Part shown: positions 1 through 64,000 of the stretch, in pieces
How the letters are laid out: each line of letters opens with the position of its first letter
Numbering within the stretch: position 1 is the first letter of the stretch
Assembly: GCA_019359675.1 (NCBI GenBank)
Contig: JAHHGX010000070.1
Span: 124,001-188,000 of the forward strand
DNA length: 64,000 nt
Direction: 5' to 3'
From: Calothrix sp. FI2-JRJ7
Lineage (GTDB): Bacteria; Cyanobacteriota; Cyanobacteriia; Cyanobacteriales; Nostocaceae
Made by a program: the position numbers and the translations under genes
The notes under the pieces: generated by a model
The model's database searches: none
What the model was told of the DNA's origin: nothing
Seen by the model: only the letters and a program-made list of their open reading frames with translations

Positions 1-512
1 GGATACAAGCCAGCTAACCGAGCTAAATCTACTGCTGCTTCGGTATGACCTGCACGTTTGAGAACTCCACCTTCTTTTGCCCGCAATGGGAAAATGTGAC
101 CAGGGCGCCGTAAGTCTTCTGGTTTAGTTGCGGGGTTTAAAGCTACTTGGATAGTTCTAGCGCGGTCTTCGGCGGAGATACCAGTACTAACACCTAAATT
201 AGGGCCTGCATCGATACTAACTGTGAATGCAGTTTGATTAGTATCTGTAATATTTCGCACCATCAAAGGCAAATCGAGTTCATCGAGACGCTCACCCATC
301 ATTGCCAAACAAATCAAACCGCGCGCTTCGACAGCCATAAAATTAATGGTGTCAGGTGTGGCAAATTGAGCAGCGCAAATTAAATCACCCTCGTTTTCGC
401 GGTTCTCGTCATCAACCACCACGATAGAACGACCAGCTTTTAAGTCAGCTAGGGCGGCATTAATCGGGTCAAATCTAAATTCTTGAGCTAGTTCTTCTTG
501 ATGCTGCGACAC
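1..512 (-). CDS. ribBA: RibBA, DHBP synthase part (3' end outside window)
   Basis: Bifunctional riboflavin enzyme: the N-terminal domain converts ribulose 5-phosphate to 3,4-dihydroxy-2-butanone 4-phosphate, and the C-terminal domain is GTP cyclohydrolase II. Only about 170 codons of the first domain are in the window, running off the left edge. Visible motifs are [11 protein letters not shown] (acidic metal-binding loop), [10 protein letters not shown] and [17 protein letters not shown], all typical of RibB. The start chosen is GTG at 512, the only good in-frame start before the conserved region. Whether the GTP cyclohydrolase part follows cannot be seen; fusion is the norm in cyanobacteria. 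It is divergent from argC. Confidence 0.9.
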
Positions 513-683
513 AAATGTTAATTATCCGGCGACCAATCGTAAATATCATTGTAGCTTATGATGTTAACTCACGAGTAAATTATTCTAATTCTCAGTTCTC
601 GATTCGCGCTGTTTGCGTTTTAATACTAGAGTGAGTTTTTGACTAAACAGCAAATTACAAAAACAGATAAGGATTTTGATATT

Positions 684-1742
684 ATGGGTAATTCTAGGCG
701 CGTAAGAGTTGGGATAGTTGGCGCGTCCGGTTATGGCGGAGTTCAGCTAGTGCGATTGTTAATAGACCACCCAGATGTAGAGGTAGTGTACATGGGAGGT
801 GATAGCACTACTGGTAAAAAATTTGCGGATATTTACCCGCACCTAGCACACGCAATTAACTTGACAGTTGAGAAGGTAGACCCGGAAGTTATTGCAGAAC
901 GTTGTGAAGTAGTGTTTCTTTCAGTTCCTAATGGTTTAGCTTGCCAAATGGCGCCTGTACTCTTGGCAAAAGGATGTAAAGTACTAGACTTAAGCGCCGA
1001 CTATAGATTTACTAATTTATCAACATACTCAGCATGGTACGGCAAAGAACGAAGCGACAATGAAACAGCATCAAAAGCCGTATATGGTTTACCAGAACTA
1101 TACCGCGAGCGCATAGCAGAAGCACAACTAGTAGGATGTCCTGGTTGCTATCCAACAGCGAGCTTACTTGCCTTATCACCACTACTTAAACAAGGATTAA
1201 TAGTACCTGAAACAGCCATTATCGACGCAAAATCTGGCACATCAGGTGGAGGACGTGAAGCCAAGGTTAATATGTTACTTGCAGAAGCAGATAACTCAAT
1301 AGCAGCATACGCTGTAGCAAAACACCGTCACACCCCAGAAATAGAGCAAATTTGTAGCGAACTAGCAGGACACGAACTAACAATCCAATTTACACCGCAC
1401 TTAGTACCAATGGTGCGCGGTATTCTCTCCACCGTCTACGCAAACCTTCGTGACCCAGGATTAGTACGTGACGACTTAATCACGATTTACCGCGCGTTCT
1501 ACCGTAATTCCCCGTGGGTCAAAATTTGTGACGCTGACACATACCCCCAAACAAAATGGGCATGTGGTAGTAACCTTTGTTACATAGGTATAGAAGTTGA
1601 CACCCGCACCGGGCGAGTTGTTGTAATGTCCGCCATCGACAACTTAATTAAAGGACAAGCCGGACAAGCAATTCAATGTATGAACCTCATGATGGGCTGG
1701 GATGAAACATTAGGACTACCCAAACTAGGCTTCTACCCCTAA
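684..1742 (+). CDS. argC: N-acetyl-gamma-glutamyl-phosphate reductase
   Basis: ArgC reduces N-acetylglutamyl phosphate to the semialdehyde with NADPH, the third step of arginine synthesis in the cytoplasm. The 352-residue product has the nucleotide-binding GASGYGG near its N-terminus, the catalytic cysteine in GCPGCYPT (about residue 155), KSGTSGGG, and the catalytic histidine in KHRHTPE. The frame is open upstream to a TTG at 639. ATG 684 is preferred because it is preceded by an AAGGA-type ribosome site and starts [16 protein letters not shown], matching cyanobacterial ArgC. It stands alone, with ribBA divergent upstream. Confidence 0.95.
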
Positions 1743-1861
1743 TTTTAAAATTCTTGTGGCACAGAGTGGCACAGGCATCCTGCCTGTGTTACCCAACAAA
1801 TAACTTTGCATTAACACGCATTAAAGATTTTTACCACAGAGACACAGAGTACACAGAGTAA

Positions 1862-2818
1862 TACAATATCTACTCAGAATACAGAAAATTTTACTACTAC
1901 AGTCAAGGAGATAAATTTACTCTTTATAAAGCCAATGCTGTTTATCCTAAAAAGGGGGAGCCAGCTTTACCATTTACAAACCGTGTTGTAATCGAACCAG
2001 GTAGACATATTAATTTACCAGGGGTAGGAACAGTAAGGTCACTAGAATTGGTTGATTACTACTATTCCTCACAAACTTTTACGGTATCTCGTACTGCGGA
2101 TAGATGGTTTGTATCTTCAAATATAGATGCAGACCGTGTTCCACCAATCATGCACCTCGTCGAAAAAGTTGGGATTGATTTAGGTGTTAAAACCTTTGCT
2201 ACGTTATCTGATGGTTCAACGGTTACTGCTCCTAGTACTTTAAAAAAAGCGTTAACGAAGTTATCCGAAGGAAAAACCAAGCTAAACAAGTTTCAGTGGC
2301 GAAACCGAAAAAGGCAGTTAGGTAATAGAGTTGCATGTATACGTGCGTCTAAAAATGCCAAAAAGTTTTTTGACAAACAAGCTTCGTTTCATGCTCGCAT
2401 AGGTAACATACGCAGGGATTTCTTGCAGAAAACTACTACTCTTATGAGCAGAAAATACTACAAAATCCGAGTTGAGGACTTAAACGTGTCTGGAATGGTT
2501 GCTAATCACAAATTGGCAGAAGCGGTTTCCAGTTTGGGACTGTACGAGTTCCGGAGAATGCTTGACTATAAACAGTCTCACTACGGTAGTAAGTTAGAAG
2601 TTGTAGATAGGTGGTATCCAAGTTCTAAAACTTGTTCCAAGTGTGGACACGTTCAAGACATGAAATTATCAGATCGTGTTTTTAACTGTGGTGCCTGTTC
2701 TTATTCAATAGACCGAGATTTAAATGCTGCTATTAATCTGGAAAATGCAGATAATCATTTAGCAGCAATTAAAGAGAAGAAAACCATTAAACGGTCTAGA
2801 AAAAAGAACCTCGATTAA
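1862..2818 (+). pseudogene. tnpB: IS605-type TnpB, N-terminally truncated
   Basis: The C-terminal two thirds of a TnpB RNA-guided nuclease/transposase-accessory protein. From 1862 to 2818 one frame stays open after a TAA at 1859, but there is no normal N-terminus; the first usable start is TTG at 2048. All three RuvC parts are visible: GIDLGVKTFATLSDG (first Asp), RVEDLNVSGM (Glu) and DRDLNAAINL (last Asp). The zinc ribbon CSKCGH...CGACSYSIDRD is also intact. The missing portion is the N-terminal helical/target-recognition region. No TnpA gene is nearby. It is probably inactive as a nuclease, although the catalytic half is undamaged. Confidence 0.85.
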
Positions 2819-2949
2819 AGTTTTAAAGTATCGTAGTGACCCGTGGCTTGCGGTTGAAGCCCATATGGATGGGAAAACGCTTGTGGACTAGAAGGAGCCG
2901 ACTCCCTAGTATGAAGCAAGAAGTAAACGTTAAATCTATTCAATTTTGA
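2819..2949 (+). ncRNA. IS605 right end, candidate omega-RNA scaffold
   Basis: Directly after the tnpB stop lies sequence of the type found at right ends of cyanobacterial IS605/IS1341 elements. Two small hairpins are visible: CCCAT/ATGGG at 2860-2873 and GGAG/CTCC at 2894-2905. Then comes a conserved-looking tail ending about 2949 in TTCAATTTTGA. In TnpB systems the guide (omega or re) RNA comes from the tnpB 3' end plus this right end, with the guide just outside the element. The RNA assignment rests on position and hairpins only. Confidence 0.5.
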
Positions 2950-3007
2950 TAGTAGGTAGGTTTGAGTAAGTTTTATAGAGCAGGTTATGGAACGGATTTA
3001 ATGTGAA

Positions 3008-3026
3008 GACGCGATATTATCGCGTC
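3008..3026. repeat. Repeat D, short hairpin (GACGCGAT...ATCGCGTC)
   Basis: Near-perfect palindrome with GACGCGAT and ATCGCGTC arms. It is a degenerate member of the dispersed GTAGAGACG/CGTCTCTAC hairpin family seen at least six more times in this window. Confidence 0.6.
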
Positions 3027-3036
3027 CCATCATTTT

Positions 3037-3136
3037 AGGACTTACGTAAAGAAACCTGGTTTCTACGCAAAACCGTCGTTTTTATTACAAGTTATCGACA
3101 GAGAAACCAGGTTTCTAGAATTTTTGCGTAAGTCCT
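3037..3136. repeat. Repeat A copy 1, MITE-like 100-bp palindromic element
   Basis: Bounded by AGGACTTACG at 3037-3046 and its exact complement CGTAAGTCCT at 3127-3136. Inside are two AGAAACC/GGTTTCT palindromes (3050-3064 and 3102-3116). The central segment matches, in inverted orientation, the centre of the copy at 5353-5468. Lies just 3' of eno. Confidence 0.8.
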
Positions 3137-3144
3137 GCATTTAT

Positions 3145-4533
<1,389 letters not shown>

Positions 4534-4637
4534 TCAATTAGAAATAATTCATTAAATACCCTCACAATCTCCTCAAACTTTCCGCATAGTCTTTTAGTAA
4601 ACCCATACCTGAATCAATACAGAACAAAGTAAACAAA

Positions 4638-5276
4638 ATGACTCAATATCAACAAAAAACTCACCCTTACGTTTCACTGTTTGAAATCCCGGCTGGTTAT
4701 CTCAATATCATGGGCTATGTTGATGCATCAGAGGTAAATGGTCCTGGTTCGCGCGCCGTTGTTTGGGTGCAGGGGTGTATGCGTGAGTGTCCGGGTTGCT
4801 TTAATGAAGCTTCTTGGTCGTTTGAGATTAATCAACTCATATCTGTAGATAACCTGGTTGAAAAAATCCTTGCTGACTCTCGTAACCAAGGAGTAACTTT
4901 TTCAGGTGGAGAACCCTTTTGGCAAGCTTCTGCACTCTCTAACGTTGCTAAAAAGGTCAAAGCAGCAGGTTTAAATGTCATGTCCTTTACTGGCTTTACC
5001 CTAGAACAACTCCAATCTGATTATGCCCCAGCTGGCGCCCAAGACTTATTAACACAACTTGATATTTTGATTGATGGCGCCTATGTTGAGGGGTTAGCGG
5101 TGAACTCTCCTAATTCTCCGGTTTCTTCGAGTAACCAGCGAGTCCATGTTTTTAACCCAGCGCTCTCTGACAAAATTAATTGGGCTAGCGACCAGCTTGA
5201 GGTTCATATTTTTAAGGATGGTAGCCGCTTAATAACTGGTTATCAAGGAGGTTTGGAGTTGACGACTGAGGATTAA
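4638..5276 (+). CDS. Radical SAM protein, NrdG-like activase
   Basis: Small 212-residue radical S-adenosylmethionine protein. The cluster motif is CMRECPGC (CxxxCxxC, about residues 47-54), followed by FSGGEPFWQ, the SAM-binding GGE motif. Length and layout match the 4Fe-4S single-domain family that includes NrdG and PflA activases, which make a glycyl radical on a partner enzyme. No anaerobic ribonucleotide reductase or formate lyase gene is in the window, so the partner is unknown. An internal ATG at MGYVDASEVNGPG is an alternative start. Divergent from eno, with about 200 bases between them. Confidence 0.75.
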   Translation: MTQYQQKTHPYVSLFEIPAGYLNIMGYVDASEVNGPGSRAVVWVQGCMRECPGCFNEASWSFEINQLISVDNLVEKILADSRNQGVTFSGGEPFWQASALSNVAKKVKAAGLNVMSFTGFTLEQLQSDYAPAGAQDLLTQLDILIDGAYVEGLAVNSPNSPVSSSNQRVHVFNPALSDKINWASDQLEVHIFKDGSRLITGYQGGLELTTED

Positions 5277-5302
5277 GTTTATAGGTGGGGTGGGGAAGGG
5301 GA

Positions 5303-5490
5303 GGGCGGGTTTACTCGTTCCTTATACTATGTTTATTAGTTATGTTTATTACAGGACTTACGCATGAAAACCTAGAAACCTGGAATATACGTTGATAACA
5401 TGTAATAAAATGACGATTTGTCTGCGACAATGAATGCGTAGAAACCAGGTTTATGCAGCGTAAGTCCTATATTAGTGGGTTAACCCGCCC
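5303..5490. repeat. Repeat F copy 1, split by a repeat A copy
   Basis: The outer arms GGGCGGGTTTA (from 5303) and GGGTTAACCCGCCC (5477-5490) match the ends of the compact F copies at 35114 and 40146. Here the arms are about 165 bases apart because repeat A copy 2 lies between them. Confidence 0.65.
5353..5468. repeat. Repeat A copy 2
   Basis: 116 bases bounded by AGGACTTACG and CGTAAGTCCT, with an AGAAACCAGGTTT motif near the right end. The centre (GTTGATAACATGTAATAAAA and on) is homologous, in the opposite orientation, to the centre of the copy at 3037-3136. Sits between the radical SAM gene and the LolA-like gene. Confidence 0.8.
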
Positions 5491-5500
5491 TTACGAATAT

Positions 5501-5530
5501 ATATCCGTTACATCCGTTACATCCGTTGCC
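5501..5530. repeat. Tandem nonamer ATCCGTTAC, three units
   Basis: Three consecutive units of ATCCGTTAC, the last ending in GCC. The same array occurs on the other strand at 32307-32335, and one degenerate unit occurs at about 40092-40110. It resembles the short tandem repeats of filamentous cyanobacteria. It is too short and has no spacers, so it is not a CRISPR array. Confidence 0.7.
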
Positions 5531-5639
5531 AACGACCCATTACCAAAAGCTATACTAGACTAGGTATAGATATCAAATTTTATACCATTAACTCAAAACG
5601 CTACGACAAAACCGTTTCAATAATTCTAGTGTGAGAAAT

Positions 5640-6506
5640 ATGGTTTCAGTTTCAAAATATTTAGCAAGTGCAGTAAGTATAATTGCTGTAACATTTGGGT
5701 CTATTGGTTATAGTAATGCAGTACCTACCCACTCGGCAGTTCCAGCGAGTCTATCTATAGCGTCATCGTCAAAACCTGCAACGGCAACTCCTTCTCAATT
5801 AGATTTGCCATTACTGATTAAAACAGGAGAAAGTTTTTTTAAGGGTAGTAATTATCAAACTGTATCGCAAATGCAGTTAAGAGGAACAAAGCAAGGTACA
5901 GATGTTACCTTTTATATACAAGCCAAAACTACAGTCAATTCTACGAATCAATTTAGGTCAGAAATTGCCTTTACTCAAGATGGTAAACTAAGTAAAGAAT
6001 CCGCAGTTGTTGTTTCTGATGGTAAACAAGTTTACATATATAGACCAGATTTAAAACAATATAGTATAATTTCATCTCAAGCCTTTAATAAGTCAGATGA
6101 TTCGTTTTTAATTGGTCTTTCTTCTTCGTTTTTCCTTGAATTCGCTGATAATATGGGTAAATATATTGCTAGCGGCGCCTTATCGCAACCAGAAGTTATC
6201 AAAGAAATTAGCGCAGCAGCAAATCAATCAATTCAAGGAGAAACACGCGACATCGAAGGCAAGCAAACATACGTGTATTCATTCAACGACCCCAAACAAG
6301 GATATACTATAAGTGCTTTCGTTAACCCACAACTAGCCAATCTCGAACAAATGCAAATTGTTGGCAAAGACGACGGGTTAGATATTGCAATAATCGAAAA
6401 AATCCAGCAGCGCACCGAAGTCAAAAATCTGGCACCACAAACCTTCAAATTTACACCACCATTAGGCGCCAAAAAAGTAAAATCCCTATCAATTAGCCCA
6501 TTTTAA
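5640..6506 (+). CDS. Secreted LolA-like/DUF2092-type protein
   Basis: 288-residue predicted exported protein. An N-terminal hydrophobic stretch (about residues 6-24, ending near SNA) looks like a signal peptide, followed by a Ser/Ala/Thr/Pro-rich linker. The body reads like the LolA-like, lipoprotein-carrier beta fold of DUF2092: repeated short strands, VVSDGKQVYIYRPDLKQY, and a helix before IQGETRDIEGKQTYVY. Such proteins are thought to bind hydrophobic ligands in the periplasm; the actual ligand is unknown. A GTG at 5631 is an alternative start, but ATG 5640 places the signal peptide correctly. A hairpin repeat follows the gene. Confidence 0.6.
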   Translation: MVSVSKYLASAVSIIAVTFGSIGYSNAVPTHSAVPASLSIASSSKPATATPSQLDLPLLIKTGESFFKGSNYQTVSQMQLRGTKQGTDVTFYIQAKTTVNSTNQFRSEIAFTQDGKLSKESAVVVSDGKQVYIYRPDLKQYSIISSQAFNKSDDSFLIGLSSSFFLEFADNMGKYIASGALSQPEVIKEISAAANQSIQGETRDIEGKQTYVYSFNDPKQGYTISAFVNPQLANLEQMQIVGKDDGLDIAIIEKIQQRTEVKNLAPQTFKFTPPLGAKKVKSLSISPF

Positions 6507-6512
6507 AATATT

Positions 6513-6619
6513 TAATCCCCCCAACCCCCCTTATTAAGGGGGGCTTTAAATCTTGTTTTTAGTTTATTAAGGCATATTTTTAAATCATATTCCCTTATTA
6601 AGGGGGGCAAGGGGGGATC
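6513..6619. repeat. Repeat E, large inverted repeat of C/G runs
   Basis: Left arm AATCCCCCCAACCCCCCTTA and right arm (6594-6619) are near-complements, and each contains a CCTTATTAAGG palindrome. A related single copy is at 34088-34115. Located between the LolA-like gene and gloA, where it may also act as a transcription stop. Confidence 0.75.
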
Positions 6620-6662
6620 AAAACGACTAAAATCTTTATAAGAAGCTCGAAGGAATAAAATT

Positions 6663-7097
6663 ATGCGTTTACTACACACAATGCTGCGGGTGGGGAATCT
6701 TGAAGAGTCGTTAAAGTTTTACTGCAACGTCCTGGGGATGAAATTACTACGACGAAAGGATTATCCGGGTGGAGAATTTACACTCGCGTTTGTTGGGTAT
6801 GGTGACGAATCTGATACATCGGTGCTAGAACTCACTTATAACTGGGGTAAAGAAAAATATGATTTAGGCGATGCTTATGGTCATATTGCACTTGGGGTGG
6901 ATGATATTTATGCTACCTGCGATGAAGTTAAAAAGCTTGGTGGTAAGGTAACGCGCGAACCGGGACCCATGAAACACGGTTCAACTGTGATTGCATTTAT
7001 TGAAGACCCCGATGGTTATAAGGTAGAACTAATACAGTTGGGTACTCAGGGTTCAGAAGCCAAAAATGAAACTAATCAACAGTTAGTTAATAAGTAA
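6663..7097 (+). CDS. gloA: Lactoylglutathione lyase (glyoxalase I)
   Basis: Isomerises the hemithioacetal of methylglyoxal and glutathione to S-lactoylglutathione, the first step of methylglyoxal detoxification. The 144-residue product has the two beta-alpha-beta modules of the family: [20 protein letters not shown] with the metal-ligand histidine, [10 protein letters not shown] with a glutamate ligand, [11 protein letters not shown] with the second histidine, and [14 protein letters not shown] with the last glutamate. An AGGA ribosome site precedes ATG 6663. The porin gene follows after 20 bases, so the two may be co-transcribed. Confidence 0.93.
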
Positions 7098-7120
7098 TTT
7101 TTACATATAGTGCAGGTGTG

Positions 7121-8722
7121 ATGGAGTTGAAGCCTAAACAGTATACGCGGTTGTCGCAGTTGCAACCGCCCCCTAAACTCATTGGTTTATTGAGTTGCGG
7201 TATATTTAGCCAGTTGTGTTTCCCTTCAATGGCATCTTTACCACATCATGAGGCGCCTACACTTGACGTAGGTGTTCAAGTTGCAGAATTTTCACCCATC
7301 GCTGCTGACCCTGCAACAACTCCAGATGCCAACCCAGATGCATTAGAACAATTACCAATGGTGAACGAACTAGAGGACGTTAAGCCAACTGATTGGGCAT
7401 ATACTGCGTTAAAGTCGTTGATGGAACGTTACGGTATATTATCAGCATATCCTGACAAAACATTTCGCGGTAATAAACCAATGACGCGATACGAGTTTGC
7501 AGCAGCACTGGCAACAACTCTTGATAAAATCGAAGGAATACTTGCGAATGCCATTGGTGACCAATATGTTCGGCAAGATGCAATTACAGTTCGGCGCCTG
7601 CAAAAAGAGTATGCTACTGTATTAAGCCAAGTTAGAGAGCGTATTGACAATACAGAGTATAAAGCTGCGGAACTTGAAGCAAATCAATTTTCTACCACAA
7701 CTAAACTCCAAGGACAACAAATAGCTGGCATTACAGGGGGAAGTAGTGCTTCGAGTACAATTGTTTCGCGTACTCGTTTGAACTTAATAACCAGCTTTAA
7801 TCAAAAAGATTTACTCGTCACACAGTTAGAGTCAGGTAATAACGGTAGTGATGCTGTGGGAGCAGAACAGCGAGAAGGGTTTAATTTATTGGGTAGTAAT
7901 GGATTATTTGCCAATGCTGGTGGGCTAGATTATAGTGATGTTGAATCAAATTTGAAATTAAGGCGCCTATACTACACATTTCGTCCCCAGGATGACCTAG
8001 CAGTAACAGTAGGGGCAAAAATGGCGCCACGTGATTTTATCGATAAAAACTCTTATGCTAACGATGAAGCACTTGATTTTAGTTCCGGTATATTTTTAAA
8101 TAATCCACTTATCGTCCAAAATCAAATTGACCGTACATCTGGTGCAGGTGTTGCCGTCGCATGGAGTCCAAAAGATAGTAAATTTGCAGCACGTGGTTTA
8201 TATATAGCAGCAGACGCAAATCAACCAACTCAAGGCATATCGGGGGATAGGCGCCAAGCGAGCGTAGAATTAGAATATGCTCCCAGCAATCAGCTAAAAT
8301 TAAAATTACAATATACTAACGCTCAAATTAACGACTCTGATATCAACGCTTTTGGTTTTAACGCCGAGTATCGTCTAAGTCTAAACACAGGATTTTTTGG
8401 AAGAGTAGGATACGGAAGTTACGAAGGATTTAACAACGCTATCAACCGTAATTTAGAAGCACATCCTTTTAGTTGGTCAGTAGGTTTACAACAGCGTAAC
8501 CTTGTCATACCGGGAACCCTTGCCGGAGTAGCAGTTGGTCAACCATTTGTAACAGGTGACTTAGGAAACGCAACTCAAACTAACTTCGAGGCATTTTATA
8601 ACCTTAGACTTAGCGACAGCGTAAGCGTCACCCCCATATTCACCGTCGTCACCAACCCCGATAACGACAAAGATAACGGTACAATCTGGCAAAGCACCCT
8701 CAGAACAGTGTTTTCATTTTAA
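7121..8722 (+). CDS. SLH-domain OprB-type outer membrane porin
   Basis: 533-residue outer membrane protein. It has an N-terminal hydrophobic region (about 20-40), then an SLH domain (about 85-140: VKPTDWAYTALKSLMERYG, FRGNKPMTRYEFAAAL) that anchors to the cell wall. A predicted coiled coil (about 140-200) follows, then a long beta-barrel region rich in alternating aromatic residues and ending in phenylalanine (TVFSF). This is the usual layout of cyanobacterial somb/iron-uptake porins. GTG 7118 directly precedes ATG 7121; either could start translation. The substrate cannot be told from sequence. Confidence 0.9.
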   Translation: MELKPKQYTRLSQLQPPPKLIGLLSCGIFSQLCFPSMASLPHHEAPTLDVGVQVAEFSPIAADPATTPDANPDALEQLPMVNELEDVKPTDWAYTALKSLMERYGILSAYPDKTFRGNKPMTRYEFAAALATTLDKIEGILANAIGDQYVRQDAITVRRLQKEYATVLSQVRERIDNTEYKAAELEANQFSTTTKLQGQQIAGITGGSSASSTIVSRTRLNLITSFNQKDLLVTQLESGNNGSDAVGAEQREGFNLLGSNGLFANAGGLDYSDVESNLKLRRLYYTFRPQDDLAVTVGAKMAPRDFIDKNSYANDEALDFSSGIFLNNPLIVQNQIDRTSGAGVAVAWSPKDSKFAARGLYIAADANQPTQGISGDRRQASVELEYAPSNQLKLKLQYTNAQINDSDINAFGFNAEYRLSLNTGFFGRVGYGSYEGFNNAINRNLEAHPFSWSVGLQQRNLVIPGTLAGVAVGQPFVTGDLGNATQTNFEAFYNLRLSDSVSVTPIFTVVTNPDNDKDNGTIWQSTLRTVFSF

Positions 8723-9085
8723 TACAACCAACTCCTGGTATGGTGGGCACTGCCCACCTTACTCACGAGTTAAGAGTTAAAATTAATAGTGGGTATTAAA
8801 TAAATCAACATCTCTTAACATGCCATAATCTTTTAAACAGCTAGCCTCTCTTCTAGCTTTTTGTACTAGTTACAATAAAGTTGGCGCCGAGGTTTAAGCT
8901 TTTAGCATGATGAAGCCTTACTGAAAAGGCTGCAAAATGCGAGTATATATATTGTAGATAATTATGCTAAGTCTCTACATTCTTAACTTGTAAGGTGCGT
9001 GACGCTAGTAAATCATTCATTTTATTCCAGAATTGTTATGGCGTCACGCACCCTACTCCTAACTCTTAACTCATAACTATTTAAA
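8723..9085. other. Intergenic region porin-clpB
   Basis: 363 bases without a gene. It holds a short palindrome GGTGGGCACTGCCCACC (about 8741-8758), a second form of which occurs near 32430. It also holds repeat C copy 1 (8991-9056) and, just before clpB, heptamer-like CTAACTC units (9055-9078). No clear promoter elements or CIRCE operator for clpB were seen. Confidence 0.6.
8991..9056. repeat. Repeat C copy 1
   Basis: Inverted repeat with arms of the form AGGTGCGTGACGC and GCGTCACGCACC about 35 bases apart. One of six copies in the window; family consensus arms are GTAGGGTGCGTGACGCT and its complement. Confidence 0.85.
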
Positions 9086-11755
9086 ATGCAGCCTACAGAC
9101 CCCGATAAATTTACAGATAAAGCTTGGGATATCATTGTCAAGTCGCAGGATATCGTTCGTGCTTACCAACAGCAGCAGTTGGATGTTGAGCATTTAATTA
9201 TTGCTGCCTTACAACAAGATAACGGATTAGCCGCGCGTTTAATTAACCGTGCAGGCGCCGATGCCAATAAAATACTACAGCAACTCGAAGATTACGCGCG
9301 TCGTCAGCCAAAAGTAGCTCGTGGCGAACAATTGTATTTAGGTCGCAGTTTAGACACAATGCTCGACCGTGCAGAAGAAGCACGGGTACGAATGAAAGAT
9401 TCGTTTATATCAGTAGAGCATATGCTGTTGGGTTTTGTTGATGATGAACGTGTCGGAAAAAAAGTTCTCAAAAACGTTGACCTAGATGTAACGAAGTTAG
9501 AGACTACAATAAAAACGGTACGTGGTAGTCAAAAAGTCACCGACCAAAACCCAGAGTCACGTTACGAAGCACTACAAAAGTTTGGACGCGATTTGACGGA
9601 AGCTGCAAAAGCTGGGAAACTTGACCCTGTAATTGGGCGTGATGATGAAATTCGTCGAGTTATCCAAGTACTATCGCGACGCAGTAAAAATAACCCTGTG
9701 TTAATTGGTGAACCTGGAGTCGGTAAAACTGCTATTGCCGAAGCGTTAGCGCAACGGATAGTAAATGGTGACGTTCCAGAATCTTTGAAAAACCGTCAGT
9801 TAATTTCGCTGGATATTGGTAGTTTAATTGCAGGCGCCAAATATCGTGGTGAATTTGAAGACCGTCTTAAAGCGGTTCTACGTGAAGTTACTGAATCGAA
9901 CGGGCAAATAGTTTTATTTATAGATGAGCTACACACCGTTGTTGGTGCAGGTTCTGGGCAACAAGGCTCAATGGATGCCGGAAATTTGCTCAAGCCAATG
10001 TTAGCACGTGGTGAATTACGGTGTATCGGCGCCAGTACTTTGGATGAGTACCGTAAATATATAGAGAAAGATGCCGCATTAGAAAGACGTTTTCAACAAG
10101 TATATGTAGACCAACCCACCGTTGAAAATACAATCTCGATATTACGGGGTTTAAAAGAACGTTACGAAGTTCACCATAACGTCAAAATATCTGATAGTGC
10201 GTTAGTAGCTGCTGCCACATTATCCGCACGTTATATTTCTGACCGTTTTCTACCTGACAAAGCGATTGACTTAGTTGACGAAGCTGCCGCACAATTGAAA
10301 ATGGAAATCACTTCCAAACCAGCGGACTTAGAAGCGATAGATAGGCGCCTAATGCAGTTGGAAATGGAAAAGCTTTCCTTAGCAGGAGAAGAAAAAACAA
10401 CTCTACAAACCAAAGAAAGATTGCAACGTATTGAGTCAGAAATTTCGAGCTTAACCGAAAAACAGCACGAATTAAATGACCAATGGCAAGGTGAGAAAAA
10501 TATATTAGAAGCAATTAGTGCCTTAAAGCAAGAAGAAGAAAAGCTGCGGGTACAAATTGAGCAAGCCGAACGCGCATATGATTTGAATAAAGCAGCGCAG
10601 TTAAAGTACGGCAAATTAGAAGGAGTGCAGCGCGAACGCGAAGCCAAAGAAACCCAATTAGTAGACTTGCAAAGCGAAGGTTCAACTTTATTACGTGAGC
10701 AAGTAACCGAAGCTGATATTGCTGAAATTGTTGCTAAATGGACAGGTATTCCTGTAAACCGTTTATTAGAATCGGAACGGAAAAAGCTTCTACAACTCGA
10801 AAGTCATTTACATTTACGTGTAGTAGGACAATCTGAAGCAGTCGAAAAAGTTTCTGCTGCCATACGGAGGGCACGTGCAGGATTAAAAGACCTTAGCCGT
10901 CCCATTGGTTCATTCTTATTTATGGGACCAACAGGTGTAGGAAAAACTGAGTTAGCGCGCGCATTAGCACAATTTATGTTTGACTCCGACGATGCTATAG
11001 TGCGTCTCGATATGTCTGAGTACATGGAAAAACACTCAGTATCTCGACTCGTGGGCGCCCCTCCAGGATACGTTGGTTACGAAGAAGGAGGACAACTTTC
11101 CGAAGCAATACGGCGCCGTCCTTACTCAGTAGTACTTTTGGATGAAGTCGAAAAAGCACATCCAGATGTATTTAATATACTTTTACAAGTACTCGATGAC
11201 GGTAGAATTACCGACTCCCAAGGACGTGCCGTAGACTTTCGTAACACCGTAATTGTCATGACCAGCAACATCGGTAGTGAACATATCCTTGATATTTCTG
11301 GCGATGACAATCAGTATGAAAAAATGCGTAACCGCGTATTAGAATCACTTCGAGTACACTTCCGTCCCGAATTCGTCAACCGCGTCGATGATTTGATAAT
11401 CTTCCATCCTCTCAGCCGTAGCGAAATGGGTCAAATCATTAGAATTCAACTCAAACGAGTCGAAAACTTACTCGCAGACCAAAAAATCAGCTTAGAAATA
11501 TCCAAAGAAGCTTGCGAGTATTTAATCGAAGTCGGTTACGACCCAACATATGGCGCTAGACCCATCAAACGCGCAATACAAAGAGAAGTCGAGAACACTT
11601 TAGCAACCAAAATTCTCGAAAACACCTTTGTCCCCGGAGACACCGTTATTATCGACAAAGCAGAACACGGTTTGTCTTTTGATAAAAAGGCGCCTGCCAA
11701 AATACCCGTAGCTCAAACAACCGTCCAACTAATCGAAACAACCTCTGAAGTCTAG
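9086..11755 (+). CDS. clpB: ClpB disaggregase (Hsp100)
   Basis: Hexameric AAA+ chaperone that threads aggregated protein through its pore and works with DnaK. The 889 residues show, in order, a Clp N-domain (1-150), first AAA module with Walker A GEPGVGKT (about 208-215) and Walker [15 protein letters not shown], the long coiled-coil middle domain (about 400-540) that separates ClpB from ClpA/C, then second Walker A GPTGVGKT (about 614-621) and [11 protein letters not shown]. No IGF/L ClpP-docking loop was noticed, as expected for ClpB. It has an extra C-terminal tail. Cyanobacteria often carry two clpB genes; which one this is cannot be decided here. Confidence 0.96.
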
Positions 11756-11759
11756 AGAT

Positions 11760-11791
11760 GTAGGTTGGGTGAAGCGCAAGCGTAACCCAAC
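11760..11791. repeat. Repeat G copy 1
   Basis: Hairpin with GTTGGGT and ACCCAAC arms around GAAGCGCAAGCGT, beginning four bases after the clpB stop. It may act as a stop for clpB transcription, though no T-run follows. Confidence 0.75.
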
Positions 11792-11834
11792 ATCAACACA
11801 TTAAAATATAAATATGTTAAAAACAATATTTAAC

Positions 11835-11900
11835 GTAGGGTGTGTCACTGCTTGAAAAAACTACATATAAAATGAGAGATTATTGTAGCAGTGACGCACC
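11835..11900. repeat. Repeat C copy 2
   Basis: Inverted arms GTAGGGTGTGTCACTGCT and AGCAGTGACGCACC. Same family as the copy at 8991, with the inner part of the arm changed to CACTGCT on both sides. Confidence 0.8.
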
Positions 11901-12200
11901 ATCAATAAATATGATTCACGCAAAAGCAAACCACAAAGGGAAGAGGGTTTAAGACAGTTTTTGCTTCCGTTCTAGAATATAAAAGGCGCCATCGAGTCGA
12001 AGCTAATTCTTGAACGCAGTACATTCCTTAAATAAATGTTGCTATGAGCCAACTATATAAATTGCTATCATAAATTAAGCAGAAACCTGGAATGTATCTA
12101 GGCGGTACCTCAATAACTTCCCTAAGAATGTTTTTAGTAGGCTACCAATTTGCCCGTCGATAAATGGGGTTAGAAAATCAAGACAGTGAAAAGTTAAGGG

Positions 12201-12265
12201 TAGGGTGCGTCACTGCTATGAAAATCTTTGATTTTATATATAATTTTTGAAGCAGTGACGCACCA
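12201..12265. repeat. Repeat C copy 3
   Basis: Inverted arms TAGGGTGCGTCACTGCT and AGCAGTGACGCACCA. Closest to the copy at 11835-11900. Confidence 0.8.
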
Positions 12266-12282
12266 TGAACAAATTTTAAAGT

Positions 12283-12501
12283 TCAAAAAGATGTCGTCCA
12301 TCTACCTGTAGCGTAACGAATAGCGTCAGGATTTATCCTTGTAGCTAGTTCATCATACTTTGCTTCTATATCTGAGGGAGTATCCTCAATTAATCCGTGC
12401 CAAAGCAGTGCATGAATTTGGGTATGTGTAAGACATGGTATTTGAACTATTTGATAGAACAATATTAAATTTACGCACGTAAACCTTGATTTTGTTAACA
12501 T
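12283..12501 (-). pseudogene. Truncated duplicate of the 80-aa gene at 12899
   Basis: The C-terminal ~48 codons (PCLTHTQIHALLWHGLIEDT through NPDAIRYATG) are nearly identical, also at base level, to the gene at 12899-13141. The match stops abruptly near 12443, and the first ~20 residues here are unrelated and hydrophobic. This is what a partial duplication leaves. It follows the four-gene cassette on the same strand. No function is assigned to the parent family. Confidence 0.7.
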
Positions 12502-12630
12502 GTAAGCTTTTTAGAACCCAGTGTTAGTTAAACTTGCTGTAGTTTCTGTGTAGTTTGAATTTTAGGTAGCGGTTCAAGTGGAGTATTAACGGGTAAATAA
12601 CGGCAGTAGCAAATAATTATCGTTTCAAAT

Positions 12631-12906
12631 TCATTTATCGGCAAATAGTAACGAATATTCTTCAACGTTTGTAACTTCCCAATCACCGATTCTACTATGA
12701 GTACTGGCGCCAGGAAAATTTGGGTCAACGAATTGTTCGATTTTATGAAACTCTCTTAACCTATAACCAGGTGCAGGTAGAGGAAGTGTTGAAGAATCGT
12801 AATGTTCGGCAAGAATGTCAGTACATGCTCCGGTATGTGCTAAAAGCATACTTTTCCATAGCTCGCAGGAAGCATCTTCTGCTTTAAAAATAATGTACTT
12901 ACTCAT
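12631..12906 (-). CDS. Hypothetical 91-aa protein, last of small-gene cassette
   Basis: Not recognised. A soluble-looking 91-residue protein, MSKYIIFKAEDASCELWKSM at the start, rich in acidic and aromatic residues, with no signal peptide or membrane segment. Its ATG at 12906 lies inside the end of the preceding gene (8-base overlap), so translation is probably coupled. Membership in a four-gene overlapping operon is the main reason to believe it is real. It could be a toxin, an effector or a regulator partner; nothing in the sequence decides this. Confidence 0.6.
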   Translation of the reverse strand: MSKYIIFKAEDASCELWKSMLLAHTGACTDILAEHYDSSTLPLPAPGYRLREFHKIEQFVDPNFPGASTHSRIGDWEVTNVEEYSLLFADK

Positions 12907-13141
12907 AATTAAAAGATGTTACCCATTTACCTGTGGCGTAACGAATCGCATCAGGATTGATACGAAGAGCCAGTTCATCATACCTTGCCTCTAAATCTGG
13001 GGGAGTATCTTCAATTAATCCGTGCCAAAGAAGTGCATGAATTTCGGTATGTGTAAGACATGGCATTTGAACTAATTCAGGCTGAAATTTTAACTCTTTA
13101 GCAATGTCCATTAATTCAGTAACATCAACTAAAGCTCTCAC
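12899..13141 (-). CDS. Hypothetical 80-aa protein, third of cassette
   Basis: Not recognised. 80 residues starting at GTG 13141, whose GTGA overlaps the stop of the previous gene by four bases. Features seen are an amphipathic N-terminal half (VTELMDIAKELKF), then PCLTHTEIHALLWHGLIEDT and a C-terminal RINPDAIRYATGKWV. A partial copy of this gene lies at 12283-12501, and the sequence conservation between them suggests that the C-terminal two thirds is the functional core. No signal peptide or membrane span. Confidence 0.65.
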   Translation of the reverse strand: MRALVDVTELMDIAKELKFQPELVQMPCLTHTEIHALLWHGLIEDTPPDLEARYDELALRINPDAIRYATGKWVTSFNYE

Positions 13142-13338
13142 AGTCCATTTTCCTGTTTAACTTGTTCCCATGAGACGGTACCGTTTATTCTTGAGTCGGC
13201 TATTGCAACGCGAGCATCCCTAATATCTTGCTCATCTTCGAGTAATTCGAGTACTTTCTCTAAAGTTGTTTGATGCGCTGTGTTTAGATGTGCATGAATT
13301 AGCTGTAACAATTCTTGTTTCGCAGTTATAGTTTCCAT
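13138..13338 (-). CDS. Hypothetical 66-aa protein, antitoxin-like
   Basis: A 66-residue helical, acidic protein ending DSRINGTVSWEQVKQENGL. The ending resembles the short C-terminal segment (xxxIPWEEVK) of many cyanobacterial RelB/PHD-like antitoxins, which is suggestive but not proof. It starts two bases after the stop of the ribbon-helix-helix gene and its own stop overlaps the next GTG, so all four genes look like one transcription and translation unit. No typical RelE/ParE-type toxin is recognisable next to it. Confidence 0.6.
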   Translation of the reverse strand: METITAKQELLQLIHAHLNTAHQTTLEKVLELLEDEQDIRDARVAIADSRINGTVSWEQVKQENGL

Positions 13339-13340
13339 AG

Positions 13341-13556
13341 TTATACCTTTTCAGTGTTTTTACCTTTTCTGTTGCCACCCCTAGTTTCACCTAAAAGCTC
13401 AGTATCCTCTGGTAACATGCCCCTTTCAATAGCGACTTTTAGGAAATGGGATTCTATAAATCTGTTAACACTCGTATTTTTTTCTTTAGCCAGTTTATTA
13501 AGCACTTCCAAGATTGTGCTGTCTATTCTGTAAGCTACAGGTTTTCTTTCTCGCAT
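13341..13556 (-). CDS. Ribbon-helix-helix-like DNA-binding protein
   Basis: 71 residues from ATG 13556. The core RKPVAYRIDSTILEVLNKLA followed by KEKNTSVNRFIESHFLKVAI has the strand-helix-helix layout of CopG/Arc repressors: one beta strand with alternating polar residues, then two helices. A basic, glycine-rich tail follows. The frame is open further upstream to 13655, but that part is unlike the family. As first gene of a compact operon it is a likely autorepressor. Related proteins are common on plasmids and in toxin-antitoxin loci. Confidence 0.6.
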   Translation of the reverse strand: MRERKPVAYRIDSTILEVLNKLAKEKNTSVNRFIESHFLKVAIERGMLPEDTELLGETRGGNRKGKNTEKV

Positions 13557-14081
13557 CCAGCAGGTTAAAAACATAGATTTACTCTTATATAATAATTCTC
13601 TTTTGCATCGGTTGGATTGTTGCCTATAAATCAATGTATCATCAAAAGTATTCAAACGTATATCATTTGATTACGAGTCAGTTATCATAGACATACGAAT
13701 ATATAAGAATTACTGTATTCAAAAGACTTGCATTTGACTACGTTTGTTTATGTAATACGCACATTACATGTTGCCTATAATAAAAACTCTTGTGGGATGG
13801 GCATCCTGAACCGTCCCTTCTAAATTGTAATAATAAGAAACCGGGTTTCATGCAGGTAAACATTTAGATTGCTATGCTTAGTGATGGGGAAACCCGGTTT
13901 CTGGGAGTGTCGGTAGGGAAAACCGAATTTGGGGTTGTCGGCAAACAGTACTTAGTAGTTAGGAGCCATTTGGCTACAGTTACGCTTACAATCCTTAATG
14001 GAAATGTCTTTAGGGATAGGTCTATAGAGCTATTCTGCATAAAACCCATTAAAATTTATTAGTCTTTCACACACAGGAATT
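13557..14081. other. Intergenic region before htpG
   Basis: 525 bases between the start of the small-gene operon and htpG, transcribed away on both sides. It contains a fragment of a dispersed hairpin (CTTGTGGGATGGGCATCC, about 13789) and repeat B copy 1 (13836-13902). Open frames over the repeat are only its shadow. No recognisable heat-shock operator was seen. Confidence 0.55.
13836..13902. repeat. Repeat B copy 1
   Basis: Arms AGAAACCGGGTTTC and GAAACCCGGTTTCT, each itself palindromic, around a 40-base spacer containing TATGCTTAGTG. The copy at 34443-34508 has the same arms and the same TATGCTTAGTG core. Confidence 0.8.
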
Positions 14082-16037
14082 ATGCTAGAGCAAGGTACTA
14101 TCAGTATTCATACCGAGAATATATTCCCGATTATTAAGAAGTCGCTTTACTCTGACCACCAAATCTTCTTTCGGGAACTCGTGTCGAACGCGGTGGATGC
14201 TATTCAGAAGTTGAGTATGGTATCACGTGCGGGTGAGTACTCTGGTGATATTGGCGAACCTGAAATCGTTGTTGCTATCGACAAAGATAAAAAGACGCTC
14301 TCAATTACCGATAATGGGATTGGGATGACGGCTGATGAAATTAAGAAGTATATTAACCAGGTAGCTTTTTCTAGCGCTGAGGAATTTATCCAGAAGTACA
14401 AGGGTGACTCTAACCAACCAATTATCGGTCACTTCGGTTTGGGTTTCTATTCTTCGTTTATGGTTGCCTCCCAAGTTGAAATCGATACGTTGTCATATAG
14501 AGAAGGCGCCCAAGCAGTACATTGGAGTTGTGACGGTTCGCCAAATTTCACCCTCGAAGATTCTGCGCGTACTACTCGTGGTACTACTATTACGCTGCAT
14601 TTGATGGAGGAGGAATTAGAATATCTCGAAGCTGCGCGCGTTAAGACTCTGGTTAAGACATATTGTGACTTTATGTCGGTTGCCATCAAACTTGATGGTG
14701 AGGTGGTTAACAAACAAAAGGCGCCTTGGCGTGAGTCATCGAGTAATCTAAGTAAGGAAGACTATTTAGAGTTTTATCGATACCTGTATCCATTCCAAGA
14801 AGAACCTTTGCTGTGGGTACATTTAAATACCGATTACCCATTTATTATCAATGGAATTCTGTATTTTCCGAAACTGCGTCCTGATGTAGATGTTACCAAG
14901 GGACAAATCAAGCTGTTCTGTAACCAGGTGTTCGTCAGCGATAACGTTGAAGAAATCATACCTCAGTTCCTATTGCCAATGCGGGGAGTTGTCGATAGTA
15001 CAGATATTCCGCTTAACGTATCGCGTAGTTCGCTGCAAGGTGATAGAACTGTTAAGAAGATTGGTGATTATATTGCCAAGAAAGTTGGGGATAGACTCAA
15101 AGAGCTTTACCGTGATAACCGTGAACAGTATGTAGGTGCATGGAAAGACTTGGGGACTTTCGTTAAATTCGGCGCCCTCAACGACGAGAAATTTAAGAAG
15201 CAAGTTGAAGATATAATTGTCTTCCGCACAACTTACCAACCAAGCCAAGATACTCCTACTGTACAAGTACAAACCGAAGATAGTGATGCTTGGCAAGATG
15301 TAAATGCAGGCGCCAAGTTACCTTATACCAACATTAAAGAGTATTTGGAACGTAATAAAGAGCGTCACGAGAATCGTGTATTTTACTGTACAGAGGAAGC
15401 ATCACAAGCAGCATACGTAGAATTACATAAGAGCCAAGGATTGGAAGTCCTATATATGGACTCCTTTATTGACACTCACTTTATCAACTTCTTAGAGCGC
15501 GAATATAATGATGTTAAATTTACGCGCGTAGACTCAGAACTTGATAACACCCTGCTCGATAAAGAAAAGCCAGCAGAAATAGTAGACCCCACTACAAACA
15601 AAACGAAGAGCGAAGTTATTAAGGAACTATTCGAGAAAGCTATCAACAAACCCAAGCTCAACATCCGTACAGAATCCTTAAAATCAGATAACCCACAGGG
15701 TACACCACCAGCAATGGTATTATTACCTGAAATACTGCGGCGCCTGCGCGAAATGAACGCAATGATGCAGCAACAAGCAGTAGAATTCCCTGATGAACAT
15801 GTTTTGGTAGTCAACACAGCACACCCATTAATTCAGAACTTGGCAACATTGAGCCAAGGTACTATTATTCAAGGTGGAGGAGAGTCCCCAACCGGACAGC
15901 TAGCGGACATGATATGTCAACACGTATACGATTTGGCACTAATGTCGCAAAAAGGCTTTGATGCAGAAGGAATGAAATCCTTTGTTGAACGCTCCAACGA
16001 TGTACTAACTAAGTTGACCGAACAAGCAACGAAGTAA
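14082..16037 (+). CDS. htpG: HtpG chaperone (bacterial Hsp90)
   Basis: ATP-driven dimeric chaperone of the cytoplasm, important in cyanobacteria under heat and oxidative stress. 651 residues, normal length. GHKL ATPase motifs are visible at the N-terminus: FRELVSNAVDAI (catalytic Glu and Mg-binding Asn), ITDNGIGMT and GHFGLGFYSSFM. The middle domain contains NVSRSSLQ with the conserved arginine, and the C-terminal dimerisation domain follows. AGGA lies six bases before ATG 14082. It stands alone upstream of rpmB. Confidence 0.96.
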   Translation: MLEQGTISIHTENIFPIIKKSLYSDHQIFFRELVSNAVDAIQKLSMVSRAGEYSGDIGEPEIVVAIDKDKKTLSITDNGIGMTADEIKKYINQVAFSSAEEFIQKYKGDSNQPIIGHFGLGFYSSFMVASQVEIDTLSYREGAQAVHWSCDGSPNFTLEDSARTTRGTTITLHLMEEELEYLEAARVKTLVKTYCDFMSVAIKLDGEVVNKQKAPWRESSSNLSKEDYLEFYRYLYPFQEEPLLWVHLNTDYPFIINGILYFPKLRPDVDVTKGQIKLFCNQVFVSDNVEEIIPQFLLPMRGVVDSTDIPLNVSRSSLQGDRTVKKIGDYIAKKVGDRLKELYRDNREQYVGAWKDLGTFVKFGALNDEKFKKQVEDIIVFRTTYQPSQDTPTVQVQTEDSDAWQDVNAGAKLPYTNIKEYLERNKERHENRVFYCTEEASQAAYVELHKSQGLEVLYMDSFIDTHFINFLEREYNDVKFTRVDSELDNTLLDKEKPAEIVDPTTNKTKSEVIKELFEKAINKPKLNIRTESLKSDNPQGTPPAMVLLPEILRRLREMNAMMQQQAVEFPDEHVLVVNTAHPLIQNLATLSQGTIIQGGGESPTGQLADMICQHVYDLALMSQKGFDAEGMKSFVERSNDVLTKLTEQATK

Positions 16038-16041
16038 AGAT

Positions 16042-16108
16042 GTAGAGACGCGATATATCACGTCTTCGTATTAAACACGGCAGGAGACGTGACATGTCAC
16101 GTCTCTAC
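16042..16108. repeat. Repeat D copy 2 (bipartite)
   Basis: GTAGAGACGCGATATATCACGTC followed about 30 bases later by the closing arm GTGACATGTCACGTCTCTAC. It begins four bases after the htpG stop and may end htpG transcription. Confidence 0.75.
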
Positions 16109-16166
16109 AATCAAAAATCGCTATACAATAGTAGATTGTGACCAAAAATATCGGAGAAAAAATAAA

Positions 16167-16403
16167 ATGGCTCGTCGCTGTCAATTAACTGGTAAAAAAG
16201 CAAATAACGGTTACGCACTATCGCACTCACACCGACGTACCAAGCGTTTGCAACAAGCTAACCTGCAAACAAAGCGTCTTTGGTGGGCAGAAGGAAACCG
16301 TTTTGTCAAACTAAAGATTTCAACCAAAGCTCTCAAAACTATCGAAATCAAGGGTTTAGCAGCAATGGCAAAAGAAGCTGGTCTCAATTTAAATCACTAC
16401 TAA
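16167..16403 (+). CDS. rpmB: 50S ribosomal protein L28
   Basis: 78-residue basic protein of the large ribosomal subunit. It starts [20 protein letters not shown], continues with [14 protein letters not shown] and [18 protein letters not shown], all characteristic of L28. The frame is open 26 codons further upstream through repeat D, but the family start is ATG 16167, preceded by GGAG at 16152-16155. The zinc-binding cysteine pairs of some L28 forms are absent; only C5 is present. Confidence 0.96.
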
Positions 16404-16561
16404 ACCGCACGCTAGTGCCAGAAGGCAGAAGATAGGAGGCAGAAGGCAGAAAAAAGATTCCTTACTTGATAAGCTTTGTAGCTTTTTCTAACTGGATAGT
16501 TATTTTAGCCATGCTGCACTAGTGGTAATCGCAAAGCGCGATTGTGTTATATATTACATTT

Positions 16562-16594
16562 AACAGGGGGCATAATAATATCATGCCCCCTGTT
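16562..16594. terminator. Bidirectional terminator-like hairpin
   Basis: Perfect 12-base arms AACAGGGGGCAT (16562-16573) and ATGCCCCCTGTT (16583-16594) with a nine-base loop, followed by TTATATAT. It sits between the convergent rpmB and PEP-CTERM genes, where one hairpin can serve both. Confidence 0.75.
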
Positions 16595-16609
16595 TATATA
16601 TACTTTCTC

Positions 16610-17269
16610 CTAAACAACTTTTTGCTGCTGTTTACGTACCCGATATAAACATGCACCAATTGCACTACTAGCTAGTAAGGCAATTAGTGAAGATGGTTCA
16701 GGTACTGCGGTATAGCTAAGGTTATCAAGAGAGAATCGCGGATTATCCGGGTTTAAAAAGAATTCACTATTAAAGCTCAAAATAGCGTTTTTAATTGGGG
16801 CGCCACTGTATTTAAATAGTCCTTCAGATAAAATAGCTAACGGTGCTGTATTAACTGGCGTAACTCCTAAAGAATTTAATCCTTGGTCTAAAAGTTCTAC
16901 AGAAAAACCAGGCGCCAAAGGTCGAAAAGCCTCTACACCGACGGCAAACTCTAGCGCTTCTACTGGTGCAGCAAAGTCTAGAGATAAAATTCCTTTAGCA
17001 TTACCCTCTAACAATGGTTGTTGAACATTAGCTAATAAACCGCTTGGTAATTGTGGTGGGAAAGATGCATTGTACATTGCCTCGTTTGAGTCAACACCAT
17101 CTATTTTGTAATCAAAAGTTACCCCTTTTACTGTCAAATTATCAACAGGTGTAGGAGAACCTAATTCATCGAAAGTTAATTTTGTTGCAGCACCAGCAAC
17201 ATTGGGTGTACCAAAGACGATACAAACCATGCTGACAACTGCAAGCAATAACTTATTTGTGGTAGACAT
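16610..17269 (-). CDS. PEP-CTERM sorted secreted protein
   Basis: 219-residue exported protein: signal peptide at 1-27 (hydrophobic core ending AGAA), a beta-rich body of unknown function, and at the C-terminus the PEP-CTERM signal VPEPSSLIALLASSAIGACL followed by a hydrophobic span and a basic tail RVRKQQQ. In cyanobacteria such proteins are handled by an exosortase and end up at the cell surface or in the polysaccharide matrix. The body begins LTFDELGSPTPVDNLTVKG, a pattern seen in many carbohydrate-binding-like surface proteins. A terminator hairpin follows it. Confidence 0.85.
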   Translation of the reverse strand: MSTTNKLLLAVVSMVCIVFGTPNVAGAATKLTFDELGSPTPVDNLTVKGVTFDYKIDGVDSNEAMYNASFPPQLPSGLLANVQQPLLEGNAKGILSLDFAAPVEALEFAVGVEAFRPLAPGFSVELLDQGLNSLGVTPVNTAPLAILSEGLFKYSGAPIKNAILSFNSEFFLNPDNPRFSLDNLSYTAVPEPSSLIALLASSAIGACLYRVRKQQQKVV

Positions 17270-17738
17270 AGTACTACGTAATTATACGGGTATGCTTAAA
17301 ATATTACCATTTGCTCTTGTACATGATTTGATGTTTTTTTCGCGTATTTACAATCTTTAAGATCATTTCAAGGCAATACTTACATTTTCACATTAAATCA
17401 CAATTCATATTACCTGAGAGCATATAATAATTATTCATTTTTGCAGATAATAGAATATCTATCAGCAGTGGGATGCCAAAATTTGTATATTAATGGTTAT
17501 AAGCGTAACAAGTGAGCAAAAATCAGACGACTTTGATTGTTGTTGGGATAGAGATGATAATGTTGATATGCAAGCTGCATCTTAATGTTTGCTTTTTTAA
17601 CGATTAAGTTACTACATAATGTACGCGCTGCGTAGATAATATTGATTATTAAGACTTCATAAAAAAAATTATATATTGAATATTTTATGTTTAATACTTG
17701 TGTACTATACAGGATGCACAAAAAGTTGAAATTATTTC
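17270..17738. other. AT-rich intergenic region
   Basis: 469 bases between divergent genes. Very AT-rich, with no hairpin repeats. The only structured content is a short tnpB-like N-terminal relic on the reverse strand (17497-17580). Promoters for both flanking genes must lie here, but I cannot assign them. Confidence 0.5.
17497..17580 (-). pseudogene. TnpB N-terminal relic
   Basis: Twenty-seven codons starting MQLAYQHYHLYPNNNQSRLI. This resembles the conserved TnpB/IS1341 start (M-x-L-A-Y-x-Y-R-L-Y-P-x-x-x-Q). The frame then stops. There is no transposase body, so at most a fragment of an old insertion survives. The match is short. Confidence 0.4.
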
Positions 17739-18446
17739 ATGATTGACCACGATAGCTTGTTTAAAAAGTTAATACAGAATTTTTTCCTTGAGTTTATTGA
17801 GTTGTTTTTTCCAGATATGAGTAATGTTTTGGAGAAAGACTCTATAACATTTTTGCCACAGGAGATACTTACAAATGTCAAACAAGGTGAGAAAAAACTT
17901 ATAGATGTATTAGTCCAAGCGAAATGCAAAAATCAGCAAACGCTATTTATTATACACATCGAGCATCAGTCTTATATTCAGAAAGACTTTAGCGAACGAA
18001 TGTTTTTATACTTTGCTGATTTGTATAAAATATATGGCATTCCAATATTGCCAATCGTCATTTTCTCTCATGATGCACCGTTGACCATACAACCATCATC
18101 CTTCAACATCAGCGTCAGAAGCAAGAGTGTAGTGCAGTTTGATTATGAAGTAGTTCAGTTAAATCAACTTGACTGGCAAGACTTTGTAAATATACAAAAC
18201 CCTGTTGCCAGTGCTTTAATGTCGAAAATGCATATGGATGTTTCTGAACGTCCAATGGTAAAGCTAATTTCACTACAGGTACTCGCTTCGTTGGGTCTAA
18301 ATCCTGCACAAGTCGAACAAATTTCTGTATTTATCGATACTTACTTTCTAGAGAGTTTATCTTTAAAAACTCTCCAAGATTTGAGTGAAGCTTTATTAAA
18401 TTTTACATCCTTAGCTGATTTACAACCTTGGTTACATCAAAGTTAA
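17739..18446 (+). CDS. Rpn/PD-(D/E)XK family putative transposase-nuclease
   Basis: 235-residue protein of the Rpn/YhgA-like family common in cyanobacteria, related to PD-(D/E)XK nucleases. It opens MIDHDSLFKKLIQNFF and has the nuclease core around LIDVLVQAKCKNQQTLFIIHIEHQS, where the Asp and the E-x-Q stand for the catalytic residues. A helical C-terminus follows. E. coli Rpn proteins promote recombination and are DNA nucleases; the role here is inferred. It is shorter than relatives of about 300 residues that end in a DUF4351 domain, so the C-terminus may be lost. Confidence 0.75.
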   Translation: MIDHDSLFKKLIQNFFLEFIELFFPDMSNVLEKDSITFLPQEILTNVKQGEKKLIDVLVQAKCKNQQTLFIIHIEHQSYIQKDFSERMFLYFADLYKIYGIPILPIVIFSHDAPLTIQPSSFNISVRSKSVVQFDYEVVQLNQLDWQDFVNIQNPVASALMSKMHMDVSERPMVKLISLQVLASLGLNPAQVEQISVFIDTYFLESLSLKTLQDLSEALLNFTSLADLQPWLHQS

Positions 18447-18864
18447 TTATTATTAGAGCCTTACCCCCTTACCCCCTTCCCTAAAAGGATACAGAAGACC
18501 GATTCAAGGGTAAGACCCCACACTTGAACGAAAAATCAACTATTTCAGCAGCTATAGGCGCCCAAACTGATAGCTCAGAAACCCTATTAAATCGTTCGGG
18601 TAAGGGGTTAGGTCTTTAGGTCTTTTACATATAACAACCATTATCCGGTGCCCACTTGGAAAAAATAACATTACACGGCGCCATGCATTTAATAAGCGAT
18701 TTAGTAAACTAACGGAGAGCGGAACATGTACTTGTAGTTCCTAGTCAAATTACACGTGTTTACACGGTAGTTAAAGAATTAATAAATACATATTATATAG
18801 TTAATAAGACAACTTAGCTGCTTATTATAACGTTTTATACTTAGCATTATTGTATATTTTAGCT
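18447..18864. other. Intergenic region with C/G-run inverted repeat
   Basis: 418 bases. TTACCCCCTTACCCCCTT (about 18462-18479) is partly complemented by GGGTAAGGGGTTAGG (18599-18613), so the two could form a long-range stem. The remainder is AT-rich and shows nothing else recognisable. Confidence 0.5.
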
Positions 18865-20385
18865 ATGGGCTTTACAAGAATTATTCCAAAAGTAAAGTGG
18901 TTAGAAACTAAGTTTTTTCCTAATGTTCCTAAATTGACTAGACTAAAATTATTTTTTCGTCCTGTTTCCGGATGGTCGATGCATGTAAAGCCTTATGATG
19001 GATACGAGCAAGATGATATTAAAATCAAAAACTTGTTTCTTACAACTACGGAAAACTCTGAAGAATTCAATTTACGGTATAAAGCGCTTTTTGAGTATTT
19101 CGCAAATGGATTTGTTAAATACCGTTCAGTTCATGGTGCATCTGTTTGCTATCCTGGAGCTAGAAGTATACATGGTCTAACTATAGAAGGTCTCGAAGGT
19201 TTTGCTCGCTTTTTTCCGCTTGCCGCAGCTTGGCTTGCGTCAGGAAATGACGAAGTTATTAAGCTTGGAGGGGAAGAAGTAGAGTTAGTAGAAGTTTTGC
19301 GCCAAGGAATAATTGCAGGGACTGATCCACAAAATTCAGAATACTGGGGTCATATAAACAGTTTAGACCAGCGAATTGTAGAAGCCGCAGATATTGCTCT
19401 TGGTCTATGGATTAGCCGTGAGTATCTTTGGTCTGTATTATCTAATGAGGAGAAAAGCAAAGTTATTGTTTGGCTTGAACCAGTAGCCAATAAAAAGGTA
19501 TACGAAAATAATTGGTTACTGTTTCCTGTTATAACTTTGAAGTTTTTACAAAGTCTAGGAGTTAATAATTTAAAATTAGAGCAAGTTATTAAAGAACGAT
19601 ACGAACAATTCAAGAAAAACTACATTGGACAAGGTTGGTTTGACGACCCGCCCAAAGGAGTTGATTATTATAATGCCTGGGCAATTCATTATAGTTTATT
19701 CTGGATAGACCAAATTGATTCTAGCTTTGACCATGATTTTATCAAAACAACTCATCAGGAGTTTATTGAATTTTACAAACACTTATTTAGTAAAAATGGA
19801 TTCCCTGTAATGGGCAGGAGTGTATGTTATCGAATGGCTGCTCCTGCTCCATTAATTACGGGAACACTACTAGCTCCTGAAGTTATTAAACCCGGTCTTG
19901 CTTATCGTGCTTTAGATTTAACTTGGCGTTTTTTTGTAGAAAAAGATTCTTTACAGTATGGTAGCGTGACTCAAGGCTTCTGTTGTAAAGATTTGAGTCT
20001 TCTTGATAAGTATTCGGGTTCGGGTAGTTGCTTATGGTCTTTAAGGTCTTTAACTGCGGCTTTTTACGTTAGTAAGTTTATTCCTTTTTGGCAATCTTTT
20101 TCAGAAAAACTACCAATAGAAATTTCTGATTTTTCTGTTGTAAATGATTCTATAGGTTGGAAAATTCAAGGTAACTATTCTACACAAACAATAGAGATTT
20201 ATTTATTAAAGGAGCAAGGTAACAAAAAACCTAGGCTCAAAAAATATGGAATATTTAATCAGGTTCTTGAAGTGTGGTTAAAACGTCCTTTTCGTCCTGA
20301 TAACTATAAAGCATTATATAGGCACCCTGTTTATTCTACAGCTTCTACAATTGTAAAGTGCAATAAAAGTAAATTTAAAGAGTAA
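18865..20385 (+). CDS. DUF2264 domain protein
   Basis: 506-residue protein that matches the DUF2264 layout: a long, mostly helical protein with conserved aromatic patches (ARFFPLAAAWLASG, EYWGHINSLDQRIVEAADIA, GWFDDPPKGVDYYNAWAIHY). The family is thought to form an alpha/alpha barrel like some glycoside hydrolases and lyases; no reaction is established. No signal peptide. ATG 18865 is preferred over TTG 18850. The gene has no GGCGCC sites, and the surrounding 4.2 kb has none either, in contrast to the rest of the window, which hints at acquisition. Its position just upstream of the hps locus suggests a polysaccharide role. Confidence 0.75.
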   Translation: MGFTRIIPKVKWLETKFFPNVPKLTRLKLFFRPVSGWSMHVKPYDGYEQDDIKIKNLFLTTTENSEEFNLRYKALFEYFANGFVKYRSVHGASVCYPGARSIHGLTIEGLEGFARFFPLAAAWLASGNDEVIKLGGEEVELVEVLRQGIIAGTDPQNSEYWGHINSLDQRIVEAADIALGLWISREYLWSVLSNEEKSKVIVWLEPVANKKVYENNWLLFPVITLKFLQSLGVNNLKLEQVIKERYEQFKKNYIGQGWFDDPPKGVDYYNAWAIHYSLFWIDQIDSSFDHDFIKTTHQEFIEFYKHLFSKNGFPVMGRSVCYRMAAPAPLITGTLLAPEVIKPGLAYRALDLTWRFFVEKDSLQYGSVTQGFCCKDLSLLDKYSGSGSCLWSLRSLTAAFYVSKFIPFWQSFSEKLPIEISDFSVVNDSIGWKIQGNYSTQTIEIYLLKEQGNKKPRLKKYGIFNQVLEVWLKRPFRPDNYKALYRHPVYSTASTIVKCNKSKFKE

Positions 20386-20939
20386 ATTGAATTTTATTTT
20401 TAGTTTCTATCTCGTGGTACTACCCGAAGATAAGCATGAGCAATATCGAATGACATATTGCCATTGCAAAGCTTTGAGGCTTTATAAATCCTTCATATAG
20501 TTCACCACTAAAGATGTTTAATGTGTCATAATCTTGTGCCACTACAACCTAGCGTGATATTTCCACAAGCAACTGATATGTTTTAGCTCGCTAGTGGGTA
20601 ACATAAGTCTACTCTCCTAATAACTTTTCACAAGTCCGTCTTGTGTGAAGTTTATCTTTCACAAAGTTAATGTAAAGTTATGGCATTATTACTCTCTCTC
20701 GACTATAAATCTATTAGTACATATGAAATCCTCATTAACCCGAAAATTTTCTATAAGTACTATGAATTGGACACTATGTAAGTTTTTTTAAAACTATCTT
20801 TATTTGTTTAGCTTAACAAGGGGCAGGGTCAAAAACTTGTCTTTGCAAACAAGCCTAGGGTTGTTTGTTTATTTCACGTAAACATAATCTCAGAAAACAT
20901 TTTTACAAAAAAATTTATTCAATTGGCAGGAAAGGGGCT
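20386..20939. other. Upstream region of the hps operon
   Basis: 554 bases with no gene, hairpin repeat or GGCGCC site. The promoter of the hps operon must be here. I see no sure -35/-10 pair, and I cannot assign a sigma-factor-specific box. A purine-rich ribosome site, AGGAAAGGGG, immediately precedes the hpsA ATG. Confidence 0.5.
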
Positions 20940-23900
20940 ATGTCTCGAAATCGCAAGTTAGTCAGGGCTATTCGGAAATACTATAGAATTATTTGCGGCA
21001 CTGTTACTAAACTCAGAAAGCTGTTGTTGTGGTTATTGCAATATTTACTGGTTGTAAAGAAAAAACCAAGGTCAGCAAACGCAGGTTTTGTCTTGCCTAC
21101 AGTAGCAATGGTTTCAATAGTTGTAGTGTTGCTAACTATGGCGATTTTATTCCGCTCATTTGAACGTTCTCAAAATGCAAGTAATGTTCGTGTCAATGAA
21201 GCTGTTTTGAGAGCAGCAACTCCTGCACTTGATAGAGCTAAAGCGAAAATAAGTGAATTATTTGCTGACCCGTCATTGCCACGTGCTGTTCCGTCAAATG
21301 CAACTCTTTATAATACTTTAACATCCAAAATAGATGTATACACTTTAGGTGATGAAACACCTTTAACTTTAGCTACAAACTTAGATGCGAATGCAGAAAT
21401 CACATCTCGAAATGATGGACCACTAGAAAATAAAGAAATTTTGGAAACCGCTTGGAAATTCCCGGTAGACACAGATAATGATGGTAAATTTGACAGCTAT
21501 ACTCTCTACGGTATTTATTTCCGAACTCCACCCCAAAATGGTGTTAACCCGACTCGAAATCGTATTTCACTTGATGCTAGAACACCGCCTATGCTTTCTG
21601 GCAGAGCGGGCAATGCTTGTGATGCGCAAGGAGATACAAGTGCCAGCTTAGTTGGTAATTCTGGTTGGTATAAAATGCAAACAGGAGAATTAAAAAAGAG
21701 CTTCTTTGTTTACGCTGCGACAGTTCCTATTACTCAAGTTCCACTAAACAATGGAAGTCCAGATAGTAAATATGAGCAGTACAAAGGAAATAAAAGTTTT
21801 TCAGCAATCGAATTACAACAAGACCGTACTCAGTTACCTATTACAAACAATGCTGTTGTCTATGAGGATGACTTGGACATTACACCAGGTCCAAAATTTC
21901 GCTTGAATGGACGTGTGTTTACCAATAGTAACTTAATGATAGGAAAGGCAAGTTCGCCAGGTTTATTTCCGATTACGCTATTCCAAGTAAGTAGTAAAGA
22001 CTCTTGTTATTATGAGCGAGAAAACGGCAAGATAATTGTTGGTGGAAATTTAGCTGGTGCTGCTCCTGTCGAAGCAACAGATAGCGGTGGAGACGAAATT
22101 CATTTATTTAGGGAAAATAATTCACCAGATACAAGTAAAAAACTTTCATCTACAAATAAATCAACCACTGACGCTCCAAATCAAGTTGCTTATAACAGCC
22201 AAGCTTATGCCGAACGTATTGATTTATTGGTAACGGCACAATTTGCTCGAAATCAAAGTACTGACCCAACTGAAGTAACAGATAATATTACCAGACGAAG
22301 GTCTAATGACCCTAGTTTGAACTTTAATAGAGTACGTCGAGACGAGATAGAAAATTATTTTAGAAAACGTACTAGGCGAGTACCATTTAAAGAGGTTCCC
22401 TACACTAATCCTCCTACGCCTGCTACTACTGGTTTTACGACAGCAAATGTCCTACAAGGAACAGAAACTGGAGTTCCCAATGACAAACTGCGACCTCCCA
22501 ATGAGTGGATATATCCTCAAGCAGTAACAGATGCAAGCAGAAGACTTAATTTAGCTCCTGCACAATTACCAGCAACAGACCCAGAACTAGTTGAAAGAAG
22601 CCCTTCTGAGGAAAGACAGCTAGCTGATCGTATTCTTATTGGCAACAACTTACCTGAACTTAGATGGGATAACACTAAGCAAGAGTTCGTTGGAGAAGAA
22701 GAAAATGAAGACATCACGGGTCAGAAATGGAAAGACACCAGTGGAAATGACACAAGTAACACACGTTATAGAAATACTCGTGTTAAACAACTAGCTGACT
22801 TAGGTGAAACTGAACGCGATGGTTTTTGGGAAAATTCCGCAGCTTCGCCAAGACGTAATGTCCTAGACGTTGTAGGTGGTTTAAGAATAGTTACTGGCGC
22901 CGGAATATATAGAAGTGCTGGCTCATTTCTACCTACACCTCCACGACCTGCTAACGATCTAAATACAACTGGGAACGAAAATGCTGCTCCTGTAGTGTGG
23001 TCGGATGCAATGCCTATGGTTGTACCTAATCCTACCGACCCTGCTGAACAGTCGCGCGGTCACTTAGTCATGCGTGCTTCAGCAGTCTATCACTATAATA
23101 GGGACGCTTACGACCCCCGAAACACCACACCAGATAAGTTTCAAACTCCAATAGCCTGTGTAAGCAGCTACTACAACCCTACTAATGCAACTACTGCAAC
23201 GACGAATACTTATGACCCTCGAAATCCTGCAACTGTAGCAGCATCTAATAATGGTCGTAGTTACGCAGCACCTACAAGCACAGCTGCAAATGTCACTAGA
23301 GGTTTTCCTTTAAATGCGAATGGTTTATTTGATACAGTTGCCGAAGATGTAACTAATAGTGGATTAAGCTTGGTAGAACGCTTAAAGTATCAAGCTAACT
23401 TAGTGTTTCCGAATGGTCGCATCGTTAACCCACTACTTTGGCAGGCACTTCAAAAGCCTAGCACCCAAGATTTAACTTTAGCTGAACAATCAGCTATTGA
23501 TTCAACAATCTGTGCAATACAAATAGCTGATGGCAGTCTTAGCGCTAGTAGTAGTATTATTCCAGATGATGCCATCAAAGAGACAGCCTTTCTTGATGCA
23601 AGACAAATTAAAGCTATAGATGCAGGCGCACCGACAGGAGCATATGATTTAGAAATTGAACAGCGTCAGCCCTTAGAAATTCGCGCAACACAAGTAGATT
23701 TAAATTTACTTCGCACCACATCGATTACAGGTACTTGGACAAATGAGTATCTTTTACCTAATAGTGGTGTAATTTATGCGACTCGTGATGATGCCCAAGC
23801 AGATCGCAGCAATCCAACTAGTGCTAACGTCAGTGCAACAGACTACAGGCTCGACCCAACTCGCCGTCCAAACGCTATCATGCTGATCAACGGTAGTAAT

Positions 23901-25682
23901 TTGAGCCGTCAAAATAATTATAGACCAGAAGAGAAAGGATTAATCTTAGCAACAGACTTACCTGTTTACGTTAAGGGCAACTTCAACTTACACACGAAAC
24001 AAGAATTTAAAGGCTCAGATGTATTAAGTTCTGCTTCTGATTGGGACAGCAAATTTTATACTCGTTCAGACAGAGACAGTAACTTTGCTTGCCGTCCCAA
24101 TGACCCAAGACTACCTAATTGTACAACAGGGGAAACTTGGCGCCCTGCGTCAGTTATAGCTGATGCTATTACCCTACTTTCTGATAATTTCCGTGAAGGT
24201 TATCGTAATGAGGGTGATTATGACCTAAGAAATAATCAAACAGATACGACAACAGAACCCCAAGTGGGAGCCAGCCCACCCAGAAACGCAACCGACGTAA
24301 TCGCAAGTAGATTAAGCAACGGTTTTTGGAATAATAGCTTTGTAACATCTACCGCTGTTGATGACAGTTACTACAGGGCTAATCCTACTGCTGCTGATCC
24401 TGTTAATCGAAATAGCTCTTACCTTAATAACTTTGTTACTCCTGTTCAAAGGCGAGGCGCTTTCTCTGAGTATGTAATGGAAATGTGCTTCAAACTACCA
24501 GTTTCAGAGTGTGGAGCAACTGATTGGTATGTTGGTTATGACGCAGACAATAATAACACAATTACAGCTGCTGAAAGAGATATAAGATCCAGTAGTTTAC
24601 CAGCTGTCGCAAACGCGACTCAATTAGTGGCTGGCACTACAGCTAGATCACCGAAGGCAGGTTATGAAAGATTTGCCCGAAGAGTTGCTTTTCGACGTAC
24701 TGCTGGTGGTAACTTAGCAAATTCAGGTGGCACTGATTTGAATATTGCATCTGAACGCCCAATACCTTTGGGAATAGTAGCTGGTCTAGTAAACACAGTA
24801 CTAGCTTTGCCTGATAGTGCAGCAAACGCTTTGTGGTTTACAACCACAAATGCTGCTGCTCCAGCCGTAAATCCAGGCGCTGGCACTAAGAGATATAACA
24901 ATACTGATCGTTTATTATTCTATAGTCTTCCTGTTGGCGCCCCATTAACCAGTCAACCACGATTAGAGCCAATTTTGCAAATCCAATCTCCAAGAACTAG
25001 TTTTGGAACCAATTTTGGTGACATCTCAAGAATTGGTACAGAGTCAGAGCGTGTAAAAAATACTCGGTGGTTGTCAAGAGCAAGAGCAACAACATTTAAT
25101 CTTGTAATGGCAGCGGGTGATACTCCGGCACGTGCAGGGGTTGGCAACTACGAACGAAATGGTGGTTTACATAACTTTGTACGCTTCTTGGAAAACTGGG
25201 ATGGAGTTGATGCAACTATTGCAGGTTCTTTCATCCAATTCAAACGCAGCGAATATGCTACGGCGCCTTGGCAAGTATTTGTTAGACCAAACCCAGGTGA
25301 TGCACCGCCTGTGAGAACTTTATTTACAGGTAGAGAAAATTTTGCTTATGTGACTGACAGTACACCAAGAGGAGAAGCACCTTTCTATATGGCTCCTAGT
25401 CGTAGCTGGGGTTTCGATGTAGCACTTTTGTCACAAAACCCTGACTTGTTCGCGCAACGCTTTGTAATTCCCTCGACAGACCCACCAAACGAGTATTACA
25501 GAGAAATTAGCCGGGACGACAAGTGGGTACAAACTTTGTTATGTGCAGTTCAAGATAGAAACGAAGGCTTTGGCAATGGTTTCAGCATAAGAATTACAGA
25601 AGGTGCCACAGTTACAACAAAAAATACTCAGTACGCTGTACCTAGTAATGTGCGTCCTGGTACTTGCCCTGCAAGTCCCTAA
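20940..25682 (+). CDS. hpsA: Hormogonium polysaccharide protein HpsA
   Basis: 1580-residue protein that heads the hps operon of filamentous cyanobacteria; in Nostoc punctiforme this locus is needed for the polysaccharide that supports gliding hormogonia. A basic N-terminus (about 1-48) is followed by a pilin-like site, G49 | FVLPTVAMV, and one hydrophobic helix. The usual Glu at position +5 is missing. The body is Asn/Thr/Asp-rich with a Ca-loop-like DTDNDGKFDS and a paired DADNNNTITAAERD, both EF-hand-like. ATG 20940 has a strong ribosome site; an upstream TTG at 20865 is less likely. It is followed by three pseudopilin genes. Confidence 0.88.
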   Translation: MSRNRKLVRAIRKYYRIICGTVTKLRKLLLWLLQYLLVVKKKPRSANAGFVLPTVAMVSIVVVLLTMAILFRSFERSQNASNVRVNEAVLRAATPALDRAKAKISELFADPSLPRAVPSNATLYNTLTSKIDVYTLGDETPLTLATNLDANAEITSRNDGPLENKEILETAWKFPVDTDNDGKFDSYTLYGIYFRTPPQNGVNPTRNRISLDARTPPMLSGRAGNACDAQGDTSASLVGNSGWYKMQTGELKKSFFVYAATVPITQVPLNNGSPDSKYEQYKGNKSFSAIELQQDRTQLPITNNAVVYEDDLDITPGPKFRLNGRVFTNSNLMIGKASSPGLFPITLFQVSSKDSCYYERENGKIIVGGNLAGAAPVEATDSGGDEIHLFRENNSPDTSKKLSSTNKSTTDAPNQVAYNSQAYAERIDLLVTAQFARNQSTDPTEVTDNITRRRSNDPSLNFNRVRRDEIENYFRKRTRRVPFKEVPYTNPPTPATTGFTTANVLQGTETGVPNDKLRPPNEWIYPQAVTDASRRLNLAPAQLPATDPELVERSPSEERQLADRILIGNNLPELRWDNTKQEFVGEEENEDITGQKWKDTSGNDTSNTRYRNTRVKQLADLGETERDGFWENSAASPRRNVLDVVGGLRIVTGAGIYRSAGSFLPTPPRPANDLNTTGNENAAPVVWSDAMPMVVPNPTDPAEQSRGHLVMRASAVYHYNRDAYDPRNTTPDKFQTPIACVSSYYNPTNATTATTNTYDPRNPATVAASNNGRSYAAPTSTAANVTRGFPLNANGLFDTVAEDVTNSGLSLVERLKYQANLVFPNGRIVNPLLWQALQKPSTQDLTLAEQSAIDSTICAIQIADGSLSASSSIIPDDAIKETAFLDARQIKAIDAGAPTGAYDLEIEQRQPLEIRATQVDLNLLRTTSITGTWTNEYLLPNSGVIYATRDDAQADRSNPTSANVSATDYRLDPTRRPNAIMLINGSNLSRQNNYRPEEKGLILATDLPVYVKGNFNLHTKQEFKGSDVLSSASDWDSKFYTRSDRDSNFACRPNDPRLPNCTTGETWRPASVIADAITLLSDNFREGYRNEGDYDLRNNQTDTTTEPQVGASPPRNATDVIASRLSNGFWNNSFVTSTAVDDSYYRANPTAADPVNRNSSYLNNFVTPVQRRGAFSEYVMEMCFKLPVSECGATDWYVGYDADNNNTITAAERDIRSSSLPAVANATQLVAGTTARSPKAGYERFARRVAFRRTAGGNLANSGGTDLNIASERPIPLGIVAGLVNTVLALPDSAANALWFTTTNAAAPAVNPGAGTKRYNNTDRLLFYSLPVGAPLTSQPRLEPILQIQSPRTSFGTNFGDISRIGTESERVKNTRWLSRARATTFNLVMAAGDTPARAGVGNYERNGGLHNFVRFLENWDGVDATIAGSFIQFKRSEYATAPWQVFVRPNPGDAPPVRTLFTGRENFAYVTDSTPRGEAPFYMAPSRSWGFDVALLSQNPDLFAQRFVIPSTDPPNEYYREISRDDKWVQTLLCAVQDRNEGFGNGFSIRITEGATVTTKNTQYAVPSNVRPGTCPASP

Positions 25683-25824
25683 TTAAACAAACTAACTGAG
25701 GATAAATTCACAAATTTTTAAGACCTACCTAGGTTTACGTGAAAACAGCGAAAGGAGCTAATTGCAATACACAAGCTAAACAAAATTGTCACCCATTAAT
25801 GATAATTATTTCTTAAACAAAGAT

Positions 25825-26493
25825 ATGAAATTTAAGCAACAGCAAGCAACTTCACAAGAATCAAGCGAATCTGGTTTTACGATTATTGAGTCATTAATGG
25901 CAATAATCGTAGTCAGTATTTTACTGGCTGCAATTGCACCTGTTCTAGTTCTATCGACTGCAACTCGTGTTCAGGCAAGACGTATAGAACTAGCAACTCA
26001 AGCAGCAAAGGCTTTTGTCGATGCTATTCAGTCTAAGACTATAGCTGACCCAGATCGAACAACAACACTGAGTGCTGCAACCTCTACTCTACCTCGAACA
26101 CTAAGCAATAATACTAGTGATTATTTGTTAAACGTTCCTGCTCCTAATAATACAACTGGTTTGTACTGTTTCAGTAGAAATGGTTCCATCACTGAACCTG
26201 CTAGTTGTCCTTCCCAACAAAATGTAAGGTTTTATATCCAAGCTATTCGGCTCGCGGTTAATCTTAGCGAACCCGATAAAGGTCAGGGTTATCGCTTGGG
26301 AATTAGAGTATATCGAAACGATACGAATTTCCCTGCAAAAGCAGCAAAAGATGGAGAAGAAGGAAAAAACCAATCGACTTTTACAGGAGGGCTAGGCAGT
26401 CGCAAAAAACCGTTGGTAGAAATGACTACTGAAATTGTTAGAGGTCAACCATCTTATGGCGCCCTGTGTAGTCGTCTTGGAGGTTGTCAGTAA
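25825..26493 (+). CDS. hpsB: Pseudopilin HpsB
   Basis: 222-residue pseudopilin. The prepilin site is G17 | FTIIESLMAIIVVSILLAA with the conserved Glu at +5, followed by an amphipathic helix and a short beta domain. Cysteines near the end (GALCSRLGGCQ) may form a disulfide. Pseudopilins of the hps locus are proposed to build a type II secretion-like or type IV pilus-like structure that exports the polysaccharide. ATG 25825 is used; the frame is open to TTG 25786, but no ribosome site supports it. Confidence 0.82.
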   Translation: MKFKQQQATSQESSESGFTIIESLMAIIVVSILLAAIAPVLVLSTATRVQARRIELATQAAKAFVDAIQSKTIADPDRTTTLSAATSTLPRTLSNNTSDYLLNVPAPNNTTGLYCFSRNGSITEPASCPSQQNVRFYIQAIRLAVNLSEPDKGQGYRLGIRVYRNDTNFPAKAAKDGEEGKNQSTFTGGLGSRKKPLVEMTTEIVRGQPSYGALCSRLGGCQ

Positions 26494-26544
26494 TATTTAG
26501 TCAACTGCGTTAGTAAGTTATTAATTCAATTGTCATTCTTATCA

Positions 26545-27522
26545 ATGAAAAAAAACAACGGGATAAATACACTGAGGAAGCTGTTAACAATCCAGTTAAA
26601 GCAATCTCATGACTCTCAAAAAAATAATGGTTTTACCTTGATTGAATTATTAGTAGCAATGATACTAGCAGTGTTAGTTATCACTCCCCTACTAGGTTTT
26701 ATGCTAGATGTTTTACAAACAGACCGCAGAGAACAAGTTAAAGCTAACTCAGAACAAGAAATTCAAGCCGCGACAGACTATATCGCTCGCGATTTGCAAC
26801 AAGCTCTCTATGTATACGATGCAACAGGTGTTGATACAATTAAGTCTCAATTACCAACAATAACTGGTGGAACACCAATTCTAGTATTTTGGAAACGAGA
26901 GTTTAGTGAGGAAAGTATTTCTTTAACAGGTGTTGCAAACAGAGATGATTCTTTTGTTTATTCATTAGTTGCATACTACTTAATCCAAGACAGTAGTACA
27001 ACTTGGTCAAAAGCTGCTCGTATCGCTAGATTTCAAATTAAGGATGGCGTAGCAAATAGTGTTAATTCTATAGACTGCACAGGTAAAACATATAGTTCAA
27101 CTGTAACTTTCAGTAAATGTCCAGATAAAGGATATAGGCCTTTTAATCTATCCCAAAAAGGTAAAACTTTGCAAGAGAAAATGAATAGTTGGACACCTGT
27201 AACAACTGCATACGATGAAAAAGCGTTAGTTTTAGTGGATTACATTGACCAAAGTACTGCAAGTGCGAGCGGTACGAATTGTCCAGCAAATACAACAAAT
27301 ACTACGTGGAGCAAAATTCCTGCAAATCCTCAAATGGCAGGTTTTTATGTTTGTGTAGATTCGCTCGATGGAAACAATAGAAGCGTTGTAGAAGTTTACT
27401 TGCGAGGAAATGCGCTAGCTCGTTATCAAAATAACAATATTGCTTTTAACGACAACCAAAGCTCTTTTTTCCCAACGTCAAGTGTGAGAGTGCAAGGACG
27501 CAGCTTTATTTTCAGCAAGTAA
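26545..27522 (+). CDS. hpsC: Pseudopilin HpsC (PulJ/GspJ-like)
   Basis: 325-residue prepilin-like protein. Leader of 29 residues, then the cleavage site G29 | FTLIELLVAMILAVLVITPL with Glu at +5. The helix is followed by TDRREQVKANSEQEIQAATD YIARDLQQA, a pattern typical of minor pseudopilins of the GspJ group. The large C-terminal beta domain has four cysteines. It follows hpsB by about 50 bases and precedes the next pseudopilin by 37, so all are likely one operon. An upstream TTG at 26530 is the alternative start. Confidence 0.82.
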   Translation: MKKNNGINTLRKLLTIQLKQSHDSQKNNGFTLIELLVAMILAVLVITPLLGFMLDVLQTDRREQVKANSEQEIQAATDYIARDLQQALYVYDATGVDTIKSQLPTITGGTPILVFWKREFSEESISLTGVANRDDSFVYSLVAYYLIQDSSTTWSKAARIARFQIKDGVANSVNSIDCTGKTYSSTVTFSKCPDKGYRPFNLSQKGKTLQEKMNSWTPVTTAYDEKALVLVDYIDQSTASASGTNCPANTTNTTWSKIPANPQMAGFYVCVDSLDGNNRSVVEVYLRGNALARYQNNNIAFNDNQSSFFPTSSVRVQGRSFIFSK

Positions 27523-27559
27523 ACAATATAAGTTGCAAACGTTAATAAGGATGAATTAT

Positions 27560-28270
27560 ATGCAAAATCTATCCAGTGTAAAAATAACAAACCAATTTAA
27601 GTCAAAAAGCTTAGCATTAATTTTAAAAAACTTATACACGACATCTCACTTTTATACACCCAAGTGGTCAAATAAAGATGGAGGCTTTACATTAATAGAA
27701 GTTTTAGTAGTTGTAGTCATTATAAGCATATTGTCAGCAATTGTTGGTCCTTCTTGGCTTGGTTTTTTAGAAAGACAACGTGTTAATAAAGCTAGTGATG
27801 CCTTATTTGCAGCACTACAAGAAGCACAGCGAGAAGCGAAAAAGAATAAAATTAATTACAGCGTTGGCTTTAGAAACAAAGATAATATTCCTGAATTTGC
27901 TGTGTTTCAAGGAACTAGTATACCCGCAGGTGATCCAAGGTGGAAAAAATTGGGTGAAGATATGGGATTTCGACCCGGACAACTTTTAGTATATACAAAC
28001 TTAGATGCTTCCACTAGCAACAAAAAAACAGCCTCAAATATCAACTTTACTACACCTGGTGGTAGTATTATTACCTTTGACTATATGGGTACTGTTTCAA
28101 AACCAAATTTTGGAACATTTGGAGGTTCATCAGATATTCTTGGTCTAAAGGTTGCAGTTGCTGTGCCTCAAAGAGGCTCTAACAGTGCTGGTTACTTAAA
28201 AAGATGTGTATTTATAGATACTTTAATTGGGGGAATGAGGACGGAGAAAGATGAGGAATGTAAAAAATAA
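27560..28270 (+). CDS. GspH/FimT-type pseudopilin (HpsD-like)
   Basis: 236-residue pseudopilin with site G42 | FTLIEVLVVVVIISILSAI and the GspH/FimT continuation VGPSWLGFLERQRVNKASDA LFAALQEAQREAKK. The C-terminus ends in a cysteine pair around KRCVFIDTLIGGMR, and this whole ending is mirrored in the second FimT-like gene at 34567. ATG 27560 is chosen because AAGG lies ten bases upstream. Position after hpsA-B-C makes it the counterpart of Nostoc hpsD, but the name is inferred from order only. A weak terminator hairpin follows. Confidence 0.78.
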   Translation: MQNLSSVKITNQFKSKSLALILKNLYTTSHFYTPKWSNKDGGFTLIEVLVVVVIISILSAIVGPSWLGFLERQRVNKASDALFAALQEAQREAKKNKINYSVGFRNKDNIPEFAVFQGTSIPAGDPRWKKLGEDMGFRPGQLLVYTNLDASTSNKKTASNINFTTPGGSIITFDYMGTVSKPNFGTFGGSSDILGLKVAVAVPQRGSNSAGYLKRCVFIDTLIGGMRTEKDEECKK

Positions 28271-28333
28271 TCGGGAAATTGCCGTAATCAAGAATATCTG
28301 AATAATAGTCAAAAACACTGAAGCCGTAACTTT

Positions 28334-28373
28334 ACCCAGAGTAGAAAATAGAAACACTGGGTGTATTTTTATT
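28334..28373 (+). terminator. Weak terminator after pseudopilin genes
   Basis: ACCCAGAGT (28334-28342) pairs with ACACTGGGT (28354-28362) with one mismatch, and a T-rich stretch ATTTTTATTT follows. It separates the pilin genes from the glycosyltransferase genes. Confidence 0.45.
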
Positions 28374-28471
28374 TGTAAAGGTCTGATACATAAAATTACT
28401 AAAAATTTGCATGATTGAAATTTGATTTAATCGTGCATAAATTTTATATGGATTATTGAAAATTTTGTATT

Positions 28472-29419
28472 ATGAATAAATGCATTGAATTTAGTATAGC
28501 TATTCCCACCTACAACGGCGAAAAATATTTATATGAGCTAATTAAAAAATTACAAAATCAATTAGATATAGAAAATATTTCTTGGGAAATTATTATTGTA
28601 GACAACAATAGTACTGATAATACTGCAAAACTTATCCAAGAATATCAAGCAACATGGCGCCACCCCTTCCCATTAAAATACTACCTAGAAACAAAACAAG
28701 GCGCCGCATACGCAAGACAACGTGCAGTAGAAGAAGCAAAAGGTAAATTTATTGGTTTTTTAGACGATGATAACTACCCAGCACTTGACTGGGTGGCAGC
28801 AGCTTACAAATTTGCTCAACAAAACCCTAACGTAGGAGCATTTGGTAGTCAAATTCATGGTGACTTTGAAGTTGAACCACCAGAGAACTTTGATAAAATA
28901 GCTTGTTTTTTAGCAATTAACCAACGAGGTTCACAACCACACCGTTATGAACCTAAAAAGAAAATGCTACCTCCCGGCGCCGGCTTAGTAGTTCGCAAAC
29001 AAGCATGGTATGGAAGTGTTCCAAAACAATTGGTTTTAAACCATAAAGGTAGAGATTCCCTTTTAGCAAGTGAAGATTTAGAAGCGGTGCTGCATATTCA
29101 ACTAGCTGGCTGGGAAGTTTGGTATAACCCCGATATGCACATCTACCACCAAATACCAGCATGGAGACTGCAAAAAGAATATTTACTTCGTCTAATTCGT
29201 TGTATAGGTTTGAGTCGTCACCATATACGTATGCTGAGAACTCAACCGTTACTAAGACCTTTAGCAAGCTTCGGATATATATTTAATGATTGCCGAAAAA
29301 TTTTACTTTATCTTCTTAAATCTCCAAGTCGATTTAGTCAAGATTTAATTGCTTGCTGTGAAAGAGAATTTTTAATCAGTAGTTTAATTAGTCCTTTTTA
29401 TCTTTTACTCAAAAAATAA
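28472..29419 (+). CDS. hpsE: Glycosyltransferase HpsE, copy 1
   Basis: 315-residue family 2 glycosyltransferase of the HpsE type, cytoplasmic, adding sugars to the hormogonium polysaccharide precursor. The nucleotide-sugar-binding start is FSIAIPTYNGEKYL, the metal-binding motif is GFLDDDNYPALDW, and the acceptor part includes LPPGAGLVVRKQAW, LASEDLEA and WYNPDMHIYHQIP. There is no clear membrane span, though the C-terminal end is hydrophobic and basic. A paralogue follows after 14 bases, and three broken relatives lie at 31.8-34.4 kb. Substrate sugar unknown. Confidence 0.85.
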   Translation: MNKCIEFSIAIPTYNGEKYLYELIKKLQNQLDIENISWEIIIVDNNSTDNTAKLIQEYQATWRHPFPLKYYLETKQGAAYARQRAVEEAKGKFIGFLDDDNYPALDWVAAAYKFAQQNPNVGAFGSQIHGDFEVEPPENFDKIACFLAINQRGSQPHRYEPKKKMLPPGAGLVVRKQAWYGSVPKQLVLNHKGRDSLLASEDLEAVLHIQLAGWEVWYNPDMHIYHQIPAWRLQKEYLLRLIRCIGLSRHHIRMLRTQPLLRPLASFGYIFNDCRKILLYLLKSPSRFSQDLIACCEREFLISSLISPFYLLLKK

Positions 29420-29433
29420 TTTTATTAAACGGT

Positions 29434-30402
29434 ATGACTAATTTAGATTTTACAGTCGCAATTCCTACATTCAATGGTGAAAAGCGTTTAACTCAACTAT
29501 TAGAACACTTACATTCACAAATTGGACTTGAAAACATTCAATGGGAAATAATCATCGTTGATAATAACAGTAGTGATAAAACTGCTGAATTAATCCATAA
29601 TTTACAATCTAACTGGAATCATAATTATAAATTAAATTACTTTTTAGAAACAGAACAAGGCGCCGCTTTTGCGAGGTTACGTGCTGTCCGTGAAGCAAAA
29701 GGTCATATCATTGGCTTTTTAGATGACGATAACTTACCTGCACCCGACTGGATAAAACAAGCAATTAGCTTTGCTTCATTACATCCACAAGCAGGCGCCT
29801 GGGGAGGGCAAATACATGGTAACTATGAAATAACTCCACCAGACAACTTCAAAAAAATCCAAAGCTTCTTAGCAATAAGAGAACGTGGAGAAATACCAAA
29901 TCTATACGACCCAGTAAATTTAAGCCTTCCTCCTGCTGCGGCAATTGTTATTCGTAAACAAGCTTGGTGCGATAATGTTCCATTACGTCCTTCGCTAAGT
30001 GGAAAATTACCAGGGAAAATGCTACAGGGTGATGACTATGAACCATTACTTTATATACACAAAGCTGGTTGGGAAATTTGGTATAACCCAACAATGCATA
30101 CCTACCACCAAATACCGCACTGGCGCCTAGAAAAAGATTATTTAGTCAATTTAGCTCGTGGGTGTGGTTTGTGTATTTGTCAATTAAGGCTACTAAATGC
30201 TACTAAATGGCAAAAACCGTTAATTTATACCAAGATTTTTTTAGGGAATTTACGCCGAGTGTTGAAGCACTTGTTTGAAAACTTTGGAAAGTTCAAAACT
30301 GATACTGTTGCGCTTGTTGAGATGGAATTTTATGTAAGTAGCATGATGAGTCCATTTTATTCTTTCAAACGCTACTTATCAAAATTAACGTCGGTTGGGT
30401 GA
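29434..30402 (+). CDS. Glycosyltransferase HpsE, copy 2
   Basis: 322-residue paralogue of the preceding gene, about half identical by eye and with the same motifs: FTVAIPTFNGEKRL, GFLDDDNLPAPDW, LPPAAAIVIRKQAW, MLQGDDYEPLL and WYNPTMHTYHQIPHW. Conserved pairs differ, for example GAGLV against AAAIV, so the two enzymes could use different acceptors. It begins 14 bases after the first copy, so they are co-transcribed. A long repeat G copy lies directly behind it. Together the copies look like a local gene family that expanded by tandem duplication. Confidence 0.83.
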   Translation: MTNLDFTVAIPTFNGEKRLTQLLEHLHSQIGLENIQWEIIIVDNNSSDKTAELIHNLQSNWNHNYKLNYFLETEQGAAFARLRAVREAKGHIIGFLDDDNLPAPDWIKQAISFASLHPQAGAWGGQIHGNYEITPPDNFKKIQSFLAIRERGEIPNLYDPVNLSLPPAAAIVIRKQAWCDNVPLRPSLSGKLPGKMLQGDDYEPLLYIHKAGWEIWYNPTMHTYHQIPHWRLEKDYLVNLARGCGLCICQLRLLNATKWQKPLIYTKIFLGNLRRVLKHLFENFGKFKTDTVALVEMEFYVSSMMSPFYSFKRYLSKLTSVG

Positions 30403-30463
30403 AGCGTAGCGAGAACCCAAAAAATGGCTACAACTGTTGGGTTGCTTCGCTTAACCCAACCTA
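30392..30463. repeat. Repeat G copy 2 (double)
   Basis: Two adjacent GTTGGGT...ACCCAAC hairpins that are each other's complement: GTTGGGTGAAGCGTAGCG then GTTGCTTCGCTTAACCCAAC. The first arm overlaps the last codons of the glycosyltransferase, whose stop TGA lies inside GGTTGGGTGAAG. Confidence 0.75.
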
Positions 30464-30496
30464 CAATTGTTACAATTACTACTATTAAAATATTAT

Positions 30497-31474
30497 ATGC
30501 CACGTATTTCTGTTGTTATTCCTGCTTATAATAGTGAGAAAACCATTGTTAAAACAATTGATTCTGTTTTAAAACAGTCGTTTACCGATTTTGAACTAAT
30601 TGTTATAAATGATGGCTCACAAGATAAAACCTTTGATATAGTCTCAAAAATTAATGACCCCCGTATAAAAATATTTACGTATCCAAACGCAGGCGCCAAT
30701 GTTAGCCGTAACCGTGGATTATCTATTGCTGAAGGAGAATTTATTAGTTTTCTAGATGCAGATGATATTTGGACACCAGATAAATTAGCTAGCCAACTTC
30801 AAGCTTTAGAGAATAACAGTAACGCAAAAGTCGCGTATAGCTGGACTGATAATATTGATGATAACGACAAATTTTTACTTGCAGGAACTCATATTACAGC
30901 AAACGGTGATGTTTACGAACAATTATTAATAAGTGATTTTTTGGAAAATGGCTCTAATCCTTTAATATCTAAAGAAGCTATATTACAATTAAGCGGCTTT
31001 GATGAGTCGCTACCAGCAGCACAAGATTGGGATATGTGGTTACGTCTAGCTGATAAATACGATTTTGTTTGCGTACCTCAAGCTCAAGTATTATACCGAA
31101 TTAGTGCAGATTCTCAATCTTCCAATTTTCATAGGCAAGAGAAAGTTTGTTTAGAAGTATTAACAAAAGCTTATAAAAAAAGACCTAATCTTAGTAAAAG
31201 TGTTATAAATCTTAGCCTTGCAACACTTTATAATTATCTTACATGTAGAGCATTATATCAACCCTACACTAAACAAAGAGGTCTATTTGCAGCATATTTT
31301 TTACTGAAAAATATTTTTTACGATGCTTCAAGAATAAAAAGACTTAAGTTAACGCTAAAAATAGTATTAAAAATTACCATGATAATTTTCTTACCGTCCG
31401 CATGGTCAACAGTGCTGCTTACAAGCATTAAAGGCGCCAAGCTTGATAACAATAAACTAGAAGTAGCTAGTTAG
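30497..31474 (+). CDS. Family 2 glycosyltransferase
   Basis: 325-residue GT-A fold glycosyltransferase, not of the HpsE type. N-terminus PRISVVIPAYNSEKTIVKTI, metal site SFLDADDIWTPDKLA, then FDESLPAAQDWDMWLRLADK, the catalytic-base region of GT2 enzymes. The C-terminal 70 residues contain hydrophobic stretches that may attach it to the membrane (LKITMIIFLPSAWSTVLLT). ATG 30497 begins the conserved domain; the ten codons before it belong to repeat DNA. It ends the first intact block of the hps locus; decayed DNA follows. Confidence 0.85.
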   Translation: MPRISVVIPAYNSEKTIVKTIDSVLKQSFTDFELIVINDGSQDKTFDIVSKINDPRIKIFTYPNAGANVSRNRGLSIAEGEFISFLDADDIWTPDKLASQLQALENNSNAKVAYSWTDNIDDNDKFLLAGTHITANGDVYEQLLISDFLENGSNPLISKEAILQLSGFDESLPAAQDWDMWLRLADKYDFVCVPQAQVLYRISADSQSSNFHRQEKVCLEVLTKAYKKRPNLSKSVINLSLATLYNYLTCRALYQPYTKQRGLFAAYFLLKNIFYDASRIKRLKLTLKIVLKITMIIFLPSAWSTVLLTSIKGAKLDNNKLEVAS

Positions 31475-31571
31475 ATAAGAGCAAAGCTCTAACAGCAAAA
31501 ACATATATATATAGCAGTCCTAAATCATTGGTAAAATCCCTGCGGGAAAACCTCCGGTTTACGCGCGTTGC

Positions 31572-31595
31572 AGAGACCGTATTAATTCGGTCTCT
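31572..31595. repeat. Repeat D copy 3
   Basis: Arms AGAGACCG and CGGTCTCT around TATTAATT. Same layout as other D copies but with ACCG in place of ACGC. Confidence 0.7.
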
Positions 31596-31647
31596 ACATT
31601 TTGGCATTTTTGACAATTCATACGGGACAACTATAGATTATTGAGAT

Positions 31648-31747
31648 GCTTCGTGAGCGCATGACATATAATATTTTCACATTCCATTTTAATGGAATTA
31701 GGCTATTAGCATGGGGATTTTCAATCCCATGCGGGTGTGAACGAAGC
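31648..31747. other. Multi-stem foldable element
   Basis: Nested complementary segments: outer GCTTCGT (31648-31654) with ACGAAGC (31741-31747), then TTCACA (31676-31681) with TGTGAA (31736-31741). These enclose two separate hairpins, ATTCCATTTTAATGGAAT (31681-31698) and GCATGGGGATT/AATCCCATGC (31709-31732). It would fold as a cruciform or a four-stem RNA. No family recognised. Confidence 0.5.
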
Positions 31748-31778
31748 GAAAATCCATCTAAATGTGGCGCCTATGCTT

Positions 31779-32319
31779 TAAACCCATTACACCCTTTCTC
31801 GCTATCACCGAACGTGGTGATATTCCCTTACTGTACGAACCTAGTAAAAAAATGCTGCCTCCTTCAGCAGGTTTAGTTGTTCGTAAACAAGCATGGCAAG
31901 ATATACCACAAAACCCAATCCTCACAGGTCGAGCCAACGGTAACATGCTTACTGGTGAAGATACTGAAATGCTTTCATATATTCAAAAAGCCGGATGGGA
32001 AATTTGGTACAACCCTGCTATGGTAATTCAGCATCAAATCCCACACTGGCGCCTGCAAAAAGAATACTTAATTCCTTTCTTTCGCGGTATCGGTTTAAGT
32101 AGATACGTTACCCGAATGGTTAATATTAAACCACCATTAAGACCTTTTGCTTGTTTCGCTTATATGATTAATGATTTACGCAAAATAATAACTCATTTCA
32201 TTAAATACAGGCGCCGAGTTTTCACAGAATTAGTAGCTGCTTGTGAAATGCAGTTGTTTGTTAGTAGTTTGGTTAGTCCTTTTTATTTGTGGAAGAATGG
32301 CTACTTGCAACGGATATAA
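31779..32319 (+). pseudogene. HpsE relic 1, N-terminally truncated
   Basis: Encodes only the C-terminal ~175 residues of an HpsE-type glycosyltransferase: FLAITERGDIPLLYEPSKKM, LPPSAGLVVRKQAW, MLTGEDTEML, WYNPAMVIQHQIPHW and the family's C-terminal SSLVSPFYLW. The first ~130 residues, including the sugar-nucleotide and DDD metal sites, are missing, so it cannot be a working enzyme. The coding frame itself is still intact, suggesting recent truncation. The open frame begins at 31762 within unrelated sequence. Homology starts immediately after the repeat-rich junction. Confidence 0.85.
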
Positions 32320-32335
32320 CGGATGTAACGGATGG
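32307..32335. repeat. Tandem nonamer ACGGATGTA, three units
   Basis: Three units of ACGGATRTA preceded by GCA. Reverse complement of the array at 5501-5530. Begins over the last codons of HpsE relic 1. Confidence 0.7.
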
Positions 32336-32487
32336 TTTTTTGGGTTACCCGAAAGTCTTGCTAACTGACCGGAATGCACCTTGAACTTATTGAGAATGAC
32401 AAAGCTTATAATGCTTATTATTACGTAGGGTGGGCAGTGCCCACTTTACCCAAGCCAATCATATGGTGCAAGATGTAAGAGCTAATT

Positions 32488-32793
32488 ATGGAAGTTCTTT
32501 CAGCCCACGCTGATATCCCAGAAGATAATCAGCAAATTCAAATTGTAACTGTTTTTGATACTCAGAGCGACCGTTACCAACTATTGCGAATAGGCTGGAA
32601 CGGGTCTAAACACATTTTCAATCCTATTCTTCATCTTGATATTATTGAAGACAAAGTTTGGATTCAACAAAATAAAACAGATATTGAAATTGGTGAAGAA
32701 TTAGCATTTGTAGGTATTCCAAAATCGAACATTGTTTTAGGACTAATACCACCTCATCTTAGAGCTTACAACCCAGAATATTGTATTGTTTAA
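32488..32793 (+). CDS. Orphan XisI-family protein
   Basis: 101-residue protein with the XisI core: VTVFDTQSDRYQLLRIGWNG, LHLDIIEDKVWIQQNKTDIE, GEELAFVGIPKSNIVLGLIP and PPHLRAYNPEY. XisI is one of the factors (with XisH and XisF) named for excision of the fdxN element in Anabaena; most copies in cyanobacteria are outside that element. The usual N-terminal helix of about 20 residues is short here, and there is no xisH in front, so it is probably a leftover from a broken pair. It lies between two HpsE relics. Confidence 0.75.
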   Translation: MEVLSAHADIPEDNQQIQIVTVFDTQSDRYQLLRIGWNGSKHIFNPILHLDIIEDKVWIQQNKTDIEIGEELAFVGIPKSNIVLGLIPPHLRAYNPEYCIV

Positions 32794-32819
32794 CAAACAC
32801 GCTTACACAGAATCAATGT

Positions 32820-32962
32820 GCAGGCGCCACCCCTTCCCACTCAAGTACTGTCTCGAAACCCAACTCCCGGCGCCGCACACGCACGTAAACAAGCATGGCA
32901 AAATTACCACAAAACCCAATCCTCACTGGTCGAGCCAACAGTAACATGCTAAGGAGTGAACT
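32820..32962 (+). pseudogene. HpsE relic 2, internally deleted
   Basis: The first part (about 32822-32884) matches the RHPFPLKYYLET...GAA segment of HpsE copy 1 at 28660-28725. The sequence then jumps directly into CGTAAACAAGCATGGCAA and the CAAAACCCAATCCTCAC to AACATGCT segment matching relic 1 at 31881-31950. About 100 codons between them are deleted, and stop codons interrupt the frame. A clear molecular fossil of a further glycosyltransferase gene. Confidence 0.8.
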
Positions 32963-33093
32963 TTTAAAGTAGGCTTGTTGCTGGAGTTTTACTGTAATTG
33001 GTGCGTCAACAAAGCACTTATTATCACTTATATATAGTATGTGTACATTCTATATTGGGCTATGATACAAGGGTCTGTGCTTAAACAACATCT

Positions 33094-33511
33094 ATGCCCG
33101 CAAAAGATATCTACCACAATGCTGTGAGATTTGCATACTTTCAAGGATGGCTGGCAGATTTTAAAAGATGATTATACTCTGGAGTATGGAGGTGACCGTT
33201 TATACGTAGATATTGCAGCAGAAAAATCGATAACAGCAGAAAAGCAGGGTCGTAAAATTCTTGTAGAAGTTAAGAGTTTCTTGGGTCGCTCCTTTGTCAA
33301 TGACTTAGAACAAGCTGTAGGTCAGTATGTTGTTTATCGAGATGTTTTGGTAGAAACAGCATTAGATTTTAAATTATATTTGGCGATTACACAGGGAACC
33401 TATAAAAGTAATTTTCAAAGAAAATTAGCCCAAATGATTATCAATCGCAATCAAGTTAAGCTGTTAATAGTTGATGCGGAAAGTGAGGTAATTGTACAAT
33501 GGATAGATTAA
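33094..33511 (+). pseudogene. xisH: XisH, frameshifted near codon 13
   Basis: XisH-family protein with a PD-(D/E)XK-like core (DIAAEKSITAEKQGRKILVEVKSF). The true start is ATG 33094, MPAKDIYHNAVR, the canonical XisH beginning. That frame then continues FAYFQGW and hits TGA at 33172. The remaining protein, KDGWQILKDDYTLEYGGDRL to IVQWID, is in the next frame. Removing one T in the run at 33130-33132 would restore one continuous gene. Either the gene is dead, a TTG at 33131 gives a short form, or the frame is a sequencing error. The 3' end overlaps xisI by 13 bases. Confidence 0.8.
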
Positions 33512-33837
33512 AGCATCATCGAAAAATTGTCAAAGAAGTTTTGACAGAATACCATGAACTGAATGAAAAATCTGGTTCTACAACCGAAAGTGCTTTAGCC
33601 TTTGATGAGGTACACGACCAGTACCTTTTGCTGTTGATGGGTTGGCAGAAAGATGAGCGAATTAAAAGTGTGATGATTCATATCCGTTTGAAGAATAACA
33701 AAATTTGGATTGAGGAAGATAGAACAGAGGATGGAGTAGCAACAGATTTGTTACAGAAGGAAATCGCAAGAGAGGAAATTGTTTTAGCATTTCATCCACC
33801 TCATGTGAGACAATATACCGAGTTTGCTGTTGCGTAA
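33499..33837 (+). CDS. xisI: XisI-family protein, partner of the frameshifted xisH
   Basis: 112 residues, full length for XisI: MDRLKHHRKIVKEVLTEYHE (N-terminal helix), HDQYLLLLMGWQKDERIKSV, IHIRLKNNKIWIEEDRTEDG and EEIVLAFHPPHVRQYTEFAV. The start overlaps the end of the upstream xisH by 13 bases, the normal arrangement, so the two were translated together. XisI proteins pair with XisH; the biochemical function is not established. The fold suggests that XisH is nuclease-like and XisI its small partner. With xisH broken, its role is uncertain. Confidence 0.85.
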   Translation: MDRLKHHRKIVKEVLTEYHELNEKSGSTTESALAFDEVHDQYLLLLMGWQKDERIKSVMIHIRLKNNKIWIEEDRTEDGVATDLLQKEIAREEIVLAFHPPHVRQYTEFAVA

Positions 33838-33845
33838 CCCAATCC

Positions 33846-33868
33846 GCTTAGGGTTGAAAACCCTAAGC
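33846..33868. terminator. Stem-loop after xisI
   Basis: GCTTAGGGTT and AACCCTAAGC form a perfect ten-base stem with a GAA loop, starting nine bases after the xisI stop. No T-run follows, so it is either a weak terminator or another dispersed hairpin. Confidence 0.5.
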
Positions 33869-33996
33869 TAATAGCGCGCATTCCGTTAAAACGAACTAAA
33901 TAATATAATACGAGAATTGCGTTTATTTGCTTTTGATGGCGCCTGGACAAAAGCTATACTCAGAAACACGATTGTTTATCTAACACAAATTGGCGG

Positions 33997-34024
33997 GTAG
34001 AGACGCGATTAATCGCGTCTCTAC
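33997..34024. repeat. Repeat D copy 4, perfect 28-base palindrome
   Basis: GTAGAGACGCGATT followed directly by its exact complement AATCGCGTCTCTAC. The most perfect member of family D in the window. Confidence 0.85.
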
Positions 34025-34164
34025 GTGGTCTGGAATGACGTAAAATCGTGATGCTGAGGGGTCAGACCTACCATTCGCCAGCGGTATCCTTATTAAGGGG
34101 GGTTGGGGGGGATCAAATTCATATGAGTAATCATACTTAAAAAAATATCTGCTCCCTAGCAAAT

Positions 34165-34385
34165 TCTGCACTGGCGCCTATAAAATGCAGATTTAATTCC
34201 GTTTTTTCGCGGTTTCGGTTTAATTTGGTACGTGATTAGAATAATTTGGTACAAGCCACAGTTATGACCTTTGCTTGTTTAGTTTGCATGACCCGTGATT
34301 CGCGTTTACAATTATCGGCTCATCTAGTTACTTTGAACGAGCTTATACGGAATTAGTAGTAGCTTCTAACATTTTACTGTTTTTG
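34165..34385 (+). pseudogene. HpsE relic 3, heavily decayed
   Basis: Aligned by eye to relic 1 at 32036-32260: GCACTGGCGCCT, TTTAATTCCGTTTTTTCGCG, GACCTTTGCTTGTTTAG and GGAATTAGTAGTAGCTTCT all have counterparts in the same order and spacing, with many substitutions and small indels and with stop codons in every frame. Its own GGCGCC site at the TGGCGCCT position is kept. The oldest of the three relics. Confidence 0.7.
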
Positions 34386-34442
34386 CGATTGATGGGTGCG
34401 TCTACTTGTGAATTTTGTTGTTCAGGTTTTTTCGCTACGTTG

Positions 34443-34508
34443 AGAAACCCGGTTTCTTTCGTTTGCGTTGAATATTTTTATGCTTAGTGTCGAAGAAACC
34501 GGGTTTCT
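34443..34508. repeat. Repeat B copy 2
   Basis: Arms AGAAACCCGGTTTCT and AGAAACCGGGTTTCT with a 36-base spacer containing TTATGCTTAGTG, the same core as the copy at 13836-13902. Confidence 0.8.
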
Positions 34509-34566
34509 TGGGTTATAGGGTGCATTTACCGCTTGTAAATTCTTTGAATGCATTTACCACCCTATA

Positions 34567-35097
34567 ATGCGGAATAAATATAGCTTTTCTACCAGTAGTG
34601 GTTTTACGTTACTGGAAACATTGGTTGTGGTTTTTATTATTGGTATATTAGCCGCAATTGCTGTTCCTAGTTGGCTGGGTTTTATTGAGGCTCGGCACCT
34701 TGGTGCTGCTAGTGACCAAGTATACTTGGCGTTACGTAATGCTCAAAGTCAAGCGATGAAGGATAAAGTTAAATATCAGGCGAGTTTTAAGGTTGAGGAT
34801 GAAGTTGTCAAATGGGCTGTTCATCCTGTTAGTGTTAGTCCTGCACTAGCTCAATGGTATGAACTTGAGTCTGGTATTGTGCTGGATACTGAGACTACAA
34901 TGCAGATGCGCGATGGTGTGCGTAGAACCATATTTGATTTTCGAGGTACTGTAAATCCTCCTTTGGGTAGGGTTACGTTATCTACTAAGTATGGGGGCAA
35001 AATTAAGCGTTGTGTTTTTGTGTCTACTATTTTAGGCGCCATGCGTTCGGGGACTGAACATGATCAACCTGATGAAAATGGTCGATATTGTTATTGA
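34567..35097 (+). CDS. GspH/FimT-type pseudopilin, second copy
   Basis: 176-residue pseudopilin with short leader and cleavage site G12 | FTLLETLVVVFIIGILAAIA, Glu at +5. It continues VPSWLGFIEARHLGAASDQV like the copy at 27560, and the ending KRCVFVSTILGAMRSG parallels KRCVFIDTLIGGMR there. The two therefore descend from one gene. It is shorter by about 60 residues and reopens the hps-type locus on the far side of the decay zone, hinting that this zone arose by insertion or rearrangement in the middle of the locus. Confidence 0.85.
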   Translation: MRNKYSFSTSSGFTLLETLVVVFIIGILAAIAVPSWLGFIEARHLGAASDQVYLALRNAQSQAMKDKVKYQASFKVEDEVVKWAVHPVSVSPALAQWYELESGIVLDTETTMQMRDGVRRTIFDFRGTVNPPLGRVTLSTKYGGKIKRCVFVSTILGAMRSGTEHDQPDENGRYCY

Positions 35098-35113
35098 TTG
35101 ATGGCACGGGTTT

Positions 35114-35170
35114 GGGGGCGGGTTTAGTTATATCCTGATGAATATGAAGGATTTGGGTTAACCCGCCCCT
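35114..35170. repeat. Repeat F copy 2
   Basis: GGGGGCGGGTTTA and TTGGGTTAACCCGCCCC arms around a 25-base spacer containing TATCCTGATGAATATGAAGG. Ends six bases before the ATG of the next gene, so it lies in its leader. Confidence 0.8.
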
Positions 35171-35175
35171 ACGAT

Positions 35176-35784
35176 ATGCATCATTTAATACTCTTTACTC
35201 GTTACCCTGAACCTAACCGGACTAAAACTCGTTTAATTCCTAAACTCGGTGCCGATGGTGCGGCAAATCTTCATCGTCAAATGACTGAGCATACTTTGTC
35301 TCAGGTTTTACCTCTAAATGTTTCTATGGAGGTGCGTTTTGCTGGTGGTAGTTTGGAGTTAATGCAGGCTTGGTTAGGTTCTGGTTTAGTATATCAGCCA
35401 CAGGGTGAGGGTGATTTGGGTGAGCGTATGGCTCGCGCTTTTCATGATTCTTTTAAAGAAGGCGCCAAAACTAAAACTCAAACTATTATCATCGGCAGTG
35501 ATTGTCCTGGTATTGATGCACAAATTTTAACTACGGCGTTTGCACATCTCAACGATGTTGATTTGGTGCTAGGCCCAGCTTTGGATGGAGGCTATTATTT
35601 AATCGGGTTACGCCGTTTAATTCCTGATTTATTCAAAAATATCAATTGGGGAACCTCTGAAGTGTTACAGCAGACTATAAATGTTGCACATACTTTAGGG
35701 CTATCTTTTGAATGCTTGGCGCCACTTGCTGATGTTGACCGTCCCGAAGACCTGGAGGTGTGGCATAATTTGCAACAGAATTAA
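35176..35784 (+). CDS. TIGR04282/DUF2064 glycosyltransferase-like protein
   Basis: 202-residue nucleotidyl/glycosyltransferase-like protein of the TIGR04282 family (related to the cofactor guanylyltransferase CofC/MobA fold). Seen motifs are ILFTRYPEPNRTKTRLIPKL at the start, GDLGERMARAF, IIGSDCPGIDAQIL, VLGPALDGGYYLIGLR and ADVDRPEDLEV. The family is described from arsenosugar and other sugar clusters; its true substrate is unknown. Its place between pseudopilin and HpsJ-like genes suggests a role in polysaccharide precursors. The upstream repeat F forms most of its leader. Confidence 0.8.
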   Translation: MHHLILFTRYPEPNRTKTRLIPKLGADGAANLHRQMTEHTLSQVLPLNVSMEVRFAGGSLELMQAWLGSGLVYQPQGEGDLGERMARAFHDSFKEGAKTKTQTIIIGSDCPGIDAQILTTAFAHLNDVDLVLGPALDGGYYLIGLRRLIPDLFKNINWGTSEVLQQTINVAHTLGLSFECLAPLADVDRPEDLEVWHNLQQN

Positions 35785-35995
35785 CCAGATTATAAGGTAT
35801 ATTTTAATACCATTACTTTTCTGAAGACACTGTGAAAAGTAGGTGCTAGCGTGGTGTAGTTCTGAAAAATGAAGTAAAAAATTATTACTATCTATAAATT
35901 GTTGTCGTAAACGTAAAGAACAGATAAGGTTATGGGAACCATATTCCAGTAACTTTAAGTAATAACAATCACTTGTACTACAAAAACTAGAACGT

Positions 35996-36835
35996 ATGAT
36001 TAACAGTTTTGCTGCCGCGACTGCTTCAAGAACCCTTAAGGTAGGGGGAATTATCCTACTTTTGTCTTTTCTTATTGACTTTATAATTTTGCTGTTTCCT
36101 TTTCAGCCAACTGATAGAGGTTGGCAAATTGGTTTGGCTACTGCTTTAGTAGACCGAGGTATTGTGCCTATGGTCGGTTTAGGATTATTAATTGCAGGAT
36201 ATTGGGCAGATAGCTTTGAAGGTGATGAAAGATTTGGCGGTTTTGACTTGAGATTACCCGCATTTGTTTTATCTAGTATTTTAGGCTTGATGTTTTTGCT
36301 GATTTTTCCTTTGCACTTAAATAACGTTCGTCAAGCTAGCGCACAAACCGTTGAGCAAATTGGCAGACAAGCTGAACAGCAAGAAACCCGACTTAACAAC
36401 CAATTATCTCAGGTTCAAGCTCAGTTAGGTAACGACCAAGTTAAAGCTGAACTTGAAAAACAAAAAGCTCAAACCAAAGCACAGTTAAACGACATTCTTA
36501 AAGACGAGCAGAAATTTAAGCAAGCACAAGAAAATCCAAATGTTCCTCCTGCTGTAAAAGATGTGCTTAAAAAAGCTAAGACAGACCCCAAAGTACTTGA
36601 TGACTTTATCGCTTCACAAAGCGACCCTCAAAAGCTTGCAGACCAACAAAAGCGTCAGATTCGTGAGCAAAAAGAAAGTGCCGAAAAACAAGCTAAAGAC
36701 CAAGCTTGGAAATCTGGTTTACGTATTGGTATGAGCAGCTTGTTACTTTCTATTGGTTACATCATTATCGGTTGGACTGGTATGAGAAGCATGGGTATGG
36801 GACAAGGTAGCGCCAAAAAAGCTACTGCAAGATAA
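35996..36835 (+). CDS. HpsJ-like membrane protein
   Basis: 279-residue membrane protein. Transmembrane segments at about 15-37, 53-68 and 88-104 (VGGIILLLSFLIDFIILLF; IVPMVGLGLLIAGYW; LSSILGLMFLLIFPLHL), then a long charged, glutamine-rich coiled coil (about 115-235), then a last segment at about 243-262. This matches the HpsJ family of the hormogonium polysaccharide locus as I know it (N-terminal spans, coiled coil, C-terminal span). The exact function is unknown; it may scaffold the export machinery. The name is moderately sure. Confidence 0.65.
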   Translation: MINSFAAATASRTLKVGGIILLLSFLIDFIILLFPFQPTDRGWQIGLATALVDRGIVPMVGLGLLIAGYWADSFEGDERFGGFDLRLPAFVLSSILGLMFLLIFPLHLNNVRQASAQTVEQIGRQAEQQETRLNNQLSQVQAQLGNDQVKAELEKQKAQTKAQLNDILKDEQKFKQAQENPNVPPAVKDVLKKAKTDPKVLDDFIASQSDPQKLADQQKRQIREQKESAEKQAKDQAWKSGLRIGMSSLLLSIGYIIIGWTGMRSMGMGQGSAKKATAR

Positions 36836-36842
36836 TTAAATA

Positions 36843-36898
36843 GAGTTAGGAGTTAGGAGTTAAGAGTATATTATTTAACTCATAACTCATAACTTTTA
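36843..36898. repeat. Short tandem heptamer array (TTAGGAG type)
   Basis: GAGTTAGGAGTTAGGAGTTAAGAG followed by its rough complement AACTCATAACTCATAACTTTT. Similar heptamer arrays occur at 9055-9078, 47485-47512 and 55344-55362. This is the STRR type known from heterocystous cyanobacteria. Confidence 0.75.
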
Positions 36899-36952
36899 AG
36901 TTTTTAGTTCTATTTGATACAATAAACTAAATTTTTCCACGACGTAACAATA

Positions 36953-37816
36953 ATGATATCCATTTACATATTGACTTATAACGAAGAATTAGATATTGCT
37001 GCTTGTATCGAGTCAGCAATGCTTTCGGATGACATTATCGTCGTGGATTCCTGTAGCAGTGACCATACCGTCGAAATTGCTAATCGCTACAGAGTGCGTG
37101 TCGTTGAACACGCTTTTGAAAGCCACGGGCGCCAGCGAACTTGGATGCTCGAAAATATACAGCCCAAATACGAATGGGTATATATACTCGAAGCTGATGA
37201 GCGCATGACACCAGAATTATTTGCCGAATGCGTCGAAGCAAGCAAATCTAATTCAGAATATATAGGTTACTATGTAGCGGAACGAGTCATGTTCATGAAT
37301 ACATGGATTCGTCGTAGTACTCAATATCCACGCTATCAACTGCGATTATTCCGTCATGGTAAAGTTTGGTTTAGTGACTACGGTCATACCGAACGCGAAG
37401 TCTGTGACGGCGCCACTAGTTTTTTGAAAGAAACTTACCCACATTATACTTCCGGCAAAGGATTAAGTCGTTGGATTGATAAACACAACCGCTATTCTAC
37501 CGACGAAGCCAAAGAAACAGTAAATCAACTCCAACACGGTAGCGTCAAATGGCGAGACTTATTTCTCGGTCAATCTGAAGTTGAACGGCGCCGCGCACTT
37601 AAAGATTTATCATTACGCTTACCTGGGCGCCCTATTATTCGTTTTATTTATATGTACTTTTTACTCGGTGGCTGTCTAGATGGACGCGCCGGTTTCGCTT
37701 GGTGTACACTACAAGCATTTTACGAATATCTCATTTTACTCAAAGTCTGGGAAATCAAAAACACGGCGCCTGCCGATGTCGAACCCAAAACCCTAGAACC
37801 ACTTAACAAACTGTAG
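36953..37816 (+). CDS. Family 2 glycosyltransferase (WaaE/KdtX-like)
   Basis: 287-residue GT2 enzyme: ISIYILTYNEELDIAACIES at the start, IIVVDSCSSDHTVEIA, and a metal-site equivalent in YILEADERMTPELF. Residues AERVMFMNTWIRRS, PRYQLRLFRHGK and WIDKHNRYSTDEA are typical of the LPS core glucosyltransferase-like WaaE/KdtX subgroup. The C-terminal stretch (FIYMYFLLGGCLDG) is hydrophobic and could touch the membrane. It closes the hps-type region. The stop TAG is part of the repeat G copy that follows. Confidence 0.83.
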   Translation: MISIYILTYNEELDIAACIESAMLSDDIIVVDSCSSDHTVEIANRYRVRVVEHAFESHGRQRTWMLENIQPKYEWVYILEADERMTPELFAECVEASKSNSEYIGYYVAERVMFMNTWIRRSTQYPRYQLRLFRHGKVWFSDYGHTEREVCDGATSFLKETYPHYTSGKGLSRWIDKHNRYSTDEAKETVNQLQHGSVKWRDLFLGQSEVERRRALKDLSLRLPGRPIIRFIYMYFLLGGCLDGRAGFAWCTLQAFYEYLILLKVWEIKNTAPADVEPKTLEPLNKL

Positions 37817-37849
37817 GTTGTGGGTTCCGCGCTCGCGCGCAACCCAACA
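37813..37849. repeat. Repeat G copy 3, supplies a stop codon
   Basis: GTAGGTTGTGGGTTCCGCG and CGCGCAACCCAAC form a stem around CTCG. The TAG at 37814-37816 is the stop codon of the glycosyltransferase. Confidence 0.75.
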
Positions 37850-38007
37850 CAATCCCAATATAAAATTAAATAAGTGCCATTAATCCCACAGTGGCAAGCT
37901 ATAGCCATGCAAAACTGGCAATGTACACAACCCGTGTAAATATGAACACTAAACTTGTTGAGTCACTAGTGCAGGTCATCCAAAGATAGGATGACGAAGA
38001 ACGGCGA

Positions 38008-38289
38008 ATGCTAGAAAAAAATTTATCTACCCACAGTATTGAAACGGCGCCGAGTAGTCAAAATAAGCACGATGTTGCATTAAAACAAGCAAGCACAGAA
38101 GCTACTTTTGAAAGGCTTGTTAACCAATGGCGTGACGAAAATCATGGTATATCATCTACTCACCAACTATCAATGCATCCCGCATATCAAGAAATTATTA
38201 GCATGGGTGAAGAAGCCGTGCCATTGTTACTAAAGGAATTAGAGAAAAAATCCGGACAATGGTTTGTGTACTACAAGATGGCAGTGTAA
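38008..38289 (+). CDS. Hypothetical 93-aa protein, probably C-terminally truncated
   Basis: Resembles a family of cyanobacterial hypothetical proteins with the pattern FERLVNQWRDEN...SSTHQLSMHPAYQEIISMGEEAVPLLLKELEKKSGQW. Relatives known to me normally continue WFWALRAITG and end 25-30 residues later. Here it continues WFVYYKMAV and stops, so the last part appears lost. The function is unknown. ATG 38008 has only weak ribosome-site support. Confidence 0.55.
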   Translation: MLEKNLSTHSIETAPSSQNKHDVALKQASTEATFERLVNQWRDENHGISSTHQLSMHPAYQEIISMGEEAVPLLLKELEKKSGQWFVYYKMAV

Positions 38290-38631
38290 TATAAATTAAT
38301 ATTTAGATTAAATTTTCTTATCTTTATCAGAATTGCGGCGCCTGTATTGCCTAAAGATACCTGTATAAGGCGGCTATCATCCTGATAAGTTCGGCATTCC
38401 GGCAGAATCTAATTTGGCACGGTAATATTAGAATAAATATTAAAACTTGCAACATTCAGTTACAAGGTTAAAAAATATTGGCATCTGACAGGTAACTGCT
38501 GTAACCTTCAGTGGTTAGCGAGAGTAACAAACGGCTTCTAGGCATCTCTAAGAAGCAGTAAGCACACGAGTAACATCCTCATAAGTTTGTTGAAAGCGCG
38601 TAGATGGCTTCCATACGCGCGCATTGGTTGT
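38290..38631. other. Intergenic region before DUF502 gene
   Basis: 342 bases. One GGCGCC site (38339) and a few short complementary segments (CGGCTTCTAGGCATCTCTAAGAAGC near 38532-38556) are present, but no repeat family or riboswitch that I recognise. Confidence 0.45.
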
Positions 38632-39387
38632 ATGAGTACCTATATAAAAAGTTCTACTAGCCTAAACAAGGAGAGTCGGGGATTGGTAATCGAACGCTTA
38701 AAGCAGGATTTAAAGAATGACTTGATTGCTGGGTTGCTGGTTGTCATACCTCTAGCAACTACAATCTGGCTGACGATTACCATTGCTAACTGGGTAATTG
38801 ACTTTCTCACGCGGGTACCCAAGCAACTTAATCCTTTTGATGGGCTGCACCCTATTTTAGTTAATTTACTTAATATTTTGGTGGGCTTTGCCGTTCCACT
38901 ATTAGGTATTCTTTTAATCGGGTTAATGGCTCGTAACATCGCTGGACGCTGGTTGCTTGATTTTGGTGAGCAAACAGTACAAGCGATTCCTTTAGCTGGA
39001 CAGGTTTATAAAACTCTTAAGCAAATTCTTGAAACTTTATTCAAAGACTCAAATGGTAAGTTTCGGCGAGTGGTTTTGGTAGAATATCCCAGACGTGGTG
39101 TTTGGTCTGTCGGATTTGTAACAGGCGCCATTAGCAACGAAATCCAAGCGCAAATGCCACAACCAGTATTAAGTGTTTTTGTGCCCACTACTCCAAACCC
39201 AACCACAGGATGGTATGCTGTAGTACCTGAGAAAGAAGTTGTTAATCTATCAATATCAATCGAAGATGCCTTTAAAATTATAGTTTCAGGCGGTATAGTT
39301 GCCCCAAATACCCCTATACCCTCACTTGTAATGGCGGAGCGTAAAGTCGAAATTCCTTCTTCGGAGTCACGGCAGATAATACCGTAA
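38632..39387 (+). CDS. DUF502 membrane protein
   Basis: 251-residue inner-membrane protein of the DUF502 family, widespread in cyanobacteria and chloroplast-bearing plants (COV/LCV-like). Two membrane segments are visible at about 28-52 (DLIAGLLVVIPLATTIWLTI) and 78-104 (LVNLLNILVGFAVPLLGILL). They are followed by the conserved GEQTVQAIPLAGQVYKTLKQ, VVLVEYPRRGVWSVGFVTG and VFVPTTPNPTTGWYAVVPE. No reaction is known. The frame is open to a TTG at 38587, but ATG 38632 gives the family start. It is the first of a DUF502-nusB-ftsY run. Confidence 0.85.
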   Translation: MSTYIKSSTSLNKESRGLVIERLKQDLKNDLIAGLLVVIPLATTIWLTITIANWVIDFLTRVPKQLNPFDGLHPILVNLLNILVGFAVPLLGILLIGLMARNIAGRWLLDFGEQTVQAIPLAGQVYKTLKQILETLFKDSNGKFRRVVLVEYPRRGVWSVGFVTGAISNEIQAQMPQPVLSVFVPTTPNPTTGWYAVVPEKEVVNLSISIEDAFKIIVSGGIVAPNTPIPSLVMAERKVEIPSSESRQIIP

Positions 39388-39434
39388 GGGTTTCTATTAT
39401 TTAATCTATCTAAAATCCATTCATAAAAAAAAGT

Positions 39435-40088
39435 ATGCAAGAGCGTAAACCTCGTCAAATTGCGCGTGAACTGGCACTCCTATGTTTGAGTCAGTTACCC
39501 ACCAATCCTAAAAAGCTAAACGAAGAACACTTACCGAAACTTGTACTTGCCGCTGTTCGTACCCTCCGCTCTGAAGTTCAAGATACCCTTGATAATGCCG
39601 CAGGTGAGTTACAGCGTAGTAATGACAGGTTACTTACTAGCGAAACACGTGCTAGCGATTTAAACACCGCGCGCACTATGCTCAAAGAAGCTGTTACTTA
39701 TGCCCAAAAGGCAGTTAACCAGCTAGGTGCTGCCATTGAGTTTCCCGAATTAATTCAACTTGCTAACCAGGACAAGGATGTTGCACGCTATGCAATTGAT
39801 ATTGTTCGCACTGTAAATGAGAATCAAACTCTTATTGATGGAGAGATTTCTCAGGCATTGGTAGATTGGCAAGTTAATCGTCTCGCCCAAATTGACCGTG
39901 ATATTTTACGTATTGCGGTGGCTGAAATGTTATTTTTACAGCTTGATGAACGTATGGCTATTAATGAAGCTGTAGAGTTGGCAAAGCGGTATAGTGAAGC
40001 TGATGGGCACAGGTTTATTAATGGAGTTCTACGTAGGGTTACTGAGAGTAAGAGTGAATTGAGTTTGCAAAAAATAAAAGGCAGGTAA
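39435..40088 (+). CDS. nusB: Transcription antitermination factor NusB
   Basis: NusB binds boxA RNA with NusE (S10) and keeps RNA polymerase from stopping early in rRNA operons. The 217-residue product is longer than the ~140 residues of E. coli; as in other cyanobacteria, a helical insert of ~70 residues sits after the N-terminal [19 protein letters not shown]. The C-terminal half is standard: [49 protein letters not shown]. It starts 47 bases after DUF502. Repeat F lies between it and ftsY. Confidence 0.95.
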
Positions 40089-40145
40089 TTTTGCAACGGA
40101 TGTAAGGGATGGGTTACTGGTTTGTTTTGGGATTGTATGTTGGGT

Positions 40146-40199
40146 GGGGCGGGTTTACATATATCCTTAGTAATTGAAAATTTAGGTTAACCTGCCCCC
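40146..40199. repeat. Repeat F copy 3
   Basis: Arms GGGGCGGGTTTA and TTAGGTTAACCTGCCCC around ATATCCTTAGTAATTGAAAA. Same layout and spacer tone as the copy at 35114, again just upstream of a start codon (ftsY, 26 bases later). Confidence 0.8.
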
Positions 40200-40225
40200 A
40201 CGAAACCCATATTTTTGTAATCACA

Positions 40226-41761
40226 ATGGCTTTTAATTGGTTCCGTCGTCAACATAACGAATCTTCTAATTCTCCTGCTCTTGAAGAAAAAACTGAGCAG
40301 TCTCAAGTTGAGGCGCCTTCTACTACACCCGATGCGGCGCCTACTACTGCACCCGATGCTTCTGACCTGCTGGCATTTGCTAAGGCTGCTTATAAGAATA
40401 TTCAGCAAAAGCAACAAGATGCTCCTATAGAAACTGAGGCTGTGACTGAAGCTGTCACTGAGGCGGCTGTCACTGAAGAACAGAAAATTGAAGAAGTTGT
40501 TGAAGAAACTATTGAAGAGCCTGTAGTAGAATCAACAGTTGACACTGTTGATTCTACTGGATTGGTGAATGCGGAAGCCAACAATTTATCTTTTATCGAA
40601 CGTGCAGCAGCAGAAAGAGAAGCTAGACAACAACGGTTGATGCAAAGCGCCATTGATGTTCCGGTGCCACAAGCAGAAATAACAAATGTAAATGTAGTAT
40701 CTGATACAAGTGATATTGAAACTGAGGAAACATTAGATTTCGATTCAGATTTAGAGTTTGATGACGGGTTTGTGTGGTCGGCAGAAGTTCTTGCGGCACA
40801 AGGTCGGCGCCCAGAAGATGTATCTATAGAAGAAATAAATTGGCTTAAAAAGCTGCGACGGGGTTTGAGTAAAACTCGTCGTAATATAGTCAATCAATTA
40901 AAGGCGATTGTTGGCAAGGGTCCACTAAACCAAGCTGCGGTTACAGAAATTGAAGCACTGCTTTTACAAGCTGATGTTGGTGTCGAAGCAACTGACTATA
41001 TTATTGAGGCTTTACAAAGTAAATTACGCTCGGAAGCGCTTCCTGCTGATGCTGCTATTGCATATCTCAAGACTATCCTTAAGGATATGCTCGAAGCTCC
41101 TATTCAAAAATCTCAAAAAACTGTCTTCGCTCCAGAAAAGGACACTCTCAATATTTGGCTCATGACTGGTGTTAATGGCGCCGGTAAAACTACAACTATT
41201 GGTAAGCTTGCTCATTTATCCCAAAAATCAGGCTACCGCACTTTGATTGGCGCCGCTGATACTTTCCGTGCTGCTGCTGTTGAACAAGTCAAAGTTTGGG
41301 GTAGACGTAGTAATGTTGAAGTCATTTCAAATCCGGGTAAAAATACAGACCCAGCAGCTGTGGTGTTCGACGCAATAACGGCTGCAAATGCTCGTAATAC
41401 AGAATTACTGTTAGTAGATACCGCAGGACGCTTGCAAAATAAGAAAAATTTGATGGATGAACTCAGTAAAGTCCGTCGCATTATCGATAAAAAAGCCCCC
41501 ACAGCTAAAGTAGAATCACTGTTGGTGCTTGATGCAACGTTAGGTCAAAATGGTTTGCGGCAAGCTGAGGTTTTTTCCCAAGCTGCACAGTTAAGTGGTG
41601 TAGTTTTAACTAAACTTGATGGTACTGCTAAAGGTGGTGTTGCACTTGCTGTTGTAAAGCAGTTGGGTCTACCAATTCGATTTGTTGGCGCCGGTGAAGG
41701 TATAGAAGACCTACGTCCTTTCTCTAGCTACGAATTTGTCGAAGCTTTACTTAGTAACTAA
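40226..41761 (+). CDS. ftsY: Signal recognition particle receptor FtsY
   Basis: GTPase that docks SRP-ribosome complexes at the membrane. 511 residues: an acidic low-complexity A domain (1-190) with TEAVTEAVTEAAVTEE-type repeats that binds membrane, the four-helix N domain (about 205-290), then the G domain with GVNGAGKTTT (about 315-324), DTFRAAAVEQVK, LLVDTAGRLQNKKNLMDEL, LTKLDGTAKGG and the closing RFVGAGEGIEDLRPF. All GTPase motifs are intact. It follows nusB by 137 bases, an order conserved in related cyanobacteria as far as I know. Confidence 0.97.
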   Translation: MAFNWFRRQHNESSNSPALEEKTEQSQVEAPSTTPDAAPTTAPDASDLLAFAKAAYKNIQQKQQDAPIETEAVTEAVTEAAVTEEQKIEEVVEETIEEPVVESTVDTVDSTGLVNAEANNLSFIERAAAEREARQQRLMQSAIDVPVPQAEITNVNVVSDTSDIETEETLDFDSDLEFDDGFVWSAEVLAAQGRRPEDVSIEEINWLKKLRRGLSKTRRNIVNQLKAIVGKGPLNQAAVTEIEALLLQADVGVEATDYIIEALQSKLRSEALPADAAIAYLKTILKDMLEAPIQKSQKTVFAPEKDTLNIWLMTGVNGAGKTTTIGKLAHLSQKSGYRTLIGAADTFRAAAVEQVKVWGRRSNVEVISNPGKNTDPAAVVFDAITAANARNTELLLVDTAGRLQNKKNLMDELSKVRRIIDKKAPTAKVESLLVLDATLGQNGLRQAEVFSQAAQLSGVVLTKLDGTAKGGVALAVVKQLGLPIRFVGAGEGIEDLRPFSSYEFVEALLSN

Positions 41762-42427
41762 GATGTAACAGTATACCAAACAGCCATTCTATTAGTGGAG
41801 AGTTAGAATTTATTAAAAATTCAAAACTTCCTAAAACTAATTATTTAAAAATGCGCTTGAGCTGCTATCATCAGTTGCATCCTGAAAATCTAGCATGAAT
41901 AGGCGCCATATTTCATTGAGAGATAGCGTCTTGAGTCCCACTATGGCTACATCATTGACTTCTTAATATTCTCTAGCTAATAAATTAAAGGTTGTAATTT
42001 ATGTTCAAATGTAACTATTCACATGAAACTGTTCAAATAAAAGTAAAGTGCCGGGAAATAAAATGTTTTTGACAAATCCTCTTACCCCCTATACCTCTAA
42101 CCCCTTGGTCAAAAATAGTTAACATACCGAATAAGTGATGAAGGTTCTATGAATTGTCTACCTTTGGATACATGATGTATTTATCAGGTTATGAGATTAT
42201 TAATAACCTTCAGTACGTAGTAGAAAATACTGTTGTAATCAAGCTAATTAAGTAACAACTACTAAAAATATGGTAAATCAAATTCGTTATATTAAGAAAT
42301 TTAATTATACAATGAAATACTTATAAAGTTTTTATCCTACGTCATAATACGCTTGCTAAAATTACAAGCTTTGCCCCAATATGGTGTAGCAATACCAAGC
42401 TAAAAGTTTAAACGATAATAAACACCT
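41762..42427. other. Long gene-free region between ftsY and the SpoIIE phosphatase
   Basis: 666 bases, AT-rich. It holds a GGCGCC site at about 41902, a C-rich stretch ACCCCCTATACCTCTAACCC near 42083 like the C/G-run repeats, and nothing else recognised. It contains only tiny open frames (one of 23 codons at 41895). Promoters of the next gene should be here. Confidence 0.5.
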
Positions 42428-43846
42428 GTGCCTCAACCACCTTCTCAACCAACTAACAGTAATACCAGCACTACGACTGATGTCACTCCAGTGGTAGCGC
42501 TGAAAGAACTTGTGGCAAGGCTGCATCGCGAGCAAAATAAAATTCAAGACTTGCTTAGTTCGTTGGGATTTGCCCTTAGAAGCTTTAACAATTTAAATCA
42601 GTTTTTAGAGTTAATTCCACTGATGGCAACGCGAGTCACTGACGCTGATGGTAGTGCCTTATTTCTCTACAAACCAAATGGACAAGTGCGGTTAGAGCAA
42701 TTGCATTGGCAAGATAGTCTTCAGCGTAAAAATATTCGTAAAGCGCTCGAAACAGCCAGTAGCCAAATTACTTTATTAGCAAATGCTGTACCCCTAACAG
42801 CTACAACAGGGATGTTAGATGACCAAATGCATCGCTGTTTGGGTCCTGGTGTACAAATATTTGGTACCGCTATCCTCGTCAAACATAATGAACGTGGATG
42901 GTTATATGTATTAAGTCGTGACCCAGATTACACTTGGACAGAAACACGTCAAAAGCTAGTTCGTTTAGTAGCTGACCAAACCGCAGTTGCGATTGAAAAC
43001 GATGAATTAGGTGTTGAATTACGTAAAAAAGAACGTTTAGACCAAGAACTTGAAATTGGCGCCGAAATTCAAAGGCGCCTACTACCCCGTCAATGTCCTA
43101 CAATACCAGGGTTAGCTTTAGCTGCACGTTGTAAACCCGCTAACCGTGTAGGTGGAGATTACTACGACTTTATTCCAACCAACCATAACCAAATTCAACC
43201 AAGCGGAAAAAATACCGTAATAAGTACTTCAGTACTTAACGACGAAGACAACAATGGACGTTGGGGGGTAGTAGTTGGTGACGTAATGGGTAAAGGAGTT
43301 CCCGCAGGGTTAATTATGACAATGATGCGGGGGATGTTACGCGGTGAAGTATTACACGGTCATCCACCCAAACGAATATTACAAAACTTAAATCGCGTCA
43401 TGTACGCCGATTTAGAAAACTCCAATAGATTTGTCACGCTTTTTTATTCAGAATTTGAACCAGAAACGCGAACTTTATATTTTAGTAACGCTGCTCACAA
43501 CCCCCCATTATGGTGGCACGCTGCAACCAGAACAATAACGCGCTTAGACACTTTGGGAATGTTAATTGGTTTAGATGCTAATAGCCAATACGAAGATGGT
43601 GAAGCACAGTTAGAACCTGGTGACGTTGTAATTTATTATACCGATGGGTTAACAGATGCCGCTTCAGCCAGTGGCGATAGATTTGACGAAGACAACTTAA
43701 TTAAAGCATTTAATACAGCCTGCCGCATTTATAGCGAACCCCAAGAAATACTAGATTATATGTTTGATACAGTACACGAATTTATTGGCGCCGATAAACA
43801 AAACATCGACGACATGACACTAGTAGTCTTACAAATAAGAGAATAA
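42428..43846 (+). CDS. GAF-SpoIIE protein phosphatase (RsbU-like)
   Basis: 472-residue PPM-type serine phosphatase with sensor domain. N-terminal Thr/Ser-rich 20 residues, a coiled-coil-like helix, a GAF domain (about 45-190; VTDADGSALFLYKPNG, LVADQTAVAIENDELG), a linker helix and the SpoIIE/RsbU domain (about 215-472). Metal sites are visible in GGDYYDF and GVVVGDVMGKGVPAG, with YYTDGLTDA and DDMTLVVLQ at the end. Such enzymes dephosphorylate anti-sigma-factor antagonists. The start is GTG 42428. The immediate 3' neighbour is repeat C, so it is probably the last gene of its unit. Confidence 0.92.
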   Translation: MPQPPSQPTNSNTSTTTDVTPVVALKELVARLHREQNKIQDLLSSLGFALRSFNNLNQFLELIPLMATRVTDADGSALFLYKPNGQVRLEQLHWQDSLQRKNIRKALETASSQITLLANAVPLTATTGMLDDQMHRCLGPGVQIFGTAILVKHNERGWLYVLSRDPDYTWTETRQKLVRLVADQTAVAIENDELGVELRKKERLDQELEIGAEIQRRLLPRQCPTIPGLALAARCKPANRVGGDYYDFIPTNHNQIQPSGKNTVISTSVLNDEDNNGRWGVVVGDVMGKGVPAGLIMTMMRGMLRGEVLHGHPPKRILQNLNRVMYADLENSNRFVTLFYSEFEPETRTLYFSNAAHNPPLWWHAATRTITRLDTLGMLIGLDANSQYEDGEAQLEPGDVVIYYTDGLTDAASASGDRFDEDNLIKAFNTACRIYSEPQEILDYMFDTVHEFIGADKQNIDDMTLVVLQIRE

Positions 43847-43913
43847 GTAGGGTGCGTGACGCTATAACAATCGCGGAATAAAACCAATAACCTGGTAGCG
43901 TCACGCACCTTAC
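43847..43913. repeat. Repeat C copy 4
   Basis: GTAGGGTGCGTGACGCT and AGCGTCACGCACCTTAC arms begin directly after the phosphatase stop. Most similar in the window to the copy at 55278-55344, including the spacer (TATAAMAAT...TAAAACYAAT). Confidence 0.85.
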
Positions 43914-43973
43914 TTACTTGAAATGTAAAGGCGCCTGATTTTTATAGGAATGGCGCTTACTTAACGTATTAAT

Positions 43974-44037
43974 GGTGCGTGAAAGCACTGTATTTTGCGT
44001 TACATTGATTGATAGTAATAGCTTTCACGCACCCTAC
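43974..44037. repeat. Repeat C copy 5
   Basis: GGTGCGTGAAAGC and GCTTTCACGCACCCTAC arms. It differs from copy 4 by GAAAGC in place of GACGCT on both sides, so arm changes are compensated. Lies immediately 3' of the DUF2278 gene, making a double hairpin between the two convergent genes. Confidence 0.85.
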
Positions 44038-44040
44038 CTC

Positions 44041-45030
44041 TTAAAAGACGATTGTCCAACCTTCTTTGCTAACTTTGTCTTTGGTGTAGGAAACACCGTC
44101 TATTTTTAGACCACCGTTATCGAGAAGGGTAATAATACCACCTTCGTTGTCTAGGTTGATTTTGTTACTTAAAGTCACTTTTAAAACTTCACCTGGATTG
44201 ATGGTACCAGTGAGCGGGAATTTAGATTTCAATTTGTCAGCTATTGCCCATCCCGTTAAATCAACTGGTTCCGGTGAAGTATTAAGTAAAGTAACAGTTT
44301 CTTGATTTGTGTCCTTACCTACAGGGTTTACCATTGCAGCAACAATGCGAATTGCTGCGGTTGTTTCTGGTATAAGTGTATCGATACGGTTTCCGGTTGT
44401 ATCGTCGGTATGGAAAGATTGCGATTGGAAAGCTAGAAAAATTCCCACCCATGTCGAACGTGATGGATAGTGTATTAATAGTCCTCCGTCTTGCCAAACT
44501 CCATTATCTCGTTGGAATTTGCCATCATTACCCTGGTTCATATGGATATCGTGGATACCGTTACCAGGAAGGAAACCAAAATATTTGTCTTTAACGTCGG
44601 TTTCTGGACCCCATCTTTCTCCAAAAGCGTATATTGCAGTGTCTTCACTTTCTACTGCACGGTTAATATATAACTCGATTAATTCGTTTAAGTCATTATC
44701 TGGACCAGGAACATTGTGTGGTAAAGGTTTCATTTGCGTTGTGTCAAACAAGTTCCCCCGGATAAAGTCCAACGCTAGTCCACCTGGTTTTCTTGAAAGT
44801 TCATGAAACCCATTATCTAGTTCAACCAGTCCTTTAATAATCGGATGGTTGAAGTTTTCATCTACGTAATAAAATAATTCTGATGGCGCCAGTTTTGATT
44901 TGACGTTGATGGCAATACGATATTTGGTGTCTCCATCACTTAGAAGTACTTGGTAATGGGGTGTTTGTCCTTCACCCAGCTTACGGTCAACAACACGACC
45001 TTTCAGTACACCATAATTCTTTAAAGGCAT
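44041..45030 (-). CDS. DUF2278 (YukJ) protein with lamin-tail-like domain
   Basis: 329 residues. N-terminal two thirds match the DUF2278/YukJ family: PLKNYGVLKGRVVDRKLGEG, YYVDENFNHPIIKGLVELDN, GNGIHDIHMNQGND and GLLIHYPSRSTWVGIFLAFQ. The C-terminal ~95 residues (VTLLNTSPEPVDLTGWAIAD, PGEVLKVTL, GGIITLLDNGGLKIDGVSYT) look like a lamin tail (LTD) domain. No signal peptide. The histidine-rich GIHDIHMNQG motif may be catalytic, but no function is established. AGGAG lies 7 bases before ATG 45030, a strong start. Confidence 0.85.
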   Translation of the reverse strand: MPLKNYGVLKGRVVDRKLGEGQTPHYQVLLSDGDTKYRIAINVKSKLAPSELFYYVDENFNHPIIKGLVELDNGFHELSRKPGGLALDFIRGNLFDTTQMKPLPHNVPGPDNDLNELIELYINRAVESEDTAIYAFGERWGPETDVKDKYFGFLPGNGIHDIHMNQGNDGKFQRDNGVWQDGGLLIHYPSRSTWVGIFLAFQSQSFHTDDTTGNRIDTLIPETTAAIRIVAAMVNPVGKDTNQETVTLLNTSPEPVDLTGWAIADKLKSKFPLTGTINPGEVLKVTLSNKINLDNEGGIITLLDNGGLKIDGVSYTKDKVSKEGWTIVF

Positions 45031-45494
45031 TTAAGTCTCCTACACAATGTTTTACTTGTATTTAATTTGACTTATTCCTCAACCGTAATTGTAAGGTAAT
45101 TTATTAATCACCTCATAACTAGTTATGTAAATTACATCTACGCCTAACAAGCCTACAAAACAAGCACACACAAATGTGTTTGCTATCCTACCAAAGGGTT
45201 TTATATTTAACCTTTGCCATAATGGCACATGTTTTTTAATTTGACCAAAATTAAATTCGATTTTCCAAATAACGACCAATAAATATACAGTGATTATTCT
45301 GATATATAGGAGCTTATTTTTACTCAGTATTTCCTAAATCAGACGTTTGCATCAAGAAATTTATCTATTTGTGAAGTAAAAAATAAACTATGCAAATTCT
45401 TTGTTAGTAAATTAGAGTAAGTTTGTATCACTCTTGTGGGATGTCAGGGGAGGGCAGGGATGCCGAATGTTAATCAATTTTGGTTAAATAAAGT
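45031..45494. other. Intergenic region, AT-rich
   Basis: 464 bases. A 66-codon reverse-strand frame at 45079-45279 is present, but it has no ribosome site or family resemblance, so I do not call it. A CTCTTGTGGGATG fragment of the dispersed hairpins occurs at 45431. Nothing else was recognised. Confidence 0.5.
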
Positions 45495-46109
45495 TTAAAT
45501 AAAACTATCTATCCAATAAGGATAAGCATATGAATCATTTCTTTGTAGTTCAATACCTTGATAATCAGTAAATAAATAATTAGCTGTCGCGTGTAAACTA
45601 TCAAGTAAATTCGTTTCTTCTCCACTAGCTTCAAGTGCTATGCTCCACCAAGTTTTGTTATATATTTCCAATAATGTAAGTTCGACGTTGCAACTGTTTT
45701 TAACATTATCTAAATTTATATTATTATCTAATTTTTCTGGAACGGCGCCAGGTAAAATTTGATATGACTGTAAATAGCGACTTTTTTTCACACTTACCCA
45801 TGTAGGGTTATTTTGTACTTGAATTGACAGAAATGCTTCTTTTGTAGAGTCGTTACACATCCATTTGCGCCATTTCTCAACTTTACCTGTAACTGTGTCG
45901 GTAAATTGCACTCTTCCTAATTCTGATATTCGCCATTTTATTTCTAGGCGCCCTTCTCGCAACTTAATACCAACAAAATCATTCCCAGGTGCGTATAAAT
46001 AAATATCAGTACGCTGTTGGGGTTGTTGTGATGGGTCAAACCAGGTTTTAAAGCTAGTAGGGATGGCGCCAGGAATAAACCAGCGTACTTCACACGTTGT
46101 ATATGACAT
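45495..46109 (-). CDS. Conserved hypothetical protein, 204 aa
   Basis: Not recognised with certainty. A soluble 204-residue protein: SYTTCEVRWFIPGAIPTSFK, then DIYLYAPGNDFVGIKLREGR, LEIKWRISELG, and a C-terminal half with NVELTLLEIYNKTWWSIALE. Paired basic residues on strands (LREGRLEIKWR, VKKSRY) and the ExxxR-like opening recall CYTH/triphosphate-tunnel folds, but this is a guess. GTG at 46118 is an alternative start. Divergent from the psbP gene with about 95 bases between, so the promoters are close. Confidence 0.7.
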   Translation of the reverse strand: MSYTTCEVRWFIPGAIPTSFKTWFDPSQQPQQRTDIYLYAPGNDFVGIKLREGRLEIKWRISELGRVQFTDTVTGKVEKWRKWMCNDSTKEAFLSIQVQNNPTWVSVKKSRYLQSYQILPGAVPEKLDNNINLDNVKNSCNVELTLLEIYNKTWWSIALEASGEETNLLDSLHATANYLFTDYQGIELQRNDSYAYPYWIDSFI

Positions 46110-46204
46110 AATGGTCACGCTTGATGAGAAAATGTAAACGAAATATTACAAAAATATATTCTTGAAATATATTATTGCTTGGCGCCCTAAAGGATTGAAA
46201 ACAA

Positions 46205-46750
46205 ATGTGGAAACGTATCGGATTGATATTACTGTTGGTTTTTAGCTTGAGTTTGAGCTATTCGGATATTGCTGCTGCGGCTGGGCTAAAGACTTTTGCA
46301 GATACTGATAATGGCTATGAGTTCTCGTATCCTAATGGCTGGGTGCAAGTTAAAGTCGCGAATGGTCCGGTTGTAGTGTTCCATGATATTATCGAGCCTT
46401 CTGAGAATATCTCTGTTGTAATTAGTCCTGTTCCTGAAGGTAAGACACTAACGCAACTAGGAACACCAGGAGAAGTTGGATATAAACTTGGTAAAAGCGC
46501 TTTGGCACCTGAAGGGTCTGGTCGTGAAGCTGAATTAATTAACGATGCTCAAAGAGAAGTTGACGGCAAGGTTTATTATAAGTTGGAATATTTAATTAAA
46601 CTCCCTAATAATAAAAAACGTCATAACCTTGCCAATGTGACTGTTAGTCGTGGTAAGTTGTTTACTTTCAACGCCTCAGTTACAGAAAGACGTTGGCCAA
46701 GAGTCAAGCGTTTCATTCAAGATTCGATAGATTCGTTCAAAGTATATTAA
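46205..46750 (+). CDS. PsbP-family photosystem II protein (CyanoP)
   Basis: 181-residue lumenal photosystem II protein related to PsbP, linked to PSII assembly. Signal peptide at 1-25 ([20 protein letters not shown]), then [47 protein letters not shown] and the ending [20 protein letters not shown], all PsbP-like. CyanoP is usually a lipoprotein, but I see no lipobox cysteine at the end of this signal peptide. The stop overlaps the maf start (TAATG), so the two are translated in sequence. Confidence 0.9.
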
Positions 46751-47361
46751 TGATGGGTGTTCCACAATTTGTTCCACAATTTGTACTTGCTTCTGCTTCC
46801 CCTGCACGTCGTCGCTTGTTACAAACTATTGGTATTGAACCAGTAGTTTCTGTAAGTCATTTTGATGAATCACAAGTGCAGTCGCGCGACCCTGTATTAT
46901 TGGTGCAGATACTTGCCCAGCGTAAAGCTGAAAGAGTTGCACCAAAATTTGAATCTGCCGTTGTTATGGGTTGTGATTCGGTATTGGCTGTCAACGGTGA
47001 AATTCATGGTAAACCAGCTAGTCCCGAAGAAGCTATTTCTCGTTGGCATGAAATGCGCGGTCAAGTTGGTGACTTGCTAACTGGTCACGTTTTGATAGAT
47101 ACTTCACAAAGTCGAATGATTGTCAAGTGTCAAATTACAAAAGTTTACTTTGCGAATGCGAGTGATTCGGAGATAAGAACTTACGTTGCAACAGGTGAAC
47201 CTTTAAACTGTGCAGGCGCCTTTGCTTTAGAAGGTAAAGGAAGTGTGTTTGTCGAGAAAATTGAAGGTTGTCACAGTAATGTGATTGGGTTAAGTTTACC
47301 TTTGCTACGACACATGTTAGCTGATTTGGGTTATTCAGTCAGCGATTTTTGGAAACAGTAA
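46750..47361 (+). CDS. maf: Maf-family nucleoside triphosphate pyrophosphatase
   Basis: 203-residue house-cleaning enzyme that hydrolyses non-canonical or modified NTPs to the monophosphate. Motifs: [20 protein letters not shown] (the SxSPRR pattern), [20 protein letters not shown] and [18 protein letters not shown] near the end. The catalytic-base Asp is in MGCDSV. Starts at ATG 46750, whose first base is the last base of the psbP stop; 46753 is also possible. Its operon with psbP is seen in the sequence and is not functionally obvious. Confidence 0.93.
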
Positions 47362-47484
47362 ATGGGGTTATAAGTGTCATGCTGAACGTAGTGAAGCATC
47401 TCTTTATATTTAAGATTATTGAGATTCTAGCCTGCGGCAAATGCTCCGCATTACACTGCGCTCAGAATGACAATTTATACTTTC

Positions 47485-47512
47485 TCTAACTCCTAACTCC
47501 TAACTCCTAACT
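47485..47512. repeat. Tandem heptamer CTAACTC array, four units
   Basis: Four units of CTAACTC end at 47512. The reverse complement (GAGTTAG) gives the stop codon TAG of the reverse-strand gene at 47511-47513. Same STRR heptamer as at 36843. Confidence 0.75.
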
Positions 47513-47813
47513 ATTTACTGTAGTAAAATGCGACTTCTTTTTCTTTCAGTTCTGCAAAGCCGGCGCCATTAAGCATTTGGTTAAGTTCTTCTTGGGGAAT
47601 ATGTTTGGCACCTATGCGGACTATCCGCGAACGCATGGTATTAGATACACCACTACGTTGACGGTTTGCTTCAAGTCCCATGACTTTGTTATACAGTTCT
47701 AGTTTGGCTTCTGGGATGGGAGTTCCATCAAAATCAATTCCACGTGCGATTGCTTCATCAATGGCATCAGCACCTTTGGTATCCTGGTTTGCTTGGCTGG
47801 TTTCGGCAGACAT
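47511..47813 (-). CDS. DUF4090-family small protein
   Basis: 100-residue soluble protein that matches, as far as I recall, the cyanobacteria-specific DUF4090 family: ADAIDEAIARGIDFDGTPIP, LELYNKVMGLEANRQRSGVS, NTMRSRIVRIGAKHIPQEEL and ending KEKEVAFYYSK. High conservation of the Arg-rich middle suggests nucleic-acid or protein binding. No function known. ATG 47813 is the only sensible start. The stop is within a heptamer repeat. Confidence 0.75.
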   Translation of the reverse strand: MSAETSQANQDTKGADAIDEAIARGIDFDGTPIPEAKLELYNKVMGLEANRQRSGVSNTMRSRIVRIGAKHIPQEELNQMLNGAGFAELKEKEVAFYYSK

Positions 47814-47985
47814 GACTTTTTATATTTCTGGCATTGCATTGTAAATTTTACCAACTTGCGGCGCCTCCTTAACGATTCGCTTCAAAATGCAGTCTAGTAC
47901 ATGATTTTGATGAAGATACTTGCCAGTAAGGGGTTTTATGGTTTAACCTAAGCACCAGTCATGTGTTGCGATAGGTGGTAATGCT

Positions 47986-48357
47986 ATGTCGGACCTGGAT
48001 GTTCCAGATATAAGAAATCGTTCGCTGGAGCAAGCTCTGACCAATAAAATTATTGATAGCTATTTCGATAGTTGCGAAAGTTGGTTGCGTGCGATTTTAC
48101 GGATGTGTTTTTTTTCACTAACACATCTCGATGATTTGCCTGTGTTTGTTGTGGAATGTCCCAATCAAGCGGTTGCTAAACGGCTGAGTCGCAAGACTTT
48201 TCCGTTTCGCGGTATTTTGTACTACTTGACTGATGATTTCAGTGCTGGTAGTCGTTCGCTTTTTTGTTATCGCGGCAAAGATGGGCACTGGTATTGTTAC
48301 GATACCAGCACGAGCGAATGGACGAGTTTGGCTGAGTTGGAGTTTACTTCTTTTTAG
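47986..48357 (+). CDS. Conserved hypothetical protein, 123 aa
   Basis: Not recognised. 123 soluble residues starting MSDLDVPDIRNRSLEQALTN, with hydrophobic core strands LPVFVVECPNQAVAKRL and GILYYLTDDFSAGSRSLFCY and a final GHWYCYDTSTSEWTSLAEL. AGGTGG at 47973-47978 supports ATG 47986. The 3' end overlaps the convergent gene at 48344 by 14 bases. Confidence 0.65.
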   Translation: MSDLDVPDIRNRSLEQALTNKIIDSYFDSCESWLRAILRMCFFSLTHLDDLPVFVVECPNQAVAKRLSRKTFPFRGILYYLTDDFSAGSRSLFCYRGKDGHWYCYDTSTSEWTSLAELEFTSF

Positions 48358-48592
48358 TCACCAAACCACCTGCAAAGGCGCCTAAAATTGTGCCCGTCCA
48401 TAAACCAGTAGTGCTTCCTGACCATATGGCGCCAGGAGCTACTGATGCTGTGCATAATTCTCTTACCCCCCAAACTTGGTTTTGACACTTTTGGCTCTTG
48501 AGATTCATCGAGATTTGCCAACCTGTGAAGCCTGCAAAAAATCCCGATGTTAAAGCTAAAAAAGTGCAAATTAATACACGGTTTTTACTCAT
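48344..48592 (-). CDS. Small membrane protein, 82 aa
   Basis: 82 residues with two hydrophobic helices: about 5-25 (RVLICTFLALTSGFFAGFTG) and about 58-78 (GSTTGLWTGTILGAFAGGLV), separated by a loop with two cysteines and ending in KKK. Glycine-rich helix packing motifs suggest a small membrane subunit. No family recognised. Convergent overlap of 14 bases with the upstream-coded gene is real in the sequence. Confidence 0.6.
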   Translation of the reverse strand: MSKNRVLICTFLALTSGFFAGFTGWQISMNLKSQKCQNQVWGVRELCTASVAPGAIWSGSTTGLWTGTILGAFAGGLVTKKK

Positions 48593-48650
48593 ATTACAAA
48601 TTTAAAATCTTTCTTATGCAATTCTTGTGCAATATTTCTTGTGCAATTCT

Positions 48651-48729
48651 TGTGGAACGGGCGTCCCCGCCCGTCTTATAATTTGAAACATTCTATAATT
48701 TGAAACGGGCTTTCTATGCCCGTTCCACA
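48651..48729. repeat. Inverted repeat TGTGGAACGGG...CCCGTTCCACA
   Basis: Perfect 11-base arms (48651-48661; 48719-48729) with an inner GGGCG/CGCCC hairpin and a duplicated TCTATAATTTGAAA-like stretch. It lies just 3' of ppc. Half copies starting CTTGTGGAACAGGC or CTTGTGGGATGGGC occur at 56889, 13789 and 45431. Confidence 0.75.
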
Positions 48730-48741
48730 GGGCAAGAGAGT

Positions 48742-51700
48742 TTAGCCTGTATTTCTCATTCCTGCTGCAATACCATTGATGGTAAGCAAGGCGCCTCGTA
48801 ACAGTTCACCTTTACTGTAACGGGAATGGATAACACCCGATGTTGTAATGTTTTTGGCTTGACGTAAACGCTTAAGTAAGGATACTTGAATGAATCCTAG
48901 CGGTACAATTGTTCCGTTACGCAACTGAACGGAGCGTTGTAAAACTGGGTCGCCATCAAGGAGGTTTTTGTGTCCAGTTATTTGCAGTACAATGTTGCGG
49001 GTGAGATAGAATTCTTTGGCTATTTGCTCGAACACAACAGCGAATCTGGCACAGTCGTCTGGATGTGATAATTCTTGGACGTAATGTTGTGCCATTAGCA
49101 GGTCTACTTTTGCTAATGTCATTTCGGCTTTAGAAACAACCATTTTGAAGAATGGCCATTTCATGTAGAAGTATCGCAGCAGTTTCATGTGTTCTTTTGG
49201 TTCTTCGTCCAAAAATTCCTGGAGTGCTGTTCCAACTCCATACCATGATGGCAATAAGAAGCGGGTTTGTGTCCAGCTAAATACCCACGGAATAGCACGC
49301 AAAGAAGTTAAGTCTTTTGTCCCAGATGGGCGCCTTGCTGGACGCGAACTAATTTGTAATTGGCTAATTTCTTCGATGGGTGTGCATGAATGAAAGAAGT
49401 CGATAAAGTCGGGTTGTTCGTATATCAATGCACGGTAATGACTACGCGAACGAGTCGCTAATTCCTCCATTATCTCGTTCCAAGGTTCGATATCATCAAA
49501 CCCTGTTTTTAGTAAGCTTGCTTGAATTACAGCAGTGGTTATTGTTTCTAAGTTATATAGTGCTAAATCAAGCAACGAGTACTTCGATGCTAGCACTTCA
49601 CCTTGCTCTGTAATTTTGATGCGTCCGTTTATACTGTGCCCTGGTTGCGCCAAAATAGCTTCGTATGCTGGTCCACCACCACGACCTACTGAACCGCCCC
49701 GACCGTGAAATATGCGTAAGTTTACACCATATTTCTCAGCAATTTCCTGTAAGCTTTTTTGGGCTTTGTGAATTTCCCAGTTACTACTCAAGAAGCCAGA
49801 ATCTTTATTACTGTCTGAATATCCCAACATGACTTCTTGAAGGTTGGGTGTTAAAGGAGGTGGAGGTGAAGGAGAAGAAGGTAATGGGGGTGTTGGAGGA
49901 GAGAATAAAGATGGCGCCTCTTTTTCTTTATGCTCCATTACGGCATACCCACCTGCAAGCATTGCACGGTATAAAGGCAACTCAAATAATTGCTGCATTA
50001 CAGCGCGCGACCGCAGTAAATCTTCGACGGTTTCAAATAATGGAACTACTTGTACTGTTCCTACTGCCGTTCCTGGGTCATAAAGTCCTGCTTCTTTGGC
50101 AAACAGTAATACTTCTAACACGTCGCTGACTTCGCGACACATGCTAATAATATAGGTTTGACAAATGTTATAGCCGAACTCTTGTTGTAATGACCTAACA
50201 ATACGCATCGTCTCGATAACGTCGTTAGTTTTTTCAGAGAATGGTAACTCCGCAGAAGTTAATGGGCGCCGAGTTTTGAGTTCACTTGTTAACCATTCGA
50301 CACGTTCAGCCTCAGAAAGCTCGTTATAGGGTTTTGAATGAATACCCATGTATTCGAGAATTTCGTTGAGCGCATCACTGTGACGCGATGATTCTTGGCG
50401 AATATCTATTTTTGTTAAATTAAAGCCGAAAATTTCAACTTGACAAATCAGATTTTCGAGAAGTTGCGAAGTTAAACCAGTTTCCTTGAGGTTGCTTTGA
50501 ATTAATCGCAGTTCCGCTAAGAAATCTTCTCCCGACCCATAGGCAGGAGTAGAGATTTCTTTAATACTCTCGCCTTTTTGCAGCGCGGAGTTACGTGAGA
50601 GTGTATTTTCTAATCGCTTGAGAATATACGATAACTTCAGACGATATGGCTCTTGACGATACCGCAGTGCTAGTTCATCGTAAACTTTGCTCATTTGCGA
50701 TTGTTCGAGTTCTAACGATTCGAGTAAATCTGGTAGTACATCACTCCACTGCATCGAAACGCTTAATAATTCACGCAGTTCTTTTACTGAGTCAATATAT
50801 TTTTGCAGAACTATATTGCGCTGGTAGCAAGCTGTTTCCCAAGTAATAGCAGGTGTTACAGATGGGTTTCCATCTCTGTCACCACCAACCCACGAACCAA
50901 ATTTACAAAAGTTTTTGCTTGGTGGTTCTAACCAAGGATACGTCTCGTTTAGAGTTTGTTTAAAGCGACGGTATAGCTGGGGAATACCATCGAATAATAC
51001 TTCTTGGAAGTAGTGCAGCGCATAATCAACTTCATCTAACACCGATGGTTTAAACTGATGTAGTTCATCAGTACGCCACCATAAACGTATTTCTTCGATA
51101 AGCTGTAATCGTAACTCAAGAGCTTCCCAACGTTGAGGAAGTGCGGCGCCTCCTAAACGCTTTTCTAAAGCATCGAGTTCTTGCAGCAACTTTACAACTC
51201 GACGTTGTTTAACACGAATTGTATGGCGAACAATTTCTGTAGGGTGCGCTGTGAACACTAACTGTACATCAAGTTGTGTTATTAATCGTTGAATCAACTG
51301 TGGCGGCACGTTGAGCTTAAATAAATCAGGGAAGAGTGCAGCAAATGTACCCCTCTGTTTATTTGACGCTGAGTTACGCCAGCTTTTCGTGAGTAAATCC
51401 GCACCAAGTCCACTATTAACAGGAAGTCCCTCGACGTTATCTTGATGAACCATAGTAGGCAAGGTATCCTCAACTTCGGCAGTTGGCTCCACCTCATACC
51501 TCGTCATCTGCTGCCTTTGCTCATAGTCCTGCTCAATGATGTTAATCAATTGAAAGTACAGCGCAAATGCCCGTGCCGCGCGGATTGCTTCGTTAATACT
51601 AAGTTGTTCAATCAACTTAAAAACTTCGGTTGCTTGGTCTTGAGTTGCTTGTCCTTCTGGCGAACATAAATCGCGTAACTGCCGCAGTAAGTCCACCATC

Positions 51701-51831
51701 TCCTGACCACACTCTTGACGCAGCACGGTTTCCCATAACTCCTCCATTACCTGGAGACGATGGCGCAAAAATAAATCAGATGCAGGGTAGTTATTAGCAG
51801 CTTCGGTGGAAGAGTATAAAAGGGAACTCAT
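48742..51831 (-). CDS. ppc: Phosphoenolpyruvate carboxylase
   Basis: Adds bicarbonate to phosphoenolpyruvate to form oxaloacetate, the main anaplerotic carbon input to the TCA pathway in cyanobacteria. 1029 residues, usual cyanobacterial length. The catalytic histidine lies in VFTAHPTE (about 191-197). GYSDSNKD (about 668) and the glycine-rich [12 protein letters not shown] bind substrate, and the C-terminus ends in MRNTG. A proline/serine insert ([19 protein letters not shown], about residues 640-658) precedes [17 protein letters not shown] 51831 is clear. A small reverse-strand gene lies upstream. Confidence 0.97.
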
Positions 51832-52352
51832 ATCCTGTTGTAGTAGAGCTATCGGACTTTTTAATTATTGGGCATTGAGAGAAATATGGGTAGGGAAGGT
51901 ACCGCAAACTTTTATAGTCAAAATGTAGTATTTGTTACAGAAAAAAGTTTGATTAGCTTTACCTTGATTCGGTTGATTTATTCGTTGAATTGGGGAACTC
52001 TAGGATAGGTAGACGCTCACCTCGAAGTAACTCTTCGCTAGCTTGTCCCAATGCAGTTAAAGCGTCAGTTGCACTTTTTTGTGCTAAAACCAGCGTGAAC
52101 ACCGAAACTGTACCAATTTGGAGGAGGATAGATTGAGGAATCAATGACAATGGTTTCGACCCGTGATTATCGGAATTATTAGTACGCATTATGTTTTTTG
52201 AGTTGTTGTAGGATAAGTGGGAAAAAAATGTTAAAAAAATTTCATGATGTAATGATTCTATCGTTCTAGTTTACAAACAATCTGTTGTTGTTAATAGCCC
52301 CCAACCAATCGCCCCCCAAAATACCACTATCTACTACCCCTAAGCCATTTCC
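51832..52352. other. Intergenic region upstream of ppc
   Basis: 521 bases between divergent ppc and the SGNH protein gene, containing one 76-codon reverse-strand gene (51959-52189). Apart from that it is AT-rich, with a T/A run near 52221-52250. No promoter was assigned with confidence. Confidence 0.5.
51959..52189 (-). CDS. Small hypothetical protein, 76 aa
   Basis: 76 residues with a hydrophobic stretch at about 16-35 (SLIPQSILLQIGTVSVFTLV) that could be a membrane helix, then an amphipathic helix (ATDALTALGQASEELLRGER) and a Ser/Asn-rich end. I believe similar short proteins occur upstream of ppc in related cyanobacteria, which supports reality, but I cannot confirm that here. Function unknown. 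Confidence 0.5.
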   Translation of the reverse strand: MRTNNSDNHGSKPLSLIPQSILLQIGTVSVFTLVLAQKSATDALTALGQASEELLRGERLPILEFPNSTNKSTESR

Positions 52353-55268
52353 ATGAAAACAGTACTACCAGACCGTCAAAAAACAATAGTGCAGTGGGTG
52401 AGTCAAGCAACTGGTATAAACACTCTAGGGGTGAAAATCCGGTTGCAGGGAAATGACCTACATATTTTATGTGAAGCTGTTGAGTGTCCGCAGCGTTGGC
52501 AAACTTTATCCGATTTACTTAAAGCTTTACAGCAAACAGACTTAGAAGCGTTAAAAAATAGCGATGGTAGCGAACAGCCATCTATATATCAAGTATTTGT
52601 CTACGGTAGAAAAAAAGCCGTCAAGCGACCCGAATGGTGCCACCGAGTCCATCTTAATCAACTTGACCGTCATCTCGAACAAGTCAACGTAGCCCTGCTT
52701 CGAGATACAAAACGTACCCAACATACTGGCGCCATAATTGTCTCTAACGAGAGTTTAGCCAAAAAAGGCGACCCTGAAGCAATTGCTAGGTATTTAAGCG
52801 AAACTCTGAGTTCTTTGGGTATTGGTGTTCGGGTTAAAGTCAAAAAGCAAGGTAATCAAAACGAGAATAATAATCGTTTATGGATACTTTGTAAATCGAG
52901 CTACAGTCCAGACCCCTCAATAATTGCCGAACCTGTTGCCCAAAAACTACGTCACCTCGAACTCGCAGGTTATCTAGATGCTGTTATTGTTTGCCACGTC
53001 CAAGGAGAACCAAAACCCGACTGGATGTTGCGAATTGATTTAACCCCAACCGACGTTATGCTCAAAGACTGGGCACGTTGGGGAGATGTGCAAGCAATCG
53101 CTTCTTATTTGAATCAAAAATTAGCTGACAAAATCAAAGTTACTACTTCACTCAACGAATCAACGCTGCATGTATTTTGTGCGAACGTTCGGTCAGATTC
53201 TAATACGGCGCCAAGACGTGGGTTATGCATAAAAGAAGTAGATGCTTGCTTAAATGATATTGCACCCCAAGGAATAACAGCGGCGACTATATACGGGCAA
53301 GTTAGCACAGATGCGGAACCAGCTTGGATAGATTGGTTAACGCTTCCCGCTTCATATCACCCTGCTTTATCAATACCAACAATTGAACTTGCTTCAAATG
53401 GAGATGAACCAGCACTTGTATTTTTACTAGAGCGTTTATTAAATCCTGACTTAGATTGGCGCCTCAAAACTGGTGGTATGCGGGTATTGTTATTGCGAAA
53501 GGGAGATTTAATGCACGTGATGTGCGATGCTCCAATATCTCCAGACCGTAAACAAGTAACAACTCAAGTAGTTAAGTTACTGCGACAACTCAAAATGCCA
53601 GGGATATTAGGAGTGCGCGTTTATGGGCGCCGTGCAGGCAATAAAGAAGCATCATGGCATTATGGTGTAGACTTTGCAGCAAGACAACGATATGTTCCCG
53701 AACCGGCGCCAGAATTTGCAGCAACATCAAGTTATGTTCGCGAACTATTACCACCAACCGATGAACCAGTACTGCGTCAAGACTTAACATCAGAGGAAGT
53801 TCAAACTTTTGTTAAGCAAGCAGTGCAAAATTGGGGTATAAGCGCAAGAAAACTTTTACTTGCCACACAGCTATTCAAAGACAAAGAGGATGCGAATAGC
53901 GCACCAAACTTCCGCACGAACTCGGGTGCTTCGGTATTAGTCTGGGGAACAGTCGGGTTATTGTTAACATTACAAACCGATTGGGTATTAAATAAATTTT
54001 CACAGCAACCCGTACCAACACTAACTACTAGTCAAGCTCCGCAAACCCCCAATAAAAATGATGTTAATACGTCCTTCACAGCAGACACCGCACCAAAAGA
54101 TGCTGAAGCCTTCAATGCATCGGCATTTACGCAAACAACAGGTAGCGAAATTAGCCGTAGTCCATCAGGAACCGCAACGGCAATATTATTAGCAGCGCGC
54201 ACTCAGTCGCCAACTTTTAATGCGCGTCAACTCGATGAGCAACTGGCATTATATCGACAAAGATTACAAAAAAACAGTGGTAAGCCCCCAGATATATTAA
54301 TTATTGGTTCTTCGCGCGCTCTACGAGGTGTTGACCCAGTAGCCTTATCTAGAGCTTTAGCAACTCAAGGCTACCGCAATTTAGATGTCTTTAACTTTGG
54401 TATAAACGGCGCCACTGCCCAAGTCGTTAACTTTATATTGCGTAAAGTATTAGAACCATCTGAACTACCTAAATTAATTATCTGGGCAGACGGCGCCCGT
54501 GCCTTCAACAGTGGACGCGAGGACACTACATTTCGGTCAATAGCAGCATCCCCAGGTTATAAACAAGCCATTGAAAAATCAATAGCTCGTGGAGATACAG
54601 ATACAGCACAAGAAACTAAATCTAAAACCGAATCAAACGACCAGCAAAAAAACAGCTATCAAGCAGCTAACGATTGGTTAAACGAGCAATTAGGTTCATT
54701 ATCAGGAGCTTACCAAAACCGTGACCAACTCAAAGCACTACTAGGCGCCAAATTAGATGTATTAACAGGTATAGATAAAAAGAAAGCCTCATCAAATCAA
54801 ACAAATGATAAAGAGGCAGAAGAAGCAGTACAATCAGTTGATTTTGATGGCTTTTTACCACTATCAATACGTTTTGACCCTAGTATTTATTACCAAAAAC
54901 ATTCAAAAGTGAGCGGTAGTTACGACAACGACTATAAAGGATTTTTACTTGGAGGAGACCAAGACTTAGCGTTGCAAGAGATATTAAAGTTCACCCAATC
55001 GCAAAAAATATCCTTAGTATTTGCCAACATGCCATTAACAAGTGAATACTTAGACCCTGTTCGCACACAGTTCGAGCAACTATTCCAGCAGTACATGATA
55101 CAACAAGCTTCCGAACGTTCGCACTTTGTGTTCCGCGACTTAGGATTACTTTTCCCACAAAAAAATGAATTTTTCTCAGACCCTAGTCATCTTAACCGTT
55201 ACGGCGCCTACGAAGTGTCAAACAAGCTTGCCAAAGACCCAATGATTCCCTGGATAAATAAAAAGTAA
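52353..55268 (+). CDS. Four-repeat + DUF1574/SGNH-type protein for polysaccharide acetylation
   Basis: 971-residue protein. Residues 1-~455 contain four divergent ~95-residue units, each with a hydrophobic LHILC-type strand and ending in a VYGR...PxW...DL pattern. A membrane-like segment follows (about 525-545). The C-terminal ~350 residues form a DUF1574/SGNH acyl-hydrolase-like domain: DILIIGSSRALRGVDP (block I serine), FNFGINGATAQ and the catalytic DPSHLNRYGAYEVS. Together with the MBOAT gene after it, it probably moves acetyl groups onto an exopolysaccharide, as in AlgI/AlgJ systems. Repeat C lies between the two genes. Confidence 0.75.
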   Translation: MKTVLPDRQKTIVQWVSQATGINTLGVKIRLQGNDLHILCEAVECPQRWQTLSDLLKALQQTDLEALKNSDGSEQPSIYQVFVYGRKKAVKRPEWCHRVHLNQLDRHLEQVNVALLRDTKRTQHTGAIIVSNESLAKKGDPEAIARYLSETLSSLGIGVRVKVKKQGNQNENNNRLWILCKSSYSPDPSIIAEPVAQKLRHLELAGYLDAVIVCHVQGEPKPDWMLRIDLTPTDVMLKDWARWGDVQAIASYLNQKLADKIKVTTSLNESTLHVFCANVRSDSNTAPRRGLCIKEVDACLNDIAPQGITAATIYGQVSTDAEPAWIDWLTLPASYHPALSIPTIELASNGDEPALVFLLERLLNPDLDWRLKTGGMRVLLLRKGDLMHVMCDAPISPDRKQVTTQVVKLLRQLKMPGILGVRVYGRRAGNKEASWHYGVDFAARQRYVPEPAPEFAATSSYVRELLPPTDEPVLRQDLTSEEVQTFVKQAVQNWGISARKLLLATQLFKDKEDANSAPNFRTNSGASVLVWGTVGLLLTLQTDWVLNKFSQQPVPTLTTSQAPQTPNKNDVNTSFTADTAPKDAEAFNASAFTQTTGSEISRSPSGTATAILLAARTQSPTFNARQLDEQLALYRQRLQKNSGKPPDILIIGSSRALRGVDPVALSRALATQGYRNLDVFNFGINGATAQVVNFILRKVLEPSELPKLIIWADGARAFNSGREDTTFRSIAASPGYKQAIEKSIARGDTDTAQETKSKTESNDQQKNSYQAANDWLNEQLGSLSGAYQNRDQLKALLGAKLDVLTGIDKKKASSNQTNDKEAEEAVQSVDFDGFLPLSIRFDPSIYYQKHSKVSGSYDNDYKGFLLGGDQDLALQEILKFTQSQKISLVFANMPLTSEYLDPVRTQFEQLFQQYMIQQASERSHFVFRDLGLLFPQKNEFFSDPSHLNRYGAYEVSNKLAKDPMIPWINKK

Positions 55269-55277
55269 AGTTAGGAG

Positions 55278-55344
55278 GTAGGGTGCGTGACGCTATAAAA
55301 ATTATGAAATAAAACTAATGATCTAGTAGCGTCACGCACCTTAC
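55278..55344. repeat. Repeat C copy 6
   Basis: GTAGGGTGCGTGACGCT and AGCGTCACGCACCTTAC arms, nearly identical to the copy at 43847 including most of the spacer. It sits within the two-gene acetylation unit and is followed by GAGTTAGGAGTTAGGAG heptamers. Confidence 0.85.
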
Positions 55345-55376
55345 GAGTTAGGAGTTAGGAGTGTAAAAATTTAAAA

Positions 55377-56879
55377 ATGAGCTTAATTTCGATATTATAC
55401 GGATTATTTTTACTCAGCGTTCTCGCTATTTATTGGTCTGTTGGTAATGAAAGACTGCGTTTGTTCATACTATTGTTAGCTAGCGTAGTATTTTATATAT
55501 CATACCAACCTCAGTATTTACCACTATTACTAGTACTAGTTTATTTAAACTATCGTCTAGGACTTGAAATTGGACAAAACACCTCACCTGGAGAACATAA
55601 TCAGAATGCGGGTATATCTAACGAAGATTGGGAATACGCTCAAGCCGACTGGAATCGGCACCGTTTAACTTTAGTATGTATAGGTATAGTCTTAAATATA
55701 TTTTTACTATTTGGTTTTAAATACCTAATACCCTTTTTAAAATTTGCCTTACCCGAAGCTAGAATTAAAGGCTTGGGATTAGATACATTCAAACTACTGG
55801 CGCCGCTTGGAATATCTTACTTTGTATTTGAGTGCATCGCGTATCTAGTAGACGTTTATCGTGGCGCCCCTGCGACAAATAATTTAATTAAATTTGCGAC
55901 TTACAAGTTACTATTTTTCAAAGTTACTTCCGGCCCAATAACACGCTTTCATCAACTTGCAAATCAATTCAAAGCAGCATTGCCGAGTGCGAATGTAATA
56001 TCTGACGCATTATGGATGATAGCGAAGGGCGCCGTCAAAAAAGGGTTACTCGCTGATAATATCGGTGTTTTTGTAGATATTTGTTTCGGTAACCTCCAAC
56101 GTGCAGGTAGTACAGATATATGGTTAGCAACGTTTGCATATGGTTTGCAGTTGTATTTGGATTTTAGTGGATATGTAGATATAGCTCGTGGCAGTGCGAT
56201 GTTATTCGGGTTGGTGTTGCCAGAAAACTTTGATTCACCTTACTTCAGTACGAGTATTGCTGATTTTTGGCGCCGTTGGCATATGACTTTGGGGGACTGG
56301 TTGCGAAATTACCTATACTTTCCTCTTGGTGGTTCGCGTGCTGGGTTGGAACGTACATGTGTCAACCTGGTAATAATTATGGTTGTGTGTGGTGTTTGGC
56401 ATGGCGCCGCATTAGGGTTTATTGTATGGGGGTTCTGGCATGGTTTAGCTTTAGTCGTGCATCGATTAGCTGATAAAGTTAGCGACCGTATAGAATTTCT
56501 CGAATATTTTTGGCAGTCACCAATTGGTGTTATTGTGGCGTGGTTGGTAACACAGCTAATGGTATTTACATCATGGATATGGTTCCGCTTACCTGACCTG
56601 CGCGACTCAATGGAAGCTACAAAGAAACTTTGGGGACATACTGCTGATGCTCAGTTTTCACAACTTGTGTATGTCGAAGCTTTGAAAATAAGTCAGTCTC
56701 AAGTTGCGCTTTTACTCGGTGCTGTATTTCTAGGCATGGCGATATCCTATCTATTTAAGCGTCATCTCAAACTTGAAATCAATTGGCACCTCAAAGTTCT
56801 GTTTGTGCCGTTATGCTTTTATCTCGTTTGGATACTGGCGCCTCAAGGTAGTTTACCATTCATCTACTTTGAATACTAA
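55377..56879 (+). CDS. MBOAT-family O-acyltransferase (AlgI-like)
   Basis: 500-residue multi-pass membrane protein of the MBOAT family. About 10-12 hydrophobic segments are visible. The conserved region WRRWHMTLGDWLRNYLYFPL and the catalytic histidine in GVWHGAALGFIVWGFWHG are intact. AlgI-type enzymes pass acetyl groups across the membrane to an SGNH partner that acetylates exopolysaccharide, and the neighbour at 52353 provides such a partner. ATG 55377. A GGCGCC site lies at several codons, so the gene is native by that mark. Confidence 0.92.
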   Translation: MSLISILYGLFLLSVLAIYWSVGNERLRLFILLLASVVFYISYQPQYLPLLLVLVYLNYRLGLEIGQNTSPGEHNQNAGISNEDWEYAQADWNRHRLTLVCIGIVLNIFLLFGFKYLIPFLKFALPEARIKGLGLDTFKLLAPLGISYFVFECIAYLVDVYRGAPATNNLIKFATYKLLFFKVTSGPITRFHQLANQFKAALPSANVISDALWMIAKGAVKKGLLADNIGVFVDICFGNLQRAGSTDIWLATFAYGLQLYLDFSGYVDIARGSAMLFGLVLPENFDSPYFSTSIADFWRRWHMTLGDWLRNYLYFPLGGSRAGLERTCVNLVIIMVVCGVWHGAALGFIVWGFWHGLALVVHRLADKVSDRIEFLEYFWQSPIGVIVAWLVTQLMVFTSWIWFRLPDLRDSMEATKKLWGHTADAQFSQLVYVEALKISQSQVALLLGAVFLGMAISYLFKRHLKLEINWHLKVLFVPLCFYLVWILAPQGSLPFIYFEY

Positions 56880-57262
56880 TTTATCTATCTTGTGGAACAG
56901 GCATTATTGCCTATTCTTTAATTAATGTTGACAAAAATGAGATAAGTTATGTAAACTGATGTTTAGATATATTGAGATGGATTAAAATCTATTTAATATA
57001 TTGTTTACATAACTTCATATTTTCATAGTTACAAAATCCTTGAAAAGCTTATATCATAAAGCTTTTGCGTAATCTATGGATATCTAGAATTTAGACCTAT
57101 CGAACGTTAGGTTAGATTTTTGTATAAATAAATCTAATCAAAGGTATTAGTAAATTAAATATTGGGTAGATACTCTTATTAGGTGAATGCATGTAAAGTT
57201 GAAATTACAGGTAAATAAAATTTACTTGATCAAACTTCACATTATTTCGCATTAATAAGAAC
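56880..57262. other. psbA upstream region
   Basis: 383 bases, very AT-rich, holding the transcription start of psbA. A 13-base inverted repeat (56944-56956 and 57003-57015) is the most notable structure. A TTGACA at 56928-56933 lies just upstream of it but far (about 330 bases) from the ATG. No clear -10 partner near the gene was assigned. GTAAAT AAA ATTTAC at 57212-57226 is a small palindrome near the ATG. Confidence 0.5.
56944..57015. promoter_or_regulatory. Inverted repeat upstream of psbA
   Basis: AAGTTATGTAAAC (56944-56956) and GTTTACATAACTT (57003-57015) are perfect complements around 46 AT-rich bases. Its location upstream of psbA and its nested A/T palindromes could mean a regulatory stem, a MITE or the old terminator of the MBOAT gene. 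I cannot decide between them. Confidence 0.45.
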
Positions 57263-58345
57263 ATGACTGCAACCTTACAAAGTCGCGATAGCGCAAACGT
57301 ATGGGAACGGTTCTGCAACTGGGTAACCAGCACCGAAAACCGCATTTATGTAGGTTGGTTCGGCGTGTTGATGATTCCTACCTTGTTGTCAGCAACCATC
57401 TGCTTCATCATTGCATTTGTAGCAGCACCTCCCGTTGATATCGACGGTATCCGCGAGCCTGTAGCTGGTTCATTGATTTACGGAAACAACATCATCTCTG
57501 GTGCGGTTGTTCCTTCTTCTAACGCTATCGGTTTACACTTCTACCCCATTTGGGAAGCTGCTTCCTTGGATGAGTGGTTGTACAACGGTGGTCCTTACCA
57601 GTTGGTAGTATTCCACTTCTTGATTGGTTGCTTCGCTTACTTAGGGCGCCAGTGGGAATTATCTTACCGCTTGGGTATGCGTCCTTGGATTTGCGTTGCT
57701 TACTCTGCTCCTTTGGCATCTGCAACCGCAGTATTCTTGATTTACCCCATCGGTCAAGGTTCGTTCTCTGATGGTATGCCTTTAGGTATCTCTGGTACCT
57801 TCAACTTCATGTTGGTATTCCAAGCAGAACATAATATTTTGATGCACCCCTTCCACCAATTAGGTGTAGCTGGTGTATTCGGTGGTAGCTTATTCTGTGC
57901 AATGCACGGTTCATTGGTGACATCTTCCTTGGTTCGTGAAACCAGCGAAACTGAAAGCCAAAACTACGGTTACAAGTTCGGTCAAGAAGAAGAAACCTAC
58001 AACATCGTTGCAGCACACGGTTACTTCGGTCGCTTAATTTTCCAATACGCTTCATTCAACAACAGCCGTTCCTTACACTTCTTCTTAGGTGCTTGGCCTG
58101 TTGTATGTATCTGGTTGACTGCATTGGGTATTTCCACAATGGCGTTTAACTTAAACGGTTTCAACTTTAACCAATCAGTACTTGATAGCCAAGGTCGTGT
58201 TATCAATACTTGGGCTGACGTTATCAACCGTGCTAACCTCGGTATGGAAGTAATGCACGAGCGTAATGCTCACAACTTCCCTCTTGACCTTGCAAGCGGT
58301 GAACCTGCTCCTGTAGCAATTGCGGCGCCTGCTATTAACGGTTAA
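57263..58345 (+). CDS. psbA: Photosystem II D1 protein
   Basis: D1 binds the reaction-centre pigments and the Mn4CaO5 cluster of photosystem II in the thylakoid membrane. 360 residues with five membrane helices. All key residues are present: Y161, D170, E189, H190, H198, H215, S264, H272, H332, E333, D342, and A344 as the end of the mature protein, followed by a 16-residue tail that CtpA removes. Residue 130 is Gln, the form usual under ordinary light (D1:1), not the Glu130 high-light form. A terminator follows. A remnant of another psbA lies 180 bases downstream. Confidence 0.98.
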
Positions 58346-58350
58346 TAGAA

Positions 58351-58378
58351 TAGAGACGCGAAAAATATCACGTCTCTA
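58351..58378. repeat. Repeat D copy 5
   Basis: TAGAGACGCG and CGTCTCTA arms around AAAAATATCA, starting six bases after the psbA stop. The inner arm has drifted (CGCG against ATCACG). Confidence 0.75.
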
Positions 58379-58394
58379 AACCCTGGACATACAA

Positions 58395-58429
58395 CGCCTT
58401 CAGTGAACCACCACTGAGGGCGCTTTTTT
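58395..58429 (+). terminator. psbA rho-independent terminator
   Basis: CGCCTTCAGTG (58395-58405) and CACTGAGGGCG (58412-58422) form an 11-pair stem with one G-T wobble and a short loop, followed by TTTTTT. The strongest intrinsic terminator in the window. Confidence 0.9.
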
Positions 58430-58524
58430 ATTTACGTATATTCTTTACGTTTCTTAACATTAAAGCAGTATTAACTAATTAAATCAATACCCATAGTGAG
58501 TAATTATTACAGTGATTACTAGTA

Positions 58525-58617
58525 ATGCACGAACGTAACGCACACAACTTCCAACTCGACTTAGCTAGTGGTACTGAAATACCCCTAGCTTTACAGGCGC
58601 CTGTCATTAATGGTTAA
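58525..58617 (+). pseudogene. psbA 3' remnant
   Basis: Thirty codons plus stop read [20 protein letters not shown] then [10 protein letters not shown], an unbroken match to the D1 C-terminus [16 protein letters not shown]...APAING of the intact gene (starting at H332's neighbour M331). Preceded by GTA (Val), as in D1 (V330). No D1 sequence is found before it, and the bases upstream are unrelated. So this is the last 8% of a lost second psbA copy, diverged by about 40% in its tail and of a different D1 type. Confidence 0.85.
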
Positions 58618-58838
58618 TTAACTCCGAAATACTAATATTTATTAAAGGGTAGGCATAATGCTCATCCTTTTTGAGTTGTAGCACAAAGTCACAGATGTGC
58701 AGTGAAGTCGATTATTAAGTATTAATATTTTTGACATATTTTTAGATATTTTAATTTTTTATTGCTGACTTAATATCCGCCGTTATTTAGTTGATTGGCG
58801 CCTATTTTTTCAGCTTTAGTTTCCGAACAATGCAGTTA

Positions 58839-59192
58839 TTACGCTTTAGCTAACGGCTCTATATTTTGCTCTTGTGCATACCATTTATGAGCAACTGCTT
58901 CAAGTTGATCTAAGACTAAGATTAAGTCTTGCGCGCGTTCTGTTAAACCATAGGTAACTTGAGGTGGAATGGTTGGTTCATAAAGACGGTAAATAACCTC
59001 TGCTTCCTCAAGCATTCGTAATCTCTCAGTAAGAATTTTTGAAGATATTCCTTCAAGCTGACGTTTTAAAGCACCAAAACGAGTAGGTCCTTTTGAGCGC
59101 AAAATCCAAAGAATGTATAGTGTCCAAGGACCAATCAGCAGGTTTGTCAGCGCAGTTATGGGACAACTTGTAGATTTGTTAGATAGAGACAT
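58839..59192 (-). CDS. HxlR-family transcription regulator
   Basis: 117-residue winged-helix regulator. The motif begins SCPITALTNLLIGPWTLYIL with the conserved N-terminal Cys (C10), then RFGALKRQLEGISSKILTER, the recognition-helix part, and the wing VIYRLYEPTIPPQVTYGLTE. HxlR proteins often sense redox or electrophile stress through that cysteine and act on their own and a neighbouring gene. The divergent gene is the NHL protein; the spacer carries a TACTTT palindrome that may be its operator. ATG 59192. Confidence 0.9.
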   Translation of the reverse strand: MSLSNKSTSCPITALTNLLIGPWTLYILWILRSKGPTRFGALKRQLEGISSKILTERLRMLEEAEVIYRLYEPTIPPQVTYGLTERAQDLILVLDQLEAVAHKWYAQEQNIEPLAKA

Positions 59193-59218
59193 AAGTAGTT
59201 AATTGAAGGTGACTTGGT

Positions 59219-59238
59219 TACTTTAAAGTACCTACTTT
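59219..59238. promoter_or_regulatory. Candidate HxlR operator
   Basis: TACTTTAAAGTA (59219-59230) is a perfect 12-base palindrome. It is extended by CC and TACTTT so that AAAGTACCTACTTT (59225-59238) is a second, overlapping one: three TACTTT-type half sites in 20 bases. It lies 27 bases upstream of the regulator's start. HxlR members such as YodB bind TACT-N-AGTA sites, so autoregulation is a reasonable inference. Confidence 0.5.
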
Positions 59239-59477
59239 ACATTATTAGCAGATAACTTATAGTAACTATTAGAGTGACTAAGAACAACGTCCTATACAGA
59301 GGGCGGGTGTCTTATACAGAGGGCGGGCTTTCCTGCCCACCCCACAAGATGGATTAATTTATTTTTTGGTAGCTAAAATATGCGCGCTATGGGTGTAGGT
59401 GCGGTGCAATTGCACTGTTATTTTCATGCGCGTTTAAGGAGTACACATCAGAATTATAGAATCAGGAGTTCAACCAG

Positions 59478-60629
59478 ATGAAAGCATTAAAAAATTTATC
59501 AATAGCTATTGCTAGTACTGGATACTTTGTTTTGGCTTACTCAACCCAAGTAGGAGCAGTAAGCTTAACATACAATACGAGTATTGGTAGACCTGCTGAT
59601 TTAACAAAAGGCGAGATTCCTGGAATGCCTGGAACCCTTGCAGTACCTCAAGGCATAACCAAGCAATCAGAAACTGGGAATATTTTTATCAGTGCTGGTC
59701 GTGGAGCTGACAGGGTAGATGTATTCGATAGTTCTGGTAACTATATCAAAGGAATTGGTAGTACAGGCAGTGGCGCCGGACAGTTCAAAGAACCATCAAC
59801 GTTGGAATTCTCTTCAAAGACAGGAAATCTATATGTAGGTGATGTTAATAACAACCGCGTGAATGTGTTTGATAGCCAAGGCAATTACCTCAATTCAATT
59901 GGTCAAGGTCAATTTGGCGGTCTTAAAGAGGGTAGGTTATTTTTTGGGCCATCTGGTGTGACATTTGATAAAGATAATAATGTCTATGTGGGCGATTTCA
60001 GCAATGACCGAATTATTAAATTTAATCCAAATGGTGAGATTATCGGCAGCATTGGTAGTTCAGGCACTGAAGCAGGGCAACTTCAAGGCCCAGCAGGCGT
60101 GAGAATATCTTCTAATACAGGAAATATTTATGTGGCTGACCAGTTTAATAACCGCGTTCAAGTTCTTGACCCAGAAGGAAAGCCTTTATTGACCTTTGGT
60201 AAACTTGGCGCCGAGCCTGGGGAATTTAATCAGCCAATTGGCATTGAAGTTGACGAGAATGATAATATCTATGTCGCTGACTCAATAAATAGTCGCGTTC
60301 AAGTATTTGACAAAAACGGTAATTTCCTCACTGCATACGGTCAACCAGCCGTTAATGCATCAGGTGAAATTGTACCACCTCCAGCCTTAGATGGCCCTCC
60401 TTACGGTAACCCACTCGACCTTGAACCAGGTAAGTTTAACTGGACAGGTGGTACAAGTCTCAAAGATGGCAAACTTTATGTAGGCGATTTTTTCCAAGGT
60501 CGCGTCCAAGTATTAGATGTAAATAATACTAATAGCACTCGAATTCCAGAAGCCAGCTCAGTATTAGGTTTAGCAGTACTAGGAACTTTTGCTGTGGCTG
60601 GCAAACTCAGAATCTTCAAAGCTCAGTAG
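59478..60629 (+). CDS. NHL-repeat secreted protein with PEP-CTERM-like end
   Basis: 383 residues. Signal peptide at 1-26 (ending QVGA), then six NHL-type beta-propeller blades of ~45 residues, visible as repeated NIYVADQFNNRVQVLDPEGK, NLYVGDVNNNRVNVFDSQGN and similar. The C-terminus IPEASSVLGLAVLGTFAVAG KLRIFKAQ is PEP-CTERM-like (motif, hydrophobic span, basic end). Related NHL proteins occur in scytonemin clusters (ScyD/ScyE-like), but no scytonemin biosynthesis genes are here. CAGGAG precedes ATG 59478. The stop TAG belongs to repeat G. Confidence 0.8.
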   Translation: MKALKNLSIAIASTGYFVLAYSTQVGAVSLTYNTSIGRPADLTKGEIPGMPGTLAVPQGITKQSETGNIFISAGRGADRVDVFDSSGNYIKGIGSTGSGAGQFKEPSTLEFSSKTGNLYVGDVNNNRVNVFDSQGNYLNSIGQGQFGGLKEGRLFFGPSGVTFDKDNNVYVGDFSNDRIIKFNPNGEIIGSIGSSGTEAGQLQGPAGVRISSNTGNIYVADQFNNRVQVLDPEGKPLLTFGKLGAEPGEFNQPIGIEVDENDNIYVADSINSRVQVFDKNGNFLTAYGQPAVNASGEIVPPPALDGPPYGNPLDLEPGKFNWTGGTSLKDGKLYVGDFFQGRVQVLDVNNTNSTRIPEASSVLGLAVLGTFAVAGKLRIFKAQ

Positions 60630-60659
60630 GTTGGGTGGAGCGTATAGCGGAACCCAACA
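60627..60659. repeat. Repeat G copy 4, supplies a stop codon
   Basis: GTAGGTTGGGTGGAGCG and CGGAACCCAAC arms around TATAG. The TAG at 60627-60629 positions ends the NHL gene. Confidence 0.75.
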
Positions 60660-60706
60660 GTATCAAATAACCGAATACATGTAGATACATTACATACCGA
60701 AATATC

Positions 60707-60732
60707 TAGAGACGTTACATGTAACGTCTCTA
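60707..60732. repeat. Repeat D copy 6, perfect palindrome
   Basis: TAGAGACGTTACA followed directly by its exact complement TGTAACGTCTCTA. Lies between the convergent NHL and xisI genes, where it may terminate both. Confidence 0.8.
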
Positions 60733-60742
60733 CATCTAACGT

Positions 60743-61156
60743 CTACATGATAGGGGCATTGTTTAGTTCGTTGGCGCCACTATTATAAACTGGGTTAAGC
60801 TCCCTAATTGAAGGCGGATGTAACCCTAAGACAATTTGAGATTTTGGAATACCGCGATTTGAGAGTTCTTCCCCAATATCTATATCGCTTTCATTGTGTT
60901 GAATCCAAACTTTGCCGTCAATGATTTCAATGTGAATGACTGGGTAAAAAACTCGATCTTCTTCAGGTATCCAACCTTGACACAAAAGCTGATACCTATT
61001 TGATTGCTTATCAAACACAGGTACAACTTTTAAGGTATTTGGAATAATGTTTTCAGGAATAGATTCTAGCAAAGTGCCGATGATTGCTTGCTGGCAGTCT
61101 TCAATGGCAACCATCCTCGAAGTCTGAGTTAAGGAAGCAGAGGGCTTGGGTTCCAT
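60743..61156 (-). CDS. xisI: XisI-family protein (second pair)
   Basis: 137 residues with the XisI core VPVFDKQSNRYQLLCQGWIP, IHIEIIDGKVWIQHNESDID, GIPKSQIVLGLHPPS. It carries an extra N-terminal ~14 residues and a C-terminal ~12 residue tail beyond normal XisI. ATG 61156 is preceded by a strong AAGGAG eight bases upstream, so I keep it over the ATG at 61114; it overlaps xisH by 28 bases. Closely similar to the orphan XisI at 32488 (DTQSDRYQLL against DKQSNRYQLL). Confidence 0.85.
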   Translation of the reverse strand: MEPKPSASLTQTSRMVAIEDCQQAIIGTLLESIPENIIPNTLKVVPVFDKQSNRYQLLCQGWIPEEDRVFYPVIHIEIIDGKVWIQHNESDIDIGEELSNRGIPKSQIVLGLHPPSIRELNPVYNSGANELNNAPIM

Positions 61157-61557
61157 CGAACAATCTCCTTACTAAGAATATCGATAGTAAATAGGTTAAC
61201 ACAGTGAAGCGAGAGACTAGCCTGAAAAAAAGGCTTAGTTAGATGTTTTGTATAAATTTTCTCAGGAAGCGCCAGGTAAGGAATGCGATTCACACCCAGG
61301 TCTGTGAGTGCCATGCGGTAATGTAAGTATTGCCCAACTGCTTGATGGAAGTCGTAAGTGATACTTGGGTTTCCAAAACTTTTAACTTCTACTGCAATTT
61401 GAATATTTTCTTTCTCAGCACTAATTAATTTGTCAGCAATCATATCTAAATTAAGGTCAGTACCCATATAATTGAGCGTTGTTGTAGATTCAATATTTAC
61501 CCATCCATCTTTAATTAGGGCGATTTCTACAAGATTATGAAGTTTATCTTTTGCCAT
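61129..61557 (-). CDS. xisH: XisH-family protein (second pair)
   Basis: 142 residues, full length. Starts MAKDKLHNLVEIALIKDGWV, the canonical XisH opening, then LNLDMIADKLISAEKENIQI and AVEVKSFGNPS, which give the D...E-x-K arrangement of the PD-(D/E)XK nuclease fold, and VGQYLHYRMAL. No frameshift. Upstream gene of the overlapping xisH-xisI pair. XisH/XisI were first described as fdxN-element excision factors in Anabaena; the function of stand-alone pairs is not known. Confidence 0.88.
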   Translation of the reverse strand: MAKDKLHNLVEIALIKDGWVNIESTTTLNYMGTDLNLDMIADKLISAEKENIQIAVEVKSFGNPSITYDFHQAVGQYLHYRMALTDLGVNRIPYLALPEKIYTKHLTKPFFQASLSLHCVNLFTIDILSKEIVRWNPSPLLP

Positions 61558-61936
61558 TAGATATATTTTTATTTTATTTTTAAATTTATAAATAATTCTT
61601 GAATCTAAATCCTTTTAGAGGTTTATAAGCAAATTAGTGAATTCCTAAAAAACAATAGTACTAATATAGTTATAACTAATTGCCAGCAAGCATGATTTTT
61701 ATATTTATTTAATATTTATTTTTCGCTATGTAAACTAGTGTGGAGATTTGTTAAGATTTGGAGAATTTACTGATTTACAAAATTTATGAGATGATAAATA
61801 TTACAATACATACTTATTGATTGAACTGTAAGTTTGGAGGGAGCAAAGTAGGAAAGATTAAACGATGTGTTATATATAACATTATAATTTAGATTACCCT
61901 AGAGTCTTTACTTAGTACCTATACCGAAAAAAGTGG
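61558..61936. other. AT-rich region before the replication protein
   Basis: 379 bases between divergent xisH and the CyRepA1 gene, very AT-rich (runs such as TATTTATTTAATATTTATTT near 61700). If the right end is plasmid-derived, the replication origin could lie here, but I see no regular iterons. GTTTGCATCG and TTTTGACGAG-like short motifs occur only in the coding part. Confidence 0.45.
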
Positions 61937-64000
61937 ATGCGTGTTAAGTTGTTTGCATCGTATGAAGCATTGAGCTTGGGTAACATGTATCGGTACTATC
62001 TGCATCCACAGCATTTTGACGAGTTAGTTCGAGGTAGTGGTATTGATTCGGACATCGCGAGCTTAAATTTCAGTTCACTTCAAGATAATGGCGCCTATGA
62101 TTACTTATTGATTTCTGAGCAGGTTCCACGTACTAATACGGGAATGGTCAGAAATAGCTGGTTGCAGCGTTACGCACACGTAAGTTCTGGGGGTTGGTGG
62201 TGTTCGGGACTTGACCCTTTGAATAATTGGGAAAGTATGGAGTGGGGTTGTTTTAAGCCAAATCAACCTCGACTGAATCAGAAGGGTAAAAATATTAAGT
62301 ATGAGCATCCTCCTGGAACAGCTACGCGCGTATTTTGTCTGCGTGTGACATTACCTGTGTGGGAGAAAGTTTGTCAACGTTATGGTATAGATTTACCTGC
62401 GAATATATATATTAATCAAAGTGGTGAAGCTGAGGGTTTTTGGCAGTGGGTGATTGAGCGTTCGATACCAGTTATTATTTGTGAGGGTGTTAAAAAAGCT
62501 GCTGCTTTATTATCGTTAGGTTATGTTGCAATTGCAATACCTGGAATTACTAGTGGTTATCGTGTTAATAAGAATGAATTTGGTAAAGTTATTAGTCGGC
62601 AGCTTATACCAGATTTAGCAGCTTTTACAGTTACAGTCAGGCGCCAATTTTACATTTGTTTTGATTTTGAGACGGAACCGAGAAAAATTGCTGCTGTTGA
62701 TAATGCAATTTCTCAGCTTGGTTTACTGTTTCAATCTCAGAATTGTTCTGTTCAGGCGATGAAGCTACCTGGAAAAGAAAAAGGTGTTGATGAATTTATT
62801 GTTGAGCAGGGCGCCGATGCCGTCGATAATATATATAGTCACAGTTTAGATTTAGAGACATATTTAGCTCTTTGCAAACCCCATGCTCAATTAACGATAA
62901 ATGCTGCGCTAACAGTTAATCGTCGTTATTTAGGTGAAATACCTCTGCCAAATTCTGGTTTAGTTGGTGTAAAGTCAGCGAAAGGAACGGGAAAAACAAC
63001 TGCACTACAAAAAGTAATCGAATCGGCAAAAGCAAATAACCGTCCCATTTTATTAATCACCCATCGAATCCAACTTGGAAAATTCCTCTGCGACAAAATC
63101 GGTATCGACTGGGGTATTGGAAATTCCCGTAGAGACGTGATTAATCCCTGCGGGAAAACCTCCGGTTTACACGTCTCTACACAAAATTCTATAGGTTTGT
63201 GTGTAGATTCAATTTGGAAACTTAATGCGAATGACTGGGCTGGTGGGATAATAATTTTAGACGAAGTTGAACAGTCTTTATCACACTTACTTCATAGTAC
63301 TACTTGTAAAGATAAGCGCGTTAAGCTTCTTAAAACATTCCAGGAACTTATTAACACTGTGTTAACAACAGGTGGTTTGGTAATTGCTCAAGATGCTGAT
63401 TTATCAGATATTTCCTTGGAGTACATACAGCAGTTAGCAGGAATAGAAATAACTCCTTGGGTGCTAGAAAATGAATGGCAACCTGAGAAAGGTTGGGATA
63501 TCTCGTTTTATGATTCTCCTAACCCGACTCCGTTAATTCAACAGCTTGAACTTGACTTAATAGCTGGACGTAAATGTTATGTTACTACCGATAGTCGTGC
63601 AGGACGATATAGTTGTGAAACTATTGAACGTTATTTAAGAGAACGTCTAGAGCGTTTATATAGAATATCTCCTAAATCATTGGTGATAAGCAGCAGCACA
63701 ACTAATACTCCTGGACATGCAGCAGTAGACTTTGCTGCTGAAATCAATCAAAAAGTTACAGATTACGATTTAGTGTTAGTGACACCTAGTCTAGGAACAG
63801 GTGTTAGTATCGACGTTCAGCACTTTGACCGTGTTTACGGAATTTTTCAAGGTGTAATTCCTGACTCAGAAGCAAGACAAGCATTATCACGTGTTCGTGA
63901 CTCTATACCACGTGCAGTATGGTGTGCAAAACGAGGAATTGGAATAATTGGCAGTGGTAGCACTAACTATCGATTACTATCACAGTGGTATCAGGAAAAC
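61937..64000 (+). CDS. CyRepA1-type plasmid replication protein (3' end outside window)
   Basis: One frame is open from ATG 61937 to the window edge, 688 codons. It has an N-terminal domain, then a DUF3854/TOPRIM-type domain: IICEGVKKAAALLSLGY (about 180-196), FYICFDFETEPRK and LPGKEKGVDEFI. It then has a helicase part with Walker A AKGTGKTT (about 348-355), LITHRIQLGKFL, Walker B IIILDEVEQS (Asp about 442) and a motif VI-like ALSRVRDSIPRAVWC. This matches the CyRepA1 replication proteins of cyanobacterial plasmids. A dispersed hairpin repeat lies in frame at residues ~398-415. It could be an integrated plasmid or a contig end. Confidence 0.8.
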   Translation, partial: MRVKLFASYEALSLGNMYRYYLHPQHFDELVRGSGIDSDIASLNFSSLQDNGAYDYLLISEQVPRTNTGMVRNSWLQRYAHVSSGGWWCSGLDPLNNWESMEWGCFKPNQPRLNQKGKNIKYEHPPGTATRVFCLRVTLPVWEKVCQRYGIDLPANIYINQSGEAEGFWQWVIERSIPVIICEGVKKAAALLSLGYVAIAIPGITSGYRVNKNEFGKVISRQLIPDLAAFTVTVRRQFYICFDFETEPRKIAAVDNAISQLGLLFQSQNCSVQAMKLPGKEKGVDEFIVEQGADAVDNIYSHSLDLETYLALCKPHAQLTINAALTVNRRYLGEIPLPNSGLVGVKSAKGTGKTTALQKVIESAKANNRPILLITHRIQLGKFLCDKIGIDWGIGNSRRDVINPCGKTSGLHVSTQNSIGLCVDSIWKLNANDWAGGIIILDEVEQSLSHLLHSTTCKDKRVKLLKTFQELINTVLTTGGLVIAQDADLSDISLEYIQQLAGIEITPWVLENEWQPEKGWDISFYDSPNPTPLIQQLELDLIAGRKCYVTTDSRAGRYSCETIERYLRERLERLYRISPKSLVISSSTTNTPGHAAVDFAAEINQKVTDYDLVLVTPSLGTGVSIDVQHFDRVYGIFQGVIPDSEARQALSRVRDSIPRAVWCAKRGIGIIGSGSTNYRLLSQWYQEN
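63129..63180. repeat. Repeat D copy 7, inside the replication gene
   Basis: GTAGAGACGTGATTAATCCC... with the closing arm TTTACACGTCTCTAC. The centre CCCTGCGGGAAAACCTCCGG also occurs alone at 31540-31559. The surrounding reading frame passes through without a stop, adding about 17 residues (RRDVINPCGKTSGLHVST). Confidence 0.85.

Follow-up and report, generated by a model that had tools for sequence, protein, structure and literature searches.

GGCGCC is best read as the alternate highly iterated palindrome (HIP) of the whole genus to which Calothrix sp. FI2-JRJ7 belongs, not of one strain. HIP1 (GCGATCGC), first described in 1995, is repeated more often than any other word in many cyanobacterial genomes, and selection on it was reportedly studied by Xu, Lawrence and Durand in 2018. 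The core of our claim is not new, because the available parts of Elhai 2015 (PMC4390886) already describe GGCGCC as the alternate HIP of two Calothrix strains, PCC 7103 and D253, connect it with GRCGYC in PCC 7103 and name the problem of sufficiency; outside that paper, GGCGCC together with Calothrix was not found in the open-licence literature. New relative to that work is that the HIP swap spans the genus: those parts cover one genome plus 19 kb from a second, compared with seven of seven genus genomes here, and they do not contain the orthologous substitution patterns, the codon-matched protection and the balance of losses and gains given below. We hold it fairly probable that this alternate HIP was built before the genus ancestor, is m5C-methylated, would be under weak selection and is now eroding, its methylation and function being what we infer.

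GGCGCC in the window and in the genome

In the window, by which we mean the whole stretch of 64,000 bases analysed, GGCGCC occurs 117 times against 3.8 expected from base composition, close to the original prediction, which had counted about 115 sites by eye with about four expected. Two hundred first-order simulations of the window gave a mean of 5.6 and a maximum of 12, and a maximal-order model expects 66, a value that already includes the signal itself. HIP1, of which none had been noticed, is indeed absent from the window (0 copies), and GATC occurs 20 times instead of the 228 expected. The claim that GGCGCC stands in place of HIP1 extends from the window to the 8.66 Mb genome and across the genus: the genome holds 14,889 GGCGCC and 31 GCGATCGC, compared with 51 copies of the reversed control, which means that GGCGCC is not near expectation genome-wide and HIP1 is not abundant outside the window. 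In 467 kb of the genome, window included, GGCGCC was found 783 times versus 28-46 expected. A GC-rich palindrome over-represented genome-wide, with HIP1 low and a density within about 1000-2000 per Mb, is what characterizes an alternate HIP and is what we find; over-representation of GCGATCGC itself, which characterizes the HIP1 class, is not found here.

Coding and non-coding DNA both carry sites, as had been noted: ORFs of at least 120 aa hold 97 of them (1.99 per kb) and the remaining sequence 20 (1.32 per kb). The stretch 34165-34385, taken earlier for a decayed pseudogene, does keep GGCGCC, namely one site at 34173, which is intact where PCC 7103 and PCC 7716 align and reads TTAGCC in PCC 7102 (genomes G063 and G064 are unaligned there). 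Regular spacing was rejected, since intervals in the 467 kb are nearly random (coefficient of variation 0.87-1.05), with too few below 30 bases (0.8-1.8% vs 3.6-5.2% expected). With complementary outer bases at 30% of sites, the word showed no fixed extension into a longer palindrome. Among the one-off neighbours of the word in this sample only GGTGCC/GGCACC is in excess (142 vs 86-111 expected), the expected product of deamination at the central C of GGCGCC, and the remaining three GRCGYC words are depleted.

Table 1. Positions of GGCGCC and of its GGTGCC/GGCACC neighbours in the window.
Feature	Position	Strand	Remark
GGCGCC palindromes, 117, whole window	1..64000 (first 104, last 62810)	.	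about 1 per 550 bases
GGCGCC in the putative pseudogene stretch	34173..34178	.	outside ORFs of at least 120 aa
Two GGCGCC outside ORFs (starts 32823, 32869)	32823..32874	.	examples from 20
GGCGCC outside ORFs of at least 120 aa, first ten	8883, 11985, 12706, 18557, 18677, 32823, 32869, 33938, 34173, 38046
GGCGCC outside ORFs of at least 120 aa, last ten	38337, 41902, 43930, 46181, 47562, 47860, 48377, 48428, 58596, 58797
First of 14 GGTGCC/GGCACC words	2690..2695	.	last starts 56785

Distribution over the genus and the family

All seven genomes of the genus, own included, carry GGCGCC at 1150-1719 per Mb, and none of 210 other genomes of the family exceeds 111 per Mb, the genome sizes behind these densities being rounded values. 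HIP1 is near chance in all seven (31-163 copies, controls 37-75), and the six genus genomes that were sampled show depletion of GATC. The genus includes both Calothrix PCC 7103 and Dulcicalothrix desertica PCC 7102. In the available parts of Elhai 2015 (PMC4390886), PCC 7103 and D253 share with our genus the word, the loss of HIP1, the depletion of GATC and CGATCG and a GRCGYC-type methyltransferase, and exceptional HIPs are described as sporadic, not falling in clades and not persisting; our data correct this published point, as an alternate HIP can be retained throughout a genus. In places, DNA that carries HIP1 but lacks GGCGCC resembles recent gene imports into the genus. As a candidate independent case among 388 genomes of the class that were counted, G435 stands out (9489 GGCGCC, control 2450, 3.8 Mb), followed by G561 (3074, control 165) and G448 (1169, control 25); 3 kb read from G435 had 53% G+C, five GGCGCC and no HIP1.

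An orphan methyltransferase of the GRCGYC group

A GGCGCC methyltransferase had been predicted elsewhere in the genome. Contig C79 does encode an orphan C5 cytosine methyltransferase, L006 (PF00145, E 6.9e-66; best solved-structure match M.HaeIII), which supports the prediction; it is refined in that homology gives the specificity as GRCGYC. Orthologues of L006 are intact in all seven genus genomes, with 81-97% identity in the six congeners, and their gene neighbourhood is the same in six of the seven, flanked upstream by a RuBisCO-like gene (a Pfam assignment for the own copy) and downstream by a gene that we take to be SLH-like. In the own genome L005, like L006, matches a GRCGYC-type methyltransferase by homology; L011 is a truncated C5 enzyme. 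The endonuclease RE_HindVP was matched by Pfam in 43 of the 210 other family genomes (42 above the Pfam cut-off) and in none of the seven of the genus, and because of this absence we class the enzyme as an orphan methyltransferase and not as part of a restriction-modification system. In other genomes, RE_HindVP directly adjoins relatives of L006 (12 of 13 neighbour proteins scanned), and the recognition-domain block YYRHPR..RR.IFSIDEPSPTIR.VNRP is common to L006 and these adjoining enzymes. For the GRCGYC group (BsaHI, HgiDI, HgiGI and the putative HindVP), the available part of Neely and Roberts 2008 (PMC2413257) places the recognition domain around a TL motif with an Arg 11 residues upstream, reports that M.BsaHI methylates the central C, as shown at a GGCGCC site, and notes that some HindVP-type endonucleases are inactive. 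L006 has this arrangement, in a comparison made with the RE_HindVP-adjacent enzymes, and it resembles the group in recognition domain and in the neighbourhood of its relatives; by homology it would therefore belong to the degenerate GRCGYC (BsaHI/HindVP) group and would not be specific for GGCGCC alone. It differs from the restriction-modification systems of the group in being solitary, and among the GRCGYC words only GGCGCC is abundant. With HIP1 and DmtA/DmtC the system shares a GC-rich palindrome that is dense in coding as well as non-coding DNA and overlaps the target of an orphan C5 methyltransferase, but GGCGCC has six letters and no GATC core, and HIP1 is at chance here.

Possession of such an enzyme is not sufficient for enrichment. 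Seventeen of the 210 other family genomes match the methyltransferase without a HindVP match, four of them with broken or partial genes (G019, G097, G105, G124), and none is enriched in GGCGCC. The 13 intact orphans outside the genus occur in genomes whose GGCGCC density has a median of 12.8 per Mb and reaches at most 42.6 per Mb, and which contain 1751-8091 HIP1 apiece; therefore a further condition is needed, and the insufficiency problem raised by Elhai now has numbers. Avoidance of restriction was rejected as the cause of the enrichment, as it acts in the opposite direction: the median is 0.71 GGCGCC per Mb in the 39 other family genomes matching both methyltransferase and HindVP and 5.1 in the 150 matching neither.

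Conservation and loss of the word

Compared with G063, GGCGCC is kept in 75% of cases and all hexamers in 46.5%, which places it first of 1802. Alanine codon GCC is kept in 89% following GGC versus 50% following non-glycine codons, and synonymous protection inside the word is strong in PCC 7102, PCC 7716, G063 and G064. In a codon-matched comparison, changes other than C3 to T numbered 15 vs 54.1 expected without outgroup and 0 vs 11.4 with it; without outgroup, positions 1 and 6 changed 8 times (33.1 expected), positions 2 and 5 6 times (11.7 expected) and central transversions occurred once (9.3 expected). Conservation beyond codon constraint is thus shown, clearly at the outer positions and for central transversions, less clearly at positions 2 and 5. 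Two observations count against our preferred explanation. In PCC 7103, GGCGCC fares hardly better than the average hexamer (0.781 vs 0.756, rank 847 of 2292), and sites outside ORFs are kept little better than background: 0.76 vs 0.70 in PCC 7102 (50 sites), 0.74 vs 0.72 in PCC 7103 (50), 0.74 vs 0.68 in PCC 7716 (53), 0.67 vs 0.44 in G063 (27) and 0.31 vs 0.34 in G064 (16). All these comparisons refer to alignable DNA, which is better conserved than the rest of the genome and in which gains by insertion would escape detection.

Losses concentrate on one base. C3 to T accounts for 55 of 69 one-step losses, with 22.7 expected from the trinucleotide background, a test blind to codon position; since the central C usually falls at a wobble position, the context test was redone codon-matched and gave 50 vs 28.6 expected without outgroup and 15 vs 6.3 with outgroup, the latter on 15 events only. 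The excess has the same direction in both tests and falls on the base that M.BsaHI methylates, and these mutation patterns suggest that GGCGCC is probably m5C-methylated. Where polarity is clear, that is, where the other five species agree, losses are far above gains (86 of 584 sites lost, 4 gained), and GCGCGC had 11 losses and 9 gains. A stationary model was worse by 78 log units, with branch lengths hand-set from identities and a single rate shared by all columns. For the five-species balance, gains were called by agreement and not by majority consensus, which is contaminated by inherited sites. One-step gains were 8 vs 1.74 expected without outgroup, 1 of 164 opportunities (0.54 expected) with G063 as outgroup and 1 of 134 (0.77 expected) with the other five agreeing. 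Singleton gains at distances 1-3 numbered 30 vs 7.8 expected (38, 26 and 8 for other GC-only hexamers), the one-step class giving 8 vs 3.5 and the two- and three-step classes together 22 vs 4.3. G063 had 13 singleton gains and 8 singleton losses, and the deep branch 4 gains and 2 losses. The picture is therefore not one of pure decay: the one-step and singleton gains without outgroup, G063 and the deep branch count against the preferred explanation.

Origin and maintenance

The history that we favour would begin in the stem lineage, where GATC-directed restriction or a similar pressure may have removed HIP1, as Elhai proposed for PCC 7103. An orphan enzyme of the GRCGYC group would methylate the central C of GGCGCC, the word would have risen to roughly one per 400 bases (a model estimate) before the genus ancestor, and it may have taken over whatever HIP1 does. 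Selection, or site-directed repair acting like selection, would keep the word itself, and m5C deamination would drive the central C to T, so that the set slowly erodes. A more specific and tentative version, which we regard as possible but rather doubtful, is that HIP1 was rewritten to GGCGCC at thousands of sites per genome in the stem lineage, that writing is now a trickle, and that the methylated word is held by function against the deamination brought about by its methylation.

The mismatch-repair ratchet of Elhai, in which repair directed by GmeC converts near-miss words to GGmeCGCC and then preserves these without any function of their own, fits both the type of methyltransferase and the methylated base; one-off neighbours other than GGTGCC/GGCACC lie below base-frequency expectation, the protection of sites would follow from biased repair as well, and one-step and singleton gains exceed expectation without outgroup. 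We nevertheless consider it unlikely, as one-step gains are not raised at clear polarity, the singleton excess is bigger at two and three steps than at one, and losses far outnumber gains there; as the present source of sites, an active one-step repair ratchet finds little support. A second copy of the enzyme may have been critical according to the available parts of Elhai 2015 (PMC4390886), but PCC 7102 and G064, both GGCGCC-rich, show one homologue each at E 1e-40, with 10 of 22 candidates scored in the former and 10 of 15 in the latter. That the palindrome is a relic, amplified once and without present function, its apparent conservation stemming from biased conversion, from slow spots or from choosing alignable DNA, would agree with the net loss of sites, with non-ORF sites barely above background and with the little protection in PCC 7103; the far better retention of synonymous positions inside the word than of the same codons elsewhere makes this improbable.

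Very-short-patch repair, with a Vsr-like nuclease restoring T:G to C:G in the GGCGCC context and thereby enriching the word, has in its favour the m5C enzyme, which is the usual partner of Vsr. Vsr (PF03852) was matched in none of the seven genus genomes and in one of the 210 others of the family, C3 to T is the commonest loss, and GGTGCC/GGCACC is over-represented although repair of this kind should deplete it; Vsr/Dcm-type repair is largely refuted and very improbable as the source. Composition, whereby proteins rich in glycine and alanine and GC-ending codons would yield many GGC GCC pairs, could account for the 364 of 660 ORF sites in the Gly-Ala frame, but GGC makes up 16.5% of glycine and GCC 15.4% of alanine codons, and yet GGCGCC encodes 364 of 658 Gly-Ala pairs. 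Moreover, each of the three frames contains ORF sites (364, 139, 157), 1.15 sites per kb lie outside ORFs, and the 210 other family genomes stay at or below 111 per Mb; refuted by codon, frame and family counts, composition has next to no probability as the cause.

Implications

A genus with another word and a matching orphan methyltransferase offers a comparative and experimental handle on HIPs: PCC 7102, PCC 7103, PCC 7716 and NIES-4105 are cultured, and GGCGCC lacks the GATC core of HIP1. If the stem-lineage rewrite is true, the genus would be a natural experiment separating the function of HIPs from their origin, and it would suggest that HIP function depends on the methylated GmC mark and not on the letters of HIP1.

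Abundance of GGCGCC and scarcity of HIP1

GGCGCC is a real alternate highly iterated palindrome (HIP), genome-wide and genus-wide, of a kind known since 2015. In the window we counted 117 GGCGCC sites and no HIP1 word (GCGATCGC), close to the 115 and none of the original prediction; base frequencies give an expectation of 3.8, and the maximum among 200 first-order simulations of the window was 12. The sites were said to lie in coding and non-coding DNA alike, and ORFs of 120 aa or more indeed contain 97 of them, with 20 in the remaining DNA. The pattern also held beyond the window, as anticipated: the whole genome (8.66 Mb) contains 14,889 GGCGCC and only 31 HIP1 words (reversed control, 51), and 467 kb of it contain 783 GGCGCC against 28, 46 and 38 expected at zero, first and second order. 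The reversed word CCGCGG occurs 8 times genome-wide and 1-8 times per genome in six congeners; since it is itself rare, probably owing to an Eco29kI-type system (L009, see table) whose target is presumably CCGCGG, base composition is the fairer yardstick for GGCGCC.

Other GRCGYC words are nearly missing from the window (GACGCC 0, GACGTC 0, GGCGTC 2), as are GATC (20 against 228 expected) and GGCC (10 against 98). In the 467 kb, window included, GATC (126 against 1671) and GGCC (110 against 719) are likewise depleted, and several palindromes are almost gone (GTGCAC 0, TGCGCA 1, GAGCTC 1, GGATCC 2, AGGCCT 2; about 65 each expected from base frequencies), a scarcity that may reflect numerous present or former restriction systems. 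GGCGCC pairs less than 30 bases apart make up 0.8-1.8% against 3.6-5.2% at random in all six genomes sampled, and a similar deficit was seen in one of six control hexamers, all six sparse.

All seven genomes of the genus, FI2-JRJ7 included, carry 7475-20,380 GGCGCC (1150-1719 per Mb) and 31-163 HIP1 words (controls 37-75). Among the other 210 family genomes the maximum is 111 GGCGCC per Mb, and HIP1 occurs at least 535 times in 209 of them and 30 times in 3.2 Mb in the remaining one. Where DNA can be aligned, five congeners diverge from FI2-JRJ7 by 6% to 19%, thus the alternate HIP is fixed across a genus of this depth. Elhai (2015; PMC4390886) reported GGCGCC as an alternate HIP from Calothrix PCC 7103 and from 19 kb of Calothrix D253 sequence, so the core claim had been published before for a close relative. 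There it goes with HIP1 loss, an extreme scarcity of GATC and a pair of methyltransferases of GRCGYC type, and a GATC endonuclease is suggested to have driven HIP1 out. Exceptional HIPs are characterised there as sporadic, not in clades and not persistent, whereas here GGCGCC marks seven of seven genomes of one genus. The new evidence concerns the extent, likely methylation, maintenance and decay of the alternate HIP.

Locations of features discussed in the text
Feature	Location	Remarks
C5 methyltransferase, then Eco29kI-family endonuclease (PF09517)	L009 1462-3345, contig C61	
SLH-like ORF beside L006	L006 917-1435, contig C79	172 aa; 681-685 aa in five congeners
Truncated N-terminal C5 methyltransferase piece	L011 1483-1902, contig C89	139 aa; counterparts of 413 aa in PCC 7102 and HK-06 and 430 aa in NIES-4105, shortened or broken in PCC 7103 and PCC 7716; no match in the C42 MAG
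Small dispersed repeats	window, about 31505-34520 and 35102-35185	pieces of about 60-130 bases with matches at numerous dispersed sites, in five or more of the six congeners among the matches listed
Stretch without GGCGCC, with four HIP1 words	PCC 7103, G061:C7 7944001-7949483	at least 5.5 kb, at start of block
Stretch without GGCGCC, with four HIP1 words	C42 MAG, G064:C32 about 90928-96107	5.2 kb

An orphan methyltransferase of the GRCGYC group

A GGCGCC methyltransferase had been predicted elsewhere in the genome. PF00145 has nine matches in this genome, of which about five are complete enzymes; one of them, L006 (contig C79, 317 aa), is an orphan with no adjoining endonuclease and a candidate for this role. 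Its specificity, predicted by homology, is that of the GRCGYC group and not GGCGCC alone. Intact relatives, 81-97% identical, are present in all six congeners, and in six of the seven genomes the gene lies between a RuBisCO-like gene and one that we take to be SLH-like, while HK-06 has its intact relative at another location and a 92-97% copy in pieces at contig ends. L005 is a paralogue (61%), and second copies or pieces occur in PCC 7103, HK-06, NIES-4105 and PCC 7716; none was found in PCC 7102 (10 of 22 candidates scored) or the C42 MAG (10 of 15), so GGCGCC can apparently be kept with a single copy.

The recognition domain of L006 is common to HindVP-paired enzymes. Enzymes of the BsaHI/HgiDI group target GRCGYC, and work on a GGCGCC site showed that M.BsaHI methylates its central C. 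Sequence places putative HindVP in this group too; its endonuclease had no activity in vitro (PMC2413257). GRCGYC methylation was seen in H. influenzae Rd, the source of HindVP (PMC8565308). In other cyanobacteria an RE_HindVP gene often stands directly ahead of the L006 homologue (12 of 13 scanned neighbour proteins match), with no RE_HindVP-like ORF at six of the listed homologue loci (L023, L025, L026, L027, L033, L034). RE_HindVP was found in none of the seven genus genomes and in 43 of the other 210, 42 of them above cut-off.

Elhai asked why the same methyltransferases have no such effect in other cyanobacteria (PMC4390886). L006 homologues (55-73%, some broken) occur in 56 of the 210 genomes, where median GGCGCC per Mb is 0.71 with enzyme and HindVP (n=39), 6.1 with enzyme without HindVP (n=17), 1.2 with HindVP only (n=4) and 5.1 with neither (n=150). 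Thirteen of the 17 orphan enzymes have an intact frame, yet these genomes show no enrichment (median 12.8, maximum 42.6) and each has 1751-8091 HIP1 words. Having the orphan enzyme is thus not enough to enrich GGCGCC.

Conservation and loss of the sites

The 467 kb were aligned to five congeners. GGCGCC is kept more often than the mean hexamer in PCC 7102 (0.877 against 0.738), PCC 7716 (0.892 against 0.736), the C42 MAG (0.532 against 0.324) and NIES-4105 (0.750 against 0.465, rank 1 of 1802 hexamers), PCC 7103 being the exception (0.781 against 0.756). With amino acids equal in NIES-4105, retention of codon GCC is 0.892 when GGC precedes it, 0.499 when a non-Gly codon does and 0.868 when the preceding codon is another one for Gly, mostly in GGT GCC, a presumed decay product. 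Retention of GGC is 0.870 when GCC follows and 0.552 when a different codon starting with G does. Outside ORFs the difference from background is small (38/50 against 0.70 in PCC 7102, 37/50 against 0.72 in PCC 7103, 39/53 against 0.68 in PCC 7716, 18/27 against 0.44 in NIES-4105, 5/16 against 0.34 in the C42 MAG).

Tip changes in four close species, polarised by NIES-4105 and set against a trinucleotide-context expectation, included GGCGCC loss at 74 of 686 site opportunities. Among the 69 one-step losses, 55 changed the central C/G to GGTGCC/GGCACC (22.7 expected) and 14 were of other classes (29.8 expected). Codon matching in ORFs gave 15 central transitions against 6.3 and no other change against 11.4 with the outgroup. 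Without it there were 50 central transitions (28.6 expected) and 15 other changes (54.1 expected; positions 1/6, 8 against 33.1; 2/5, 6 against 11.7; central transversions, 1 against 9.3). Among the one-off neighbours in the 467 kb, GGTGCC/GGCACC alone exceeds expectation (142 against 86-111). The codon-matched spectrum indicates that GGCGCC is protected except from the transition expected from m5C deamination at the base methylated by enzymes of this group; from such sequence patterns we infer methylation, and any function.

Erosion is indicated by 86 losses in 584 opportunities against 4 gains where the other five species agree (controls: GCGCGC 11 losses and 9 gains, CGCGCG 17 and 12). A free-root two-state model with branch lengths set by hand outperforms its stationary counterpart by 78 log units; it estimates a root density of 2.6 sites per kb, where present-day species have 1.4-2.1 in these columns. 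Gain excesses speak against a simple picture of decay: singleton gains at distances 1-3 number 30 against 7.8 expected (although up to 38, 26 and 8 were seen for other GC-only hexamers at distances 1, 2 and 3), one-step gains without outgroup 8 against 1.74, NIES-4105 has 13 singleton gains to 8 singleton losses, and the deep branch four gains to two losses. Elhai's proposed origin, a mismatch-repair ratchet directed by GmeC (PMC4390886), predicts mainly one-step gains, but the singleton excess is larger at two or three steps (22 against 4.3) than at one (8 against 3.5), and part of it may represent ancestral sites lost in all others. On balance we consider it likely that the alternate HIP was built before the genus ancestor, is probably m5C-methylated, is held by weak selection and is now eroding. 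A more tentative view is that HIP1 was rewritten to GGCGCC in the genus stem, that writing has since slowed and that function holds the methylated word against its own deamination.

A possible distant enrichment and probable imports

Among 388 class genomes, G435, from another family, has 9489 GGCGCC in 3.8 Mb (control 2450), and three genomes of its genus have 304-343; 3 kb of G435 are 53% G+C. It may be an independent case of enrichment, the second so far, or else an outlier rich in GC. Within our genus, HIP1 is absent from three GGCGCC gaps above 5 kb (two in PCC 7103, one in the C42 MAG), and the two stretches of about 5 kb with HIP1 words (see table) were probably acquired from cyanobacteria of the HIP1 type. 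Such words may serve as a barcode of gene transfer.
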